Assembly: GCA_933822405.4 (NCBI GenBank)
Contig: CAKOGP040001869.1
Span: 888,816 to 952,815 of the forward strand
Source of the DNA: Cylindrotheca closterium
Taxonomy: Eukaryota > Bacillariophyta > Bacillariophyceae > Bacillariales > Bacillariaceae
DNA: 64,000 nucleotides
Direction: 5' to 3'
Under the pieces are notes generated by a model. The model made no database searches. It saw only the letters and a list, made by a program, of their open reading frames with translations, and was not told the DNA's origin. Positions 1 to 64,000 of this stretch are shown in pieces (position 1 is the stretch's first letter; every line of letters starts with the position of its first letter). A program made the position numbers and the translations under genes.

Positions 1-1
1 T

Positions 2-1492
2 TTGACCCACCGCAAGCTGTTGCCAAATCAAAATCCAGCCGATCAAGATTTGCTGGATCGTTTGCAACAACGAGGAGAATTCTACGCCTCAGTAGCCACC
101 CACAATCACTATTTGGAATATCAGTCAGATTGTTTCTTTCCCATTATCCGTGGTGGATGGAGCAACAATGCCGTCAGACCGCTTTCCAAGGGTGGTCGTG
201 TCATGATTGATGTCAAGCGTGGTATTTTGGAAGGACACATCCCCGTCAGAGGTACCTCTGATGGTATGTCCGATACCGTCAAGGAGGCCATTAAACTTTT
301 TGAACAAAACAAAAGAACAGGCATCGCAGTTCCGTTCCGAACGGCCATTCTTCCCGGCTTTGATGGATCCGAAAAGAAGAAGGATCTGTTTGGTGAAGAA
401 CAAGGAGATTCTGATCGACCCCACCTCTGGCAAACGTGGCCAATGCTGACTGGATTTTCCTTTACGGCGCGAGTTTGGGGCAAACTTTTGTTGAGTCTGC
501 CCAAATCGAAGTCACCTGCTGCCCCACAAGATCCCTTGATGAGTCCTCGTCGGGCCTCCGCCAACAAGTTGGGTGTCCAACGCGGAGGATTGGGTGGTGA
601 AGGCAAGGCTGGCAACTGTGGATACATCCAATTCCAAGAAAAAGCCTTTGAGCAATTAGTCTTGGCCGAAGATAAGAAAGAATTGATTCGAGCCGTTGCT
701 AGAAACGCTGGTGGTGGTCCTCGCTTTGACGAGGAGGACAGTGATGACGACTATGATGATGATGAAGATGATGAGATTGGACTCGATGTGGTGGCCAACA
801 AGGGTGCCGCATCCATCTTTCTCTTGCACGGTCCTCCTGGGTGTGGTAAGACTCTAACTGCCGAAGCCATTGCGGAACTATTGAAGAAACCACTGTACGT
901 GGTAACCGCTGGTGATTTAGGTATCACTGCCGCCGAAGTGGAGAAGACGCTTGGATCTGTATTGGAACTGTGTCAGACTTGGGACGCCTTGGTGTTGATT
1001 GACGAAGCTGACGTCTTTTTGGAAGCTCGGAACAGTACCGAAATCCAACGGAATGCCTTGGTCTGTGTCATGCTGCGCTTGTTAGAATACTACTCGGGAT
1101 GCCTGTTCTTGAGTTCCAATCGAGCCGCTTCAAGTATTGACCCTGCCATTGCCTCTCGTATCACTGTCATGCTTGGTTACCCGTCATTGGATGAGTCGGG
1201 TCGCACCAAGGTATGGACAAACTTGATTGGTCTGGTTCCCGAGCATCCCATTGATCCCGAAACTGGAGAAATGCCTCACAAGATTGCCAAGAGTTCTCGT
1301 CGGGCTGCCAAGTACCGTGTGCCCTTTTCCGATGAGGATTACCAAGAATTGGGTGCCGCCTACTTGCTGAATGGACGGCAAATCAAAAATTCTATTATAT
1401 TGGCCCGTGCACTCGCAAGAGAACGTGGACTTCCGCTCTCCAAACCAATTCTCAAACGAGCTGTCACTGCGGTGGTAGGTGAGTCATCATAG
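2..1492 (+). CDS. AAA+ ATPase, 5' end outside window (partial)
   Basis: The reading frame is open to the window edge; its first in-frame codon here is TTG, so the true start lies upstream. About 496 residues are visible. The Walker A motif GPPGCGKT is at visible residues 277-284, followed by Walker B/DEAD-like LVLIDEADVF, a sensor-1 type segment (LFLSSNR) and SRI (arginine-finger region). The surrounding pattern (PLYVVTAGDLG, RLLEYYSG, FLSSNR, YPSLDESGR) matches the AAA family known mainly from fungi and oomycetes, in which the ATPase follows a long uncharacterised N-terminal region and a WGxLLL-type segment. An acidic Asp/Glu run lies just before the ATPase core (about residues 243-258). The family belongs to the chaperone-like AAA ATPases, but the substrate is unknown. 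The end is a TAG stop; the next gene starts about 300 bp downstream on the same strand. Confidence 0.85.
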   Translation: MTHRKLLPNQNPADQDLLDRLQQRGEFYASVATHNHYLEYQSDCFFPIIRGGWSNNAVRPLSKGGRVMIDVKRGILEGHIPVRGTSDGMSDTVKEAIKLFEQNKRTGIAVPFRTAILPGFDGSEKKKDLFGEEQGDSDRPHLWQTWPMLTGFSFTARVWGKLLLSLPKSKSPAAPQDPLMSPRRASANKLGVQRGGLGGEGKAGNCGYIQFQEKAFEQLVLAEDKKELIRAVARNAGGGPRFDEEDSDDDYDDDEDDEIGLDVVANKGAASIFLLHGPPGCGKTLTAEAIAELLKKPLYVVTAGDLGITAAEVEKTLGSVLELCQTWDALVLIDEADVFLEARNSTEIQRNALVCVMLRLLEYYSGCLFLSSNRAASSIDPAIASRITVMLGYPSLDESGRTKVWTNLIGLVPEHPIDPETGEMPHKIAKSSRRAAKYRVPFSDEDYQELGAAYLLNGRQIKNSIILARALARERGLPLSKPILKRAVTAVVGESS

Positions 1493-1798
1493 TACTCCTT
1501 ATTGATGGAGATTCGGTTCTCCTGCGATAATTCAGATGCCAGTTCCAAGTTGCAGTCAAGACTATTATTTATAGACCTATAAAGTAAAGTCACTTCTGGT
1601 ACTGTGCAAGGTACAGTACACATTCACATCTCATCTTGAGAATAATCGTTGGCTCATGACTCAGTTCGTGACTGAATTTGAAACTTCATCATCAATGCAT
1701 CATTTTGAATCATTGCTTTGTCCATGCCATTCACCATTTTGGATTGAAGCAGCAACGCGCTTTACTCAAAGAGAACGACAATATCTTCAATTCTTGGT
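1493..1798. other. Intergenic, no gene seen
   Basis: This stretch of 306 bp separates two genes on the plus strand. It holds stop codons in all useful frames and no recognisable element beyond ordinary AT-rich spacer. The downstream gene's 5' UTR and promoter must lie here. Confidence 0.5.
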
Positions 1799-3823
1799 AT
1801 GCCTCCCAATTACCGTGGACCAAACAATCATTCATCCACTACGAAACACAAACTCCCACTACACAAAGGTTCCAAGAAGAATGCGATGATGAAACCTCAA
1901 GGGAAAATAAAACGTTCAGCAGTGACGATGATCATCTGGGCCATGGTTATTATAGCTCTGTTTTTGGCCATGTTATTATCAGCGACCCAAGTATGGACAT
2001 CACATACGCACGAAGACAAAATAGTGGCAGGCCCCTTGATTGAAGCTCCCGTTTCAGTTTCGTCACTACAGAGAAACAAGACAAGTTCCTCTTCTACAGC
2101 AGTTGTTGAAGTATTTCCATTACTTCCCTATTCAGAATCCTTACAAATATTATCGCCAACGCCACCAGCCGCGAAGCGACCAAAGTTGCTATTGGGCATT
2201 GTCAGCCATGGTTTTCAATACAAGCGCAACAAACAACGGCGGCGGGTGATTCGTCATACCTACCTCAAATATGCCGAGACCTTGTCTGGTACCAAAATTT
2301 GCCGAAAGGATGAAGTTATTGCCAATCCAGAAATTTTGGAAGAATGTGACGTAGTCTATGCCTTTCTTCTAGTGGAAGCACTTCACAGTCAATACGCAAG
2401 CAAGGAGATTCAGGCCGATTTCCGAAAATACGAGCCTGATTCCATTTATCTTCCACCCAAGATACAAGATGACTTTGTCATTTTGTCAGAATGGATCAAG
2501 TGGTGTCACAATTACTTTGGTACTGCTGAGCATCCATTCTTGCTGGACAAAATGCACTACGTTGGATTGATTAGTGCCCAAGTCAACATTTATCCCACCC
2601 CCTTTTTCAAAAAGAATGAACTCTTCAAACAGTATTCACCATCCACCTTTGCAGGCATCCCGGTGGGTGACAGCAATAAAAAGTTTGAAGACGATTTCTT
2701 GTGCTTTTCCAGAGACATGGTGGGCTACCTGAAAGAGCCACCACAAATGCCAAATAAGCCAAAAGAAGAAGAAGAGGAGAACATGGCCGTGGAACCTTTG
2801 GCACAACGAGTCTCCAAACACTTGAAGAAGAAAGTAAAGGCCGACGATGGACGTAAAATCAAGAGAATGGGAGTCAAGGGACTTCCGTTTTGTGGTGCCA
2901 TGGCATTCCCATCCCTCGAATACTGGGATCAGTACATGGAACGAGTATTTAAATACGAAGACAAATCCGAAGAAACGCTTATTCGAACGGTTCACAATAA
3001 CACGATTCCAACCTTCCAGGGCAAACCTAGGTTCTTGATGGGTATATTCACAACCAACACATCCGATTTGGAAGAAGAAAGACGGAAAGTGATCCGAGAA
3101 ACCTGGCTTCCGTCGTACAGTACGAGTGAGACTCCTCATCGGATCTGTTCACTACAGCAACTACTCAAGAAAGAGATAAAGCAAAGCGATTGTCAAGTTG
3201 CCTACACCTTTGTCATGGGCGCCAACGAAACTGCGCCCTATACCTTGCCCATGACTACCCCCTTGGAAGCCATGACGGTGCCAGGTTCAGAACCGGATGC
3301 TGTCTACTTGAATATTAAAGAAAACATGGAAGATGGCAAGACGGAAACATGGTTTCACTTTGTCGAAGTAATGTCCAAGGTACTCTACTTTGATTACGTT
3401 GGAAAGATGGATACGGATACCCTTCTGTATACGGATACCTTTTTCGAAGAAACCAAGGACTGGCCAACCTTTCCCGACAATGCCCGAGTCTATGCCGGGC
3501 AACTTGCCATCAAGGGAGACGGAATCATTCCAATTGGACCACTTCCTTTGAATGGAATCAACTACATGTATGGTCGGATTTATATGATGTCACCCGATTT
3601 AGCACGCTTTGTGTCCAGCGATGAATGCGACCGGAAAAGGTGGGGGACCCAATCCGAAGACATCTCCATGGGCAACTACGTCCATTCCCATCGACTACCG
3701 ATCCACTTGAAACGACTCAGCAAATTTTGCATAGTGCATCCAATCAAGGAGCCAGCTGCTTTCAAAGCGACTTGGGAACAAGATGATCAAGAGGAAGAGG
3801 AGGTAGACTTGGTTGGGATCTAG
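1799..3823 (+). CDS. Two-domain GT31-like (galactosyltransferase-type) type II membrane glycosyltransferase
   Basis: The protein has 674 residues. A single hydrophobic segment near residues 43-64 makes it a probable Golgi type II membrane protein; M30/M31 could also be starts. The lumenal part contains two related halves, each opening with a similar strand and basic helix: KLLLGIVSHGF..RRRVIRHTYL (about 128-160) and RFLMGIFTTNT..ERRKVIRETWL (about 406-440). The second half carries the complete GT31 pattern, including the metal-binding DxD as KMDTDTLLY (D538 and D540), and a downstream EDISMG motif like the ED(V)xxG of beta-1,3-galactosyltransferases. In the first half the matching position reads KMHYVGLI (residues 251-258), so the DxD is lost. 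One active and one degenerate domain are inferred. Donor and acceptor sugars cannot be read from the sequence. Confidence 0.75.
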   Translation: MPPNYRGPNNHSSTTKHKLPLHKGSKKNAMMKPQGKIKRSAVTMIIWAMVIIALFLAMLLSATQVWTSHTHEDKIVAGPLIEAPVSVSSLQRNKTSSSSTAVVEVFPLLPYSESLQILSPTPPAAKRPKLLLGIVSHGFQYKRNKQRRRVIRHTYLKYAETLSGTKICRKDEVIANPEILEECDVVYAFLLVEALHSQYASKEIQADFRKYEPDSIYLPPKIQDDFVILSEWIKWCHNYFGTAEHPFLLDKMHYVGLISAQVNIYPTPFFKKNELFKQYSPSTFAGIPVGDSNKKFEDDFLCFSRDMVGYLKEPPQMPNKPKEEEEENMAVEPLAQRVSKHLKKKVKADDGRKIKRMGVKGLPFCGAMAFPSLEYWDQYMERVFKYEDKSEETLIRTVHNNTIPTFQGKPRFLMGIFTTNTSDLEEERRKVIRETWLPSYSTSETPHRICSLQQLLKKEIKQSDCQVAYTFVMGANETAPYTLPMTTPLEAMTVPGSEPDAVYLNIKENMEDGKTETWFHFVEVMSKVLYFDYVGKMDTDTLLYTDTFFEETKDWPTFPDNARVYAGQLAIKGDGIIPIGPLPLNGINYMYGRIYMMSPDLARFVSSDECDRKRWGTQSEDISMGNYVHSHRLPIHLKRLSKFCIVHPIKEPAAFKATWEQDDQEEEEVDLVGI

Positions 3824-4062
3824 CCGACAAAGGCTTGTGGAATCTTGGCAATCCATGGCAGCTCCATTGGCCCAACTCTATCCAATACTTATCTTATGAT
3901 AGAATTGGTCTCCAGTTCTACCTTGACCTAGGGCCAATTGATATTGTCCGCGAATGCTCACCAAGGCCTGTTGCATGGCAGCCCCCTTCCCAATGGGAAA
4001 AGGAGAGCACTTGCTTGGAGAATTCAATCTTTTTCGTTTCATCGACGAGTCCCAGGTGGACT

Positions 4063-5269
4063 CTATCGATAGTTTAAAGTAGGCTCTCGTTCCTTTGTCA
4101 TTTCAGCTTTTCTTTGGAGAATGCNNNNNNNNNNNNNNNNNNNNNNNNNNNNNNNNNNNNNNNNNNNNNNNNNNNNNNNNNNCTTGGTCAGTACCATTTC
4201 GTAGCATTCTTCTCCACAATCAAAGTATTTTTGTTCAAAGTTGGTCCAAGCTGGTTGTGTGGGATCCACGGTTGTAGGAGGATGGCAAGAATACATGTTG
4301 CAAATGTCACCTTTCTCCTGTTGGAGCTGGTTGGCCGTGGAAGTAGCCGATGCAAAGTCTTCAACATAGGCCTTCCAATTGGACCGCACCACAATCTTGT
4401 CACTATCCAAGTCTTGCAAAATGAGTGGAAACGCAGGATGGGCATACCATCGATTCTGAAAGCGACGCTTTTTGGGGTACGGATTTGGATACAGCATGTA
4501 ATGTTGCTGTGGTTTGGGCAACGAGGACTGTGCCCAGAGCCTCCAAAAGTCGGTCAGTTCGGCTCGTACATACATCGTATTAGTGGCATCACTATTGGTG
4601 CCTTGGTCACGGTAGATCCCATTCTTGGTCAGTCGGGCTAGAGATCGATCCACCCCAACAATTATGTGGTTGGGGTAGATTTGACCGAGGGTGACGGTAG
4701 ATTTTCCAGTCCCACAACCACTTTTGACAAAAGGAAAAGATCAAAATCATTAGTTACTCGTATAATGAAATTACGTTTGCGGCTGGAGTATCGTACCTAT
4801 CTAGAATTATGGGAGCATCTCCCATAGATTCCAACATTGACTCCAATGTGGAAAAGGCTTCTTGGGTATGAGCTGCCACCGGTCTTGCTTTTAGAAACCG
4901 ATCCAAGTGTTCAAAATGTTTGTGGACTGTCTTTTCTAGTACTTCGGAATCCACTCCTTCTTCCTCAATGGTATACTGTGTAGCGAATAATCGAACTGGA
5001 GTTGGTGAATAGGATGCTGCTGAAGGGCAAGTGTCGACGAATGATGAGCAAACACCAGAAGGATGATTATGGCGTCCAAGACACTTTCCATGGAAACGAA
5101 CCAACGCCAAGGATTCTCTCCAGCAGATCATTAGCGAAATTATCAGTTGAATCCTTGTTCGGCTCATACAACCCATTGACATGATGAGTTTAGAATTCAC
5201 CACAACCAGATACTGTAGATTTTGAGGTGGATTGAGATCCGAGGTGATGGCATTTGACAGTCGTCGCAT
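4063..5269 (-). CDS. TrmB-like tRNA (guanine-N7)-methyltransferase, one intron, gapped
   Basis: Two exons are supported: 5269-4797 and 4720-4063, with a GT-AG intron 4796-4721 of 76 bp. Splicing AG|T restores a Ser and gives the SAM-binding motif LDSGCGTGKST, followed by the acidic end of the second strand in HIIVGVDRS. Further on, YMLYPNPYPKKRRFQNRW corresponds to the FPDPWPKKRHxKRR signature of TrmB/Trm8, which makes m7G46 in tRNA. The segment ARPVAAHTQEAF before motif I is typical of algal members. The first 100 or so residues are poorly conserved-looking and could contain an organelle presequence or a further unpredicted intron. The N gap 4125-4182 falls in the last 35 codons, so the C-terminus and stop at 4063 are uncertain. 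The gene is divergent from the one at 5601. Confidence 0.8.
4125..4182. other. Assembly gap (58 N)
   Basis: A run of 58 N interrupts the 3' part of the TrmB-like gene on the minus strand. The true length of the missing sequence is unknown, so the reading frame after the gap cannot be trusted. Confidence 0.99.
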
Positions 5270-5600
5270 TGTCGCGTCGCGTCGATCGGCGGATTCGAAC
5301 GTCGACTTCCTCGACTAGAATTCAAATCGGGTCATTTTGATCGTGACATGCCCGCTTTTTTCAATTTTGATGCGCATTGACGTACCTGTGTACATTCAGT
5401 ACTAACTTCTACGTAGCCCGTCGTCTCGTTCCAAAATCCACTGCGCGCCACCCTTTGTTTCCTGTACATTTTGTACCAATCGTTACACGAAATCTGATCA
5501 ACGTTTTGTTCAAACCCCAAACAAAGCTCTGAACAACCCAAAAACTTTTCTCATTCATCATTTCCATTTCACTACAGACGAACCCCTCCCCCGTTTCACC
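5270..5600. other. Divergent intergenic region
   Basis: This 331-bp spacer lies between the divergent TrmB-like gene and the gene at 5601, and so must contain both promoters. The part next to the TrmB-like start is rich in CG steps (GTCGCGTCGCGTCGATCGGCGG at its core, near 5271-5293). No clear TATA box was seen. Confidence 0.45.
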
Positions 5601-6654
5601 ATGACATCTGTACTCGCAACAAAAAAGGATGATGTAATGAAGGTCGTCGATGAGACTGCCGCTGCTGTTGCTGTGGCAGCCGAAGAGAAGACCGACATTG
5701 ATGACGCACTCGGTGCTGGCAGTAAGCGAAGATTCTTCCCTCGGGTGAAACATTTGCTGACCAGAGAATGGGAATCTGTAAGTTCATTGCTTGGAATGCT
5801 TTACTTTGTGAGGCCAATGATCCATCCACATTATCGTGTATTGGATCTATCAGTGGTTGGGATGTGTCCTTACCTTTTGTCCATTCACTCACTCACGATT
5901 GGTTTCTTTCATTTCCTTGCAGTTCCTCGCTGGTGTTTTGGATGCCATGGATCAAGCTCATGCTCCATCCGCTGCGGTTGCTTCCCACAAGGCCACCAAC
6001 CCATGGTTCAAGGCCTTTGAATTGGTCTACGACGGCGTTGCCTCTGATTGCAGCGTTCCAACTGGAAAGAACCGTTTCCACAAGTTCAAGGACAAGATTG
6101 TTGAACTCTGGAATGCCATGGAACAAGAGGCTCCCGATGATCACCCATTGAAGCCTCGTTCAATGGAACAGTTGAATCTCTATCGACAAGCCTGTGAAGA
6201 ACAACAAAAGGCTGAATTGAACGACGCCAAGGCTACGGGAGGAAAGGCCTCCATGATCAAAAAGTCACCCCTCGGTGGCTCTGCCATGAAGCGCCCTTAC
6301 AGCTCTACCTTCCACCCCACTACCGGACGCATGTGGAAGCACTTGGATGAGGGATCGGCTCTGCAAAAGCTTCCCGAACCACTCAAGAGTTTGACACACT
6401 TGAGACACATGGCGACTGAGATTGGTGCCTCTGGTGCCAAACAAGACATTGAGGTCCAATACATGGCCGAACTCTATAGCTACTTGGGCGAATCTACGGG
6501 TGAACCCTTTGAAAAGTCCCAAATCTTGACTGCTTTGTACAGATTGTCCCAAACGCCCAAGGAAGCCAAGGATGTCTTGGCGGCCTACGAACGTGCCGTC
6601 CAAGAATACTTGATTCAAATGTCTCCGCCCAATGCCAAGTCGGCCGAAGTCTAA
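5601..6654 (+). CDS. Conserved-looking protein of unknown function, one intron
   Basis: Two exons, 5601-5777 and 5923-6654, are joined across a phase-0 GT-AG intron of 145 bp (GTAAGT donor, TTGCAG acceptor), giving 302 residues. The frame is well supported by GC-rich codon use and by the clean splice. The N-terminus is Ala/Val/Lys-rich with no evident signal peptide. The middle has the basic sequence KKSPLGGSAMKRPYSSTFHP, and the C-terminal third is helical and rich in Glu/Tyr/Leu. I do not recognise a domain and assign no function. A (CA)n run lies in the 3' flank at about 6724-6745. Confidence 0.75.
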
Positions 6655-7011
6655 AGACTTTCAATGGGAAGGGGACTTGCGGGCTTCTATTGGAGGGCAA
6701 AGCACCATTGGCGCGAAGCATAGCACACACACACAAACACACACACTAATTTAAAGAATGAACCGTCACTGCTTCACCATGCGTATCTGATATTTGTTTT
6801 CTAGTGTTGCCTTCACCATGGTGCTCTACTGTAGTAGTTGCAAATATATTGTACGAGGTGAAAAAGCAAAGTGCCCTCTTGCTTTGATTGCCATTGAGTC
6901 ATCGTCCCTCCAATCGATCCATTAAAGCACAATACTACAAGTGCTAATAGCACTGTCCGAAATATTCTGTTAACCTGAGATTTGTCTTCTAAAGTTGTTA
7001 TTACAGTGATA
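6655..7011. other. Convergent 3' intergenic region with CA microsatellite
   Basis: These 357 bp lie between the converging genes ending at 6654 and 7012. The only visible structure is a short interrupted CA repeat at about 6724-6745. Both 3' UTRs should lie here. Confidence 0.5.
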
Positions 7012-10000
7012 CTATGATGACTCAGATTCAGCCAACTCCAATCCCATATCTATTCCCATGGCAATCAACTTGGAAGCTTCGTTTTCCGAATTTGCCGTGA
7101 TATGAAGACGATTCAGATCTGAATGTCTGGCTTCTTCCACAAGAATCTTAAAGAACATGAGCAGCGTAGTGTCATAAGTGGCTCCGTCCATCTTGGTAGT
7201 CAAAGTTGGGAAAGCAATCGAGTGAACTTGAGAATGCTTTGCCAAAATGAGACACGATCGGATACATGACCGCAACATAATCTTGATGTAATGCAAGGCG
7301 TCTTCGTCGTCTACCTTGTAGTCAACATCTCTGGAAGTTGGACCAACGGCCAAGATTATGCAATGGAACAGAAGGTCATCGTAGTTTCCAGGACCGACAA
7401 TAACAGCATTTCCAGTTCCACATTTTCCAAGTCCCCATGGTGTTCTTGTGATTCCAGGAAGCGAAGAGATATCACGCTGCAAGTTTGGTCCACCAGCTTC
7501 CATCAGAGCTTTGTTTCCCTCGCTAAGTGTGACATCACAACATTCATTGGTCCAGCAGATGATGGCACCCATGTCATCACCAGGATCATACTCCAGAGTG
7601 GATTGTGGTGAGATGGTCAATTCGCAATTATGGTACTTCGATCCCATGTTGAACGAAGCAGCAACTCGTTCGTCAACCGAAAGGTGGTCTAAACTGCTAA
7701 AGGAGTTGTTAGCCAATTGCATAATCTTTTGCATTTGCTCTTGAAGGCCGGCAAGTCGATCTGTAGCTGCTTGCTCGTTCTCGTCGGGAACCGCACGCTT
7801 CTCTTGCATAATGAGACGCTTCATAGCAAGAATTTCACGCTTGATGGCGTTTCCTTCCTTGTATTGCCGTGAAGACATGGCTGTTTCAAGTTTCTTCTGC
7901 ATCTCGGCTTCTTCAGCAATCAAATCATCCAGAGTGCGGAACTGAGACTTCATGGCATGGAGTTCATTCAATACCTTATCCAAATCTAGCGCTCGCAAAT
8001 GATTCTTGGCTGCAACAGCCTTGTCTTTCTCTCCTGTCCATCTCTTGATGGCAACTTGCAAAGTTTTGGCGGAATCCACGTGGATTTCTGGTGTGTTTGC
8101 CATACCAATCAATTGAATAAAGGTGCTTGCAGGCATTTGCTTGGCTGCCTTGATGATCGATTTTGGGTTTCCGCCTCCCATGTGACCCATCAACTCCGTT
8201 CGTCGACTGGAAGAGAACTTGGTTTGATCTTGCAGCTTGGCCACTGATGGAGGCACCATCAGTGCACCGAATTCATCTGACGATTGTGCAGCAGGACAAC
8301 CATTGGGCGTAATGAATCGGGAGACTTCTCCGAATAACAGGGCTGTTGCCTTGAAATCCAAGTTCTTGAGGTAAATGGTGTCTTCCTCAGGAGGCAAATC
8401 GTCACTGGGAGTGATCAGAATGATCTTGATTGCGTTGCCAGAGTTCAGCAAATCACCCAAAAAGTCTTCGAGATTCTGGGCGGCAGCATCCGTCTCGAAC
8501 ATTCTTGTATCAATGGCGAAGAGACTCTTGCTTCCTTCCAATTCAATATTGATTCGTTCGCGACATTCAATCACGTCTCCATCTTCCCAAACGTTATGAT
8601 CGGCGTCGAGGATCTTATTAAAAAGACCGCAGAGATCACCAAACAAAGTGTCTTCTTCTGGCTTGACGTGCTCTGGTGGAGGCATCCAGAAGATATTGTC
8701 GTATTTGAATGTCTTTTTGCGGAAATCGATGTATCGGCAGACAGCGGTTGCCACAGCGGTCTTACCGCTCCCTCGTCCACCACCCAGTCGTACCACATCG
8801 TCGGCGCGAAGGGCTTCCAAGATCTCGTACATGTCAACTTCGCGTCCCATGAAATGGCGAGGCAAAGGTGGAAGGCGGTAGGAGTCATCTTCATATTCGG
8901 GATCCGAAATACCAATCTCGGGAACCGTTCGTGTGTAAAAGATTGGTACATCGTGGTAGGATTCGTCTTCTGGCTTGCGAGGCAAGAGGACGTAGCGTTC
9001 AATGTGCTTGGTGATTTCCTCCACACGAATGGCCTCTTGGGCCATGTGAAAAGCCTGCTTCAAGGACTTATTCATGGCCAAAGCACGGTACAGATTCTTG
9101 ATAAATCCGCCAGCAGCCTTGTCACGGAAAACTTCGGAGTGATGACAGCACACAACGTGTGGAACACCAGCATCCAAAAATGCCTTACCGATACGACCAG
9201 AGTGGAACGAGTTGACAACCACCAACTTGATTGGGACCTTGGAAGATGCCATTATCTTCCCGAGTGCATCCGGTTGGAGGCCATCGATGTAACCAGCTCC
9301 ATTTTCGAATGCCAACTGATCGGGATGCCCGTGACAAGAGAAATGAAGAACTCCAGCAGTTCCCTTTGAAAGGAACAATCTGAAATTGTCCAAAGTGGCA
9401 GGCTGGGCTTCAACATCGATCGCAGCATCGACCTTGGCAGCGTCCTTGGCGACGTGCCTCAAAATGTTAACCTCATGACCAAACTCATGAAGGGGAACGG
9501 CATGATGAAGACTCGAGTTGCGGTTAAAGTAGGCCAAGGGAGCGGCTTGGAAGACCATGATTCGGTCAAATTTGGTTCTGGGAGGCGCCATCTCCACGAA
9601 GGGCATCTCTTGCATTTCTGATGCAACGCCAACTTGTGGGTCAGCAGCTTTGTCGACCTTTTCTGGCACGGGAGCACTCTTTTCCACGGGTTCCACGATT
9701 TCATCTTCCAGTTTTACCTGTTTGGGGTCAGCTCCGGTGGTAATTTCCAACATGGGAGGGATACCGCCGGTTCCGCCACCTTCGCTGTATAGCTTCTCAG
9801 CCCAATCCAAAGACGATTCGGAAACTTCATCAGGTGCTGGCATCTTTTCGCCAATTGGTTCAGCGAGCGTGTCCATGGCCGACATGGAGGCTTCCACCGC
9901 AGCTTGCATGCGCTGATCTTCCTTGGATTCGTCGGTGATAATCTCAATATGCGATTGCAACAATCTCTTAATGGCAGCAATGATGAACTTGCGGTCGATT

Positions 10001-11340
10001 TGATTGTGGTACAATCCAGTGATTTCTCGTAGAGTCGAGTTGGATGCCAAACAGGCAAGCATGGCTCGGGCACCAACACTGGTAATGTCATTCTCACCCA
10101 ATCCCAACGTTTCAAGGGACATATTGCTGGCAAACATCCGAGCCAATTGAATGGCACCCTCATCTCCAATACCGTTCCATCCCAAAAAGAGATGCTTCAA
10201 GTTGGTACGATCAACATTCCGAATCATTCCCTTGGCGATAGCTTCCACCCCTTCATCGTGAATAAAGTTTCCCTCCAAATTAAGAAGCTGGAGAGACGAG
10301 TTGGAAGCAAAAAAACTTCCATCATCAGGGTCCCAAATCTCATTGTGGGCAAAGTTCAACATTTTAATTTTGCAATTTGGATTGTCCCGAAAGGCGTGCA
10401 AGGTGGAAGTAGCTCCACGGCTACCAATTTGATTCTTGGACAAATCCAGTTCCGTCAAATGCTTAGACTTTTTGAACCATGCCGCCAACGAGACAGTTCC
10501 GCGGTTCCCCAATCGGTTGGCCCGAAGCGAGAATCGTTCAATCGGAGCCACAGTATCGTCCCGCGCCAATCCATTGCCCAGAACTTCAATTTCATTGTCG
10601 TTCAACTTGCAGTTCTCTAGAATGAGTGTGTTGAGAGTACTGGCAATACCAAGAGAATTGACCAACTCGGTAATGTGAACATGATGCAATTTGGTCGAAC
10701 TCAAATCCAACAAGGTTCCGGAATGTTCCTTCAACAAATGCTGCAAGGACAAGCGGACCTTGGAGTTACTCGTCATGGCCGATCCCACCGATCGATCATC
10801 ATCATCTCTCGATATTCTAGAAGAAACGGAACCGCTGGCACTGACCGTCGATCGCGTGGACGACCTTGATTTGCTACTTCTGGATGATTTGGAAGAGAAT
10901 CCAGTCAAACCATCAAAGTCATTGCCCTTTTTTTTGGAGGAGGAACTTCCACCTTTCTTTTTCTTTTTTAGGAGACGAGACTTGACACCCATCTTTTTGA
11001 TTGTGGAATTAGAAGCCAAGGAAATAGTCTCAGCAATGCTGTCTGCATCTTGACCTCCTGGTCCAATTTCTCCCAACAATCTACGGGCCTGATCCAAAGT
11101 AAAGCATCCCGGTTGTACGCAATATCCCTTGTAGACGACGTATCCACCGTCCGACTTGCTTTCTACAGTGAGGCTTTTCCATTGATTCTTCTTCACGAGC
11201 TTGAACTCGCGCTTGTGCGTTTTGGTGGTTCCACAAAGATTGCACAAACCATTCTTCCGGCAGTACTCTTCGAATTCTTCTCCGACCATTCCGAGATCAC
11301 CGCCTGCCATTTGATCGTACAATTGATCACCGGTCGACAT
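7012..11340 (-). CDS. LRR-CHAT-STAND-UVR-macro protein, copy 1 (CHAT Cys lost, Walker A intact)
   Basis: A single uninterrupted ORF of 1442 residues starts at ATG. In order it shows: Cys module C27-x5-C33-x2-C36-x37-C74-x4-C79 (probable zinc site); Lys/Ser-rich linker about 118-185; RNI-type leucine-rich repeats about 200-470 (LxxLxLxxNxIxxxGA); a CHAT domain about 593-790 beginning RIMVFQAAPLAYF with HFSCHGHPD (His670); a STAND/NB-ARC-like domain from about 829 (HFMGREVDMYE, Walker A GGRGSGKT with K860 and T861, Walker B LFAID); UVR-like helices about 1120-1200; and a macro-like domain about 1240-1442 (IICWTNECC, AGGPNL, GTGNAVIVGP, AVGP, SIAFPTL). The position of the CHAT catalytic Cys is Phe712 (VVVNSFHSG), so protease activity is not expected. 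An NLR-like sensor role is inferred from the architecture; no family of this exact order is known to me. Confidence 0.88.
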   Translation of the reverse strand: MSTGDQLYDQMAGGDLGMVGEEFEEYCRKNGLCNLCGTTKTHKREFKLVKKNQWKSLTVESKSDGGYVVYKGYCVQPGCFTLDQARRLLGEIGPGGQDADSIAETISLASNSTIKKMGVKSRLLKKKKKGGSSSSKKKGNDFDGLTGFSSKSSRSSKSRSSTRSTVSASGSVSSRISRDDDDRSVGSAMTSNSKVRLSLQHLLKEHSGTLLDLSSTKLHHVHITELVNSLGIASTLNTLILENCKLNDNEIEVLGNGLARDDTVAPIERFSLRANRLGNRGTVSLAAWFKKSKHLTELDLSKNQIGSRGATSTLHAFRDNPNCKIKMLNFAHNEIWDPDDGSFFASNSSLQLLNLEGNFIHDEGVEAIAKGMIRNVDRTNLKHLFLGWNGIGDEGAIQLARMFASNMSLETLGLGENDITSVGARAMLACLASNSTLREITGLYHNQIDRKFIIAAIKRLLQSHIEIITDESKEDQRMQAAVEASMSAMDTLAEPIGEKMPAPDEVSESSLDWAEKLYSEGGGTGGIPPMLEITTGADPKQVKLEDEIVEPVEKSAPVPEKVDKAADPQVGVASEMQEMPFVEMAPPRTKFDRIMVFQAAPLAYFNRNSSLHHAVPLHEFGHEVNILRHVAKDAAKVDAAIDVEAQPATLDNFRLFLSKGTAGVLHFSCHGHPDQLAFENGAGYIDGLQPDALGKIMASSKVPIKLVVVNSFHSGRIGKAFLDAGVPHVVCCHHSEVFRDKAAGGFIKNLYRALAMNKSLKQAFHMAQEAIRVEEITKHIERYVLLPRKPEDESYHDVPIFYTRTVPEIGISDPEYEDDSYRLPPLPRHFMGREVDMYEILEALRADDVVRLGGGRGSGKTAVATAVCRYIDFRKKTFKYDNIFWMPPPEHVKPEEDTLFGDLCGLFNKILDADHNVWEDGDVIECRERINIELEGSKSLFAIDTRMFETDAAAQNLEDFLGDLLNSGNAIKIILITPSDDLPPEEDTIYLKNLDFKATALLFGEVSRFITPNGCPAAQSSDEFGALMVPPSVAKLQDQTKFSSSRRTELMGHMGGGNPKSIIKAAKQMPASTFIQLIGMANTPEIHVDSAKTLQVAIKRWTGEKDKAVAAKNHLRALDLDKVLNELHAMKSQFRTLDDLIAEEAEMQKKLETAMSSRQYKEGNAIKREILAMKRLIMQEKRAVPDENEQAATDRLAGLQEQMQKIMQLANNSFSSLDHLSVDERVAASFNMGSKYHNCELTISPQSTLEYDPGDDMGAIICWTNECCDVTLSEGNKALMEAGGPNLQRDISSLPGITRTPWGLGKCGTGNAVIVGPGNYDDLLFHCIILAVGPTSRDVDYKVDDEDALHYIKIMLRSCIRSCLILAKHSQVHSIAFPTLTTKMDGATYDTTLLMFFKILVEEARHSDLNRLHITANSENEASKLIAMGIDMGLELAESESS

Positions 11341-11382
11341 ATTGTTTTTGGAGTGTAACAGAAACTATCCTACGCGAGTGTG

Positions 11383-11417
<35 letters not shown>

Positions 11418-12150
11418 TGTGGATGATTCAATCAATCCAACAAGATGGAGTTTGATAATTGAGCTAGGTTTTCAATGTGTTCCAAGTGGATTCTTTTTGA
11501 AATATAGCAATAAAGGACACTTGAGAACTATGATGAGCCAAAAAAAGTAATACACAATCAAGCTGAAGCTATTGCTTGGCTGTTGAATGGAAGCTTCGTC
11601 TTCCACACGGCACTCGATATCCTGGACAGCACCACTTTCAAACGAACATGATGGAGGTTCGAATGAAAAAGGCTTGCCTTCCAATCAACGATAAATAGTC
11701 ATGTCTTATACGTGTCAGTTTACTAAATACGATACCCCGCATGCGTTTAAAATTTTATCTGTCAGGCTCGTCATCACTCGCTAAACCTGTGAATGACCCG
11801 AATGACCCATTGTTTACTTCCGTTAGTCCATCTTTCAAATTTCTACCTACATACTCAAATAAAAATAAATGAACCAAATCCTCCGACTTGTTGTTGGTTC
11901 CTAGTGTAGATCTTGATCCTATTCATGGATTCGTTCATTCATGATTCCTTCATTCGATGTCTTTCGTGCAAAGCAACGATGATGACCGAGGACCCACCTC
12001 GCTCGTCTTCTTCATGGTGTACAGCTCATCGTTCCTGCTTTCATTCTTGGTCCTCATACAGTAGTATCCATCCCATGATATCAGCTCTGAACAAATAGCA
12101 TCATCTGATTCAGAGTCTTGAAAGTATTTACATATTATACGTCCATGTCT
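11341..12150. other. Intergenic with GT microsatellite
   Basis: This 810-bp stretch lies between two minus-strand genes and holds the promoter of the LRR-CHAT copy 1. A (GT)n run of about 33 bp at 11384-11416 lies 45-75 bp upstream of that start codon. A 70-codon ORF at 11472-11684 (minus) has no supporting features. Nothing else was recognised. Confidence 0.5.
11384..11416. repeat. (GT)n microsatellite
   Basis: An uninterrupted GT dinucleotide run lies in the 5' flank of the minus-strand gene that starts at 11340. Confidence 0.9.
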
Positions 12151-13251
12151 TCATGATGATACCAACAAGAGATACTTGGCGAGCAACTCGAGCTCCTTTT
12201 CGGTCAAATAATCCAATTCCTGCTGCAATGATAGTTGACTCTCATCGTCCTTTTCGCTGTTCGTCGATTCATTCTCCAAGAGCAATTGACAAAACACAAT
12301 GGGATCCCAACATTTCTCTGGCACATGGACGTCTCGAAATTTGCCTCCTCCCGCAATAATGCTGTGAATGACTGTTCCAGCAGCACTTTTGTTGTCATCA
12401 GCATCATGATGTTTGGATGCTGTTGTCCCTGGTGGTGATGCTTGTGCGATGATGCCTCTCGATACGCAAATTGGTGCCTTTTTCAAGGCTAATTGACACA
12501 ATTCTTGATAGACCTTGGCCAGAACACCAGTTGAAGTTGGAATTCTTGCTGCATTTTTGTTCATTATTTTCATTTCTCGTGCCATGATTGGTTCCTGGTA
12601 CTGTTTGGGACCTCCTGCACACCAATATTGAGCATTTTCGTACCCCGTATATCCACCTTCTCCAACCCTCGACCCTTCGTAGATTCGATGAATCAAGGAA
12701 TGCAAAACATCTTCCAAATCGGACAAGGGATGCTCTTGGGCCCAATTCGTTTGACCCCGATGAGTGGCCGCATATTCCGCATCTTTTAAGTTGTCCAGAG
12801 TGGCACCCAACAAGACATCATGTGCTGCATCACCATGTCCGGCAAGCAAAAGCAATAATGCTACCTGTGCCTTGGTATCGTCGTTATCCTTATTATTAGA
12901 TAATTTTCGTTGGACCATTTCGTGACAGGAATCATCAGAAGCCATATTATTATTATTATTATTATTATTAATATTATTGTCATCCGAAAGACTCCGCAGA
13001 GCCGATGTGCCGTGAATCATTATGGGATATTCCAAAGGATGTACATTAGCAGCATATTTGTCTACAGCAACAGTCACCCCATGGGCTTTGAATGCGTTGG
13101 CCACCACCGAATTCAAATGCCATGATAAGGCAATGTTGTTGTTGTTGTTGTCACGTGATGGATGACGACCATTGGAACCTGATGGAAAGAGGAATAAGGC
13201 AATTGTGGCGCAAAACAATAGCTGACACCAGGGCTTTTGATGATGCATCAT
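12151..13251 (-). CDS. Secreted or ER protein of unknown function
   Basis: The ORF encodes 366 residues and starts at ATG. Residues 1-28 form a signal peptide (a short basic/His N-region, then LLFCATIALFLFPSG). A microsatellite-encoded poly-Asn stretch (about 93-105, from AAT/ATT repeats at 12942-12975) sits in a low-complexity region. The rest is mostly helical with several Cys (the WCAGG, ELCQ, PICVS, KCWDP and FCQLL contexts). I recognise no family. It is divergent from the ubiquilin gene at 13622. Confidence 0.65.
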   Translation of the reverse strand: MMHHQKPWCQLLFCATIALFLFPSGSNGRHPSRDNNNNNIALSWHLNSVVANAFKAHGVTVAVDKYAANVHPLEYPIMIHGTSALRSLSDDNNINNNNNNNNMASDDSCHEMVQRKLSNNKDNDDTKAQVALLLLLAGHGDAAHDVLLGATLDNLKDAEYAATHRGQTNWAQEHPLSDLEDVLHSLIHRIYEGSRVGEGGYTGYENAQYWCAGGPKQYQEPIMAREMKIMNKNAARIPTSTGVLAKVYQELCQLALKKAPICVSRGIIAQASPPGTTASKHHDADDNKSAAGTVIHSIIAGGGKFRDVHVPEKCWDPIVFCQLLLENESTNSEKDDESQLSLQQELDYLTEKELELLAKYLLLVSS

Positions 13252-13621
13252 GCTTTTTCAATCATTTGTCAATAATGAATGAATGAATGAATGAATCAAT
13301 AGATTAATGAAGCATGCAGTTAGCTGAAAGATCTTTCTTTTTGGTATTGTGTTTTCCCATTTTGCATTTCGACCAGAGGAGAAAGAGAGAAGAGGAGATA
13401 ATGAGTCAGTCATGCGAATCAATCGAATCTGCTCTTTGTGCTTCTTTTTCCCGTTGAATCAATCGCAGGAGAAAATGGAAAACTGCTTCAAACTTCAACT
13501 GTTGATTGATTGACTGATTGATTTTAATTGCCTGTCTTGATAAGAAGAAAGAGGAGTCAGTCAACCAGTGCCTCCTTCACCACCACCACCACCACCAACA
13601 ACAACAACCAGTGTATCAACC
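13252..13621. other. Divergent intergenic region with GAAT/GATT microsatellites
   Basis: These 370 bp separate the secreted protein gene (minus) and the ubiquilin gene (plus). A (GAAT)n run lies at about 13273-13296 and GATT repeats at about 13502-13523. The in-frame sequence upstream of the ubiquilin ATG from 13568 begins with GTG and encodes poly-Pro/poly-Thr; it is most likely 5' UTR. Confidence 0.5.
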
Positions 13622-15520
13622 ATGAGTACTTCTTGGACCTTGACCATTCGCTTGTCTAGCGGTGAACGCATGAATGTTTCGGTTGCTTCCAGTGCCACTG
13701 TGTTGGACACCAAACTGGCGATTCAATCTTCCAGAACAGAATATGAGGCAACTCGACAACGATTGGTTTACAAAGGAAGAATTCTAGATGATGACAGCCT
13801 GGGACTAGAGCACTATGGAGTGGTAGATCAAGCTACCCTCTTTCTTGTAATGAGCAGCAGCGCCAGCGGAAGTTCTCCTCGAGCAGGTGGAGCGAGTTCT
13901 ACGGCCAACGCATCTTCCTCTTCGACAACAGCAACGGCAACAACAACGCGGCCACCCACTTCAGCTCCTGCCAACAACAACAACAACAACAACAACAATA
14001 GCAATAGCAATGGCAATCCATTCATGAATCCCTTTGGAGGCAACAATGCGGGCGGTTCGGGAGGTCTCGGTGCCATGGGTGGAATGGCTGGCATGATGGG
14101 AAACAACCCTCCGAATGCTGAACAAATGTCCCAAATGATGAACAGTCCCATGATGCAGTCTTTAATGGAAAACCCTACGATGATGCAGACCGCCATGGAA
14201 ATGAGCATGCAAAGCAATCCTCAGCTTCGTGCCTTGCTGGAGTCGACTCCGGAGCTTCGGCAATTGTACAATGATCCGGCCCTGATGCGGCAGGCCATGC
14301 AAATGATGCGGGATCCTGGTGCCATGCAACAGGCGATGCGATCTCAAGAATTGGCCATGTCTCAATTGGAAAACATGCCCGGAGGCTTTTCTGCATTGAG
14401 CAGCATGTACCGGAACATTCAAGAACCGCTCATGGAGGCACAAGATGCCGCCCGAGACAATTCGACTGCCTCCAATGCTAGTCCGGCGTCGACTACCGAA
14501 GGGGCTACTGGAGCTGCCATGCCCAATCCATGGGGAGCTCCGGCACCAGCGCCCGCTGCCTCTCCACGATCTAGTCCTCCAATGACGAACAACAACAATA
14601 TGGCCATGTCCAATCCTTGGGCATCCCCTGCCTCTTCTAGCAGCACTGGTAATAACAGTAGCAGCAACAATAATAATACTGCCATGGGCAATCCATGGGC
14701 TGCCATGGCTGCCGGAGGTATGGGTGGTGGTGGTGGTGGCATGCCCGGAATTCCTGGCATGCCCATGGACGGCAGTCCCCCCAACATGGATCAAATGATG
14801 CAAATGTTGGAAAATCCCATGGTGTCTCAAATGATTACCAACTTGGTGGATACGAATCCCGACATGATTCGTGCCATGCTCGAACAACAAAATCCTGCCA
14901 TCCGACAAATGTTTGGAAATGATACGGAACGGGCCAATCAATTCATTCGGCAAATGATGAATCCACAGGCGCTCCGCAGCATGATGCAAATGCAACGTAG
15001 CATGGGTGGTGCTGGTGCTAATGGCATGGGTGCTGGTATGAACAATATGGGCATGTTTGGCATGCCACCCATGATGGGAGGAGCTAATGCTGGAGCTGGT
15101 GCTACTGGTGGTGCGGCTCCGAATGGATTGGACTTTAGCAGTCTGCTGGGCAACCAAGGTGGTGCCAGTGGTGTTGGTGCAGGTGGTTTTCCACCCTTGG
15201 ACTTTGGTAGCCTAATGCAACAATTTCAAGGTATGCAACCACCTACAACATCAACGATGAATCAACAACAACAACATCCAGCCGATCGGTATCGATCCCA
15301 ACTGCAATCGTTGCGGGATATGGGCTTTGATGACGAACAATCATGTCTGGCAGTACTGCAACAGAATAATGGAAATCTGAACCGAGCCGTGGATCAATTG
15401 CTCATGGGACCGCCACCAAGTGTGGCTTCGCCTCCGGCAGCTGCTCCAGCACCAGCTCCTCCTGCAGAGGAAGCACCACCATCCGAGCCCAAGGATGCCG
15501 AGGACAAGAAGAATGATTGA
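13622..15520 (+). CDS. DSK2: Ubiquilin/DSK2-like ubiquitin receptor (UBL-STI1-UBA)
   Basis: ATG at 13622 gives 632 residues; the frame is open further upstream but only with a GTG. A ubiquitin-like domain occupies residues 4-76 (TLTIRLSSGERMNVSVASSATV, RLVYKGRILDDD). STI1-type Met/Gln/Asn-rich repeats follow (about 180-290 and 395-470, with SLMENPTMM, NPQLRALLES, NPDMIRAMLEQQNP). A C-terminal UBA domain lies at about 558-600 (LRDMGFDDEQSCLAVLQQNNGNLNRAVDQLL). The family shuttles ubiquitylated clients to the proteasome and shields membrane-protein segments. Linkers contain poly-Asn and poly-Ala, and three NPW motifs (NPWGAP, NPWASP, NPWAAM) between the STI1 blocks; these are unusual for ubiquilins. 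The gene has no intron. Confidence 0.93.
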   Translation: MSTSWTLTIRLSSGERMNVSVASSATVLDTKLAIQSSRTEYEATRQRLVYKGRILDDDSLGLEHYGVVDQATLFLVMSSSASGSSPRAGGASSTANASSSSTTATATTTRPPTSAPANNNNNNNNNSNSNGNPFMNPFGGNNAGGSGGLGAMGGMAGMMGNNPPNAEQMSQMMNSPMMQSLMENPTMMQTAMEMSMQSNPQLRALLESTPELRQLYNDPALMRQAMQMMRDPGAMQQAMRSQELAMSQLENMPGGFSALSSMYRNIQEPLMEAQDAARDNSTASNASPASTTEGATGAAMPNPWGAPAPAPAASPRSSPPMTNNNNMAMSNPWASPASSSSTGNNSSSNNNNTAMGNPWAAMAAGGMGGGGGGMPGIPGMPMDGSPPNMDQMMQMLENPMVSQMITNLVDTNPDMIRAMLEQQNPAIRQMFGNDTERANQFIRQMMNPQALRSMMQMQRSMGGAGANGMGAGMNNMGMFGMPPMMGGANAGAGATGGAAPNGLDFSSLLGNQGGASGVGAGGFPPLDFGSLMQQFQGMQPPTTSTMNQQQQHPADRYRSQLQSLRDMGFDDEQSCLAVLQQNNGNLNRAVDQLLMGPPPSVASPPAAAPAPAPPAEEAPPSEPKDAEDKKND

Positions 15521-16081
15521 TTGATGAACGTGGAATATTATATTAGTCCTAGTCCTACTGTTGACGATTTTACATATTTTAATTTGCTAAATAATAAAAA
15601 CAAGTCAAAATAAAAGGCAAAGTCAAGTAAACCAAATCCATGAGATGATGAATTCATTTTTATAATTGTAGCTTCCAAGTAATACTGCGAATCGACTCTT
15701 TCGACTGCGTTCATGAGAGTTCAAATGCAAGAACAATCTCGAACCAAATCCGAAATACCAACCTGAGGCCGCTCTATCCTCTACTAGGTACTGTATCTTC
15801 CATCAAATGATGAGGAGTTCCAATCCAAGAACAACTTCGAACCGAATCTGAAAATAACGAACCCCACAAACTGGAGGCTACTCTACCCTCCGAGCAAACG
15901 ATGAGTGAGCAGTTAAAACCTAAGAAGAACAATCTCGAAACAAATCTGAAAATTCAAAATAGGGTTGGCTATCGGAAACATTTCCAAATATATCATAACT
16001 TTCAATCAACGCAAACGCAAACGCAAACGCATTTGTTTATTTCATTGATCTCTTTCTGGAACTCTATATCCTACCAATATT
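15521..16081. other. Intergenic with imperfect internal repeats
   Basis: This 561-bp spacer contains three related stretches near 15733, 15828 and 15930, each with a 'cgaaccRaatctgaaaat'-like core. The last about 60 bp before 16082 resemble the sequence before the second FMN reductase gene (TTGTTTATTTCA..TGATCTCTTT), so the promoter was included in the tandem duplication. A short (ACGCAA)n run lies at about 16009-16030. Confidence 0.5.
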
Positions 16082-16777
16082 ATGAGCTTCATCAGTGCCC
16101 TTGCCAAACGATCCTTCAGCAGCGCTCAATTTCGAAAGCCTGTCATCGCCTTGATGTCTGGCAGTACTCGTGAAGGAAGTGTCAACACACAGTTGATCCA
16201 TGCCGCGGAAACAGTAGCCAAAGGACTTGGGGCCGAGACCAAGGTTCTTGACCTTGGTAACTACGACATGCCTGTTTACAATCAAGACTTGGAGGCCGCC
16301 TCAGGTCTTCCGAAAGCTGCACAACAGCTCAAGGCTGAGTTGGAAAGTGCCGATGGATGGATCGTCGCATCTCCTGAATACAATGGCTTTATCACACCTT
16401 TACTCGTGAATTCGATTGCTTGGTGCAGCCGTGGAGACCCTGATGGCGAAATGTACGCCACATTCAAGGGCAAATCTGCCGTTGTTCTATCTGCTTCTCC
16501 TGGAGCCATGGGAGGAATGCGATCCTTGAACCCGAATAGAGAACTCCTGACTAACTTGGGAGTCAGTGTCCTTCCCGACTCGGTGGCTGTGGGAGGTGCC
16601 TTTGGTGCCTTTGACGATGAAGGGGCCTTGGTTGACGTGGGGCAAAAGGCTATGCTCGAAGCCGCCGTGGAAAAACTCTTCTACCAAAGTCGGGACGCTG
16701 CCAACCGAGAAGCCACTTATGAGATGATAGACGCACATTTGGTGGGAGAATATGGAGAAGCTGGTGTGGTGGCCTAA
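16082..16777 (+). CDS. NAD(P)H-dependent FMN reductase family protein, tandem copy 1
   Basis: The protein has 231 residues and matches the flavodoxin-fold FMN_red family: phosphate-binding loop GSTREGSVN at about 26-34, SPEYNG (the PEYNG flavin/nucleotide loop) and SASPGAMGGMRS. Family members transfer electrons from NAD(P)H through FMN to quinones, azo dyes or metals; the substrate here is not determinable. The N-terminus (MSFISALAKRSFSSAQFRKP) is basic and Ser-rich without acidic residues, so mitochondrial import is plausible. A close paralogue lies 1.3 kb downstream in the same orientation, with blocks of perfect DNA identity. Confidence 0.88.
   Translation: MSFISALAKRSFSSAQFRKPVIALMSGSTREGSVNTQLIHAAETVAKGLGAETKVLDLGNYDMPVYNQDLEAASGLPKAAQQLKAELESADGWIVASPEYNGFITPLLVNSIAWCSRGDPDGEMYATFKGKSAVVLSASPGAMGGMRSLNPNRELLTNLGVSVLPDSVAVGGAFGAFDDEGALVDVGQKAMLEAAVEKLFYQSRDAANREATYEMIDAHLVGEYGEAGVVA
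16421..16618 (+). repeat. 198-bp block identical to 17711-17908
   Basis: The two blocks match at every position I compared. They lie inside the FMN reductase coding regions and stand out against diverged flanks, which suggests recent gene conversion or homogenisation. Confidence 0.9.
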
Positions 16778-17374
16778 CTTGTTGTGGGTAGGGGAATGTT
16801 GGGTGTTGGCGATGACTGAGAAGGAATCATTTACACTTGCTATGACGAAGAATAATACGTCGTATGGTTTTATACTCCTTGACTTTTACAACGACTATAA
16901 TCCAAATTCATTGTTTCGACTTCTATCAAACTACTATACACATGCTCAATTGACAAAATTTATGGGTTGCTTCTTAGGCGGCTAAGAATGACCACAGCCG
17001 GTTAATAGACAACAAGACACATCCAGAGCATGTCGAATTCTTTCTGACCATGATGTTAGGATAAACTTTTTCACCAAGTTAGACTTCAAGCATATGTAGC
17101 TATTGCAACTACAAGAAAGTTTCTCATTGGATATTCCCAAGCATTACAGAATCGATAGATTGCTTTTCTCAGTCAGAAGACGACTCTTTCGACTACTAAT
17201 TTGAAAAGTATCTTCCTGAACAATCCAGAACCAAATCCGAAATAGGTCAAAGCCACTCCATCGAGAACACTTCCACATCAATCATAACTTGCAATCGAGA
17301 CAAACACAAACAAAAAAACACTTGTTTATTTCACTGATCTCTTTTCGGAACTTTATACCCGCACCACTAACATT
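16778..17374. other. Intergenic between tandem FMN reductase genes
   Basis: Its first part resembles the sequence downstream of copy 2 (shared 'catgtcgaattctttctgac' type stretches at about 17031 and 18267), and its last part resembles the sequence upstream of copy 1. This places the duplication junction inside this spacer. No separate gene was seen. Confidence 0.6.
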
Positions 17375-18064
17375 ATGAGTTTCAGTGCCATTGCCAAACG
17401 ATCCTTCAGCAGTGCCCAATTTCGAAAGCCTGTCATCGCCTTGATGTCGGGCAGTACTCGTGAAGGAAGTGTCAACACACAGTTGATCTATGCCGCGGAA
17501 ATAGTAGCCAAAGGACTTGGGGCCGAGACCAAGGTTCTTGACCTTGGTAACTACGACATGCCTGTTTACAATCAAGACTTTGAGGCCACCTCAGGTCTTC
17601 CGAAAGCTGCACAACAGCTCAAGGCTGAGTTGGAAAGTGCCGATGGATGGATCGTCGCATCTCCTGAATACAATGGCTTTGTCACTCCTCTACTGGTGAA
17701 CGCACTTACTTGGTGCAGCCGTGGAGACCCTGATGGCGAAATGTACGCCACATTCAAGGGCAAATCTGCCGTTGTTCTATCTGCTTCTCCTGGAGCCATG
17801 GGAGGAATGCGATCCTTGAACCCGAATAGAGAACTCCTGACTAACTTGGGAGTCAGTGTCCTTCCCGACTCGGTGGCTGTGGGAGGTGCCTTTGGTGCCT
17901 TTGACGATAGTGGGACCTTATCTAATGATAAGCAAAAGGCTATGCTCCAAGCTGCTGTAGAAAAGCTCTACTATCAAGGTCGGGACGTTGCCAACCGCGA
18001 GGCTACCTGCAACATGATAAAGACACATTTGGTGGGACAATATGGAGAAGCTGGTGTGGCCTAA
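17375..18064 (+). CDS. NAD(P)H-dependent FMN reductase family protein, tandem copy 2
   Basis: The protein has 229 residues and the same motifs as copy 1 (GSTREGSVN, SPEYNG, SASPGAMGGMRS). It differs mainly at the N-terminus (MSFSAIAKRSFSS), in the FVTPLLVNALTW segment and near the C-terminus (SGTLSNDKQKAMLQAAVEKLYYQ). A 198-bp block (17711-17908) is identical to 16421-16618 in copy 1, including every synonymous site, while the adjacent 30 bp differ at nine positions. Function as for copy 1; the presequence again looks mitochondrial. Confidence 0.88.
   Translation: MSFSAIAKRSFSSAQFRKPVIALMSGSTREGSVNTQLIYAAEIVAKGLGAETKVLDLGNYDMPVYNQDFEATSGLPKAAQQLKAELESADGWIVASPEYNGFVTPLLVNALTWCSRGDPDGEMYATFKGKSAVVLSASPGAMGGMRSLNPNRELLTNLGVSVLPDSVAVGGAFGAFDDSGTLSNDKQKAMLQAAVEKLYYQGRDVANREATCNMIKTHLVGQYGEAGVA
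17711..17908 (+). repeat. 198-bp block identical to 16421-16618
   Basis: This is the second member of the perfect repeat inside the tandem FMN reductase genes. Confidence 0.9.
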
Positions 18065-20632
18065 ATTTGCATGGGAACCGAAAAATGGTCTTCGTGACTC
18101 ATAGTGAATCTTCATTTTTTGCCATGATGAAGAATGCCAAACGTCATATGATACCCCTTGGCTTTTAAAACTAGTGTACATGTCCAAATTGTATCAAACT
18201 ATACGTACTCAATTTGCAAAAACTAAGGCTTCCGAGGCTAAGTGCGATAATTACTCACAGAAGATGTCGAATTCTTTCTGACAATGATGATGTCAGCCAT
18301 TCACTTTTACTATAAAGCTGGATTTCAAGCATATCTAGAGTGCGGTGTGTGTAGAAAGAAAGCCGATGAGAAACATTCTCATTGAACGTCCCCAATGGCT
18401 TTCAATCAGGAGATTCGCCTTTCATTCTACCGCCAGGATACCAGTGTATTGATTGTTGAAATACTGCTGAAATATGATTTCTATTTCTACACCGCCGATG
18501 ATGCCTTCTGCAGTTATCGCAAAGAACCCTCATTCTGCAGATGTTTGTTGATTGTTGATACTCTCTTCATGGGCAATTCAGTGATGCACACGCAATTCAG
18601 GCCAGGAATACAACTGCAGGTTGATTATTTTGCCATCAGTTTCAGAAGCATTCTTTTCTGCAGATGCAACTTTCCATTGCTCAACAAGATACAGTTGTCA
18701 TAAAATAATCGATATTGCCTCCTATTCCACATGATGTTGTTGATTGTCGAGATATGTACCTCTGTCGTGTTCCTATTATTCCAAATGTTGCGATGAGCAA
18801 ATGTGATGGAGTCCTCTGTCCAAGCTGATTCCCCAGCCAAAATTCTCCGATCGCGCAGCGGTTTTCATCGAGGTCCTATCTCAGTTTGATCAGTCAATAT
18901 TCGTAAATCATCCAAATGGGAGATAATAATCTCATCCTCGGCATAGAATCACCTTGCCAATTCCTTCCTTCCGCCGATCGATCGTGCATTCCAGTAATGA
19001 TAATGGTTTCAATCCGCAAATGCACTTGCGACATTGCATCCACTCATGAAATGCAATCGTGCATTATTTTGCCGGAAGTGCTTTCAGTCAGGAAATGTAT
19101 TTGCATCTTGACATTGGAATTCCGATCTTGTAGAATCATTACCTCGGATTTTCATCAATCTTGATCTAGTTGACAAAGAAGCAATGCGAAATGAGCGGCA
19201 AATCTTGACATCTTTGTCTGAGTGAATCTGGATGAAACAAAGGACTTGAAGTTGATGGACTTGCAAAGGAGAAAGGCCATCGTCATCAGTAGGTCCATGC
19301 GGAACCACAGTCATCGAGCACGAGCTACACTCGGAGACGGGTTCCCATAACAGCGCAACAGTGTATTTAGTCTTGAGAGCAAGGTTGCAACGGATCGTGA
19401 TCAATCGTATATTGTTTTCCGTTCACGATTGGCTTTTGACTCGGCCTGCGCACGCGAGCGTAGAGGCGTGACACTCCAGCCGACCCATTCGACTTTCGAA
19501 AGCGAAAAGCGAACCTCTGTCGACGGCTTCAAATGAAAACGGCCACCACAAACCTCAAGTTGGGGTACACGTGTACGATGCTGGTTTCGCAACAATCAGA
19601 TGGTTTACTACCGAAGCAACCTCCTGAATGAATGGAACAATAGTAAACAATAAAGCTAATAGTAACTAATGCTAACTTTGTGTATCGAAATTTGAATGAT
19701 GTTAAAAAATTCAAGCTACTTGCTGTTGCTGCTGCGATGACTACTGTATTTTTGCATTCAACTATGGTCTCCTCCAGCCAGCCAGGTTCGTGGGACCCTG
19801 AACCATACCTAGCAGTGCCATCGCAGAATAGCTAATCAATCCTAGCGAGGTTCGTTGATTGTTGCAGTGAGATCTTCCTGTCACGGTGGTCGGCAATGGG
19901 CCCACTCGGTTAATTCTTTATTGTTGTCAGCAGATCATATATAATTTGCCGCCATCACCTATACCAGTCAAGACTGCATTCGATCTTTAGCTAGGATGAT
20001 AGTTCACTCGTGGATCATACTTGGTGTCTAGCTATTGGTATGTTGCCTCTTTCAATTTCTTATTTTATCCCGTCCCGTCCATGATATGGCAACGTTCTCG
20101 TCTAAATGTTTCTGCATGGTCACCTTCTGGTATTGGTCTTGCAAACCCATCAGGCCGAGTTCTGGTTATTATGATGTGCGAAACGCCTTCGACAAAGAAA
20201 ATGTGAGAAGAAAACAATCTTGTTGAGCTTGTCGGCAACGGAAACTAAGTCGGGCAAAGAAAATTCATGGCATGTCACACAAGGAGTAGATATGTCACAT
20301 TACATCCGTTGACAGACCTGCAGGCGCTTGAAATTTTCATCCTGTTGAAGGACAGAAAATTTTCTACGATGTTTTTGGTACTTGAGTGGGAGAACACTGA
20401 CGTCGAGAAACCCCAAAACGGGATTCCTCTCCGTTGCACGTGCCAAAGAGGCGGGTTTTGGTATTGTGACATTTCGAAATTATTAGTTAGGGTTGGAAAC
20501 GTATTGCCACCACAGTGAATCCCGAGAATGGAAACTTGGTAGAATCGGATCAGGATTTGCCATCCGAAGACCACACTCCAAACTGTCACAATATTCTCAC
20601 AAGCAAAAACTTGCACATCAAACGCACCTAAA
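18065..20632. other. Long intergenic stretch, no supported gene
   Basis: The first about 330 bp are the diverged 3' flank of the FMN reductase duplication. A 102-codon ORF from an ATG at 18395 starts within that flank, but its ATG is not preserved in the other copy and it has no recognisable features. A TATA-like CATATATAATTT lies near 19937 without an evident gene behind it. The rest shows only short, broken ORFs. The promoter of the silaffin-like gene at 20633 must lie in the last few hundred bases. Confidence 0.5.
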
Positions 20633-21496
20633 ATGTACTCTATCAAGCAAATCTTCCTTGTCCTTTCCCTCATCTCTTTGGCTTCTGCCAAGAAGGGAGT
20701 CTCCACTCGTAAGGCCGTCGAGGTCGAGGCACACAGAGGCCTCAAGAAGAGCAGTTCTTCCAAGAAGAGCGGCAGTTCAGGTGGCTTTGTCGCCCCCAAT
20801 CGTGGTGGAACCGGAGGCATCGTCGGTGGAAGCGTTTCCGGCGGAGGTGGAGTCAACCGTGACGGAACCCCCGCTGGAACTTTGCTCCAGCCTCCCGGCA
20901 AGCCATGTGTGCCATTTGAGGATGCCAGCAAGTTTCTCAGTGCTGAATACCCAGGTGATGCTCAGTGTCGTACCGCAGATGCCCCCATGGGAGCCACTTC
21001 TGCCTGTTGCCGTGTGTTCTCCTTCACGGATGCTAACGGACCACAAAGGTGGTTGCTTTACGACACGAACAACCAGTACAGAGATCTTTTGGTAAGTCTC
21101 TCACCGGAACCATTTTCCTTAATTTGTCGTTTGAACCACGAATGGATGCTCACACATTTCCTCTGTCTTCCAATCCTACAGTGCGTCTGTAACGCAAACA
21201 CCGGCGCTGCAAGCAACCCCGTCATCAGCGTCCCAACTGGTGGTGACAGAGGAGGTGCTATTGCTCCTCCTGTAGCGTCTCCTATTTCTGTCCCTGTATC
21301 TGCTCCTGTAGTCCCACCAACACCACCAGGTCGTTCCGTCTGCGAAAACCCCAACCCAACCCAACTTGATCTCCAAAGCCGACCTGGTATGACTGCTTGC
21401 GTGTCCAGTGATACTTGCGGAAGCGGCAGATGCTGTTCAAGCAACACCTGTGTCTGTATGCCACAAAGCTTCCTTGGAAACGCTTACTGTGCTTAA
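20633..21496 (+). CDS. Silaffin-like secreted Lys/Ser- and Cys-rich protein, copy 1, one in-frame intron
   Basis: Exons 20633-21091 and 21182-21496 are joined across a 90-bp GT-AG intron, giving 257 residues. The intron contains no stop and is a multiple of three, so it can also be read through; the matching intron in copy 2 identifies it. Residues 1-19 are a signal peptide. A short propeptide ends at an RxL site (R35-G36-L37), immediately followed by KKSSSSKKSGSSGG, close in character to the KxxK/Ser-rich units of diatom silaffins, which are cut after RxL. A globular Cys-containing region (CVPF, CRTAD, CCRVF) leads into CVCNANTG, a Pro/Val/Ala linker and a C-terminal knot-like module C-x5-C-x4-CC-x4-C-x-C. 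A cell-wall or silica-associated role is inferred. Confidence 0.75.
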   Translation: MYSIKQIFLVLSLISLASAKKGVSTRKAVEVEAHRGLKKSSSSKKSGSSGGFVAPNRGGTGGIVGGSVSGGGGVNRDGTPAGTLLQPPGKPCVPFEDASKFLSAEYPGDAQCRTADAPMGATSACCRVFSFTDANGPQRWLLYDTNNQYRDLLVSLSPEPFSLICRLNHEWMLTHFLCLPILQCVCNANTGAASNPVISVPTGGDRGGAIAPPVASPISVPVSAPVVPPTPPGRSVCENPNPTQLDLQSRPGMTACVSSDTCGSGRCCSSNTCVCMPQSFLGNAYCA

Positions 21497-21605
21497 GTAT
21501 TTCTTCAACAAGAAGACTATCGCCACAAACAGATGCGCGTCTGTTGACCCCCTGAGTTTTGGAAAGAGCCGAGCCAAACTGTATTTTGCTCTGTGATGAC
21601 CCAAA

Positions 21606-21630
21606 CATCCTGAATTATAGAATAGATGTT
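21606..21630 (+). repeat. 25-bp 3' UTR element, identical to 24071-24095
   Basis: The same 25 bases (beginning CATCCTGAATTATAG, ending ATAGATGTT) occur about 110 bp after the stop of copy 1 and 75 bp after the stop of copy 2, while the flanking UTR sequence has diverged. This may be a polyadenylation or RNA-stability element, or simply a less diverged remnant of the duplication. Confidence 0.7.
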
Positions 21631-22747
21631 TTCATAGGAAAAAAGTAAATCGAGAATGACTACCTAAACAATTTACATATTTAAAAAGCAAACAAGTAAA
21701 CAAATTGATGCAAGCAGTAGAATGTATTCCTTTTCCACTTCATTTTTCTCTTCAAGTCTGTTGTGGTTCAAATAATATTAGTTTGGTTTCTGCCGGTACG
21801 ACAACACCCACAAGTGTATCAATCGCTTTGCGTTCAGACTTGTTCGGTAGACACACCAGAACGACCCTACAATCTGACGTCCAACAATGGCAATGGTACC
21901 AGGTACCCGTATGGTACAATACGATCATGAGTATCCAAGACCACCACTGGCACACGGTCTAGTGGTTTCAGTCAGTCGGCATTCTTAATGCTAGAAAGGA
22001 AGGGCTAGTGAATATCAGTCTACTAAGTTGTGTTGATTGTATTATTTCTACCTTTGTACTGCTCGTTCAAACATGCCCTTGGGGACTATCATGGCAGAGG
22101 ATAAATCGAGCTAGTTAAATTCTTCATAAAATAGGTTGATTGTTGAGGAAAGGACTTCCGTTCGGCTCTGGTTCTGAGTTGCAGCACCTTTGTCAGGAAG
22201 ATTGGCCCATTCGGTGATTTCTATTAGTATGCAGCACCTCGCATGTCTCCAGACTCGTTGACCTATATCTAACTCTTATGCTGGGTAATGCGTTGAACGA
22301 AATGCAAAAAATAGTCTTAATGAGAGGAGTGTTGAGTACACGTCTGAGCCGGAAGTCAATGCACCCGAATTGCTTCAGATGTTGTCGGTATTTCTCTCAA
22401 GGTTCCGCGACGTTCACTGAGAAAATCATTCAAAAGCTTCAATTTCATCAGTCATTATTGGTTATCCAAGTAACAAACAACAAATTCCAAAACATTCATC
22501 CTGATAACGCAAATTTTGTCGGCAACCCTCAAAAGGAAGGCTCGAACGGCATCTCATTCGTTTCCATGAACCATATGATTGAAGAAGCATTGACATTGCC
22601 GGACAACCACTTGTTGGCGTACTCGATCAGATTCACCATCGTCATCAGATTGCTCTGGACTTGCTTCTGATCTTTCTCAGATTTGCGCCCACAAGATTCA
22701 ACTGGATTTAAAAGTTCGACCAGATTTTTCTATTGGTAGATTGGACT

Positions 22748-22782
22748 GGTGTCACACCCTCCCTTGGTCACACCACTGGTGT
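22748..22782. promoter_or_regulatory. Two adjacent dyads upstream of the silaffin-like copy 2
   Basis: GGTGTCACACC (22748-22758) and ACACCACTGGTGT (22770-22782) are both inverted repeats built from the same half-site GGTGT/ACACC around a single central base. They lie about 60-90 bp before a TATA box. Binding by a dimeric transcription factor is an inference. Confidence 0.4.
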
Positions 22783-22840
22783 CGTGCGGACAGATAAATT
22801 TTTCAATTTTTCTATGTGTGGTGCAGGGCAGTCACCCTGG

Positions 22841-22850
22841 ATATAAATAC
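22841..22850 (+). promoter_or_regulatory. TATA box of silaffin-like copy 2
   Basis: ATATAAATAC lies 165 bp before the ATG at 23015, in the only good TATA context of this upstream region. A start site about 30 bp further downstream would give a 5' UTR of about 130 bases. Confidence 0.4.
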
Positions 22851-23014
22851 CTAGAGATGGCACGCGTGAGGTCCATCAATTGAAATTCAAACCTTGATAT
22901 TCGAAAAACATGATTGGAGTTTCGAAAGATTTTAAGAAAACCCGAAGTCACACAAACCATCATAAAAAATCAAACTGTGAGACTCATTCAACACATTCAA
23001 ACATCTAATACACA

Positions 23015-23997
23015 ATGTTGTCTATGAAGCAAATCTTCCTTCTCCTTTCCCTCCTCTCTCTGGCCTCTGCTGCCGAGAAGGGAGTTTCCGCTCGCAGGCC
23101 TAACGCTGATGCTGAGACACACAGAGGCCTCAAGAAGAGCAAGAGCAGCAGCTCAAAGAAGAGCAGCAGTTCGGGTGGCTTTGTCGCCCCCAATCGAGGT
23201 GGTGGAAATGGAGGCATCGTCGGAGGAAGCGTTGGCGGCGGAGATGGAATCAACCGCGACGGCAGTCCTGTTGGAGCTTTGATCCAGCCTGCTGGCAAGG
23301 AATGTGTTCCATTCGACGATGCCCGAAAGTGGCTCACCGCTGAATACCCAGGTGATGCTCAATGCCGTACTCCAGATGCCGCAATGGGAGCCACTACTGC
23401 CTGTTGTCGTGTGTTCTCCTTCACGGATGCCAACGGACCACAAAAGTGGTTGCTTTACGACACGAACAACCAGTACAGAGATCTTATGGTAAGCTGCTCG
23501 GAACACTTCCCTGAATATGTCTTTTGGACCACGAATGGATGCTCACTCACATCGTTTGTTTCTTCCAACTATAACAGTGCGTCTGTAACGCAAACACCGG
23601 TAACTTCACACCTGGCGGCGGTCCCTCCAACAACCCCGTCATTCCCAATGTTCCAGGTACTGACACCACTGACAGAACCGATGGACTCGGCGGTGGTATC
23701 GCTCCACCCACGCCTGCCATTCCCGTAACTCCACCCACTGCCACTCCTCCTGTAGCAGCTCCAGTTGCTCCGCCAGTAGCAGCCCCAGTTGCACCCCCTA
23801 CTAGTCCTGCTGTGCCACCAGGTCCGGAAGGCGTCTGTGACAACCCAAGCAAAACACAACTTGCTCTTCAACAGTCTCCCTACATGGTTCCATGTGAGGA
23901 CAGCAGCCCGTGTGGAGATAACAAGTGTTGTTTCAGCAATTACTGCGTCTGCTGGCCAGTTTCACAGCTTGTTCCAGGCACCTCGTACTGTCTCTAA
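23015..23997 (+). CDS. Silaffin-like secreted Lys/Ser- and Cys-rich protein, copy 2, one intron
   Basis: Exons 23015-23488 and 23578-23997 flank an 89-bp GT-AG intron, giving 297 residues. The signal peptide is residues 1-19 or 20. An RxL site (R37-G38-L39) is followed by a KKSKSSSSKKSSSSGG block. The central region keeps the CRVFSFTDANGP..WLLYDTNNQYRDL signature shared with copy 1, then CVCNANTG. The linker is longer than in copy 1 and made of Pro/Ala/Val repeats (PPVAAPVAPPVAAPVAPP). The C-terminal module has the same Cys spacing, C-x5-C-x4-CC-x4-C-x-C. The splice site falls at the same codon as in copy 1. A role at the cell wall is inferred from secretion, RxL processing and Lys/Ser composition. 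Confidence 0.78.
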
Positions 23998-24659
23998 GTG
24001 TTAACGTCTTGAGAAAAGAAACGAGACTCTAGTCTTGGAGGATCAGCTGTGTCTTTTGCGGTTCCCAAGTCATCCTGAATTATAGAATAGATGTTATTTA
24101 CATATAGGAGTTGTCATATACTCTATCTACTTTAGAAAGCAAGTACTGTATGTTTTTTAAAAAAAAGTTGTTGCATGTTGTTTTGTAACTTTTTAAGAAC
24201 TGTATTACTGTGCAGCTTTTCCAGTGATTGCCTGCGAGCCCCTCGTTTTGGCGCCCCTTTTTGGTCATAGTGCTAGTAACCGTTAATTCAAACACCACGC
24301 ACCAGGTATTGAATCAGACATATTGTGATGTTTACACTAAAACATATCATGTGATGGATCAAGAGAGTTCTACCTCGATTAAGATTAACTCAGCACTTGA
24401 CTGTCTTACTTCGAGCCGATCGGATTCTGAAAGCTGTTGCACTCCGTTCCATTTGATCCATTGTCTCCGATTCAAACCTATGAGACTGGTTCTGGATAAC
24501 GTTCCATTATTCCACATGGAGAGATTCTTTGATGAATGTTCTCACAAAAAGGATGGCTACTCAGTCCGCCATCTTTTGGTCGGACAATGCAGTTCTTTGT
24601 TGGTCTTGAACTCTTGTTTGTCACAAGTTCAAAGATGTTGGGAGATTCTGACTAGTAGA
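23998..24659. other. Convergent intergenic region
   Basis: This 662-bp stretch lies between the converging silaffin-like copy 2 and LRR-CHAT copy 2. It contains the second copy of the 25-bp 3' UTR element (24071-24095). A 145-codon frame at 24228-24665 begins with TTG, has no ATG near its start and shows no domain, so I do not call it a gene. Confidence 0.55.
24071..24095 (+). repeat. 25-bp 3' UTR element, identical to 21606-21630
   Basis: This is the second member of the conserved 3' flank element behind the silaffin-like genes. Confidence 0.7.
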
Positions 24660-27600
24660 TCATAGTTCATAGGTTTTTGCAGATAGCCGTTGATAGCCCA
24701 TCTCGGTCATGAGTCCTGCTAACAAGGCAGCTTCATTGGGCGAAGAGGCCATGACTTGGTATTGCTTGACGGTGCAGAATTGGGCTTCTTCCACCAGGGT
24801 TTGCAATCCCATTTGGACCGTTTCGTGATAGGCCTTGCCTGTCTTGCGGGTAGTCAAGATATTCAATGCCAAGGCTTGTAAGCCGGCGTGTCTCGCGAGA
24901 ATCAAGGTGGACCGGTAACTCGATCGCAACATCATTTTGATATGATGTAAAATATCCGTGTCATCGTCGACAGCATCTTCCGAGTTGTGTGGTGAGAGTG
25001 GGCCCACGGCCAGAATCAAGCACGGAGTTCCCAGCTCGCCATACTTTTCGGGTCCCACAATAACAGCGTTACCAGTTCCACAGCGGACTGGACCGTGTCC
25101 AGTCTTTGTCACAATGGGAAGGCTTTCAATGTCATTAACCAAAGCGGGCCCTCCCTTTTCCAACAACTTGTCATGCATGGGATTTCCACCCAACGCACAG
25201 CTTTCATTGGCCCAAACCACAACGCCATTAGCAGTATAGGTAGGCTGGAAGTCATAGACTTCACCAACTTCAATCACAAAGTTGCATTTGGTACCGTCTG
25301 CGCCTTCAATAACAAAAGTCACGGCTTCATCCAAATCTTCCAACCTGACATCTTCGATCATATTCTTGATTTGCAGTTGGACTTCATCCATTCGATCGGT
25401 AGCTTCGCCTGCCGAATCTCCGTTGTTGTTTGTTCGCTCCCGGCTAATCTTCTTCTTGAGTAGCAACATCTCTTTCTTGATGTTGGCGGCTTCGTCATAA
25501 TTCTTGTTTCCAATAGCTTCGGCGAGGTCCGCCTTGAGAACCTCCTCTTCCATTTTCAATTCTTCCAAAGTTGGGAACTCTGGACGCATCTCTTCAATCT
25601 CCTCTATTATTCTATCCAAATCCAAAGCACGAAGATAATTTCGTTCCTTGATGGCGGCAGTCTGCAATCGTGTCATTTTCTCCAGAGTCTTTTCCAGAGC
25701 CCCTAGCGTCCCGACATGCACTTCGGGTATGTTGGCAATCTTGATGAGTTCGATGAAGGCTTTTTTGCTTTGGCCCTGCGCAATAGCAACGGTTGCTGCC
25801 GGGATGCCGCTCCCCATACGAGCATACAAGTCGGACCTACGTTGTGATACCACAGAGGATGGCATGGATACCCGTGTGATAAACGGTGGCTCGGCTAGTT
25901 CGGCAAATTCTGTAGCTGTGTGAGCGGCTGGACAACCACTACTCGAGATAAAGTTGGAAATGCCTCCGTACAGTTTGGCAGTGGACCGAAAGTCGAGGGG
26001 ACTGATTTCAAAGCTCGCCTCTTCTATCTTGGAACTCGATGAAATCATAGAGTTCCCAGAGAGAGCGGAAGGTGTTTCACCCCCCGACATGACCTTGATG
26101 ACCTTGGCTGCAGACGTATTCATTAAGTGGCTCAGAAAACTTTCGAAACCAGTTTGCGCACCAGCAGAAACAAAGGATATCAAGGAATCATCGACAACCA
26201 ACAGAGGCTTCATGTTCTCCATTTCAATATCTATTCGATCTCTGCATTCCATCAGGCGCTCATTCTTATCCCAGATGTCTTCTGGAGCATCCTGCAATGT
26301 AGAAACACATTGGCATAGGTCACCGTACAGAGAATCTTTCACGGGGACGACTCCAGGCATGGGAGGCAACCAGAAAACGCCATCAACACCAAAGGCTTCT
26401 GAACGTAGAATAGCATAGTCCGCCAGGGCTGCAACGACGCTTTCTTTTCCATGTCCAGGGGGTCCATTAATACGGACCATGTCTTCGGCTCGAAGAGCTT
26501 GTAGAACATCATATATGTCAACTTCACGACCCACAAAGTGTTTCGGCAGCTTGGGTAATTGTGGTTGCTTTTTCCAAAATCCAAGAGGACTTTGAGGAGG
26601 CATGCCAGCAAAGAAGACTGGAACCTTATGAAAGTTTTCCACTTCGTCCATTTCTGGCAACAAGCGAAATCTCTTTGAGAGATTTCGTTTATTGGTGGCA
26701 TGCATGGACGCGGCAACTGCCTTTTTTGCGCTTTCAAAGGCTTGAAAAAGGGTCAGATCTCGTGCCAAGGCCTGGTAAAAGGTTTGGACAAACTCAGACG
26801 CCACTGGATCCTGAAAATTGTCTTCCCGTTCACAGCAGACCACATGCTTGACACCCGCCTTGACAAACGCCTGTCCAATCGAATGCGCATGGCAAGACGA
26901 AACGAACACCGTGTGCAAATTCGAACCATTGACGGCCACTAACTTGGCAAGACCTTCATGCGGTAGAATATGCAGCGAACCAAACCCATTTTCCAACGGT
27001 ATGTAATCCGGATGTCCGTGACATGAAAAGTGAAGGACTCGATTATCCTTCTCTTGCAAGAAACTACTCAGATTGGCTGGTGTTGCCGTCTTGATGGAAA
27101 CTTCAATTGTTGAATCCACAGAAAATGAAACCGATTGGGCCACTACCATTTCTTCGTCTCGATAGTCTATCAACGGAATCCCTCGATGTGCTCCTGCTAT
27201 CTTGTCAAAGTAGGCGAGTGGAGCACTTTGAAAGATTGTCAGCCGATCTACTGGCAAATTGGGATCTCGCTTGGGGGACTTTTTGGGACTCCTCGTGCCA
27301 TTCATGGATGTTATTCCATTTCTGTCATTTCGCAATGGTGACATGGGGAATCCATCGGGTGTTATTTGCGATGGCACCGAGCTGGCAATGCTGGGTGCAT
27401 ACGAGAGCGTCCCAAATCCAACATCTCCTGACACGGCACTTTCATCTTCCGGAGGGAATTGGGGTTGTTCGGGTTGCGGTTGTTTGGGTGCCGGTCGAGC
27501 AATAGACACCCGTGGTGGAGGAGCCGATCGCACTGGTTCCATAGGATTATCTGGTTGCCGCCGCCTCTTGGCTATTCGATCGGATGCCAAAAGCAACCGC

Positions 27601-28943
27601 CGAATGGCCACCACAATGAATCGTCGATCTATATTATTCCTCCACAATCCCGAAATTTCCGATATGTACTTGTTGGTGTCCAACGCTAATAACAAGGCCT
27701 TGGCCCCTGGATTCCCAATGGCATTCTCAATCAGTCCCAAATACGTCAGCGTTGTATTCCTTTCCAAAACATTGGCCAGAATGATAGCCCCATCATCCCC
27801 AATCGAATTGAACCCCAGATATAGTCTCTCGAGAGTACTATTCGTATTCGATATAATCCCCTTGGCGATCGACTTGACTCCTTCGGCATGTATGACATTC
27901 CCCTCCAAGTTCAAGACACGAAGCGTTCTGTTTCTGGTAAGGAAGGTCTTGATTCCAAACTGATCTTCGTCCAAGTCATAAATTTTGTTATGGCTCAAGT
28001 TCAAAGCAACAATTTTGGTTAATGGATTCTGAGAAAAGGCCTTGAAGATCTTGACCGCACCCATGCTGCTGCATTCATTCTTGGAAATATCAAACTTTTC
28101 CAATGTACTCGAAGTCTCCAGATAATTGCAAATGGACTCCAAGCCCGAATCCCCAATCTTGTTTTCTGTGAGATACAGTTTGGTAAGAGTCATGTCACTG
28201 GCAGCCTCCAATCCTCCTCCCAACAATACGGCTTGCTCATCATCGAGCAAACAATTTTCGAGCATTAGAGTCCGCAAAAAGGTATTCTCTTCAAAAAACG
28301 AAACCAACATGCGCATGTCCGAGGTCCGAATGGCCACTTTACTAAGATCTAATATCGTGATGGATTCATTGCTTGACAATTCTCGAATCGTTGCCTGAAC
28401 AATCGAGAGTGGTATCCGATCGTCCACATGTTTTGGATTCTGGCGGAGTTCCTCCTTGAGTTCTTCCGTGGGGAAACGATGTTCTTGTGGTGGCGTGAGC
28501 GAAAAGACGGTATCATCGTCTCCCAATGGATAACTGTCATCCGCACTGCTCCATCGTTTGGGATATCGCGGTCGTTGAGCATGCTGCGTTCCGTTGGTGG
28601 AAGTAATCCGTCGGACTTGATCCAATGAAAAACAACCTTCGCTCAAACAATACCCCTTGTAGACTTTGTATTTGCCCGTGGTCCTCGATTTGACCGTCAA
28701 GTTTTCCCATTTTGATTTCTTGAACAATTTAAAAGCCTTGCGTTTGATTTTGACGCGGCCACAGAGTGGACACAGCCCGCGTTGGGAACAGAATTCTTCC
28801 AATTCTTCGCCATACAACATGTGTCCACTTTTGATTCGAACTCCGTTGCTGTTCTGAGCCATTTCTTGTTTGGCTTGAACCAGAGACTCGTGAGACATAC
28901 GCCGCTCCATATTGTCGGGAGCTATGGCTTGGCCTGTCGCCAT
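24660..28943 (-). CDS. LRR-CHAT-STAND-UVR-macro protein, copy 2 (CHAT dyad intact, Walker A altered)
   Basis: An intron-free ORF of 1427 residues starts at ATG. The Cys module has the same spacing as copy 1: C52-x5-C58-x2-C61-x37-C99-x4-C104. RNI-type leucine-rich repeats span about 170-450, then a Pro/Ser linker. The CHAT domain (about 567-765) has HFSCHGHPD with His642 and VFVSSCHAHS with Cys684, the two expected catalytic residues 42 apart, so this copy should be a cysteine protease. The STAND domain starts at about 802 (HFVGREVDIYD); its P-loop reads GPPGHGKE, with Glu834 after K833 where Thr/Ser is normal; Walker B LLVVDD is kept. UVR-like helices (YDEAANIKKEMLLLKKK) and a macro-like domain (VVVWANESCALGGN, KGGPAL, GTGNAVIVGP, AVGP) end the protein. 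It is head-to-head with copy 3. Confidence 0.9.
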   Translation of the reverse strand: MATGQAIAPDNMERRMSHESLVQAKQEMAQNSNGVRIKSGHMLYGEELEEFCSQRGLCPLCGRVKIKRKAFKLFKKSKWENLTVKSRTTGKYKVYKGYCLSEGCFSLDQVRRITSTNGTQHAQRPRYPKRWSSADDSYPLGDDDTVFSLTPPQEHRFPTEELKEELRQNPKHVDDRIPLSIVQATIRELSSNESITILDLSKVAIRTSDMRMLVSFFEENTFLRTLMLENCLLDDEQAVLLGGGLEAASDMTLTKLYLTENKIGDSGLESICNYLETSSTLEKFDISKNECSSMGAVKIFKAFSQNPLTKIVALNLSHNKIYDLDEDQFGIKTFLTRNRTLRVLNLEGNVIHAEGVKSIAKGIISNTNSTLERLYLGFNSIGDDGAIILANVLERNTTLTYLGLIENAIGNPGAKALLLALDTNKYISEISGLWRNNIDRRFIVVAIRRLLLASDRIAKRRRQPDNPMEPVRSAPPPRVSIARPAPKQPQPEQPQFPPEDESAVSGDVGFGTLSYAPSIASSVPSQITPDGFPMSPLRNDRNGITSMNGTRSPKKSPKRDPNLPVDRLTIFQSAPLAYFDKIAGAHRGIPLIDYRDEEMVVAQSVSFSVDSTIEVSIKTATPANLSSFLQEKDNRVLHFSCHGHPDYIPLENGFGSLHILPHEGLAKLVAVNGSNLHTVFVSSCHAHSIGQAFVKAGVKHVVCCEREDNFQDPVASEFVQTFYQALARDLTLFQAFESAKKAVAASMHATNKRNLSKRFRLLPEMDEVENFHKVPVFFAGMPPQSPLGFWKKQPQLPKLPKHFVGREVDIYDVLQALRAEDMVRINGPPGHGKESVVAALADYAILRSEAFGVDGVFWLPPMPGVVPVKDSLYGDLCQCVSTLQDAPEDIWDKNERLMECRDRIDIEMENMKPLLVVDDSLISFVSAGAQTGFESFLSHLMNTSAAKVIKVMSGGETPSALSGNSMISSSSKIEEASFEISPLDFRSTAKLYGGISNFISSSGCPAAHTATEFAELAEPPFITRVSMPSSVVSQRRSDLYARMGSGIPAATVAIAQGQSKKAFIELIKIANIPEVHVGTLGALEKTLEKMTRLQTAAIKERNYLRALDLDRIIEEIEEMRPEFPTLEELKMEEEVLKADLAEAIGNKNYDEAANIKKEMLLLKKKISRERTNNNGDSAGEATDRMDEVQLQIKNMIEDVRLEDLDEAVTFVIEGADGTKCNFVIEVGEVYDFQPTYTANGVVVWANESCALGGNPMHDKLLEKGGPALVNDIESLPIVTKTGHGPVRCGTGNAVIVGPEKYGELGTPCLILAVGPLSPHNSEDAVDDDTDILHHIKMMLRSSYRSTLILARHAGLQALALNILTTRKTGKAYHETVQMGLQTLVEEAQFCTVKQYQVMASSPNEAALLAGLMTEMGYQRLSAKTYEL

Positions 28944-29920
28944 ATTGTTGGTATTCGTATTTGGAATGGATGGAACAATGGTGAATTCCGGTTTTGAGGT
29001 TGTTGTTTCGTTGTGGTGGCCAAGAAGGAAACAGTTGCTCTCTCAATTTGTGGAACTAGAAGAGATCAGTCTCGCTCAATCACAAGCCAACTTGATCAAT
29101 GAGGAACACAACTGGTATGAAAGGGAAGGGGATGAAACAGAGCTTTGCAGTGGCTTCCGTAGATGATGATTCACTTCGTATTGGTTTCTCCTCCCCTAAT
29201 CTCTTGTGTCTTGAGCTCGTCAAACACATGCGCGAGCTACATCAGCCGTGAAACGGAAGCTTTTCCTTTGCTGCTTATTTGCTTTGGTGACTTTTGATTG
29301 GCGTATGATTGCCGCATTCGGATTTCATACTTATTGAAGTTGGAATAATGTTAAACAATCGATAGATTCACGCGCGCAAGAGATATGTATCCGACTGATT
29401 TATTGTGCCGTTTTAGTCGACCACAAACGACTGCTTGCTCCGGGTTACATAGTACACCACAAAACTAGCTCAGTTCCAAACAGTCACAGTCATTCCAGAA
29501 AATTTCCATCGACCGACACAGTGCGTAATACCGGTGGATGGACAGGCATGTCGTCACACTATTCAGTAGGGCCTAACGCTTTCCGTATTGGTGGTCATCC
29601 TCGCAATTTTGGAAAACTGAAGGAGCGGTGGTGCGACGAAACGAGGGCAAGCAAACGTTGTAGTTGCATTGGTGTTTAGGTCTCTCTATATAGACACACA
29701 CGCAGTCACGCAGAAGCTGATAAAAGGCAGAAAGACAAGTCAACAACTTTGGGAAACTCTTTCTTGGTGGTGAAGAAAGAAAGAAAGAAAGAAGCAAGCT
29801 AACAATATTTCTGAAGAGTCATCCTGAAACAGCGTTCGTTCGTATTGGCTCTTTTACTATTCGAATCGCTTCCGTATTGATTGATTGATTGACTGACTGC
29901 GAGTTCGCTAAACAAACAAA
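28944..29920. promoter_or_regulatory. Shared divergent promoter region of LRR-CHAT copies 2 and 3
   Basis: These 977 bp separate the start codons of two paralogous genes facing away from each other, so both promoters lie here. Towards copy 3 a TATA-like TATATA occurs at 29687-29692; a (GAAA)n run follows at about 29773-29793, and a GATT repeat at about 29878-29895. No ORF with features was found. Whether the two genes are co-regulated is not shown by the sequence. Confidence 0.5.
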
Positions 29921-32900
29921 ATGGCAGAGCCAGAGGCACAATCGTCAACGAATCCAGAAAGCTCCAATGGCTTCCCAGTAGTCTCCTTTCTGGAAATTGA
30001 AGGCCGTGTCCTTTCAGGGGAAGAGTTTGAGGAGTATTGCAAAGACCACGGACTCTGCCGACGTTGTGCCAATGTTCGCACGCATCGACGTGTCATTAAA
30101 CTATTTGGAAGAGGCAAGAAATGGGAACCCATGACATTGCACGATGAAGAAACTGGAGAATACAGCGTCTACAAGGGATATTGCCTCAAACCCAATTGTT
30201 ATACCTTGGGACAAGCCAAACGCTTGACGGGGGAGGCTGGCACCAAGGACTCTCGGGACAAGCGCCGCAAAAAACTCAAAATGAAAATGTTGCGCAAGTC
30301 CGACAAGAATCGCCCCGAACGGCGCAAAACTCGGGCGGATCCGGAAACGGGAAGTATCATGAGTACCATGGACGATGATATGTCCATCATGTCTGGCATG
30401 TCGGATTTGAGTGGAATTTCCAGTGCTTCCGGCCGATCCTCAAGGAGTTCTCGGAGTGGCTTGTCAGGAATTGCCAGTACCTTTCGCAAAAAGAAGCGAC
30501 GGGGTTCTGGCTTTTCTCTCACGGATTCTGTTTCCAGTTTTACGGACTTTTCCGATGACGATACCATTGATACTACCCAAACTCCCATGCCATTGAAACC
30601 CGTAGTCCCTGGAGAAGTCAATCCTATCATCTCACAACGTCTCGAGCAATTGGTAAAGCATGATTACTTTGCTGTCCTAGACATGACCAAGGTGGAATTG
30701 AGACCTGAAGATGTGGATGCGATTGTTGCGGCCATGGGACAAACCAAGACCTTGGATACCATTGTCTTGAACAAGTGCCGATTGCGGGACGATGGTTTGA
30801 TCAAGATTGCGAACGCCCTTGAACAAGCCAATCACATAAATATCCGATCCTTTAGCTGTCGACAGAACCGTATTGGAAACAAGGGAGTCACGGCTCTGTC
30901 CTTTTTGTTTTCCAAATCCGAGACGCTGGAAACCTTGGATTTGTCGGAAAACTCGATCAGTAGCAAGGGTGCAGCCAATATCCTTTCGGCGTTTTCGTCC
31001 AACCCCAAGCCAGTCTTGAGTAACTTGAACCTAAGTCAAAATGAAATTTGGGACATGGACGATGGTTCGTTCTTGCGTTCCAACACCACTCTCAAGATTT
31101 TTAACCTCGATGGAAACTTTATGCACGACGAAGGAGCGGAGCAAATTGCCAACGCGATTGCTGCCAACAAACAAAGTGTCATTGAAAAGCTGTACCTAGG
31201 ATGGAATGGAATCAGTGATGATGGAGCGATTGCACTGGCTCGAATGATGGAGGCCAATGAGACTCTGCAAGTCTTGGGACTGGCCGAGAATGATATCAGC
31301 AATACGGGTGCCAGAGCCATATTAAGTGCCCTGGCCATCAATACCAGCGTCCGTGAGATTTCTGGTTTGTACCACAACCAAATTGATCGCAAATTTATCA
31401 TTGTGGCAATCAAGCGACTACTTCATCGTTACGGCGAACGTACAGGACAAGCTCCCCCCACTGAACAGGCCGCTGACGAGGGCGAGACCTCGGATCATTC
31501 GGTCGGCTGGGCTCAGCAAATCTATTCGGACGAACGTCACTTTGATGAAAAGGAAGAAGAACAAGATCAAGGGCCTAGCATTGCATTGGAAGCCATTGAA
31601 CATTGGGACTGGGGTACCTTTGGAATTGAAGAGATTGAAGCTTCGAGAAGTCCACCCTCAGCGGTCATGCCGGACGTGCCGGATAGGGTACCTTCCCCAG
31701 CAGTGGAACCTGAAGCCACCAAAGAGGTTGAACCCGAAGAACTTGTTGAGGTCGCTCCCAATTTGCCAATAGATCGTTTGACGGTGTTTCAATCAGCACC
31801 ACTAGCATACTTTGATCGAAAAACATCGGAGCATATTGCAATTCCCATTTTTGATTTCCAATACGAGGCGGATGCCATTGAAGATGCTCTGGCAAATCCC
31901 GAAGCCTTGGGAGGTGTCATTGAACTGAATGTGGAAAATGTCACAGCTGGACGATTCAAGGTTTCTTTCTTGCAAGGAACCTCGCCCATTATGCACTTTT
32001 CGGGGATTGGTCATGATAGCTGTTTGGCTTTGGAGAATGGATTTGGTTACATGCAAGCGCTGCCAACCACTGATTTGATGCGATTTGTCAAGAATGGAGA
32101 AGGCAAGGTCAAGGTAGTGGTCGTTCACACGTGTTACGCTCGAGCCATGGCTGATGCTTTTATTGAAGCTGGTGTTCCACATGTGGTCTGTCTTCAGCGA
32201 GACACTGCCTTCCGGGATGAAGGACCCGTCGAGTTTGCCCAGGCCTTTTACACTGCCTTGGCCAGCCACAAGACTTTGCAGCAAGCCTTCAACGAAGGTG
32301 TGGATACTGTCAAGCGATCAAGCAATGTCAAGGTGACTGGTAACATTGCCCAGCAATACTGTCTTCTGCCCGAAAAACCAGCCAATGATCCATACCACAA
32401 TGTTGACGTATTTTACCAACGGCCAATGCCAAAATTGTCTCCTCCACCGGAAGTCTTTTCGCCACCTCTTCCCGAAGTTCCCGAACATTTTGTCGGCAGA
32501 GAAGTCGACATGTACGAAGTCTTGGAATCATTGCGCGTGGACGATGTCGTCCGCGTGGGCGGTGCCGTCGGATGCGGAAAGGCCAGTTGTATTTCCGCCG
32601 TTGCCCGGTACATTTTGGAACGGCCGAAGTCTTTCAAGATTGATTCCGTCTACTGGCTTCCAGCACCCGAGTCAGCCGAAAAGGAGGAAGATGAAATATA
32701 CGAAGATCTTTGTTTCTTGATCGAAATGACGATAAATTCAGAGGATCAAATATGGGAAGAACCAGAATTCGCGCAAAGAAGAGATCGGGTGACTTCTGCA
32801 CTAGCCGATATGCGAAGCATTCTTGTCATTGATGGACGAATGTTCACCACAGAAGCCTCGGGAGAGAATTTGGAAATGATTCTAACTCATCTGTTGAATG

Positions 32901-34378
32901 AGGTCAGCATGAAGATTGTCTTAATCACTGCCATGGAGGCATCCAAGTCTTCCAAGACCAAGACGTCTCGACAAGAAGAAACCATGGTCAATATTGGTCC
33001 TCTCGATCTGAAATCATCAGCTCTGCTCTTTGGAAACTTGAGCGAGGTGATCTCAAGGTCTGGAAACCCGATTGTACACACTGCAGAAGAGTTCGCCGAC
33101 TGCATTGTTCCACCGTCAATTGCGAAAATAGCATCTTCGGACGAAAAGCAGAAATTGGAATCAAATCGTAGCAACAAACTATACGAAATTCTTGGAGGCG
33201 GAAATCCAACCGAGATTGCAAAATCGGCTTCTGCCTTCACGGAAATTGACCTGCGAAATTTGCTGCGGTTTGCCAAGAGGCCCGAAATCCAAGTTGATTC
33301 CGGCGCTGCCCTGGAAGAGGAGATTTTGAAGTATACCACGTTGAAGAAGAAGGCCATTGATGGAAAGAATTATGCCCGAGCTTATGACTTTACCGATGCG
33401 ATAGAAGAATTAGAGGGTCTGCGGCCAAAATTCCCAAACGTTGAAGATCTTGCCAAGAAAGAGGCAGAATACAAGGAGAAGTTCAAGAAGTATTTAAAGA
33501 TGAAAAAGTACAACGAGGCAAATGCAATCAAGCGAAAGATCCTTGAACTGAAGAAGACAGCACTCAGGGAGAAGCATGCCAAGGCCGAAGACGCGAAGAA
33601 CGCAGTCGCTTTGACTAATGGGGACTCCAACGGAAAGAAAAATTTCTACGAGATCGATAAGCTCTTTTCGCAATTGCGATTAGACCAACCCATTACCGCG
33701 ATGGATGTCTCGGGCACACTATCGGATAACAGCGGCGAAGCTACACTGAAGATTCCAAGGGTGGGAGGTTTCTGCAATCTCAATATCACAATGGGATCTG
33801 TGTTTGATTTGGCATATGAGGACGGAACAAGCGGGATTGTATATTGGACCAACGAATGCTGTGATATGGCAGTTGATGACGATGGTAAAAAGATTCTTGA
33901 GGCTGGGGGAGAATCATTCCAGACAGCCATGCAGTCACTAGATGTTCAGGCCACAACTGATTGGGGCCCAGTCAAGTGCCCTACTGGTGAGGCGGTCGGC
34001 ATTGGACCGCTTTCATTTAGCACTTTGCAAGCCAAATTTGTCTTCCTTGCTGTTGGGCCATTGTCACCATCAAACGATGATACCGAATGGGATGATTCGG
34101 ATTTGAATGGAATCCAAATCTTGGAAACTGAAATAAGGGCGTCGTATCGCTCGTCTCTGCAACTCATTGCGCAGACAGGTGTCAACGATGTCGGCATACC
34201 TACACTGACGTCAAATCCAACGGGAAATGCATATGAAAGAACGCTGTGGATTGGATTGAAGACAATAGTTGAAGAAGCCAAGAGTACGGAATTGCGTTCG
34301 ATTGATCTGTGTACAGCGTCGCATCAAGAAGCAAACCTACTGCTCAAAATGGCACTGGCATTGGGTTTGTCTGTATGA
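29921..34378 (+). CDS. LRR-CHAT-STAND-UVR-macro protein, copy 3 (CHAT His lost, Walker A altered)
   Basis: An intron-free ORF of 1485 residues starts at ATG. The Cys module is C40-x5-C46-x2-C49-x38-C88-x4-C93. A basic linker and Ser-rich stretch (about 108-200) precede RNI-type leucine-rich repeats (about 235-510). The CHAT domain (about 619-815) keeps Cys738 (VVVHTCYARA), but the His position is Ile696 (HFSGIGHDS instead of HFSCHGHPD), so catalysis is not expected. The STAND domain begins at about 856 (HFVGREVDMYE) with P-loop GAVGCGKA (K887, Ala888 in place of Thr/Ser) and Walker B ILVID. Lys/Glu-rich UVR-like helices (YNEANAIKRKILELKK) and a macro-like domain (IVYWTNECC, AGG, CPTGEAVGIGP, AVGP, GIPTLTS) follow. 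In this copy the macro loop AGGPxL has become AGGESF. Confidence 0.88.
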   Translation: MAEPEAQSSTNPESSNGFPVVSFLEIEGRVLSGEEFEEYCKDHGLCRRCANVRTHRRVIKLFGRGKKWEPMTLHDEETGEYSVYKGYCLKPNCYTLGQAKRLTGEAGTKDSRDKRRKKLKMKMLRKSDKNRPERRKTRADPETGSIMSTMDDDMSIMSGMSDLSGISSASGRSSRSSRSGLSGIASTFRKKKRRGSGFSLTDSVSSFTDFSDDDTIDTTQTPMPLKPVVPGEVNPIISQRLEQLVKHDYFAVLDMTKVELRPEDVDAIVAAMGQTKTLDTIVLNKCRLRDDGLIKIANALEQANHINIRSFSCRQNRIGNKGVTALSFLFSKSETLETLDLSENSISSKGAANILSAFSSNPKPVLSNLNLSQNEIWDMDDGSFLRSNTTLKIFNLDGNFMHDEGAEQIANAIAANKQSVIEKLYLGWNGISDDGAIALARMMEANETLQVLGLAENDISNTGARAILSALAINTSVREISGLYHNQIDRKFIIVAIKRLLHRYGERTGQAPPTEQAADEGETSDHSVGWAQQIYSDERHFDEKEEEQDQGPSIALEAIEHWDWGTFGIEEIEASRSPPSAVMPDVPDRVPSPAVEPEATKEVEPEELVEVAPNLPIDRLTVFQSAPLAYFDRKTSEHIAIPIFDFQYEADAIEDALANPEALGGVIELNVENVTAGRFKVSFLQGTSPIMHFSGIGHDSCLALENGFGYMQALPTTDLMRFVKNGEGKVKVVVVHTCYARAMADAFIEAGVPHVVCLQRDTAFRDEGPVEFAQAFYTALASHKTLQQAFNEGVDTVKRSSNVKVTGNIAQQYCLLPEKPANDPYHNVDVFYQRPMPKLSPPPEVFSPPLPEVPEHFVGREVDMYEVLESLRVDDVVRVGGAVGCGKASCISAVARYILERPKSFKIDSVYWLPAPESAEKEEDEIYEDLCFLIEMTINSEDQIWEEPEFAQRRDRVTSALADMRSILVIDGRMFTTEASGENLEMILTHLLNEVSMKIVLITAMEASKSSKTKTSRQEETMVNIGPLDLKSSALLFGNLSEVISRSGNPIVHTAEEFADCIVPPSIAKIASSDEKQKLESNRSNKLYEILGGGNPTEIAKSASAFTEIDLRNLLRFAKRPEIQVDSGAALEEEILKYTTLKKKAIDGKNYARAYDFTDAIEELEGLRPKFPNVEDLAKKEAEYKEKFKKYLKMKKYNEANAIKRKILELKKTALREKHAKAEDAKNAVALTNGDSNGKKNFYEIDKLFSQLRLDQPITAMDVSGTLSDNSGEATLKIPRVGGFCNLNITMGSVFDLAYEDGTSGIVYWTNECCDMAVDDDGKKILEAGGESFQTAMQSLDVQATTDWGPVKCPTGEAVGIGPLSFSTLQAKFVFLAVGPLSPSNDDTEWDDSDLNGIQILETEIRASYRSSLQLIAQTGVNDVGIPTLTSNPTGNAYERTLWIGLKTIVEEAKSTELRSIDLCTASHQEANLLLKMALALGLSV

Positions 34379-34553
34379 TAAAATGCTCTCATATCTCGGT
34401 GTTAATTGGATCGTAGTGCTATGTGGCTATAAATTGCAGTCAAAATATTTTAGACCCTATGTTTGTTCGTTCATTTGCTAAAGTGGGTAGTGGTGACTGA
34501 CTCATGAGCCGTGAATTAATCAATCGTTCCGTCAAGGATGGAGGTTCTATATG

Positions 34554-35399
34554 CTATAGTAGCTTTGGAAATCCATTCCGATCGATTTCTGTCTTGTTTC
34601 GATCCGACTTCTTGGGCCTTGAACTTGACCCAGAGGGACCAGAGTCGAGCGATACTCTGGGCTCGTACGCGTCGTCACCATCCATCGGCCCCCATGATAA
34701 CGAGTCAAAGGATTCTATTAGAGCATAATTTGGAAGAGGCTCTTCATCAAGCGAAAGAGGATTGAATGAATCCACAAATTGCATGACACGAGCAGACAAC
34801 TGACTCTGTATGCGTTCTTCTTTCGCTTGCCGACTGTTGCTGTTGTTGCTGTTGTTGGCTGGAGCAACAGACTTGTTTTCTTCCGCTTGATCGAGACTTG
34901 GCGCTGGCTTTCTTGAGCTGGCTTCATCGGGCACTGACAAACTTGAGGGGGCACTGCCCACTTGATCGAGGCTTGGCCTTTGCCCTCCTGAAATGTCTTC
35001 CTTGGACACCGATAAATTTGCTGGGGCGCTTCCAAATCTTCTGTGTGATTTGAGTCGCCTCCTCGACCGAGAATACCTTGGTGGATGCAACTGTTCTTCG
35101 TTCGCAAGATCCGACAAAATCGATGCAGCGCTTCCATCCGAAGCGTGTGCGCTATGCGGAGAGACGACGAAATGGGCATTTTCAGTTTCAGTAGATGCTG
35201 TGCTTAAAATTGTGATGGTCACTTGGTGCTCCAGACTACTGTCTTCGGCCTTCCAATAATCATCATCGGATCGCATTGGTAGGGCGAGTCCAAGCTTAGC
35301 AATGTCCTTCCACTTTCTGGAAATATGCTGAATTTTCTGAGACCTAGTCATCATGGATGCTACAGGATAGGCTCCTCGGAATTGTACCATTCCGAACAT
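34554..35399 (-). CDS. Ser-rich protein of unknown function
   Basis: The ORF has 281 residues, starts at ATG and is followed by an N gap. It is rich in Ser, Pro, Asp and Glu and probably disordered. Two imperfect internal repeats of about 30 residues share the pattern SAP..LSV........PSLDQ (around residues 120-175), and there is a short poly-Asn/Ser run. The first about 23 codons lie in the 127-bp segment that is duplicated across the gap, so the start and upstream exons, if any, are uncertain. No family was recognised. Confidence 0.5.
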   Translation of the reverse strand: MFGMVQFRGAYPVASMMTRSQKIQHISRKWKDIAKLGLALPMRSDDDYWKAEDSSLEHQVTITILSTASTETENAHFVVSPHSAHASDGSAASILSDLANEEQLHPPRYSRSRRRLKSHRRFGSAPANLSVSKEDISGGQRPSLDQVGSAPSSLSVPDEASSRKPAPSLDQAEENKSVAPANNSNNSNSRQAKEERIQSQLSARVMQFVDSFNPLSLDEEPLPNYALIESFDSLSWGPMDGDDAYEPRVSLDSGPSGSSSRPKKSDRNKTEIDRNGFPKLL

Positions 35400-35456
35400 T
35401 ATATTAGAGACTCACAACAGGGAAGGAATGGGCCGACATGGATTCCTCAAAACCTG
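35330..35456 (+). repeat. 127-bp exact direct repeat, left of N gap
   Basis: The 127 bases before the N gap are identical to the 127 bases after it (35467-35593). This pattern arises when two contig ends that overlap are scaffolded with a gap instead of being merged. Confidence 0.95.
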
Positions 35457-35466
35457 NNNNNNNNNN
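35457..35466. other. Assembly gap (10 N)
   Basis: Ten N lie between two identical 127-bp segments. The gap is probably false, and the two copies are probably one sequence. Confidence 0.97.
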
Positions 35467-35593
35467 GAATTTTCTGAGACCTAGTCATCATGGATGCTAC
35501 AGGATAGGCTCCTCGGAATTGTACCATTCCGAACATTATATTAGAGACTCACAACAGGGAAGGAATGGGCCGACATGGATTCCTCAAAACCTG
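35467..35593 (+). repeat. 127-bp exact direct repeat, right of N gap
   Basis: This is the second copy of the segment at 35330-35456. The sequence from here to 36019 holds no supported gene and probably contains the divergent promoters of the genes at 35399 and 36020. Confidence 0.95.
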
Positions 35594-36019
35594 GCATTCA
35601 TTCAAAACTATAGTTTTGACATTGACTCCGGCAAACTTGAAAGATTGTTCCCATTGGTGGTGTAGTAGACGAATCTTTGGTACTTGTACTCGTGTGCGTT
35701 TCACAAGTCTCATTGCCGTTTGAATTGTTTGAATTCATCGAAAAGTGTGCCAGACGGTTTCAAGATTGGCATCCATCTTCATGTGCAACCGTTTCAACAT
35801 ATTTCATGCGCGGCAATCAGATTTTGTGGGTTGCCATCAGCGATCAAAGTGACGTCACATATGATGGATTTCATCTCCACCCGACGATGGATGGTGCATC
35901 GCAATAATACTCCCATCAACAATGGTTCATCAAAACCTGAACAAAGACGATTGCCTCCAGCAGAAGAATGAAACCATTCCAAAAAAACAGCGAGACAAAA
36001 AGACAGAAAGTTGTGAAGC

Positions 36020-36550
36020 ATGGTTTGCAACATCCTAAAGATCTACAATTGCATGAACAGTCGAAGTCACGAAAAAGAGTGCTGGGAACCGTTGAACTGC
36101 ACCATCGAAACTCGAGATGATGACGATGTTCCTCTATTCTTTACTCAAGACGATCCCAGATCACCCTCTAGGAAGTCGTTCGGAAGACCGGGACGACATG
36201 CGTTGAAGAAGTCCATCTCAACAAGACGCTTGAAGAAAGTGTTTGGCATGTTTCATTTTCCGATGCACAAACCCACTCACATGGGCTACCAAGAACACGG
36301 AATGTCATTTCACGAAGACGGATCCGACACGAGCGAAAGTTACATCTATGATTTATCTATCGAGAAAAGTGATAGCTGGATGTCCTTTTCGGAAGACGGA
36401 TATTCTTGCGATGCATCGCCGGCACAATTCAACGCGCTGGAGATTTCGGATCTATCGGACTTATCGGCATCATTGTCGTCATCGTCGTCGACACCGTCAT
36501 CATCGGAAGAGTTCAGTTTTGACGATTTGCGAACATTGTATTCTATCTAG
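36020..36550 (+). CDS. Small acidic Ser-rich protein of unknown function
   Basis: The ORF has 176 residues from an ATG. The N-terminal half is basic (RKSFGRPGRHALKKSISTRRLKK); the C-terminal half is strongly acidic and Ser-rich (ISDLSDLSASLSSSSSTPSSSEEFSFDDL). No signal peptide, membrane segment or known domain was seen. It follows the gap region, and an unplaced upstream exon is possible. Codon use is compatible with a gene, but the support is only the length of the frame. Confidence 0.45.
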   Translation: MVCNILKIYNCMNSRSHEKECWEPLNCTIETRDDDDVPLFFTQDDPRSPSRKSFGRPGRHALKKSISTRRLKKVFGMFHFPMHKPTHMGYQEHGMSFHEDGSDTSESYIYDLSIEKSDSWMSFSEDGYSCDASPAQFNALEISDLSDLSASLSSSSSTPSSSEEFSFDDLRTLYSI

Positions 36551-36785
36551 AATGGAAAATCATCTACGATTTCCAGCAACATGGGAAAGACAGCTTAAGA
36601 TTCCACTTTGTGGAGGAGTCGAAGCTCCAAATCAGTCTTGCTATCCAAATGAACTGCATATTCATCAGGAGTAATTTTAGAAACTACATGAGACCTATAA
36701 TATGTATGAATTCTGCAATAATTTCGCTACTGCACAATACTCTTGCCAGCGGAAATGAGTTCTCTTTGTCTTTTGGACTATATAC

Positions 36786-38951
36786 TCAGCTTTCAACAAC
36801 ACAAGTTGGCCATGCCATTGCATCAGGACACGAGATCCATTCAAAGCTGAATGAAAAATCGGCACCAAAATGATTCACCATTGAGGCACAGACGAGCACT
36901 CCACTGCTAAGGAGCCAGCAAAAGAAGAACCAAAAGTGATCCTTGAACAAGTAGGACATGACTCGAGCTAGAGACAATTTGCGTTCTTCGAATCCCTGAA
37001 TGCGCCGAAAGAAGAAGAATCCCAATCGGCTCAATAGGAAAATCATCAGCCCGACATAGAGCCATCCATAAATTTGAGCCCGAGTCCAGCGTTCATCGTC
37101 AATTTGAAAGGACTGGTTCAAGTGCTTGGAGCTGGGAAGGTGACGGACCATCGTAATGCAAAGTTGTTGACTGATTCGGGTAATGGTGGACAAGACAATA
37201 GCACCCGTCGAATCAACGACGTGAAACAAGATTCGTTGCTCTCGGTACTGTTCGTGTAGAAGTCTGCAGGAAGGCGTTGTGGAAGCAGTGTGTACAGACA
37301 AGTTTCGATGTATTTGCTCCATTCGAAAAGCGTTGGCAGCATCTATCAAATCGGGCCCCTCATCTTGTTGAAATATGGTAGATGCGAGAATCGAGCGGTT
37401 CTTTCTATTGTCATGGTTCGGGTTGTCCACGTCATTCAAGGCGGGGGCGACAACTGAGGAGCATTCGTGATCATGAGTCGAGTTGGGAGGGTTCTGCATT
37501 AGTACAGTTGTAGTTGACGTTTCACTCATCAATATTTGTTCATCCACCAAACCACAAGCAGTCTCAATATCCAAGAGCGACATTGGTTTATAACGTTTTC
37601 TGGGCGTATCTGGTTCCAACGACACGGATTCCATTCCATCGGAATGGACTGAATGCGAATCTCCCGTATCTCCAGTTAGTGTTCGCAAGATTCGTTCCTT
37701 CATTTCCGGTTGCTCTTGCTGCAATTTTAAATGCAGTTCTGCCACTTCCAAAATGGGTGCTTGAAAGCATCCCTTGGTGAGCTGCCACCAGGTCAATCCC
37801 AATTCGTTCCAGGCGCGAGTCTTTTTGGCAATTCTCATGGTACTCCACCAGAGGGCCAACCGGTCGACCCCATTGTAGTACCGCCAGCCAAGAGTCAGAA
37901 TTTCCGCAGCAAACAGTACCAACAAGGTCACGTAGGAATCAATAAAGGGAAAGGTTGCCACTTGGACTCGTGTAAACAGCATGTCGACCACCAGATTGAG
38001 TTGAATCCACTTTTGCGGATTTTGATTCGAGGTAACGGGCGAGGCAATAAAGACTTTGCAAACAAAGCGGAGCGGAGCGTACAAGGCACCCACGACCGTC
38101 TGTAAGACTCGTCTATGCCGCAATCGATTGACCCCCACGGCCCACAAGGTCACCAAAAGAAGTGCAATCCAATAGACTGCAATCAATTTGATCAAGCTCT
38201 GAAACCCATGGCCCTTGCGGATTTTAGGTGCAAGGCAATACAGCAGTGGAATAATGACCAGTAGAATGGACGTCATGCCCGATACCAAAATGGAAAAGGG
38301 AATGGGAAAGACCGAGTGTGGAAGCAAGGCAATATCTTTGGCAAAGGTCGCATCCACCAGTTTACAAAAGGCCAATCCCATGGCCCAGACTGTAAACCGG
38401 GTCGAAATGGGAATGGATGCCTTTGTCGCACTCGGTGTCGATGCTTCGGGCAGGGCAAAATTAAAGGTTTCCACCCAGGCAATCAAATACAAGCCTTCGT
38501 AAAAAGTAGAAATCCCATAGAGAAAGGACTTGTTGCTGGAAACTCCCAAATTGACGGAATTGAGGGGTAAAAAAAAGACCATTCCGACCACCAAGAGTGG
38601 GACCAGCACTAGCAATCCCAAAACCCAAATCAATTCCTTCCATTGATGGGAGGCTCGATGCGGCAATTGAACGACTTCCCTACTGACATTGTCGGTCAAG
38701 GTTGCCAGGTCAGTAATGGTGTCTTCGACGCCTTCGACCACATGAATGATAGTGTTGGGCAAATCCCGCAACAGCTGCACTGGCGAAGAAGGGATATTCC
38801 GCAAACGTTGGGAGATGTTATTCCAATTATGATCGTGGGACGATAGCCGCGGCATGGATAACAGATGCAACTGGCTACCGTCATTGCCTTCGGGACGGTG
38901 TGGATTCAACACTCGCTCGACTTGGGTCCGATGGACCACAAAGTTGGACAT
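36786..38951 (-). CDS. Polytopic membrane protein of unknown function
   Basis: The ORF has 721 residues from an ATG and no intron. After a soluble N-terminus (about 1-105) there are strong hydrophobic segments near residues 108-135, 185-205, 215-240, 260-283 and 335-355. A long hydrophilic, probably cytosolic loop (about 400-635, with acidic and Ser/Thr-rich parts) follows, then two C-terminal segments (about 643-662 and 680-702). The arrangement is that of a transporter-like or organelle membrane protein, but I recognise no signature. It is divergent from the SEP-UBX gene. Confidence 0.75.
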   Translation of the reverse strand: MSNFVVHRTQVERVLNPHRPEGNDGSQLHLLSMPRLSSHDHNWNNISQRLRNIPSSPVQLLRDLPNTIIHVVEGVEDTITDLATLTDNVSREVVQLPHRASHQWKELIWVLGLLVLVPLLVVGMVFFLPLNSVNLGVSSNKSFLYGISTFYEGLYLIAWVETFNFALPEASTPSATKASIPISTRFTVWAMGLAFCKLVDATFAKDIALLPHSVFPIPFSILVSGMTSILLVIIPLLYCLAPKIRKGHGFQSLIKLIAVYWIALLLVTLWAVGVNRLRHRRVLQTVVGALYAPLRFVCKVFIASPVTSNQNPQKWIQLNLVVDMLFTRVQVATFPFIDSYVTLLVLFAAEILTLGWRYYNGVDRLALWWSTMRIAKKTRAWNELGLTWWQLTKGCFQAPILEVAELHLKLQQEQPEMKERILRTLTGDTGDSHSVHSDGMESVSLEPDTPRKRYKPMSLLDIETACGLVDEQILMSETSTTTVLMQNPPNSTHDHECSSVVAPALNDVDNPNHDNRKNRSILASTIFQQDEGPDLIDAANAFRMEQIHRNLSVHTASTTPSCRLLHEQYREQRILFHVVDSTGAIVLSTITRISQQLCITMVRHLPSSKHLNQSFQIDDERWTRAQIYGWLYVGLMIFLLSRLGFFFFRRIQGFEERKLSLARVMSYLFKDHFWFFFCWLLSSGVLVCASMVNHFGADFSFSFEWISCPDAMAWPTCVVES

Positions 38952-39524
38952 GGTAAAGAAGCAGCTACAAATTTTTAATACGTTTGCGTTTGTGATACGC
39001 TTGTGTGTTTGTGATACACTTGTGTGTGTGTGTTTGTGGAAGAAAGTGGAAGAATGAGGGAATGAATCTGTTCAAGATGTGTTTGTAAAGACACTGTTGG
39101 TTTACGTTTGGACGGCCAAAATGTCTTGTCAACCTGGTCTTGGTTGGTTTGCACCAATATAATTCAAACTCCATCCCAACTGATACATTGGCAAGATTGA
39201 AACAAATATAAACCTTGCGCGGTTCTTATTGTGTTGCAATGTGAAATCATGCATCAGATATTGTTGTTGAAAATTGAAAACTGGTTCGAAAATTAGACTC
39301 CTTCGAATCTTTTCCGATTCGACCCCTTCGAATCTTTCCGATTCGATGGACGACGTCTTGCCTCTTTCAGCTTTTGGCATGTTTGAAGGCAATAACCAAA
39401 GCAAGAAATCTCAAATCTCAATCGCAATAGACAAAGGAAGTACAGCAGACACGACTTCTCTTTGACTCTCCAGTAGATCCTTTCTTCACTCAACGACTAT
39501 ATAACAGTCCAACAAATAGACACA
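38952..39524. promoter_or_regulatory. Divergent promoter region with duplicated hairpin
   Basis: This region of 573 bp lies between the membrane protein gene and the SEP-UBX gene. It contains a TG-rich imperfect tandem repeat (about 38987-39040, unit TTTGTGATACxCTTGTGTG) and, at 39303-39346, two tandem hairpins made of TCGAATC and GATTCGA arms with 6- and 5-nt loops. Confidence 0.5.
39303..39346. repeat. Tandemly duplicated inverted repeat TCGAATC/GATTCGA
   Basis: Arms at 39303-39309 and 39316-39322 (loop TTTTCC) are repeated at 39328-39334 and 39340-39346 (loop TTTCC). The unit is 25 and then 24 bp long. It may be a protein-binding element; this is inference. Confidence 0.7.
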
Positions 39525-40471
39525 ATGGCCAATGTACACGGACTTTTCAGCGGTCGCAACAATGATGATTCAGACGAAGATGATTCCAACAACCGCTTTG
39601 TAGGAGGCATTTCTGATCGCGGAGGTGGCAGGTGCGTTCATTCGATAGCCGCTGAGTGTGCATTCGGGTGTGCGTTTGACTCCATTGCCTTGTACTCACA
39701 CATTCTCCTTTGTTTCCTTGTTCTCTTGCGTGTCATTTGTCCATGCCATCATGATTGTATGGCAACACGATCTATTCCACTACACTACACTACACTACAC
39801 TACGTTACACTACTCATCTACAATGACATAGTGGTCTCGCTGTGGAACCCAACCATGGGGATGCTCCCAATCCCGACGGTATTTTCCAACGCGCCGAACA
39901 AGCAGGTGCTGCCGATGAGGCTGGAGAGGAGTCCCGTCGCACCATTACCATGTACCGGGATGGCTTTGTGGTGGACGATGGTCCCTATCGTCGACTCGAT
40001 GATCCGGCCAATGCCGAATTCCTCCGGGCACTTGCCACGGGACGTACGCCTCCCGAATTGGTGGAAGGAGTGTCGGGTGATATTACGGTTGGGTTGGTCG
40101 ATAAGCGAACCGAAGAGTTTGTCGAAGCCTTTCGGTCGTTTTCGGGAGCTGGGGCGACCTTGGGTGCTTCGAGTGCGGTCCAAGGAAATACCGTGGAAGC
40201 AGCCAGCTTGCCGGCGGCTGTCGAGGTGGATGCGGGTCGTCCTTCTACTTCGATTGCGGTCCGATTGCCCAATGGACAGCGCAAGGTGGTCAAGGTCAAT
40301 TTGGATTCCTCTGTCTTGCAAGTGGCGGCCAGTGTTCGACCACACTTGGGTGATGATGTGACTAGCTTTCGTTTGGTCTCGGGCTTTCCACCCAAGCCAC
40401 TGGAAGACTTTGAAGCCACTGTGGAAGCAGCTGGGTTGAAGGGAGCTCAAGTACAGATACAAAAGGCATAA
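39525..40471 (+). CDS. SEP-UBX domain protein, p97/CDC48 adaptor (p47/Shp1-like), one intron
   Basis: Exons 39525-39631 and 39832-40471 are joined across a 200-bp phase-2 GT-AG intron, giving 248 residues. The junction restores FVGGISDRGGGSGLAVEPN, the usual lead-in to a SEP domain in p47-like proteins. The SEP domain follows (TITMYRDGFVVDDGPYRRLDDPANAEFLRALATGRTP; about 70-135), and a UBX domain ends the protein (about 170-248; SIAVRLPNGQRKVVKVN, with SGFPPKPL as the p97-binding FP loop). Shp1/p47 proteins recruit CDC48/p97 for membrane fusion and substrate extraction. An N-terminal UBA, found in animal p47, is absent. The intron contains a (CTACA)n run at about 39777-39806. Confidence 0.9.
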
Positions 40472-40640
40472 AAATACAGCTTTGAACGACACCTTGCTTG
40501 GTCCATAGTCCATTTGGCTAGAGCGAGTTTGCATATATAATTAAAAAATTGACTATTTCTACAATTGCTCTCTACAATCGTCTTTAGATGGTACAGCTAG
40601 CATACTGCAAAAGATGATATGGCTATCCTCAATCGTCTTT

Positions 40641-43600
40641 TTATTTCTTGCCAAACATGTTGCCCAAGAAGCCTCCAACACCCTTTTCTTTAATGTCACT
40701 TTGGACTTCCTTTCCGACATCCTTGCCAACTCCAACCACCTTGGAACCAATGCCAAGACCGCGGCCGACAACATTCTTCAAACGTTTGGCAGGCATGGCC
40801 AAGACGTTGCCAACACCTTGAACGACGCCTAATTTCTTGTGTCGATCGCTGTAAGACGATATTCCAGACAAGGCATGCAACCGAAGAACGCCATTCGAAG
40901 TTGCGGCTGCTGCCACAACGGGACGATTCAGGGATGGTCCCAAATCAATATCATAAGCTTGAGCAAGGTTCTTGGAGAGTTCTTCTTGTTCCGTAATGTG
41001 CCATTCGTCGATAAACTCCAATGGGGTTACAGCAGAGAGTCGGTGTATCGTCACTCCGCGGCCAGAACACACCAAGACGGCAGTTCCATCCGGAGTACAG
41101 TACATTTTATTTGGACGACCTCGCCAGCTTTCCAATGGCTTGGTTCCAAGAGAGACGCCTTCCAAAGAAAATAGATGCAAGGTGATGATGCTTCGGTTTG
41201 CAAGTGGAGAAGCTGGGCTCTTGGTTTTTGTTTCGCACACGGCCACAACGAAGCCATGGACACTGATTGCTAGAGCAGGGCAATCAGCAAAGCGTGTGAC
41301 GCCTTGGGTTTCAGCTGGTAAGTCCAACACATTCTGTGGAGGCTGAATGGTACGGACCAAGTTTCCATTTCCAACCGAGTGCAAGCACAGGCGGTTGCTC
41401 GAACAAGTTGCAGCAATGTTGATCGCTGCGCTCAAGCCAACTGCATGAATCGCCGCACCTCCATGGCCAGCCATTTGAACACGCGGTCGAAGTGGTAGAT
41501 AGTGACTCGACATAAATCGCCAAATCGATGCCCGACCATCATAGCTGCCAACAATTGCAAGCTCTCCCCCGACACCGCCATGACCGGCAGCTGTTCCGAT
41601 AGGATCTGTTGCGATACAAGTAATTTGTGCTGAATGAATGGCTTGCACAACTGCTTCACCTCGAACAGATCCCTTTGCTGGGTCCACGAGTTGCATAGCC
41701 AAGCCACCACGTCCGTCGCCATCGGAAAGGACAAGAAGCACAGACCGCCCAGCGAAAAGTGTCTTTGATATGGCCACTGCTGGTGGCTCTGCTTCACGAG
41801 ACCTGTGGACTAACCTTGGAAGAGTTCGGAATCGAGGGAGTTCTCGTTGCGCAATGAAACATCCATTATCCATTGGAAATCCTCCGGAACCATTCAGCGC
41901 CGGGACTTCAGTTGTAGCCTCAGCCTTCCAAGCCCATCGGAAGCAGTGAAAGACACCCTGAGCATCGACGGCAAGGCATCGATCCGTCCCTGCAAGCCTG
42001 ACACTAATCAACGGTGCATGTGGTCCTGGTGGCGGTGCATCCAGATGGACCCAATGTGACATGGGAGCGGAGAAAAATGGTAGATACAGCGGTTGACCAA
42101 AGACTTGGTTCATTCCCTTGTCACTGCTGTCATTGTGCTTTTGTTCTTCTCCGGCTTGCCGATTGGCGCCATGTGTGTAAGCGCTTGTAATCTGGTAAAA
42201 GGAAACTCGCTTGTTGTAATTTTGAATTCGACGGACGTGTGGACGTACAAAAAGCTGCATTGGACACTGGCCAAAATGAGCAATTTGCAACTCAGTAGCT
42301 TGCCGTAGGCCTTCATCCTCAATCGCAGCAACATCAACAGACCCATAATATGTGAGATAGAAGAAAACATTGTGCGCTGCAATGGCCTCCGGCCCTTGCT
42401 GCTTCCGACCGAAAATCAGATCAATCCAATCTGGAAGCATTTGGGAGCAGATGTCACTCTCCAACGCATTGCGCATGACCTCAATGAACGTTTCTGGCGA
42501 TCCCTTTGCCCATGGTGGCAAGACTACATCCCCAAGGACTTCACCATCTTGCGAGGTCCCAAGCTTGAACTTATTTCCATTCTTCAAAAAACCAGGACTG
42601 CAATACCACTCAGGCGTCAATTCCTTGACTTCAGCAGCTGATGTTCCGGTGCACATTTCCCATGTTCGTGGTACGGAAGAGAAAAGGCGATCGGCTACAT
42701 CGAAGTTTCCCCCTTGCAATTGACGGTGAAGGCTTGCGTATGGATGCATACGAACCAAGAAGTGCAGAACAACTCCAGCCATTGTGGAGTAGTGACTTCC
42801 ATACATGAATGGAGGAATTGATGGATCGGCAAATGTATTGAACCTATCAATGAAATCCTGAAGTCGATCAGGATTCAAGGCACCCATAGGCTTTTTCATG
42901 TCTCGGAAGTTCGCAGGATCGCAGAGATCTGGAATTTCTTCAGACGAGTAATTGGAAAGAACCCATGGCATGACAGGGTACTGGCAAATATCATTGTAAC
43001 TGCGTCCTGCCAGCATGTTCAAGTGCAGTAAGTAATCAAAGTTGGTGATTCGACCCTCGACCCAACCCATAGTCAATCGACTCAGTTGCTCGTGAAGGAA
43101 TTGAGCACTTCGGTCCGGCCATTGCTTGATGGCCTGAGGAGGTGCTCTTCTCATGATCGCGAAGGCAGCGTCGTCCCGACGGGTCACGCCCTCGTAACCT
43201 GGACCAAAATCGATGAATAACGATGTGGATGGTGAAAACAAACCATATCCCCCAAAAGAAGTTCCTCCTGACGGGATGAAAAACATCTCAATCGAAGAAT
43301 CCCTTAATCGGTACCTTCGAAGGTAGACATGAGACAACTCAGAAAGATTCCATCGAATGGACTTCGGACGAAGTGATGCGGCTTCTCGTTGTCTCCTTTC
43401 GATCTGCTGCTGAATTCTTTCTTCGGAATTTGGATCGTTCTTTTTGGGATCTTCGCTCATTCGTTGTCGCTCTGCTTCTTCTCTCACAGCCATCATTTCA
43501 CCCTCAAAGAGACCATCGCTGTCAATATCGTATTCAAGAATCAAGTGAGTTGCAGTGAGGAGGAGAGAACACTTGCGGCTTCCCTCTGCCTTTACATGCA

Positions 43601-46600
43601 GACAGTTCTCCAAGTGCTTTTCAATCAATCCTGCAGCAGCAGAGTGCATTAAGCTGAGCGTTGACGACGAGTTGTCTGGTGGACTGGCAAAAGCACTAGC
43701 AGTGATGTTGTAATGTGAAGATCCAATCTTGCTCTTGTCAAATGGGACTTGCTCTTCCTCATTTGTTGCAGATGAATCTGTTGTTGCTGTGGCATCTGCC
43801 GTACTTGTGGCGTCAGAGTTAGCATCGCTTTTATCCGAAGGGGCGGTTGGAGCTTCCATCGGCCTCTCGCCGAAATCGTCATCCAAGTTTCCGCTTTGGA
43901 AGATCAATTCTGGTTGCTCATCCTCGTTGACTTCCTTCTTCGTGATGTCAACAATTTGCAAATGACCAGAATTGAGCAAAGTTTTGGTAAATGCATCAAT
44001 TTCTTGCAATTCGTCGTCTCCTTGGCCAGCTGAACTGTTGTCACGAGAATCTGTGCTGTGATCTAGATATTTGGGGATGTGTCGACGGAACTGAGGATTG
44101 CATGGTATTGTAACTAGTCGACTTCGTACATCTCGATTGCCATCAGCAACACCCCTTTCCCAGATCTCATTCATCATATCGCTCTGTGCAATCTCAAGAT
44201 ACCGGGCCCAGCAGAATCTTTCGGCGTACGAAGATGTGCTGGAACGATGATTTGGAAGGAACGAAGTGGTGACTTCTGCCAATCTCGATTTCTCTGCTGC
44301 CGCAAGCTCGATAAAAGTCGACATGGAATCAGCTGCAGTTTCAGTAGCTTGAAGTCTATATTGCATCTCCCTTTCGTCTTCACGGTTCATTCCACCAGCA
44401 GAATCGAGACTGAAATCAAAAAGTTTGACCAACTCTGACTCTGCTGCTTCCACAGCAGCAAATTCATCCCACGAATCTAAAAACGGGGTCATTGCAGTCA
44501 AAACGGGACCAATAGGCACATCTTTTCCCACATCTTCCTTCTTCTTGGATGGTTCAGGCAAAGATTCCTCTAGCGCGTCACCAAGACCTTCGTAGTGCTT
44601 CCACTTCATCCGAGGGAGGTAATGAGTTTCTTTCGCAGCTCCAAAACTGTCATCAAAAAGGACAAAATCGTCTTCAGTTCGTCTCTTCTCTTCTGAAGAG
44701 AGGAAATCGACTTCTTCGACAGTTCCTTTGATTTTCGCGATGGCTCCACCGAGCATCATTCGTTCCACGGTTTGTGAACCAGCTGCGGCATCAACCCGAG
44801 CCTCGTCGTCGTCGTCATAAGCATCAAACAATGCTGTCTCACGACGACGGCGCTCCCCTTCGTATCGCACTCGCATCTCCTCCGCAATAGTTCCAAACAG
44901 AGTGTTGCACACCTCCAAACCATAGTCATCATTTGCATTCTTGTAGTTGCCCATCGCACGCCGTAGCGTTGCCAGTGCGTATAGACCAACGTCGCGAGAG
45001 TTTGCAAACGACATCCCCACAATTGCTGCGGTCAGCGTTTCTTTCAGCTCTGATACAATATGATCCAACAGCTTGACTACGTTTTCAACTTCATAGACGG
45101 AAACATGTTTACCACTGGATTGTGTCTTTGGTTTCGACGCTTTTGGAATATTGATTTGCACTTCTGATTTTTGGACACCAATACTTCCAAGAATAGAGCG
45201 TAATGCTGGTTGCAATACCGGAAGCAGGAGCTTGGAAGCAGCAGGTGCCGAATCACCACGGTCGCGCAACTCTATTTCCGGATTCTTCCCTTGTGTGCCA
45301 GCTTCGAGAGGCGGTGTTGGAAGGATAAGCTGACACCATCCAGTTGTGTCGCGGCCGTAAGTCAGAATATTCAAAAGCGCGCATAGCAAAAGGACCTGGT
45401 CCTTGGTATATATCTTTTCGTTGCCCATTGGAGTCAGCAGCAGTTCCCGCTCTTCGATCAGCATACAAAGCCTTGAAACCGCAGAACTCAAGCTTGATGA
45501 CCATACTTCCCATTGATAGTCTCGCTTCAGACATTTGACAAGGACCATAGCGCACAGTCGGCAGAGGATATTATGAGCCGTCTTGTCTAGTGCCCTCCTG
45601 TCCTTGAAATCGACGGAGTCTGCTGCATAACTTCGCGAGTCTTCGAGTGTCATGAGAGCACTCCTCCAGAGCATCGTTGAAGCTTCTCCTCCACCCGACC
45701 GCATTGCATTGCTCATTAACTCAGAGACAGCGGTCAATGCGCTCTTTTGACAAGCCTTCAAGTATTCCAAAGTACTTCCACCTTCTGGAACTTGAACACC
45801 GCCTTCGCTCAGAATACCATCCATCATAGTGGAAGACACCTCGACCCACGATCCATCATCGGCTTGCCGTTGGACCATGGCAGGAACCTTGAGAATGATC
45901 ACATGTTCATCTTCTGAGTCATCACGGAGTAGGATATGATTTTCCAGAATGACTGCAACTGTGATAAGGTGAGGAATGTAATGCTTGGCGGCTTGCACCG
46001 CAGTGGAGTCCACCAGGCGAGATTGCTTCTTGTTTCGTGATCCACCAACTGCCTGATGCGTCATTCCACCAAAGACACGATAAAAGGATCCGCCAACTGC
46101 AGTGATAATTTCTGCCAGCACATCCAATGCGTTGGGCTCAATATCCAGCAGTGCCTCGTCCTTGACAACATCGGATGGATGAGAAACAATGGAAACAACA
46201 AGACCAGGCAGCATGGGCATCATGATTTGAAGTCTGTCAGCAAGAAGATCGGTATAGGACCATTCATTTCTCCGTGTCATTGCAGCAACAGTCAGTGCCA
46301 TTGCTGGAGGTGGCATGAGAAGATTTGTCACAAGATCCTTGTCCGCATTCGCCAATGCCCCCTTCAAAGATCCTGCTAGTGACGATGCCAAAAGAAGGGA
46401 ACCCAAGGACTTGGAGGCAATGACACCTTCGGGACCAGCAATGGTGGATACCCAGGCAAATATGACGAGCCCATATCGCCAGTGAAGATCCCACGACAAA
46501 GGTAGGTTGCTTTGTTCCAAACTCATAGTGCGCTCGCCACAAAAGACCGTTCGACTCAGCAGCATTGGAGCCACAACATCGTGAAATTCACTCATGATCA

Positions 46601-49034
46601 AATTGCGACCCAATCTGCTGGCAACTTCACACTTGTGATCGTCGTCAACCGTTCGTGATCGTGGCATATTCTCATCCTCTGGTACAATTTCGCACCATTG
46701 AAGCACACCCATCAAGGCTGTAAAAATGACATGTGCACCAACGCTTCCCAAAGGACAATCCGAAAGGGCACCCATACACGCACTAATGTCATGTTCGCCC
46801 TGCGAAATGATTCTTTGATTACTCAAACTTGACAGGAGCATTGCTTTCAATAGTTTGCCACAGGCATTACCGATGCGTTCCAGGGCATTCTTGTCGGCTT
46901 TCTCGGTACTCAAATTTGCTCTTTTAGATTGCAATGGGTACTTGAGTGTATCCAAAAAGAATTGAACCGACACTTGACTTCGCATAATATAACCAGCAGT
47001 CACGCAGGATCCCCCATATCGAGAGGCTACTGCTTCCAAGATAACGGTAGCAGCCTCCAAATCACGACCCCATAGTTCCCAATCCAAACCAATGCCAAAG
47101 AGTGCCGTCAGAGCCAAATCCGATGTTCTTCGAATTTGATCCGAAGGATCCAAGTCTTCCAAAAAGTTGGCCTGTGGCCCACAGCACGAGGCAATCAAAT
47201 TGGCCATAGATTTGGCAACACCAATCGGAATTATGCTGGGTGACACGGGCATGCTGCTCATGATGGTTTTCATTTTGGTATTTTGAGCATGAGCCTTCAC
47301 AAAGTCACTGTAGGTATCAAACTGATCCACTTGCAAGTATTCCGCTCGGACCAAAGATTGTCGAAGAGCGCAAGCCATGACATGGAGGGAACCATTTTGC
47401 AGCAATTGTTCTTCCCATCGACCTCCTCCGGATTTCACGGATGCAGCCAACAAGTCAATCAATCGGCATGCCAGTTCCGCTTCATTGGTATATAGATCAA
47501 ACAGATGCCGAAGCGAATTTGTCAGTAATTCAAATTGCAGTTCCATGGCCGTTCCTGGTGGTGGCAGTGCTAAAAAGAATGGCAAAATCAATTGACAGTC
47601 CAAAGCTTGTCCTTCCAATAACAGAGAAAAGTGTTTGGTGCAATTGAACATTTGTGTATCGACATTGGTGGCATCGGGACTCTTGAGCAAATAGTCGCTG
47701 AGATTATGATGAATCGTACAAATGCCCAGCAGGGTCAACGAGATGGGATCTTCGTCCGCCCCAACTTCGGTCACACTCCGTGGTCCATTGGGATTGGGCG
47801 GCGTGGGTTGAATCAATCCTACTCGTGGTGCACTGTGCGTGGTTCCCCGACGAAATGTCATCCGACAAGCCGTCCTCTGACCCCTATTTTTCGATTGGCG
47901 ACCCAAAATACGGGCATCAATGGCGGATCCCCACAACATGCAAGAAGCCGACAATTGCTGGACCGTAATGGCTTGCCCATGAACGACCAGCGGAATACCA
48001 ACATTTGGACCATCCAAACTAGACCCCTTGGTCCAATTGGCCAGAGGTGGTAGCTGTGGAATATGTCCTCCATTCATAATGGACATGGTAGGTCCTCCTT
48101 GCGCCAAGATGGCTTGAATGGTGGGACCAAAACTATCACAGGCCAAGCAATAGGATGCCAAATGAAATTCCAACTTGTGCTTGGGAAAGACTTGGTTTTG
48201 CAATTCACTCGCCGTTTTTTGGGCGTCTGACTTTTTGTCTTCAATATATTCGACTCCCCCATGACAGATATCTTTTAGTAACGTATTGAAATTCATGACG
48301 GGCGTTCGTTCCAAAATGGGATATGTGAGTTCTCCGGATCCACAAACTCTTCCATTGACACAAAGTGTCCAATGCGGTCTTTTTAGGTAAGGAAAGACAT
48401 GAGTAATTCCAATCAAGGACCACTCATTGTCCCACAACTCCAAGGGTGCCATGACAATGGAGGATCCCATCATATCCGCATCGGTTTCATCCACCGAGCC
48501 AGGAACCACACTTGGTAAAGAATAAGCAGTCAAATGCGTCATGACTCTTCGTTTCGAAGATGGTTCGGCACAATTGGCGGTAGTCGTATCCACATTGATG
48601 CACCTCCATTCGCCCAGCGTCACACAAACTCCCTGCGCTGCGGAATCCCCCGGATGAGTGGCAAACCGATACAAGACTCGTGGATGAATGTGCGAGTCAT
48701 CCGTCCGATCGATGATTGTTTCTCCATCTTGATCTCCCTTGGAGAGTACAGGTCCTACTACTGGTCGAACCCACAATAATATGGTATAAGCCTTTCGAAA
48801 ATGCTCGTTCCATTCCAAGACTGGCCATTGTCCTTCGCAGGGATGGTCCGAGGAAATATTCAAATAACCATCGACTTCTTGGACGTATTGCTTCAAATGA
48901 TTTGCCTTTTCTACTTTCTTGTCCGCGGTAATGTCTGGGTTGGTCCAACAAGAGACTTGTTCGAACAAATGTTGCGACATGGAGACTTCTTGAAAGTCAT
49001 CCATGGCGGCATTGGAAGTATTCGAAGTGGACAT
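40641..49034 (-). CDS. Giant BEACH-WD40 protein (neurobeachin/LYST-like)
   Basis: An unbroken ORF of 2797 residues starts at ATG. Near the N-terminus a concanavalin-like domain is likely (about 60-250; [31 protein letters not shown]). A long helical armadillo-like region follows. A PH-like segment (about 1890-1950) precedes the BEACH domain (about 1975-2270), recognised by [58 protein letters not shown] and [18 protein letters not shown]. WD40-type repeats span about 2390-2740. BEACH proteins scaffold vesicle traffic, lysosome-related organelles and autophagy. The C-terminal tail (about 2740-2797) is Gly/Lys/Val-rich and amphipathic and may bind membrane. An 8.4-kb coding region without an intron is notable. 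Confidence 0.93.
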   Translation of the reverse strand: [2797 protein letters not shown]

Positions 49035-49910
49035 TTTGTGTTGTTGTTGTTGTTGTTGTTGTGAATGGTGCTTGTTTTGTATTTGTACTTTGTATACTCT
49101 GCGTAGTGCTCTCTATTCCGTTCTATACGGCTTATACCGTTGGTGTTGTTGCTGCTGCTGCTGCTGTTGCTGATGGTTCTCTATTGTGCATTACCAGCAT
49201 TCATTCACAATACACACATCAGAAAAAATATCCTACAGGGAACAAGGGCGTTGGACAGTCCGGCTATCGATTTTGAATCAATCCTGCTTGTAACGAATAG
49301 GTACACGTATACGTACGATTGGTACTTTGATATAAGATTTGGAGGGAGCATTTTTGATTCATTCGACTTCATTCGTAGGTTTTATGTTCGGAACTTTTGG
49401 GTAGAAGTGCTGTACTGCAGAGGCTGACAGATTTCAACTACCATACTCTGTATTTTATTTTATACAACAAATATTTTATATAATAGTAGTTTAACAAAAC
49501 AAATTTGAAGCTAGAAAGAAAGCGAAAAATGTGTTTGAATCAAAACCCCATCCAGCATCCGCTTCATGATGATTGCACAAATCAAGAAGCATCCGACATA
49601 CACCAGGACTAGCGCATAGTAGCTATCGATCAATGCATCTGCAGCCCACTAGTATGCTGGAGGCTGTGAATAGTGCCAAAAAAAATCCTGCCAGCTCATG
49701 TTTTGTGACGACGGGGACGACGATTCAACTTGTTCCTTTCGCAATACAAAACGTTGATGATTGATTGATTGATGCATGGCACGATTTAGGTGGGAACATA
49801 TATAGGTACAACAATTTCAAAGTAAGAAGGACAGTTTGGAAACAAAGCAAAACAGAGCAAACAAAACAAACAAAACAAATATATATCACCTGTCTAAAGC
49901 ATATGTTCAT
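49035..49910. other. Intergenic with triplet microsatellites
   Basis: This region of 876 bp lies upstream of the BEACH gene and downstream of the ArfGAP gene. It contains a (TTG)n run (about 49041-49062) eight bases from the BEACH start codon and a (GCT)n run (about 49151-49172). No ORF with recognisable features was found. Confidence 0.5.
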
Positions 49911-50614
49911 TTACCGATTGTTCTGACTCAGCTGGATGGCCACGGCACCAACGCCAATGGCTGCCGACGCAACCCCCGCAAGTATGGCTTTTCGGCTAAA
50001 CTTTTTCTTCTTGGGAGGAAGTGTGCTCGGATGCGGGGAACTTCCAAACCCTTCCATTTTTCGTTCTGTTGCAGGTATTGTTGCCTCCCTTTTCTCTGGC
50101 AACTCTGTTGGTTCGGGACGACCTTCGATTCGAGCCTTTAAACACTCTCGATACAGTTCTGCAGCCGGAGATTCGTATCGTTCCTTAATCTTGCTCCGGT
50201 CCAAGTCGACATTGACTCCCCATTTTTGCAGAAAGGCACGGCATTGGGCATTTCCGCCACTTTTCATGGCTTGCAAGTGCTTTTCAGTCCAGGCATCCAT
50301 TTTGATGGAACGGACAAAGGAAAGGTGGACTCCAAGAGCTCTGAAGTGATGATACAAAACAGAATGCGACCATGCATATGGCAAAGTGTTTGAGTTTAGA
50401 TGGTTCCAGATCTTCAAACCTTATACTCCAAGCACATGTATACTTACCGATGAGGTCCAGCACATTCTAGACATAGGGTGGTCCCGTAACTTACGGATGC
50501 CCATTCTGGATTGGAAGTTCCACAATCCACACATTTCTCATTTTCTGGCATCTGGAAGATGACCTTGCGGTCTTCGTCCTGCATTGCTGTAACCTTGTAC
50601 TCAGCAGCAGGCAT
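49911..50614 (-). CDS. ArfGAP domain protein with C-terminal membrane anchor, one intron
   Basis: Exons 50614-50448 and 50340-49911 are joined by a phase-2 GT-AG intron of 107 bp, giving 198 residues. The first exon encodes the complete zinc finger CVDC-x16-CLEC (C-x2-C-x16-C-x2-C) and ends GPH; splicing completes the catalytic arginine and continues as RALGVHLSFVRSIKMDAW, the hallmark of ArfGAPs. These proteins stimulate GTP hydrolysis on Arf GTPases in vesicle coats. After a short Lys/Pro-rich linker the protein ends with a basic stretch and a hydrophobic segment (about residues 174-192; KAILAGVASAAIGVGAVAIQL), a likely tail anchor, unusual for the family. The start ATG at 50614 lies well before the finger and gives no signal peptide. 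Confidence 0.92.
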
Positions 50615-51065
50615 CTTTTAGCGTACTGGTACTATTTACTGCAATAATCTGATAGATTGTGAAATATATGCTCGTCAACCAGTGACGAAATAATGATTCA
50701 TGCAAATGGCCCTCACACACGCCGCCGGATTCTTTTTTACGCCGATGATTTCTGTTTCCGGTCATCTCGGAAATCGATCACTGCGACTGGTACAGTATGA
50801 CACAGCACAGTAGTTTACCTGTACCCGCTTTCGATTCCCGTGTGAGTGCGGGTGGTTCTCGGAAGTCAAAATGCCGACTTGAACCCGATGGTTGCAAGAC
50901 GTTGGCATATCTGCGGGTGCGTGGCCAACCTTCTTTGGTTCAACAATGGTCCGTTTTCTGTGTCATCATCGGTGCGTGCACCCTTCTTTTTTTGGTTTCG
51001 TTGCCCATGTTTTGCAAAAATCATCAACTATATATCTATTCATCGTTCAATCGTTCCTGGCAAAG
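50615..51065. other. Divergent intergenic region
   Basis: Both the ArfGAP gene (minus) and the desaturase gene (plus) start at its edges, so it contains their promoters. No TATA box or repeat stands out. A frame open through its right half (from 50797) overlaps the desaturase in other frames and is not supported. Confidence 0.45.
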
Positions 51066-52921
51066 ATGATCTGCAACAACCTTTTTGTATTTGTCCTATT
51101 GTCCGGAGTTGCCAGTACAAATGCCTTTGTTCCAACTCGATTTACCACTTCCATGGTGCAAAAATCGGCATCTTTGACCAAACCCAGCAGTACCGTTCTT
51201 GGAGCTTCCACCATGGAGCCAACCACCACAAGCAAGGAGCCAACCACTTGGGAATGCGATGATGATCTTACGGAATGCAGAGAAGTTCCAGCATGCGATG
51301 AAGAGCAATGTCGCACTTCCTTGGATGTTCGTATTCATGGAGAGTGGTATGATTTGACAGGTTAGTAGTATCTTCATTGGCATGTGGATGATTCATTCAT
51401 TCTGTAACGAATAACGGAGCGATAAAATTTCAAATCGAACGAATGACTCACTCTTCGATATCCATCATGCTAACATTTTTTCTCTTTCTTCTTTGTGCAT
51501 CGAAATCTTTATTGTGATACTTTTCTTCCTTGTTCATTTTTTGTGTGTGATCAATCCTAATGACCTCCTTGATGCAGGTTGGCGAAAGGGACACCCAGCT
51601 GGAGAACACTGGATTGATTACTATGATGGACGCGATGCCACCGAAGTTATGGACGGTTTCCACAGCAAGAAAGCAATGAAGATGTTGGATCGTTTGCCCA
51701 GAAGCAAGCCCGAAGCTACCAAAGCTTTGGAACAGAACGCCGTTCCTGATTCCAACACACAGATTGCCTTTCGTAAGCTTCGAGAAGAATTAGAGGCTGA
51801 AGGATACTGGGAACGTGACATGGTCCACGAATACAAGATTCTAGGTATCTGGGGAGCCTTGGTTGCCGGTGCTGCTTTCACTTCTGGAGCCGTTCCTCTT
51901 CTTTCCACCTTCCTTTTGGGATTGTCCATGACGGCTGCTGGATGGTTGGGTCACGATTACATTCACGGAATTGACGAATATGCCTTCAAGTTGCGAAACT
52001 TTGCTGGATTTGCCGCTGGTTTGCACCCCACTTGGTGGTCCGACAAACACAACAAGCACCACGCATTGAGTAAGTAGCACTAGCACTCTAGTACTAGTAC
52101 CAGTACCAGTACAATGTCCGACAGTGCAGGAAGCGATAACGATGATACCAAAAGCATTGTGTCTCACATTTCAATGCTCCTCCAAACATACAACAGCAAA
52201 TGAAATGGGATGCGATGAAGATGTTGCCACCGATCCATTCTTGTTCCAATGGGCACCTGACCCAAAGCAGGATTCACCTCTTCGAAAGATTCAACACTTG
52301 ATCTTCTACATTCCCTTTTCTTTCCTTTTCGCCTTGTGGAGAGTGGACTCCATGAAGGTTGCTGTCGACGCTGTTGAAAACAAGCGCCCTGGGGCCAAGA
52401 ATGAACTCTATTCCCTTCTAGCGCACTACTTGTTTGTCTTGACTGTTTTCCCTTACACTATTTGGGTCCCAGCCGTTTTCATGAGTGGATTGGTCTCTGC
52501 CTTGATTGTGACTCCCACACATCAATCGGAGGAAATGTTTGAGGAATACCAACCAGATTGGGTGACTGCTCAATTTCAATCGACTCGTAACGCAGTCACT
52601 ACCAACCCCTTCTCCGAATGGATTTGGGGAGGCATGCAATATCAATTGGAACACCACTTGTTCCCATCCATGCCACGCTCCAAGTACCCTTCCCTGCGCG
52701 AGAGGCTGATCAAGTTCGCCGAGGACAACCAAATCCCAGGCGGATACCGTGAGACTGGTGAATTCGAGATCCTGAAGATGAACTGGGAACTCTACAAGCG
52801 TGTTGCTGAAGCTGATGCAGTTCCAGGTGCACCTCCTACTCGCGGAAGACCTGGACAACAAGGAGCCATAGATAGCACCAACAGTCCTGCAAATGGCATT
52901 TCAAAAGCAGTAGGAGCTTAA
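51066..52921 (+). CDS. Plastid-targeted front-end fatty acid desaturase with cytochrome b5-like domain, two introns
   Basis: Exons 51066-51360, 51578-52069 and 52197-52921 (GT-AG introns of 217 and 127 bp) encode 503 residues. The N-terminus is a signal peptide followed by TNA|FVPTR, a variant of the diatom ASAFAP plastid motif with the key Phe. A cytochrome b5-like domain (about 85-140) has HPAGEHW for the usual HPGG and a second His in FHS. Three His boxes follow: HDYIH, HNKHH and QYQLEHH; the Gln in the last is typical of front-end (delta-type) desaturases. Hydrophobic pairs flank the boxes as expected for the membrane fold. It probably desaturates plastid lipid acyl chains; the regiospecificity cannot be read from the sequence. 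It converges with the histidine kinase gene. Confidence 0.92.
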
Positions 52922-53074
52922 AAATGCTAACTTTTTTAAAAGCTATAGTACTCTTCTTCTGCCTTTTTCCGCAGAACTAATTCATTGACATTGTCATGGC
53001 TATACAAAAGTTGTCTATATCTACAAAAGTTACTGTTACTTGTTGTCATCGAATTTCAAATCGTGGCATTCCAA

Positions 53075-55765
53075 TCAGCACTCCAGCTGTGAAGTCGTAC
53101 TCATTTCGGCTAGCGATTCTTTGCGCCGGGTATACAATATGCGTAATAGCTCTTGCTTCAGCTCCTCTGGTCGGCATGGAAAAGGCTTGAACATGAAGAA
53201 ATCAGCACCAGCACTGAAAAAGCCCGCTTCTACGTCGTTTGCTGACAACCCACAGATGATGGACTTTATTCCTTTTGCTCGAAGCGCTCGTGCCGTTTCC
53301 GTTCCCAACAACTGCTTTTCGACGCTCGCCATGTACTGGTCAACAAAGATGAGATCAAAATTCTGTTCAGCTACCAATTCTAGCGCTGCTTCCCCACTCG
53401 ATGCATCTTTGATATTCCAAGTTTTTGACACCTTGCGTACAGATCTTGAGAACAACTTTCGCAAGACAAGATCGTCATCCACAAACAGAACTGACAGCTC
53501 TTCTGGGAGCTCTTGGTCCTTGTCAATGTCTTGGCTAGCCATCAATTCGTCGTCGAGGATGAACTTCAGGCTTGTGCTGACCTGATCATCCTTACTGTTG
53601 ACGTATTGCTCGATTTCTTCACGTGTCATGGGGGCTAGTTTTGTGTTGATCACAAAACGAGCTCCAGGACAACCCTCGATTCCGCTTTCAAAGCTCTCAT
53701 CGAGGTAGATATCACCCCCCAAGAGATCCACCATGTTCCTGCACAAGCATAGTCCAATTCCGGTGCCCTGGTTCAGAGCATCGAGACTTTCTTGAAATTT
53801 GGAAAATAAATGCTGGCGCTTGTCAACTGGAATTCCTGGTCCAGAGTCTTCTACCGTGATTACAACTAACCCGTTTTCCACAGTGGCGCCTATTCGAACG
53901 TATCCCTTATGAACGAACTTGACTGCATTCCGACATAAATTCAACACCACTTGCTTCATTCGTATCGGATCAGTCTTTAGCACCACGCCTGGAGGACAGT
54001 TGGTTTCTATTTTGACATCCGAGTCACGAGTATAGATCATGGCCCTGACTGGAAGCAGCAGGTCTTGTTCCAGATCAAAAGGCTCGATTTGGAGTTTCAT
54101 GTTCTTTGACTTTGCTCTGTGGAAGTCAAGCATGCTTCTCAACAAATCATTGATGAACCGCAAACTGGAATCGACGATTTGGATATCATCAGTGATTTCT
54201 TTTGTTTTCACACTTGTTTTTTCCCCAATTTCGCTCTTGACAAAGGTGAGCGCTGACAGCGCCGCCGAAAGAGGATTTCGGACTTCATGTGCAATGTAGT
54301 CGTTTAATTCCTGCTCCATTTTGGTAGCCTCTCTCGCGCTTTTGAGGACAAGTGCAGCCTTTTCTGCGTCATTGTCGCGCTTTAATCTGTTCATGTTTAA
54401 ATTTCGTCGCATACCAGCAAACACCCATAACGCCATGAAAACGGAAGCCACCAAGATGAAAATTGATGCAACAAGTACGGTAAGGATAACTGGTTCAAAA
54501 GTCCCATCCAAGGCTACTGCGCGCACTTTCCATTCTCTAGACCCAGTTCGAATGATGGAATCCTGATATAGAAGATTATCAGCATCTAGTTCTTCCAAGG
54601 TCAATTCTTTCAAGAGAATAATATTAGTGTCCAAATCTCCAGTTCCGTTCTTGTGTACCTCTGCAGCAATGACAAAAATTGGTTCCGTTTCCGAAGAGGT
54701 TATATCGTAAATATACACCGCAATGGACTCTGGAATGTTCCGCGAGGCGTGTTGTAGCCAGTCTTTGACCTGAATTCGCAACGCTGCCAAATCTTCTGGT
54801 TTTCTGTCTGGGTGACTTGAGAGGGGTATTCCAGGATGGAGCAGAAGAATGCTATTCTCTGTAATCTCTGTAATTGGATCTCGGCTTGATACGAATGGGG
54901 CAGTAGCGGAAGGCAAAAAGGTCTCCAGTGCCTGGTCTACAGCCACCCGAACGATAGAGTATAGATCTAGGTCTATGACTTCTGTATTTGTTTCCACGGG
55001 TTCAATGAAGTGAACTGGGTAGTAAAATGGTTGTTCGGTTCTATTTTGAACCGAAGTGCCAGAGATTGAATTTTCATCAGGCTCATAGCCAACAATCCCT
55101 CGATAGTTTACATCTGGGTAGTTCTCTCCGTAGTATTCGAGAGATGAATCCTCGAGGGCGGCTCGCTCATCGTTGTAAACTCTTGGGACCCACGCGGCAG
55201 TCTAGAAACATAAATTGTGAGAAGGTGGAATTCATTTCATACGATTGAATAAATGAATCGGTCCATAATCAATGATACAAAGGTAATTACTCACCTGAAA
55301 CGTCAAATCAAATGAAGCGTGCTCATAGATGTCTCGGAAATCAGTCCGATTAATAGGGTGATAGGCACATGCCTGGTGAAGCCACTTGGCAGCCGTCACA
55401 TAGTCCTCCGCGGCAAGCTCAAACTCGTTCGCTGTTTCATCAGCGACCAGTCGGAAACTTCGCTCTTGGGATGTATTGGAGGCGGCAATCCCATAGCTGA
55501 GAAAGAGAGTCCCCGCTAGAATCCCAAAGATAGCAATTCCAGCACTGATGATTGCGGCACGATTCCAAATGTTCGTGTTCAGGGCATTGGAAGACATGGA
55601 AGAAGATTCATCATCGTCATACTTTTTATTCAAATCCAAATCCTTGTGTCCGTTTTCAACATCAAATTCAACAATATTGACTTCTGTAGGCTGTGTACGC
55701 TGATCTTGGCTGTCGCTTTCCATGTCAAATTTGACCACTTGCTTGCAGGGATCCCTGGTGTCCAT
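53075..55765 (-). CDS. CHASE-domain hybrid histidine kinase, one intron
   Basis: Exons 55765-55295 and 55201-53075 are joined by a 93-bp phase-0 GT-AG intron, giving 865 residues. Membrane segments near 70-94 and 393-420 enclose an extracytoplasmic CHASE domain, with TAAWVPRVYNDERAALED just after the splice junction and YYPVHFIEPVETN as its second hallmark. The kinase core has the H-box IAHEVRNPLSAAL (His462), an N-box (LNLCRNAVKF) and G-boxes (EDSGPGIP, GTGIGLCLC). A receiver domain at the C-terminus has DDD, the phospho-acceptor Asp778 (LIFVDQYM) and Lys829 (FKPFP). This is a hybrid sensor that would pass phosphate to a phosphotransfer protein. CHASE domains bind small ligands such as cytokinins in plants and slime moulds; the ligand here is unknown. 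Confidence 0.93.
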
Positions 55766-56600
55766 TGTTGTCTTGTGTGGGCTGTAAGCTTTGCCTTGCT
55801 CAACGAGGTTGCGCGAGCTGGCCGCTGGAACGGTTGCTCCAAATGGGAAGTTCTTCTGTCTTCTCGTCAGTTGGTATATAATAAATAATGCAGTTGTTAA
55901 ATATTTGTGTGAAGTCGACCCTTGTCTTCGTTTTTCTAAGGCTTTCTTTTCCAGGCAGGTTGACGTAAATGTGTCTGAGCTTTGTTTTTCTAGTCATACA
56001 AAAAAGAAATCAATTCAACTTAGATTTATGTACTAATTGTTTGAGTCGCTCTATGTGGTGTAGTTTAAATAAAATGGCGAACTATAGCACCACTCTTTCA
56101 AAAAACCAAATAAAGACCTTAGTTTTTCCATATATATATATATTTCGAGGTGGGCGTATGAGGTACTGGATTCGAATTTTGCAATATATGATATGACCTT
56201 TCACGGGATTGGGTTTTTCTCTCCTCCTGCCAGCCCTTCACTTTGGCTCATCTATTTTACCAGCGTAGTCAAGAGTATTTTATGTGTAAGGAACCAAATG
56301 ATATGCATGGACAGGATTCCTCTATCAGCACAACATTCTCAGTCGAATGAACCCGGCCTGAACCAACAAGTTGCTACAGGATGACCTCTCGTGCACCTCT
56401 CAGGAAATGCGCCTGATCCAATTACGGGGGAAATGAAAAAAATCAAAGCATTCATTCTCCTGGCCCGTCACGTAAAAAACGTAGTGGCGCGCCTGCCAGG
56501 ACATTCCTTTGCGAGCTGGTCAAGCCTCCTTCAAATCGAACGGGTCGTGTTGGACACATGGTGGTGCCACCCGCAATGATCGGTCTATCCGCGAACACTC

Positions 56601-56742
56601 CAACATTTAACCGCGAATTGAAAAATTCGCTGCTATTTAACCGCGAATTGAGAAATTCGCGGCTATTTAACCGCGAATTGCCTCCATTCGCCGTTGTGAT
56701 AACCGCGAATTGAAAAAGCGCCGTTGCGTTAACCGCGAATTG
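56601..56742 (+). repeat. Five tandem CCGCGAATTG units
   Basis: CCGCGAATTG starts at 56611, 56641, 56671, 56703 and 56733, a period of 30-32 bp. In the first two units it is followed by an imperfect complement (AAATTCGC), so each of these units can fold on itself. Confidence 0.85.
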
Positions 56743-57787
56743 ATATATTCTAAAAATTCAGCAACAAAACCAAACAAATCCATCAATGGTGTTTGTGGAG
56801 CCTGAGACGCCCTGGAAGACCAGCAGGGCGAAACAAATCATCCAGGAACTACTGGGGATCTGTCGCGCGATAGAGAAGCCTTAGGTGATGAAGGAAACAA
56901 GTAGATGATGAAGGGAACAACATGATTCTAAAAGTCATCTTGAAAGTGATTTGCGAAATGGGCGAGGAGTCTACCAGGTACGAAGGGAGATCGGAAAAGT
57001 GGGATCCCAAGAAGCTTGCTACCAGGCTCAGAAGTTACAAAAGGCGAACAATATCTTGGAGCATAAGATGGGACGAAAAATCAGCAGGGCAAAAGACATT
57101 CTATGGGATCTCTTGCAACCGCTCCTGTTGTCCCCCATCCCACTCGATGGGGAAAAGTTGACTACAAAAGGTGTGTGACATGAGCGGCGAGAAAAATAGG
57201 AAGTCGAACAATGTGGTTCTGAATATTTTGCTGATAGACTGACAGCGCTGCAGAAGCAAGAAAACCAGAAGATCAGCAGAGTCGTCGAGGACCACTAGGC
57301 TCATGTCAAACAGTTCGTCGACAACCATCCAGTAACATCCTTTCAAAGCTACTACAAAATATCCATTGACAATGATCGGATGCCCAGAAGCTTCTGCGTC
57401 AAGCCATGGACGAGAATGGAAAAGATAAGCTCCTGTAAGATATCAAGATCTATGCCGTTCTTAACGAAAACAGTATTGCAAGGAGTTTTCTTTGAATGTT
57501 TTCAGGGAATGCAACTACCAGGAGATTAGAACAGGGAAGTACTTGCACGCTCTCAAAGTCAAGGGGAAGAATCATAGATCTATAACGTAGTAATGATGCT
57601 ATAGAAGACTATTTACTACACTTGCATTTTCACTATTGGAACAGCTGATTTTCCTCTCTCTAGAGGCTCTCAAGAGGACAACTTTCCCAATCCAAACATA
57701 GGAAGAAACCCTGTGATTGAGGAACAAACCATTCTATTGCATGGTATCGTTGTATGGAGGAAGAAATGAGAGTGATTCTACATCACG

Positions 57788-57936
57788 CAATTCGCGGTTG
57801 AATTAACCGCGAATTGAAAAATTCGCTACTAAATAACCGCGAATTGAAAAATTCGCTGTTAAATTTACCGCGATTTTTGAATTCGCTGTTAAATTTACCG
57901 CGAATTTTTCAACTCGCGGTTAATTAACCGCGAATT
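57788..57936. repeat. CCGCGAATT repeat cluster with perfect palindromes
   Basis: The 12-bp arms CAATTCGCGGTT (57788-57799) and AACCGCGAATTG (57805-57816) form an exact inverted repeat with a 5-nt loop. TCGCGGTTAATTAACCGCGA at 57914-57933 is a perfect 20-bp palindrome. Between them lie diverged units ending in AATTCGCTGTTAAATTTACCG. Confidence 0.9.
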
Positions 57937-57964
57937 ATAGTTGAAAGAATTTCTTCATCCGTAA

Positions 57965-57983
57965 CGCCCGCTTCGCGCGGGCG
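57965..57983. repeat. GC-rich hairpin CGCCCGC-TTCGC-GCGGGCG
   Basis: A 7-bp stem with a 5-nt loop stands out in an AT-rich setting just outside the right repeat cluster. It may belong to the neighbouring element; a terminator role is unlikely in a eukaryote. Confidence 0.6.
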
Positions 57984-58503
57984 GTTCGGTTTCATGATCT
58001 GGTTGCCTCCGTGACACATACTGGCTGGCGATCGAAGAAGTATTCGGCTGGCGCGTACTGACATTTTTACGTGATGGGCCTGTCAGTGCGTCTGTTTGTG
58101 GTCGTGCCAGTGCCGTGCAATGGGCGCGTCCGTCCGTATGTTCATAAACTTAGTCAAGATGGTCGGACAAATGCAGTCGTCATTATCGATCTCAGGCAGT
58201 GTTGTCTTTGAGAACTCCAAGCTCTCGCCGTAATTTTTTCCGTTGAACAACAAATCGCTCAAACGTACACTTTGTCACATACATATCATACAGTAGGCAG
58301 GTGGGAAGGAGAAGAAGAAGTCAGAACAACACGGTCCAAAACCTGTCATCCCAATAGCTAACTGGAAGGATATCAAATCACACAACACAAAGTGTAAAAG
58401 CGCTATTACAAATTTGACTTGCATTTAGTTTTCAAGATTTTATTGTCACAGTCGGGAAGGCACCACTAATTAATCGTTTGGATACCGAAGGACGATATTC
58501 AAT

Positions 58504-60699
58504 ATGGGAAAAGATCCAACACAACACGGACAAGCAAGCCAAGGATGGCAATTTTGGTCGATTGGAGGTGATGATTCGGAACAACCGGCAAGTCATGAAG
58601 TGAAAAAAGCACCGACGTATCAAGTTGTCAACGACAAGAAACCAGTAAAACCGGCACGACATGATGCACCGACAAAGCTTCTGAAATCTTCTACTAATGA
58701 TACTAATAGTACTATTATCATGAAGAGAGACGGATGGCAATTTTGGGCCCTTGGGGAGCAGCCGACAAATGATGAACAGACATCAATTTCAGTTTCAGCC
58801 CCCATTCACAAGGCTTCATCATCACAAGTAATCGTTACGAGTGGCCCAAAGAAGGGTTGGAAATTTTGGGCCATTGGGGTTACCGACAGCCCCAATAGTA
58901 TGAATCCAAATGATCTTATTCCTTCAGACAATTTCAACAATACGGACCAAGCTTCTGTAGCACTAAACGCAAAGGATCCTGTAGACTCAAGAGCTGAATG
59001 CGCTTGGCGGTATTGGTCCCAAATGCACCACCAAGAGGAGCTGATAGCATCACCGTCAGATTTTGATTGTCAGGAAGCTTGGCAGTTCTGGGCGATTGGT
59101 GTATCTGATGCTTCATCACAAGTGTCCCTGCTGACAGAAGCCTTTGAAATGGACCCTCCCATGGTGAAAGTTGTCAAGATCAGGACACTGCAACCAATCG
59201 AGCCGCGAAATGAAAGCGGCTGGCGGTATTGGTCTAGTATGAAGAAAGATGCGGCAATATTGAAATCTAAAGAAATTAATACAAAACAAGGCTGGCGGTT
59301 CTGGGCGATCGGAGAAGCAAATCGGGCGGCCATGATGGATCAGAAACAGCTGATTGCTTCGGAACATTTTGCAGTCGAACCTCCTATTATGAAACCAGTG
59401 GCACCAAAAATGAGTTTATCACAAGATGAGAGCGGTTGGCGTTATTGGTCTCGTGTACAGCAAACGGAAGATGTGACCAAGGCAACGGCAACCAATGCCG
59501 TTTCCAAAAAACAAGGGTGGCAATTTTGGGCAATTGGTTCCACGAATCATCAGTCTTCGTCGGCTCGAAAGAAGCACCAGCTTTCCTCCGGTTTGCAAAA
59601 GGACTCTTGGGTCATCAAAACCAAGGAACGAAATGAAAAGGAAGCAAGAGGTGAAAGTGATTGGCAGTACTGGTCTAAACTCCTTACGGAAGACGCAGCA
59701 TTGACATCCGCAAATGTTGGCAAGAAACAAGGGTGGCAATTTTGGGCTCTTGGGAGTTCCAACCAGGCTTCTGCATATCGCAAAACGGTTGTCTCCGAAG
59801 GAAGAGATGTCGAATTTCCTGCTATCATGAACAGTCGAAATACTACCATGGACCCAATAGAGCAAGGAGGATGGCGTTACTGGTCTCGGGTGAACGAGGA
59901 CAGTCACGAAGATCTGCAAAGGGATGATATAATGCCACTTTCACATTTCCCTTTGTATTCGCAAGGAGCAACAACGGCTGCGACTTTCTCTGCCAATCCA
60001 AAGTTCTATACAATACAAAAGAAGTTGGAGAGAATTGATGAAGAGAAAGGGTCGAAGGACACTTTGTCCTGCGACGAAGATTTGAAAATTGAAGATAGCG
60101 AAACGAGTCAAGCCAGACAGCCTTTGCACGCCGATGGAGACAATGCTAACGATAGCATACCACTGTCGAGTGTCACGGCTGCTGAAGCAACCAAGCTGAC
60201 GACGATACAAGAGACGAAAACAATAACCATGAAGAAAAAAGCTTCAAACGCCATCCAGAACTTCAAAAAGTCTCTTCCAACCTTTGAAAAGCAAAAAGAA
60301 AAGTTGTTGTCAATGGACAGCAAGCTCCGGCCAAACAAGAAGAAACATACTCATTCCGAACCACCAATCATTCCAAAACGAGGAATCCTACCGAAAGATT
60401 GGGTCCACAAGAGTCAAACGAGAACTCGAAATAACCTTGCTTCCATCAAAGAAAAGCAAGAGCGCTACAAACAAGAAGCCTCCCTCTTGTTTGCTCAAGC
60501 GGAGCAGAGAAAACAAGAAGAACGCCGTCTCAATGAAGACATGTCAGATTGGATTTTTGAAGACGCTGTGCTCCGTGGGATTGCTGCAACAGTCACCAAT
60601 GCAGTGGATGCCATGGAATATGTGGTTTCCACCTTTCGCCAAACCAAGTCGACAATGAAAGAAGAAGAAGAAGCGATCCAATTTTCCAATCACAAATAG
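58504..60699 (+). CDS. Protein with twelve Trp-rich repeats of two alternating types
   Basis: The ORF has 731 residues, starts at ATG and has no intron. Residues 10 to about 470 contain seven repeats of the type (Q)GWQFWAIG and five of the type ESGWRYWSxx. After the first three, the two types alternate strictly, spaced about 30-50 residues apart by acidic/Ser-rich linkers. The FW type is usually preceded by Lys-Gln or Lys-Lys and followed by a polar stretch. The C-terminal part (about 530-731) is Lys/Glu-rich and probably coiled coil, with a short hydrophobic helix near 680-710. No signal peptide is visible. I know no domain with this repeat; Trp spacing of three suggests short amphipathic or aromatic binding motifs. 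Confidence 0.8.
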   Translation: MGKDPTQHGQASQGWQFWSIGGDDSEQPASHEVKKAPTYQVVNDKKPVKPARHDAPTKLLKSSTNDTNSTIIMKRDGWQFWALGEQPTNDEQTSISVSAPIHKASSSQVIVTSGPKKGWKFWAIGVTDSPNSMNPNDLIPSDNFNNTDQASVALNAKDPVDSRAECAWRYWSQMHHQEELIASPSDFDCQEAWQFWAIGVSDASSQVSLLTEAFEMDPPMVKVVKIRTLQPIEPRNESGWRYWSSMKKDAAILKSKEINTKQGWRFWAIGEANRAAMMDQKQLIASEHFAVEPPIMKPVAPKMSLSQDESGWRYWSRVQQTEDVTKATATNAVSKKQGWQFWAIGSTNHQSSSARKKHQLSSGLQKDSWVIKTKERNEKEARGESDWQYWSKLLTEDAALTSANVGKKQGWQFWALGSSNQASAYRKTVVSEGRDVEFPAIMNSRNTTMDPIEQGGWRYWSRVNEDSHEDLQRDDIMPLSHFPLYSQGATTAATFSANPKFYTIQKKLERIDEEKGSKDTLSCDEDLKIEDSETSQARQPLHADGDNANDSIPLSSVTAAEATKLTTIQETKTITMKKKASNAIQNFKKSLPTFEKQKEKLLSMDSKLRPNKKKHTHSEPPIIPKRGILPKDWVHKSQTRTRNNLASIKEKQERYKQEASLLFAQAEQRKQEERRLNEDMSDWIFEDAVLRGIAATVTNAVDAMEYVVSTFRQTKSTMKEEEEAIQFSNHK

Positions 60700-61007
60700 G
60701 ATCCATAGAACGTTTGCCAGTGTGTACGAATGTGTAGATGTGCTAGCTATTACATTATAAACAAAAACAAAAAGTCAGAGATATACTGTGGTTATTATAC
60801 ATGTTATGAATACAATGCAACTTTTTGAATTGTGAGGTTGCCTTCTGGTGGGAACTCGGCAGGTTCAGTTGGTGGTATGTGTTTTCCCATGAGGTACAGT
60901 AGAACAATAGTCGTTTGGATTTGAATGGCCTGAAACTAAGGGTTGTGAGTGTAGTCCTCTGCTGGTTTGCAATTTGTGCAATATGTGCGATACGGAATTT
61001 GTTTTCT
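60700..61007. other. Convergent 3' intergenic region
   Basis: These 308 bp lie between the Trp-repeat gene and the small gene ending at 61008. No repeat, RNA gene or ORF with features was seen. Confidence 0.45.
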
Positions 61008-61541
61008 TCACTCATCATCCAAATGATTCAGATCAAAATAGAACCGTCGGTCATCATGGAGACTGTCATTGTGGACCTTTCGACAGTCGGATTTGGCGGG
61101 AGAAAGCCAATTATCATCATCCGTCTGGCTATGAAAGGAAGAGGATACGTCGCTTGAAGCCAAGGACGGTCTTCCACCAATGGATTTTGGCGTCATTGGA
61201 GTGCGTAGTACTTCATCCTCGAACTTCAGTATTTCTTCATCGTCTATACAAACTGCCGAGTATTCAACTTTTGGAGGCGGCACATTGACTACCTTATCTA
61301 GTCCAGTATCCTCTAGCATGAGCTGAAAGGCTGCAGCGAGGTCAGATTTGAACATTTCCAGTCGATCTTCTTTCTTCTCAATGTTTGTAGTATTCAGCTG
61401 GATTTTCTCTGTCAGATTGAGTGAGATACGGTCCGTCATTTTGCGCAAGTCATTCACCATCTTTTTAGGACTGTCGCCTTCCGTGATGCCAGAAACGATT
61501 CGTTTCCAGTGCCATGCAGACCTTTGGGTTTCCTTGTTCAT
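61008..61541 (-). CDS. Small hydrophilic protein of unknown function
   Basis: The ORF has 177 residues from an ATG. The N-terminal half is helical and charged (KKMVNDLRKMTDRISLNLTEKIQLN), possibly coiled coil; the C-terminal half is acidic and Ser-rich (SLASSDVSSSFHSQTDDDNWLSPAKSD). There is no signal peptide or membrane segment. Two TP sites (TPMTPKS) look like phosphorylation motifs. No family was recognised. Confidence 0.5.
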   Translation of the reverse strand: MNKETQRSAWHWKRIVSGITEGDSPKKMVNDLRKMTDRISLNLTEKIQLNTTNIEKKEDRLEMFKSDLAAAFQLMLEDTGLDKVVNVPPPKVEYSAVCIDDEEILKFEDEVLRTPMTPKSIGGRPSLASSDVSSSFHSQTDDDNWLSPAKSDCRKVHNDSLHDDRRFYFDLNHLDDE

Positions 61542-61852
61542 GTTGACATCAACAGTTTTGATTTGGCCTTGGTTTTGATGGTACGTGCAGCAGAGGAAAG
61601 TTCCGAAACCCTTTGATTTCGATGTTCAATATGTGTCAGTTTTCAGGGTTCATGACAATAAATCTGAAGCTAAATGCGCGTCCAAAATATGTCTGAAAAG
61701 AGTGGCTTCCTCGCGAGTGACGTTGGAATCATTTTCAGCACCACGAGGTTTGGGTTTCAAGGACCACGTTTCGTTTCAAGATCTGAATTCTTATATATCA
61801 TCAACAAGATTTGGTCTGTTCACTTCTTTTGTCAATAGAGCATGATACAAAG
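61542..61852. other. Divergent intergenic region
   Basis: This 311-bp region is shared by the small minus-strand gene and the MATE gene. The frame of the MATE gene is open from a TTG at 61811, but there is no ATG before 61853. A weak TATA-like TTATATATCA lies at about 61791-61800, 53 bp upstream of that ATG. Confidence 0.45.
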
Positions 61853-63487
61853 ATGAAGTTTTATTCTGTCGCAATTCCTTCTCTCGCAATGATATTGGTT
61901 GCTACCTCGCTAGTTCGAGAAGCCCAAGCATTTGCACCTCCACGAATAGTAGCTTCCTCCATCACGTCACGGACGCCAGGTTTTGCCAATCTTCGACAGT
62001 CTATTAGATACGACCGTATCAATGGTGAAGTCGAAGATGATACGTCGACGACACTGCAATCAAGTGCCAGTGATATTGAATTGACCTCTGGAAAAAGGAG
62101 ATTCTTGGACAGTTTGCCACGCATTGGACGGCGAAAAGACGAACTCGACGACAATATCCTAAAGACTGCCATTCCCAACATGATCAATCTGGGCGTGGTG
62201 CCTCTTGTCAATGCCGTGGATACTTTTTGGGTGGGTCGATTGGGACTGGCACTGGCCTTGGCGGGACAGTCAGCGGCCAATCAAGCCAGCTTTACAATAT
62301 TTTTCCTCATTTCCTTTTTGCCCAACATTATGACTCCGCTTGTGGCATCGGCAGTCGCTTCCGGTAACGAGGAAGAAGCCCAACGACGAGTTTGTGAATC
62401 CATCTTCTTATGTACCACTCTAGGACTTTTGGGCACTGGCTTATTGGTGGCCTTTCCCAAGCAAGTTTTGTCGGCCTTGGTCTTACCTGGGGATGCCCCT
62501 GCCATGGCTTATGCCGCTCCGTACTTGAGATGGAGGGCCATTGGTATGGTCCCATCTCTCATTTCTGCCACTGGTTTTGCCGCATATCGGGGAATGCTAA
62601 ATACCGTGACACCGTTGAAGGTCAGTCTCTTTACAAATGCTATGAACTTAGTGTTGGATCCGCTTTGCATGTTCGGTGGTGGATTGGGATTTTTGGGAGC
62701 TGCCGTGGCCACTGCTGCCTCTGAAACTTTGGGCGGATTGACATACCTGCGATTATTGTTACGAAAAGGGCTCGCTCGATGGTCCATACTCCTGAAACCT
62801 CCCTCCTGGAAATCCCTGTTACCCCTACTGCAAGGAGGTGCAGCCATGTTGTTTCGGCAATTGACCTTGAATGGAGCCTTCTTGATTGCCACTCGACGGG
62901 CTCAGGTCATGGATCCCACTGGTATTTCGGGTGCTGCCTATGGAATTGCCACACAAATCAGTAACGTTGGAATCATTTTGATGGTTGCCATGCAAAGTAC
63001 CACTGCCGCCTTGGTACCTGCTAGCATGGCCAAGGAAGGACCCGCCAGTGCACGCAAATGCGCAGATCGTCTGATGATCTGGTCCACTTTGATGGGAATT
63101 GTTTTGGCAGTCGTACAATACGCGTCTCTTCCATTTATTGTGCCCATATTTTCGACACTCCCGGAAGTCCGAGAGGCCGTCAAGTTACCAGCCTTTATTG
63201 CTTCCTTGACACACATTCTGGATGGTCCCATCTTTGCCGGCGAGGGAGTCATGATGGGTTTGGGGTCTTACCGTGATTTGGCCATCATCACCGGAATTTG
63301 GGCCTTATTCATGGTGGGGGGTATCATGTCGCCATTCGGCCAGCGTCTGGACGGTATCATGTGGACCATCTTTTTCGCCTCAATTATAGCACAGATTAGT
63401 ACAGTTGGACATTATCTCAAGATTGGTCCTTTGGCAAACCTGAAAAAGAAGAAGGAAATGGAGATGGAAACAGCACCATTTTCGTAA
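61853..63487 (+). CDS. Plastid-targeted MATE family transporter
   Basis: ATG at 61853 gives 544 residues. The N-terminus is a signal peptide ending AQA|FAPPR, the canonical diatom bipartite plastid motif (Phe at +1), followed by a Ser/Arg-rich transit-like segment. The mature part (about 95-535) shows MATE features: AIPNMINLGVVPLVNAVDTFWVGRLG in the first helix, ALALAGQSAANQASF, and the two-fold pseudo-symmetric second half beginning about residue 335 (GGAAMLFRQLTLNGAF). About twelve hydrophobic segments are present. MATE proteins export organic compounds in exchange for H+ or Na+. Plastid relatives in plants include EDS5-like and DTX-type carriers, but the substrate here is unknown. Confidence 0.9.
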   Translation: MKFYSVAIPSLAMILVATSLVREAQAFAPPRIVASSITSRTPGFANLRQSIRYDRINGEVEDDTSTTLQSSASDIELTSGKRRFLDSLPRIGRRKDELDDNILKTAIPNMINLGVVPLVNAVDTFWVGRLGLALALAGQSAANQASFTIFFLISFLPNIMTPLVASAVASGNEEEAQRRVCESIFLCTTLGLLGTGLLVAFPKQVLSALVLPGDAPAMAYAAPYLRWRAIGMVPSLISATGFAAYRGMLNTVTPLKVSLFTNAMNLVLDPLCMFGGGLGFLGAAVATAASETLGGLTYLRLLLRKGLARWSILLKPPSWKSLLPLLQGGAAMLFRQLTLNGAFLIATRRAQVMDPTGISGAAYGIATQISNVGIILMVAMQSTTAALVPASMAKEGPASARKCADRLMIWSTLMGIVLAVVQYASLPFIVPIFSTLPEVREAVKLPAFIASLTHILDGPIFAGEGVMMGLGSYRDLAIITGIWALFMVGGIMSPFGQRLDGIMWTIFFASIIAQISTVGHYLKIGPLANLKKKKEMEMETAPFS

Positions 63488-63545
63488 CGATGTAGAATCT
63501 TGTGTTATCTAATAGCGTGGTTCTTTAATTCAATAGCATTGCTCT

Positions 63546-64000
63546 TTATTTTTGTTGCGCACTCCATTCACTCAGCATGCTGCTAAGGTCAGTCGAAGAG
63601 CTTGGTGCGACGTCTTTGATAACCTTCGCTGCAGTGCTTGGTTTCACTTCTTTGATGATACTGGCTGCTGGGCTCTGGTTCAATTCTCTGACGACATTGG
63701 TCACTGCATTTGGCTTGATTTCCTTGACTACAGAGGGTGCATTTTGTTTCACTTCTTTGATGGTATTGGTCGCTGTCTTGATTGCAGAGGGTGCGTTTTG
63801 TTTCACTTCTTTGATGGTATTGGTCGCTGCCTTGACGCTAGATTCAGTCGATTCCTTCAAAATACGTGTAGACTTTTCGGCTGCCTTTCCAATTCCTTCA
63901 ATGTCCTTGGCTCGATGCACTTGCCATTTTGGCATGTTGTCGCTAGCTGTCTTCAACGATTTGGTATGGTCTGTTTTCGGTGCAGACACATCCTTGCTCA
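63546..64000 (-). CDS. Lys/Val-rich repeat protein, 5' end outside window (partial)
   Basis: The frame runs off the right edge without an ATG; the first in-window codons read SKD and then VSAPKTDH. The visible 150 residues contain imperfect repeats with the core TIKEVKQNAPS (two near-identical copies) and related copies (VVKEIKPNA, VVRELNQSP, IIKEVKPST, VIKDVAPSS), period about 14-20. The pattern is helical and amphipathic, somewhat like LEA or apolipoprotein-type repeats. No function is assigned. Confidence 0.6.
   Translation of the reverse strand, partial: SKDVSAPKTDHTKSLKTASDNMPKWQVHRAKDIEGIGKAAEKSTRILKESTESSVKAATNTIKEVKQNAPSAIKTATNTIKEVKQNAPSVVKEIKPNAVTNVVRELNQSPAASIIKEVKPSTAAKVIKDVAPSSSTDLSSMLSEWSAQQK

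Follow-up and report, generated by a model that had tools for sequence, protein, structure and literature searches.

The window analysed here, a stretch of 64,000 nucleotides from the diatom Cylindrotheca closterium, carries three long open reading frames, P1, P2 and P3 (Table 1). Their products of 1427–1485 residues can be aligned over their length at 37–39% mutual identity, in agreement with the initial annotation, made from the letters alone, which had read them as one family with a common build. The domain order it proposed (Cys module, leucine-rich repeats (LRR), CHAT, STAND, helices, macro domain) is supported by Pfam and by AlphaFold2 models of P2, on which our fold evidence rests. The model of residues 555–1427 had a pLDDT of 89.5 and a pTM of 0.88, and that of residues 1–464 had values of 78.8 and 0.67, with LRR blocks mostly above 90.

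Table 1. Genes and domains of the locus, with positions in the window.
Feature	Position	Strand	Remarks
P1 (clade 1), 1442 aa	7012..11340	-	Cys module, LRR, CHAT without catalytic Cys, STAND with canonical P-loop GGGRGSGKT, helices, macro
P2 (clade 2), 1427 aa	24660..28943	-	Build as P1; CHAT His-Cys intact (HFSCHGHPD, SSCHAHS); P-loop GPPGHGKE
P3 (clade 3), 1485 aa	29921..34378	+	Build as P1; CHAT Cys kept, His to Ile (HFSGIGHDS); P-loop GAVGCGKA
Cys module of P2, residues 40-118	28590..28826	-	
RNI-type LRR domain of P2, residues 181-450	27594..28403	-	Pfam, model, fold comparison
CHAT domain of P2, residues 555-780	26604..27281	-	Matches 8tl0 SAVED-CHAT
STAND NTPase region of P2, residues 790-1075	25719..26576	-	
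Macro domain of P2 with lead-in, residues 1205-1427	24663..25331	-	GGG loop lost
Divergent intergenic region P2/P3, 977 bases	28944..29920	.	

Pfam LRR_6 matched all three proteins at E values of 5.5e-16 to 1.2e-20, and the LRR fold of P2 most resembles those of NLRP3, NOD2 and ribonuclease inhibitor. Four copies of the Cys module occur in the genome, three of them inside the window. The combination of LRR and STAND with a caspase-fold domain bears out the claim of an NLR-like build. Animal NLRs such as NOD2 and NLRP3 run effector-NACHT-LRR, whereas the diatom order is LRR-CHAT-STAND-macro; P1–P3 thus depart from the tripartite NLR plan of N-terminal effector, central NOD and C-terminal LRR, as LRR precede CHAT and STAND and the macro domain comes last. 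The order had been called the reverse of plant NLRs, a description that is half right: fungal CHAT-NLRs also have the effector CHAT before the NTPase according to the accessible part of PMC12881547, and the unusual features are the LRR in front and the macro domain in the C-terminal slot.

The CHAT profile of Pfam (PF12770, cut-off 24 bits) matched P1 at 36.7 bits and P2 at 37 bits, both above the cut-off, and P3 at 22.8 bits in the protein scan and 25.3 bits in the genome search. In the P2 model this domain has a caspase/separase-like fold, and the CHAT profile retrieves 8tl0 at an E value of 1e-11 with the His and Cys columns lined up. Structure matches in the P2 model place the caspase-like, the macro and the LRR fold where they had been predicted. 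SAVED-CHAT (8tl0), although likewise caspase-like, has SAVED where the diatom set has LRR, STAND and macro domains and a dyad broken in P1 and P3. Of the three proteins only P2 has the catalytic His and Cys expected of an active CHAT protease; P1 lacks the Cys (its site reads NSFHSG) and P3 the His (HFSGIGHDS), so that ‘CHAT protease’ cannot stand for all three. The CHAT signature quoted for the family joins motifs that do exist but is a composite, with RIMVFQAAPLAYF taken from P1 and SSCHAHS from P2.

The STAND region was matched by nSTAND1 in P2 and P3 at E values of 6.3e-5 to 7.1e-5, under the Pfam cut-off, and by AAA_16 in P1 at 0.13. When 33 of the 128 family proteins were scanned with Pfam, matches at E ≤0.01 were to nSTAND1 (27/33), NB-ARC (7) and NACHT (5). 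The region directly matches proteins of the same genome whose NACHT/AAA scores exceed the cut-off. In a comparison with solved sequences, midasin, Hsp104 and other P-loop ATPases came out on top, with the Apaf-1-like DARK a weak match (E 0.0073). The structure-match lists were filled by other domains, and we do not count the missing STAND region and Cys module there as absence.

Pfam Macro scored above cut-off in P1 and P3 and gave no match in P2, where the model has the macro fold. The GTGNAVIVGP/AVGP core and the fold are common to MacroD/YmdB-type proteins and to TPR-macro and other macro proteins of the same genome; unlike the MacroD/YmdB type, the diatom domain is fused to CHAT-STAND and has no GGG loop. 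This catalytic loop is the mark of MacroD-type ADP-ribosyl hydrolases. The pattern GG[GA] was found in 0 of the 119 members scored, which speaks against the suggestion that the domain removes ADP-ribose; three macro relatives in the same genome retain the loop. The helices described as UVR-like are four long ones in the P2 model; Pfam UVR gave no row in P1–P3 or in the 33 family members scanned. A match of helices plus macro domain to the SPX entries 5iit, 5lnc and 7d3y was rejected, with a Foldseek rmsd of 27–29 and, for two of them, 18–21 in a second structure comparison.

To place the three genes among their relatives, protein searches, each scoring about 7990 candidates that shared most words, were pooled with the window’s three proteins into a set of 146. 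Eighteen were dropped (P0089 and P0090 because of a kinase next to CHAT; P0091–P0104, P0143 and P0144, which list LRR families and have 9–18% query cover) and 128 aligned. Three that filled no more than half of the 853 columns were excluded from the tree, which kept 125, including P0088. Of these sequences, 54 went into the iqtree run; the structure alignments comprised 65 and 46. Three clades were recovered, with UFBoot values of 90, 100 and 100 in the 54-sequence tree and support of 1.00, 1.00 and 0.79 in the 125-sequence tree; judged by these trees, the relatives form three ancient lineages. The minority of family matches that are named by organism belong to Bacillariaceae (three looked up). 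The assignment of the system to diatoms is supported. There is one match per clade in the window genome and, among the matches listed, in C. fusiformis and N. inconspicua. The pattern is the same in all three: clade 1 combines a dead CHAT with GKT, clade 2 an intact dyad with a P-loop lacking Thr/Ser, and clade 3 a lost His with GKA.

Motif counts over the 125 aligned proteins, which are related and hence non-independent, gave a complete dyad in 20 and a broken one in 105, the P-loop Lys in 121 and the Walker B Asp in 123. The dyad is found in 1/54 members of clade 1, 9/29 of clade 2 (P2, P0105–P0108 and four others, leaving 20 without it) and 6/38 of clade 3, where CHAT mostly keeps half a dyad; loss-only parsimony counts 14 losses. 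The canonical P-loop is found in 41/54, 1/29 and 2/38, respectively. Its Thr/Ser is absent from 28/29 proteins of clade 2, which read GKD or GKE in 20/29, and from 36/38 of clade 3, mostly GKA or GKK. P0031 and P0066 have both dyad and P-loop. A 40740-base contig with all three clades (P0022, P0122 and P0073) has neither an intact dyad nor GK[ST] in any of the three.

The repeated dyad losses, the degenerate trio on that contig, the missing macro loop and the absent P-loop Thr/Ser in clades 2 and 3 would fit a purely structural scaffold, in which CHAT, STAND and macro domains are all non-catalytic interaction folds and the P2 dyad is a leftover. We regard this as quite unlikely, given the dyad kept in P2 and eight further members of clade 2, the GK[ST] kept in most of clade 1 and the nearly universal Walker B Asp. 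The dead CHAT site of clade 1 has a motif of its own, NSx[HY]SGR, counted by eye in 46 of the 54 proteins. This segment is constrained, because its mean entropy of 0.45 puts it 17th among 195 overlapping CHAT windows; the His segment of the same clade ranks 102nd of 195, and the Cys segment of clade 3 117th of 206. By this sequence measure, a conserved dead CHAT site is a feature of clade 1.

The genes are also linked outside the window. C. fusiformis scaffold8535 carries genes.20 (clade 1) and.22 (clade 2), with the clade-3 match on a separate scaffold, and in N. inconspicua the clade-1 match lies on a different contig from the clade-2 and clade-3 matches. Eight contigs, as inferred from equal base counts within one source, hold members of different clades, one of them all three. 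Close linkage and repeated motif loss would also be expected of tandem duplicates drifting apart under relaxed constraint, with no joint function. This explanation seems highly improbable in view of the clade-1 dead-site motif and of the comparison of P1 with P0005, which are 93–98% identical in every domain, linkers (80–89%) aside.

The initial annotation had interpreted the genes as an NLR-like immunity or cell-death system. In the classical form of such a system, each gene would act alone as a receptor, with LRR sensing a microbe, STAND oligomerising and CHAT cleaving a death effector. The resemblance of the P2 LRR fold to NLRP3 and NOD2 agrees with this, as does a relative in the same genome, on contig C251, with LRR-CHAT-NACHT, an intact dyad and NACHT at an E value of 1.5e-9. 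According to the accessible part of PMC12881547, fungi have a CHAT protease with TPR that activates a gasdermin, and some of their NLRs have an N-terminal CHAT; a gasdermin search gave no match here or in control genomes, and is thus uninformative. Against independent receptors stand the dyad broken in most relatives, P1 and P3 included, and the single member per clade in the three named genomes (two of them by the matches listed), without lineage-specific expansion. In four close P1 and P3 pairs, LRR are 95–98% and CHAT 86–95% identical, a difference that pools all LRR positions and is partly a repeat effect. Across whole clades, LRR and Cys module vary less than the other parts, and in clade 2 LRR variability is 1.40 bits vs 1.63 for CHAT; a more conserved CHAT throughout clade 2 was considered and rejected, as it holds only for close P2 pairs. 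Because there are three ancient lineages, and because the least variable LRR and Cys module are unlike a pathogen-driven sensor, an immune receptor family is doubtful, and we consider receptors acting singly unlikely.

What we observe is a common architecture, a split into three ancient lineages, genes that are frequently linked and motifs divided among them. That the protease site is intact in only one of the three genes here hints at a machine common to all and not at three separate immune receptors. Our tentative preference, held at somewhat under even confidence, is that in Bacillariaceae diatoms the three products are subunits of a single conserved signalling complex with an NLR-like (LRR + STAND) build. 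P1, P2 and P3 would co-assemble, P1 serving as nucleotide binder and pseudoprotease scaffold, P2 as the protease wherever its dyad survives and P3 as a structural partner. LRR and Cys module would bind a fixed internal partner and not variable pathogen molecules. The macro domain, lacking the hydrolase loop, lies in the C-terminal slot that the sensor usually takes in STAND proteins, and may there be a reader or an interface to other proteins; the output would be cleavage of a substrate. The three supported clades, the motif pattern repeated in three genomes, the linkage of clades, the constrained dead-site motif, the folds of P2 with the 8tl0 match and the transcripts favour one complex, while the contig trio without intact dyad or GK[ST], the 20 dyad-less clade-2 members, P0031 and P0066, the restriction of dead-site conservation to clade 1, and the split contigs in N. 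inconspicua and C. fusiformis weigh against it, and tandem duplication would give linkage as well. It is rather unlikely, though conceivable, that the machine is a fixed one of three subunits, with switching and caspase-like proteolysis split among paralogs and the non-hydrolytic macro domain as a built-in sensor. On this reading the two activities would be spread over different paralogs, with the result that no single member found in the three named genomes has both canonical motifs; to our knowledge, no NLR system has such a division of labour. If so, the family would sense internal state instead of acting as a pathogen receptor.

As the initial annotation had supposed, the LRR-CHAT-STAND-macro architecture appears undescribed, no account having turned up in a literature search of partial reach. 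TPR-CHAT of gRAMP/Craspase has a TPR array, for which P1–P3 gave no Pfam row (E ≤1). The gasdermin-controlling CHAT-NLR and TPR-CHAT proteases of fungi (PMC12881547, accessible part) likewise place CHAT ahead of a STAND NTPase or fuse it to repeats, and lie in gene clusters; compared with their WD40, TPR or ANK repeats, the diatom proteins have LRR in front, a C-terminal macro domain and a dyad mostly lost. The CHAT-STAND proteins on contigs C251, C212 and C168 of the same genome also have CHAT followed by a P-loop NTPase, with Pfam CHAT above cut-off and NACHT/AAA matches, but their dyads are intact, no macro match was seen in the parts scanned and the Cys module was not found. The family extends the NLR/STAND world by a conserved branch in diatoms, where a single chain unites LRR, a caspase fold, a nucleotide switch and a macro domain, and illustrates takeover by pseudoproteases within such a family. 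Metacaspases are the usual suspects when diatoms decide on death or stress responses, and these genes offer a testable three-gene set for how such decisions may be made. Two members are represented by MMETSP transcripts, namely P0004, which shares 94% identity with P1, and the clade-3 protein P0061.

The window holds three large paralogs, P1, P2 and P3, which share 37–39% identity and a common build of Cys module, LRR, caspase-like CHAT domain, predicted STAND NTPase, helices and macro domain. P2 and P3 are divergently oriented about a 977-base spacer, and a 13.3-kb gap, with a ubiquilin-like gene among those inside it, separates P1 from P2. Because no stretch of P1–P3 reaches transmembrane-strength hydrophobicity (best 19-residue mean 1.39), the three are probably soluble, judging from their sequences. 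A limited literature search, a weak test of absence from print, returned no published description of this architecture, and the available portions of PMC12881547 and PMC10197012 contain none.

Features of the window (contig C329, 888816-952815; genome size 47.6 Mb), in window positions
Feature	Position	Strand	Description
P1	7012-11340	-	ORF, 1442 aa, intronless
P2	24660-28943	-	ORF, 1427 aa, intronless
P3	29921-34378	+	ORF, 1485 aa, intronless
Side observation	53075-54436		histidine kinase + receiver domain
Side observation	58504-60699		731-aa ORF, GWQFWAIG alternating with SGWRYWS repeats; no Pfam match

A tree of 125 aligned proteins resolved three clades, each holding one window gene and numbered accordingly, along with four outgroup proteins; in a second tree of 54 sequences, clade support was 90, 100 and 100. 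The clades differ in the motifs they keep. The canonical P-loop ending GK[ST] is present in 41/54 members of clade 1, 1/29 of clade 2 and 2/38 of clade 3, and the CHAT His-Cys dyad in 1/54, 9/29 and 6/38, respectively. The window genome carries one full-length copy per clade (three in total, by whole-genome search), Cylindrotheca fusiformis and Nitzschia inconspicua each have one member per clade among the matches listed, and the motifs are split alike in all three. The remaining named sources have fewer than three clades represented among the matches listed. Two observations count against this division of motifs: P0031 and P0066 retain both dyad and GK[ST], and on a 40740-base contig with all three clades no member has either.

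Judging by equal contig size, eight contigs, each within one source, carry members of different clades, and one carries all three. C. fusiformis scaffold8535 carries P0009 as gene.20 and P0108 as gene.22, and the clade-3 match P0130 is on the separate scaffold6589. The gene cluster is not intact everywhere, since in N. inconspicua the clade-1 match sits on a 2278761-base contig, apart from the clade-2 and clade-3 matches on what appears to be the same 6574884-base contig.

A CHAT-region profile matched the SAVED-CHAT structure 8tl0 (E 1e-11), whose HFIGHG and NACC align with the family's His and Cys columns. P2 has an intact dyad (HFSCHGHPD and SSCHAHS), P1 has lost the Cys (NSFHSG) and P3 the His (HFSGIGHDS). 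The initial annotation had quoted one CHAT signature for all three; this turns out to join P1 and P2 motifs, and the uneven state of the dyad was hidden as a result. Both residues occur in 20/125 aligned proteins, P1–P3 counted, and four of the 20 are the outgroup proteins, which have no LRR in Pfam lists. Loss-only parsimony gives 14 losses, and Fitch reconstruction places an intact dyad at the root, an outcome favoured by the uniformly intact outgroup.

These losses count in favour of two rival readings, that P1–P3 are drifting duplicates and that they are a dead scaffold. Against the former stands the dead site of clade 1, where NSx[HY]SGR replaces the Cys motif in 46/54 members (counted by eye); this segment, with mean entropy 0.45, ranks 17/195 among overlapping CHAT windows and 99/1222 protein-wide. 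The clade-1 His segment ranks 102/195, and the Cys-site segment 37/206 in clade 2 and 117/206 in clade 3. Against the latter stand the intact dyad of P2 and the Walker B Asp, present in 123/125 proteins. The P-loop Lys is present in 121/125.

The pace of change in each domain bears on a third reading, that P1–P3 are classical immune receptors. Against P0004 and P0005, P1 is 98% identical in the LRR, 97% in the Cys module, 97-98% in the macro domain and 93-95% in CHAT, and P3 against P0128 is 95%, 97%, 93% and 86% identical, respectively. Close P2 pairs depart from this pattern (85% LRR, 91% CHAT and 90% macro against P0105). Clade-wide, LRR and Cys module have the lowest mean entropy in all three clades (clade 1: LRR 0.90, Cys module 0.98, macro 0.98, CHAT 1.20; clade 2: LRR 1.40, Cys module 1.12, CHAT 1.63; clade 3: LRR 0.99, Cys module 0.70, CHAT 1.49). 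Such low variation speaks against a fast-evolving pathogen sensor, falling short of proof because structure also conserves LRR repeats and surface positions were pooled with the rest.

We favour a model, built on the motifs, lineages and folds, in which P1, P2 and P3 form one conserved complex whose assembly, substrate, trigger and activity we infer. P1 would be a nucleotide-binding pseudoprotease scaffold, P2 a protease wherever the dyad survives and P3 a partner subunit, with LRR and Cys module making fixed contacts. The macro domain may be a non-hydrolytic reader; the macro loop pattern GG[GA] occurs in 0/119 members scored (53, 28 and 38 in clades 1, 2 and 3) and is retained by three macro proteins elsewhere in the window genome. 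That genome has five PARP loci, and ADP-ribosylation is therefore available as a signal.

Further CHAT-STAND proteins with intact dyads are encoded on contigs C251, C212 and C168, including an LRR-CHAT-NACHT protein (C251:456-2003; NACHT E 1.5e-9) and, on C168, one built of IQ motifs, CHAT and STAND. It looks as though the family arose from a CHAT-STAND protein of this kind that was extended by the Cys module and by a diatom macro domain, with triplication following. Elsewhere, P0089 and P0090 fuse a Ser/Thr kinase to a CHAT resembling the family's, one with ankyrins also. C190 and C135 carry a near-duplicate ORF pair that is P2-like across CHAT and STAND (25-26% identity); the C190 ORF has a weak IQ motif and no Pfam CHAT match, and an ORF adjoining the C135 match is ankyrin-like by eye. 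One further genomic Cys module lies at C529:486796-486993; the ORF that holds it is only weakly ARM-like (E 0.099) in its later portion. On the window's own contig, about 67 kb past P3, a 560-aa ORF without a Pfam match holds a STAND-like region (C329:990880-991407) that is 57% identical to P2 and has a degraded P-loop, and at ~186.8-192.8 kb a 1740-aa ORF combines many TPRs with two macro matches and one stretch weakly RelA/SpoT-like, below cut-off.
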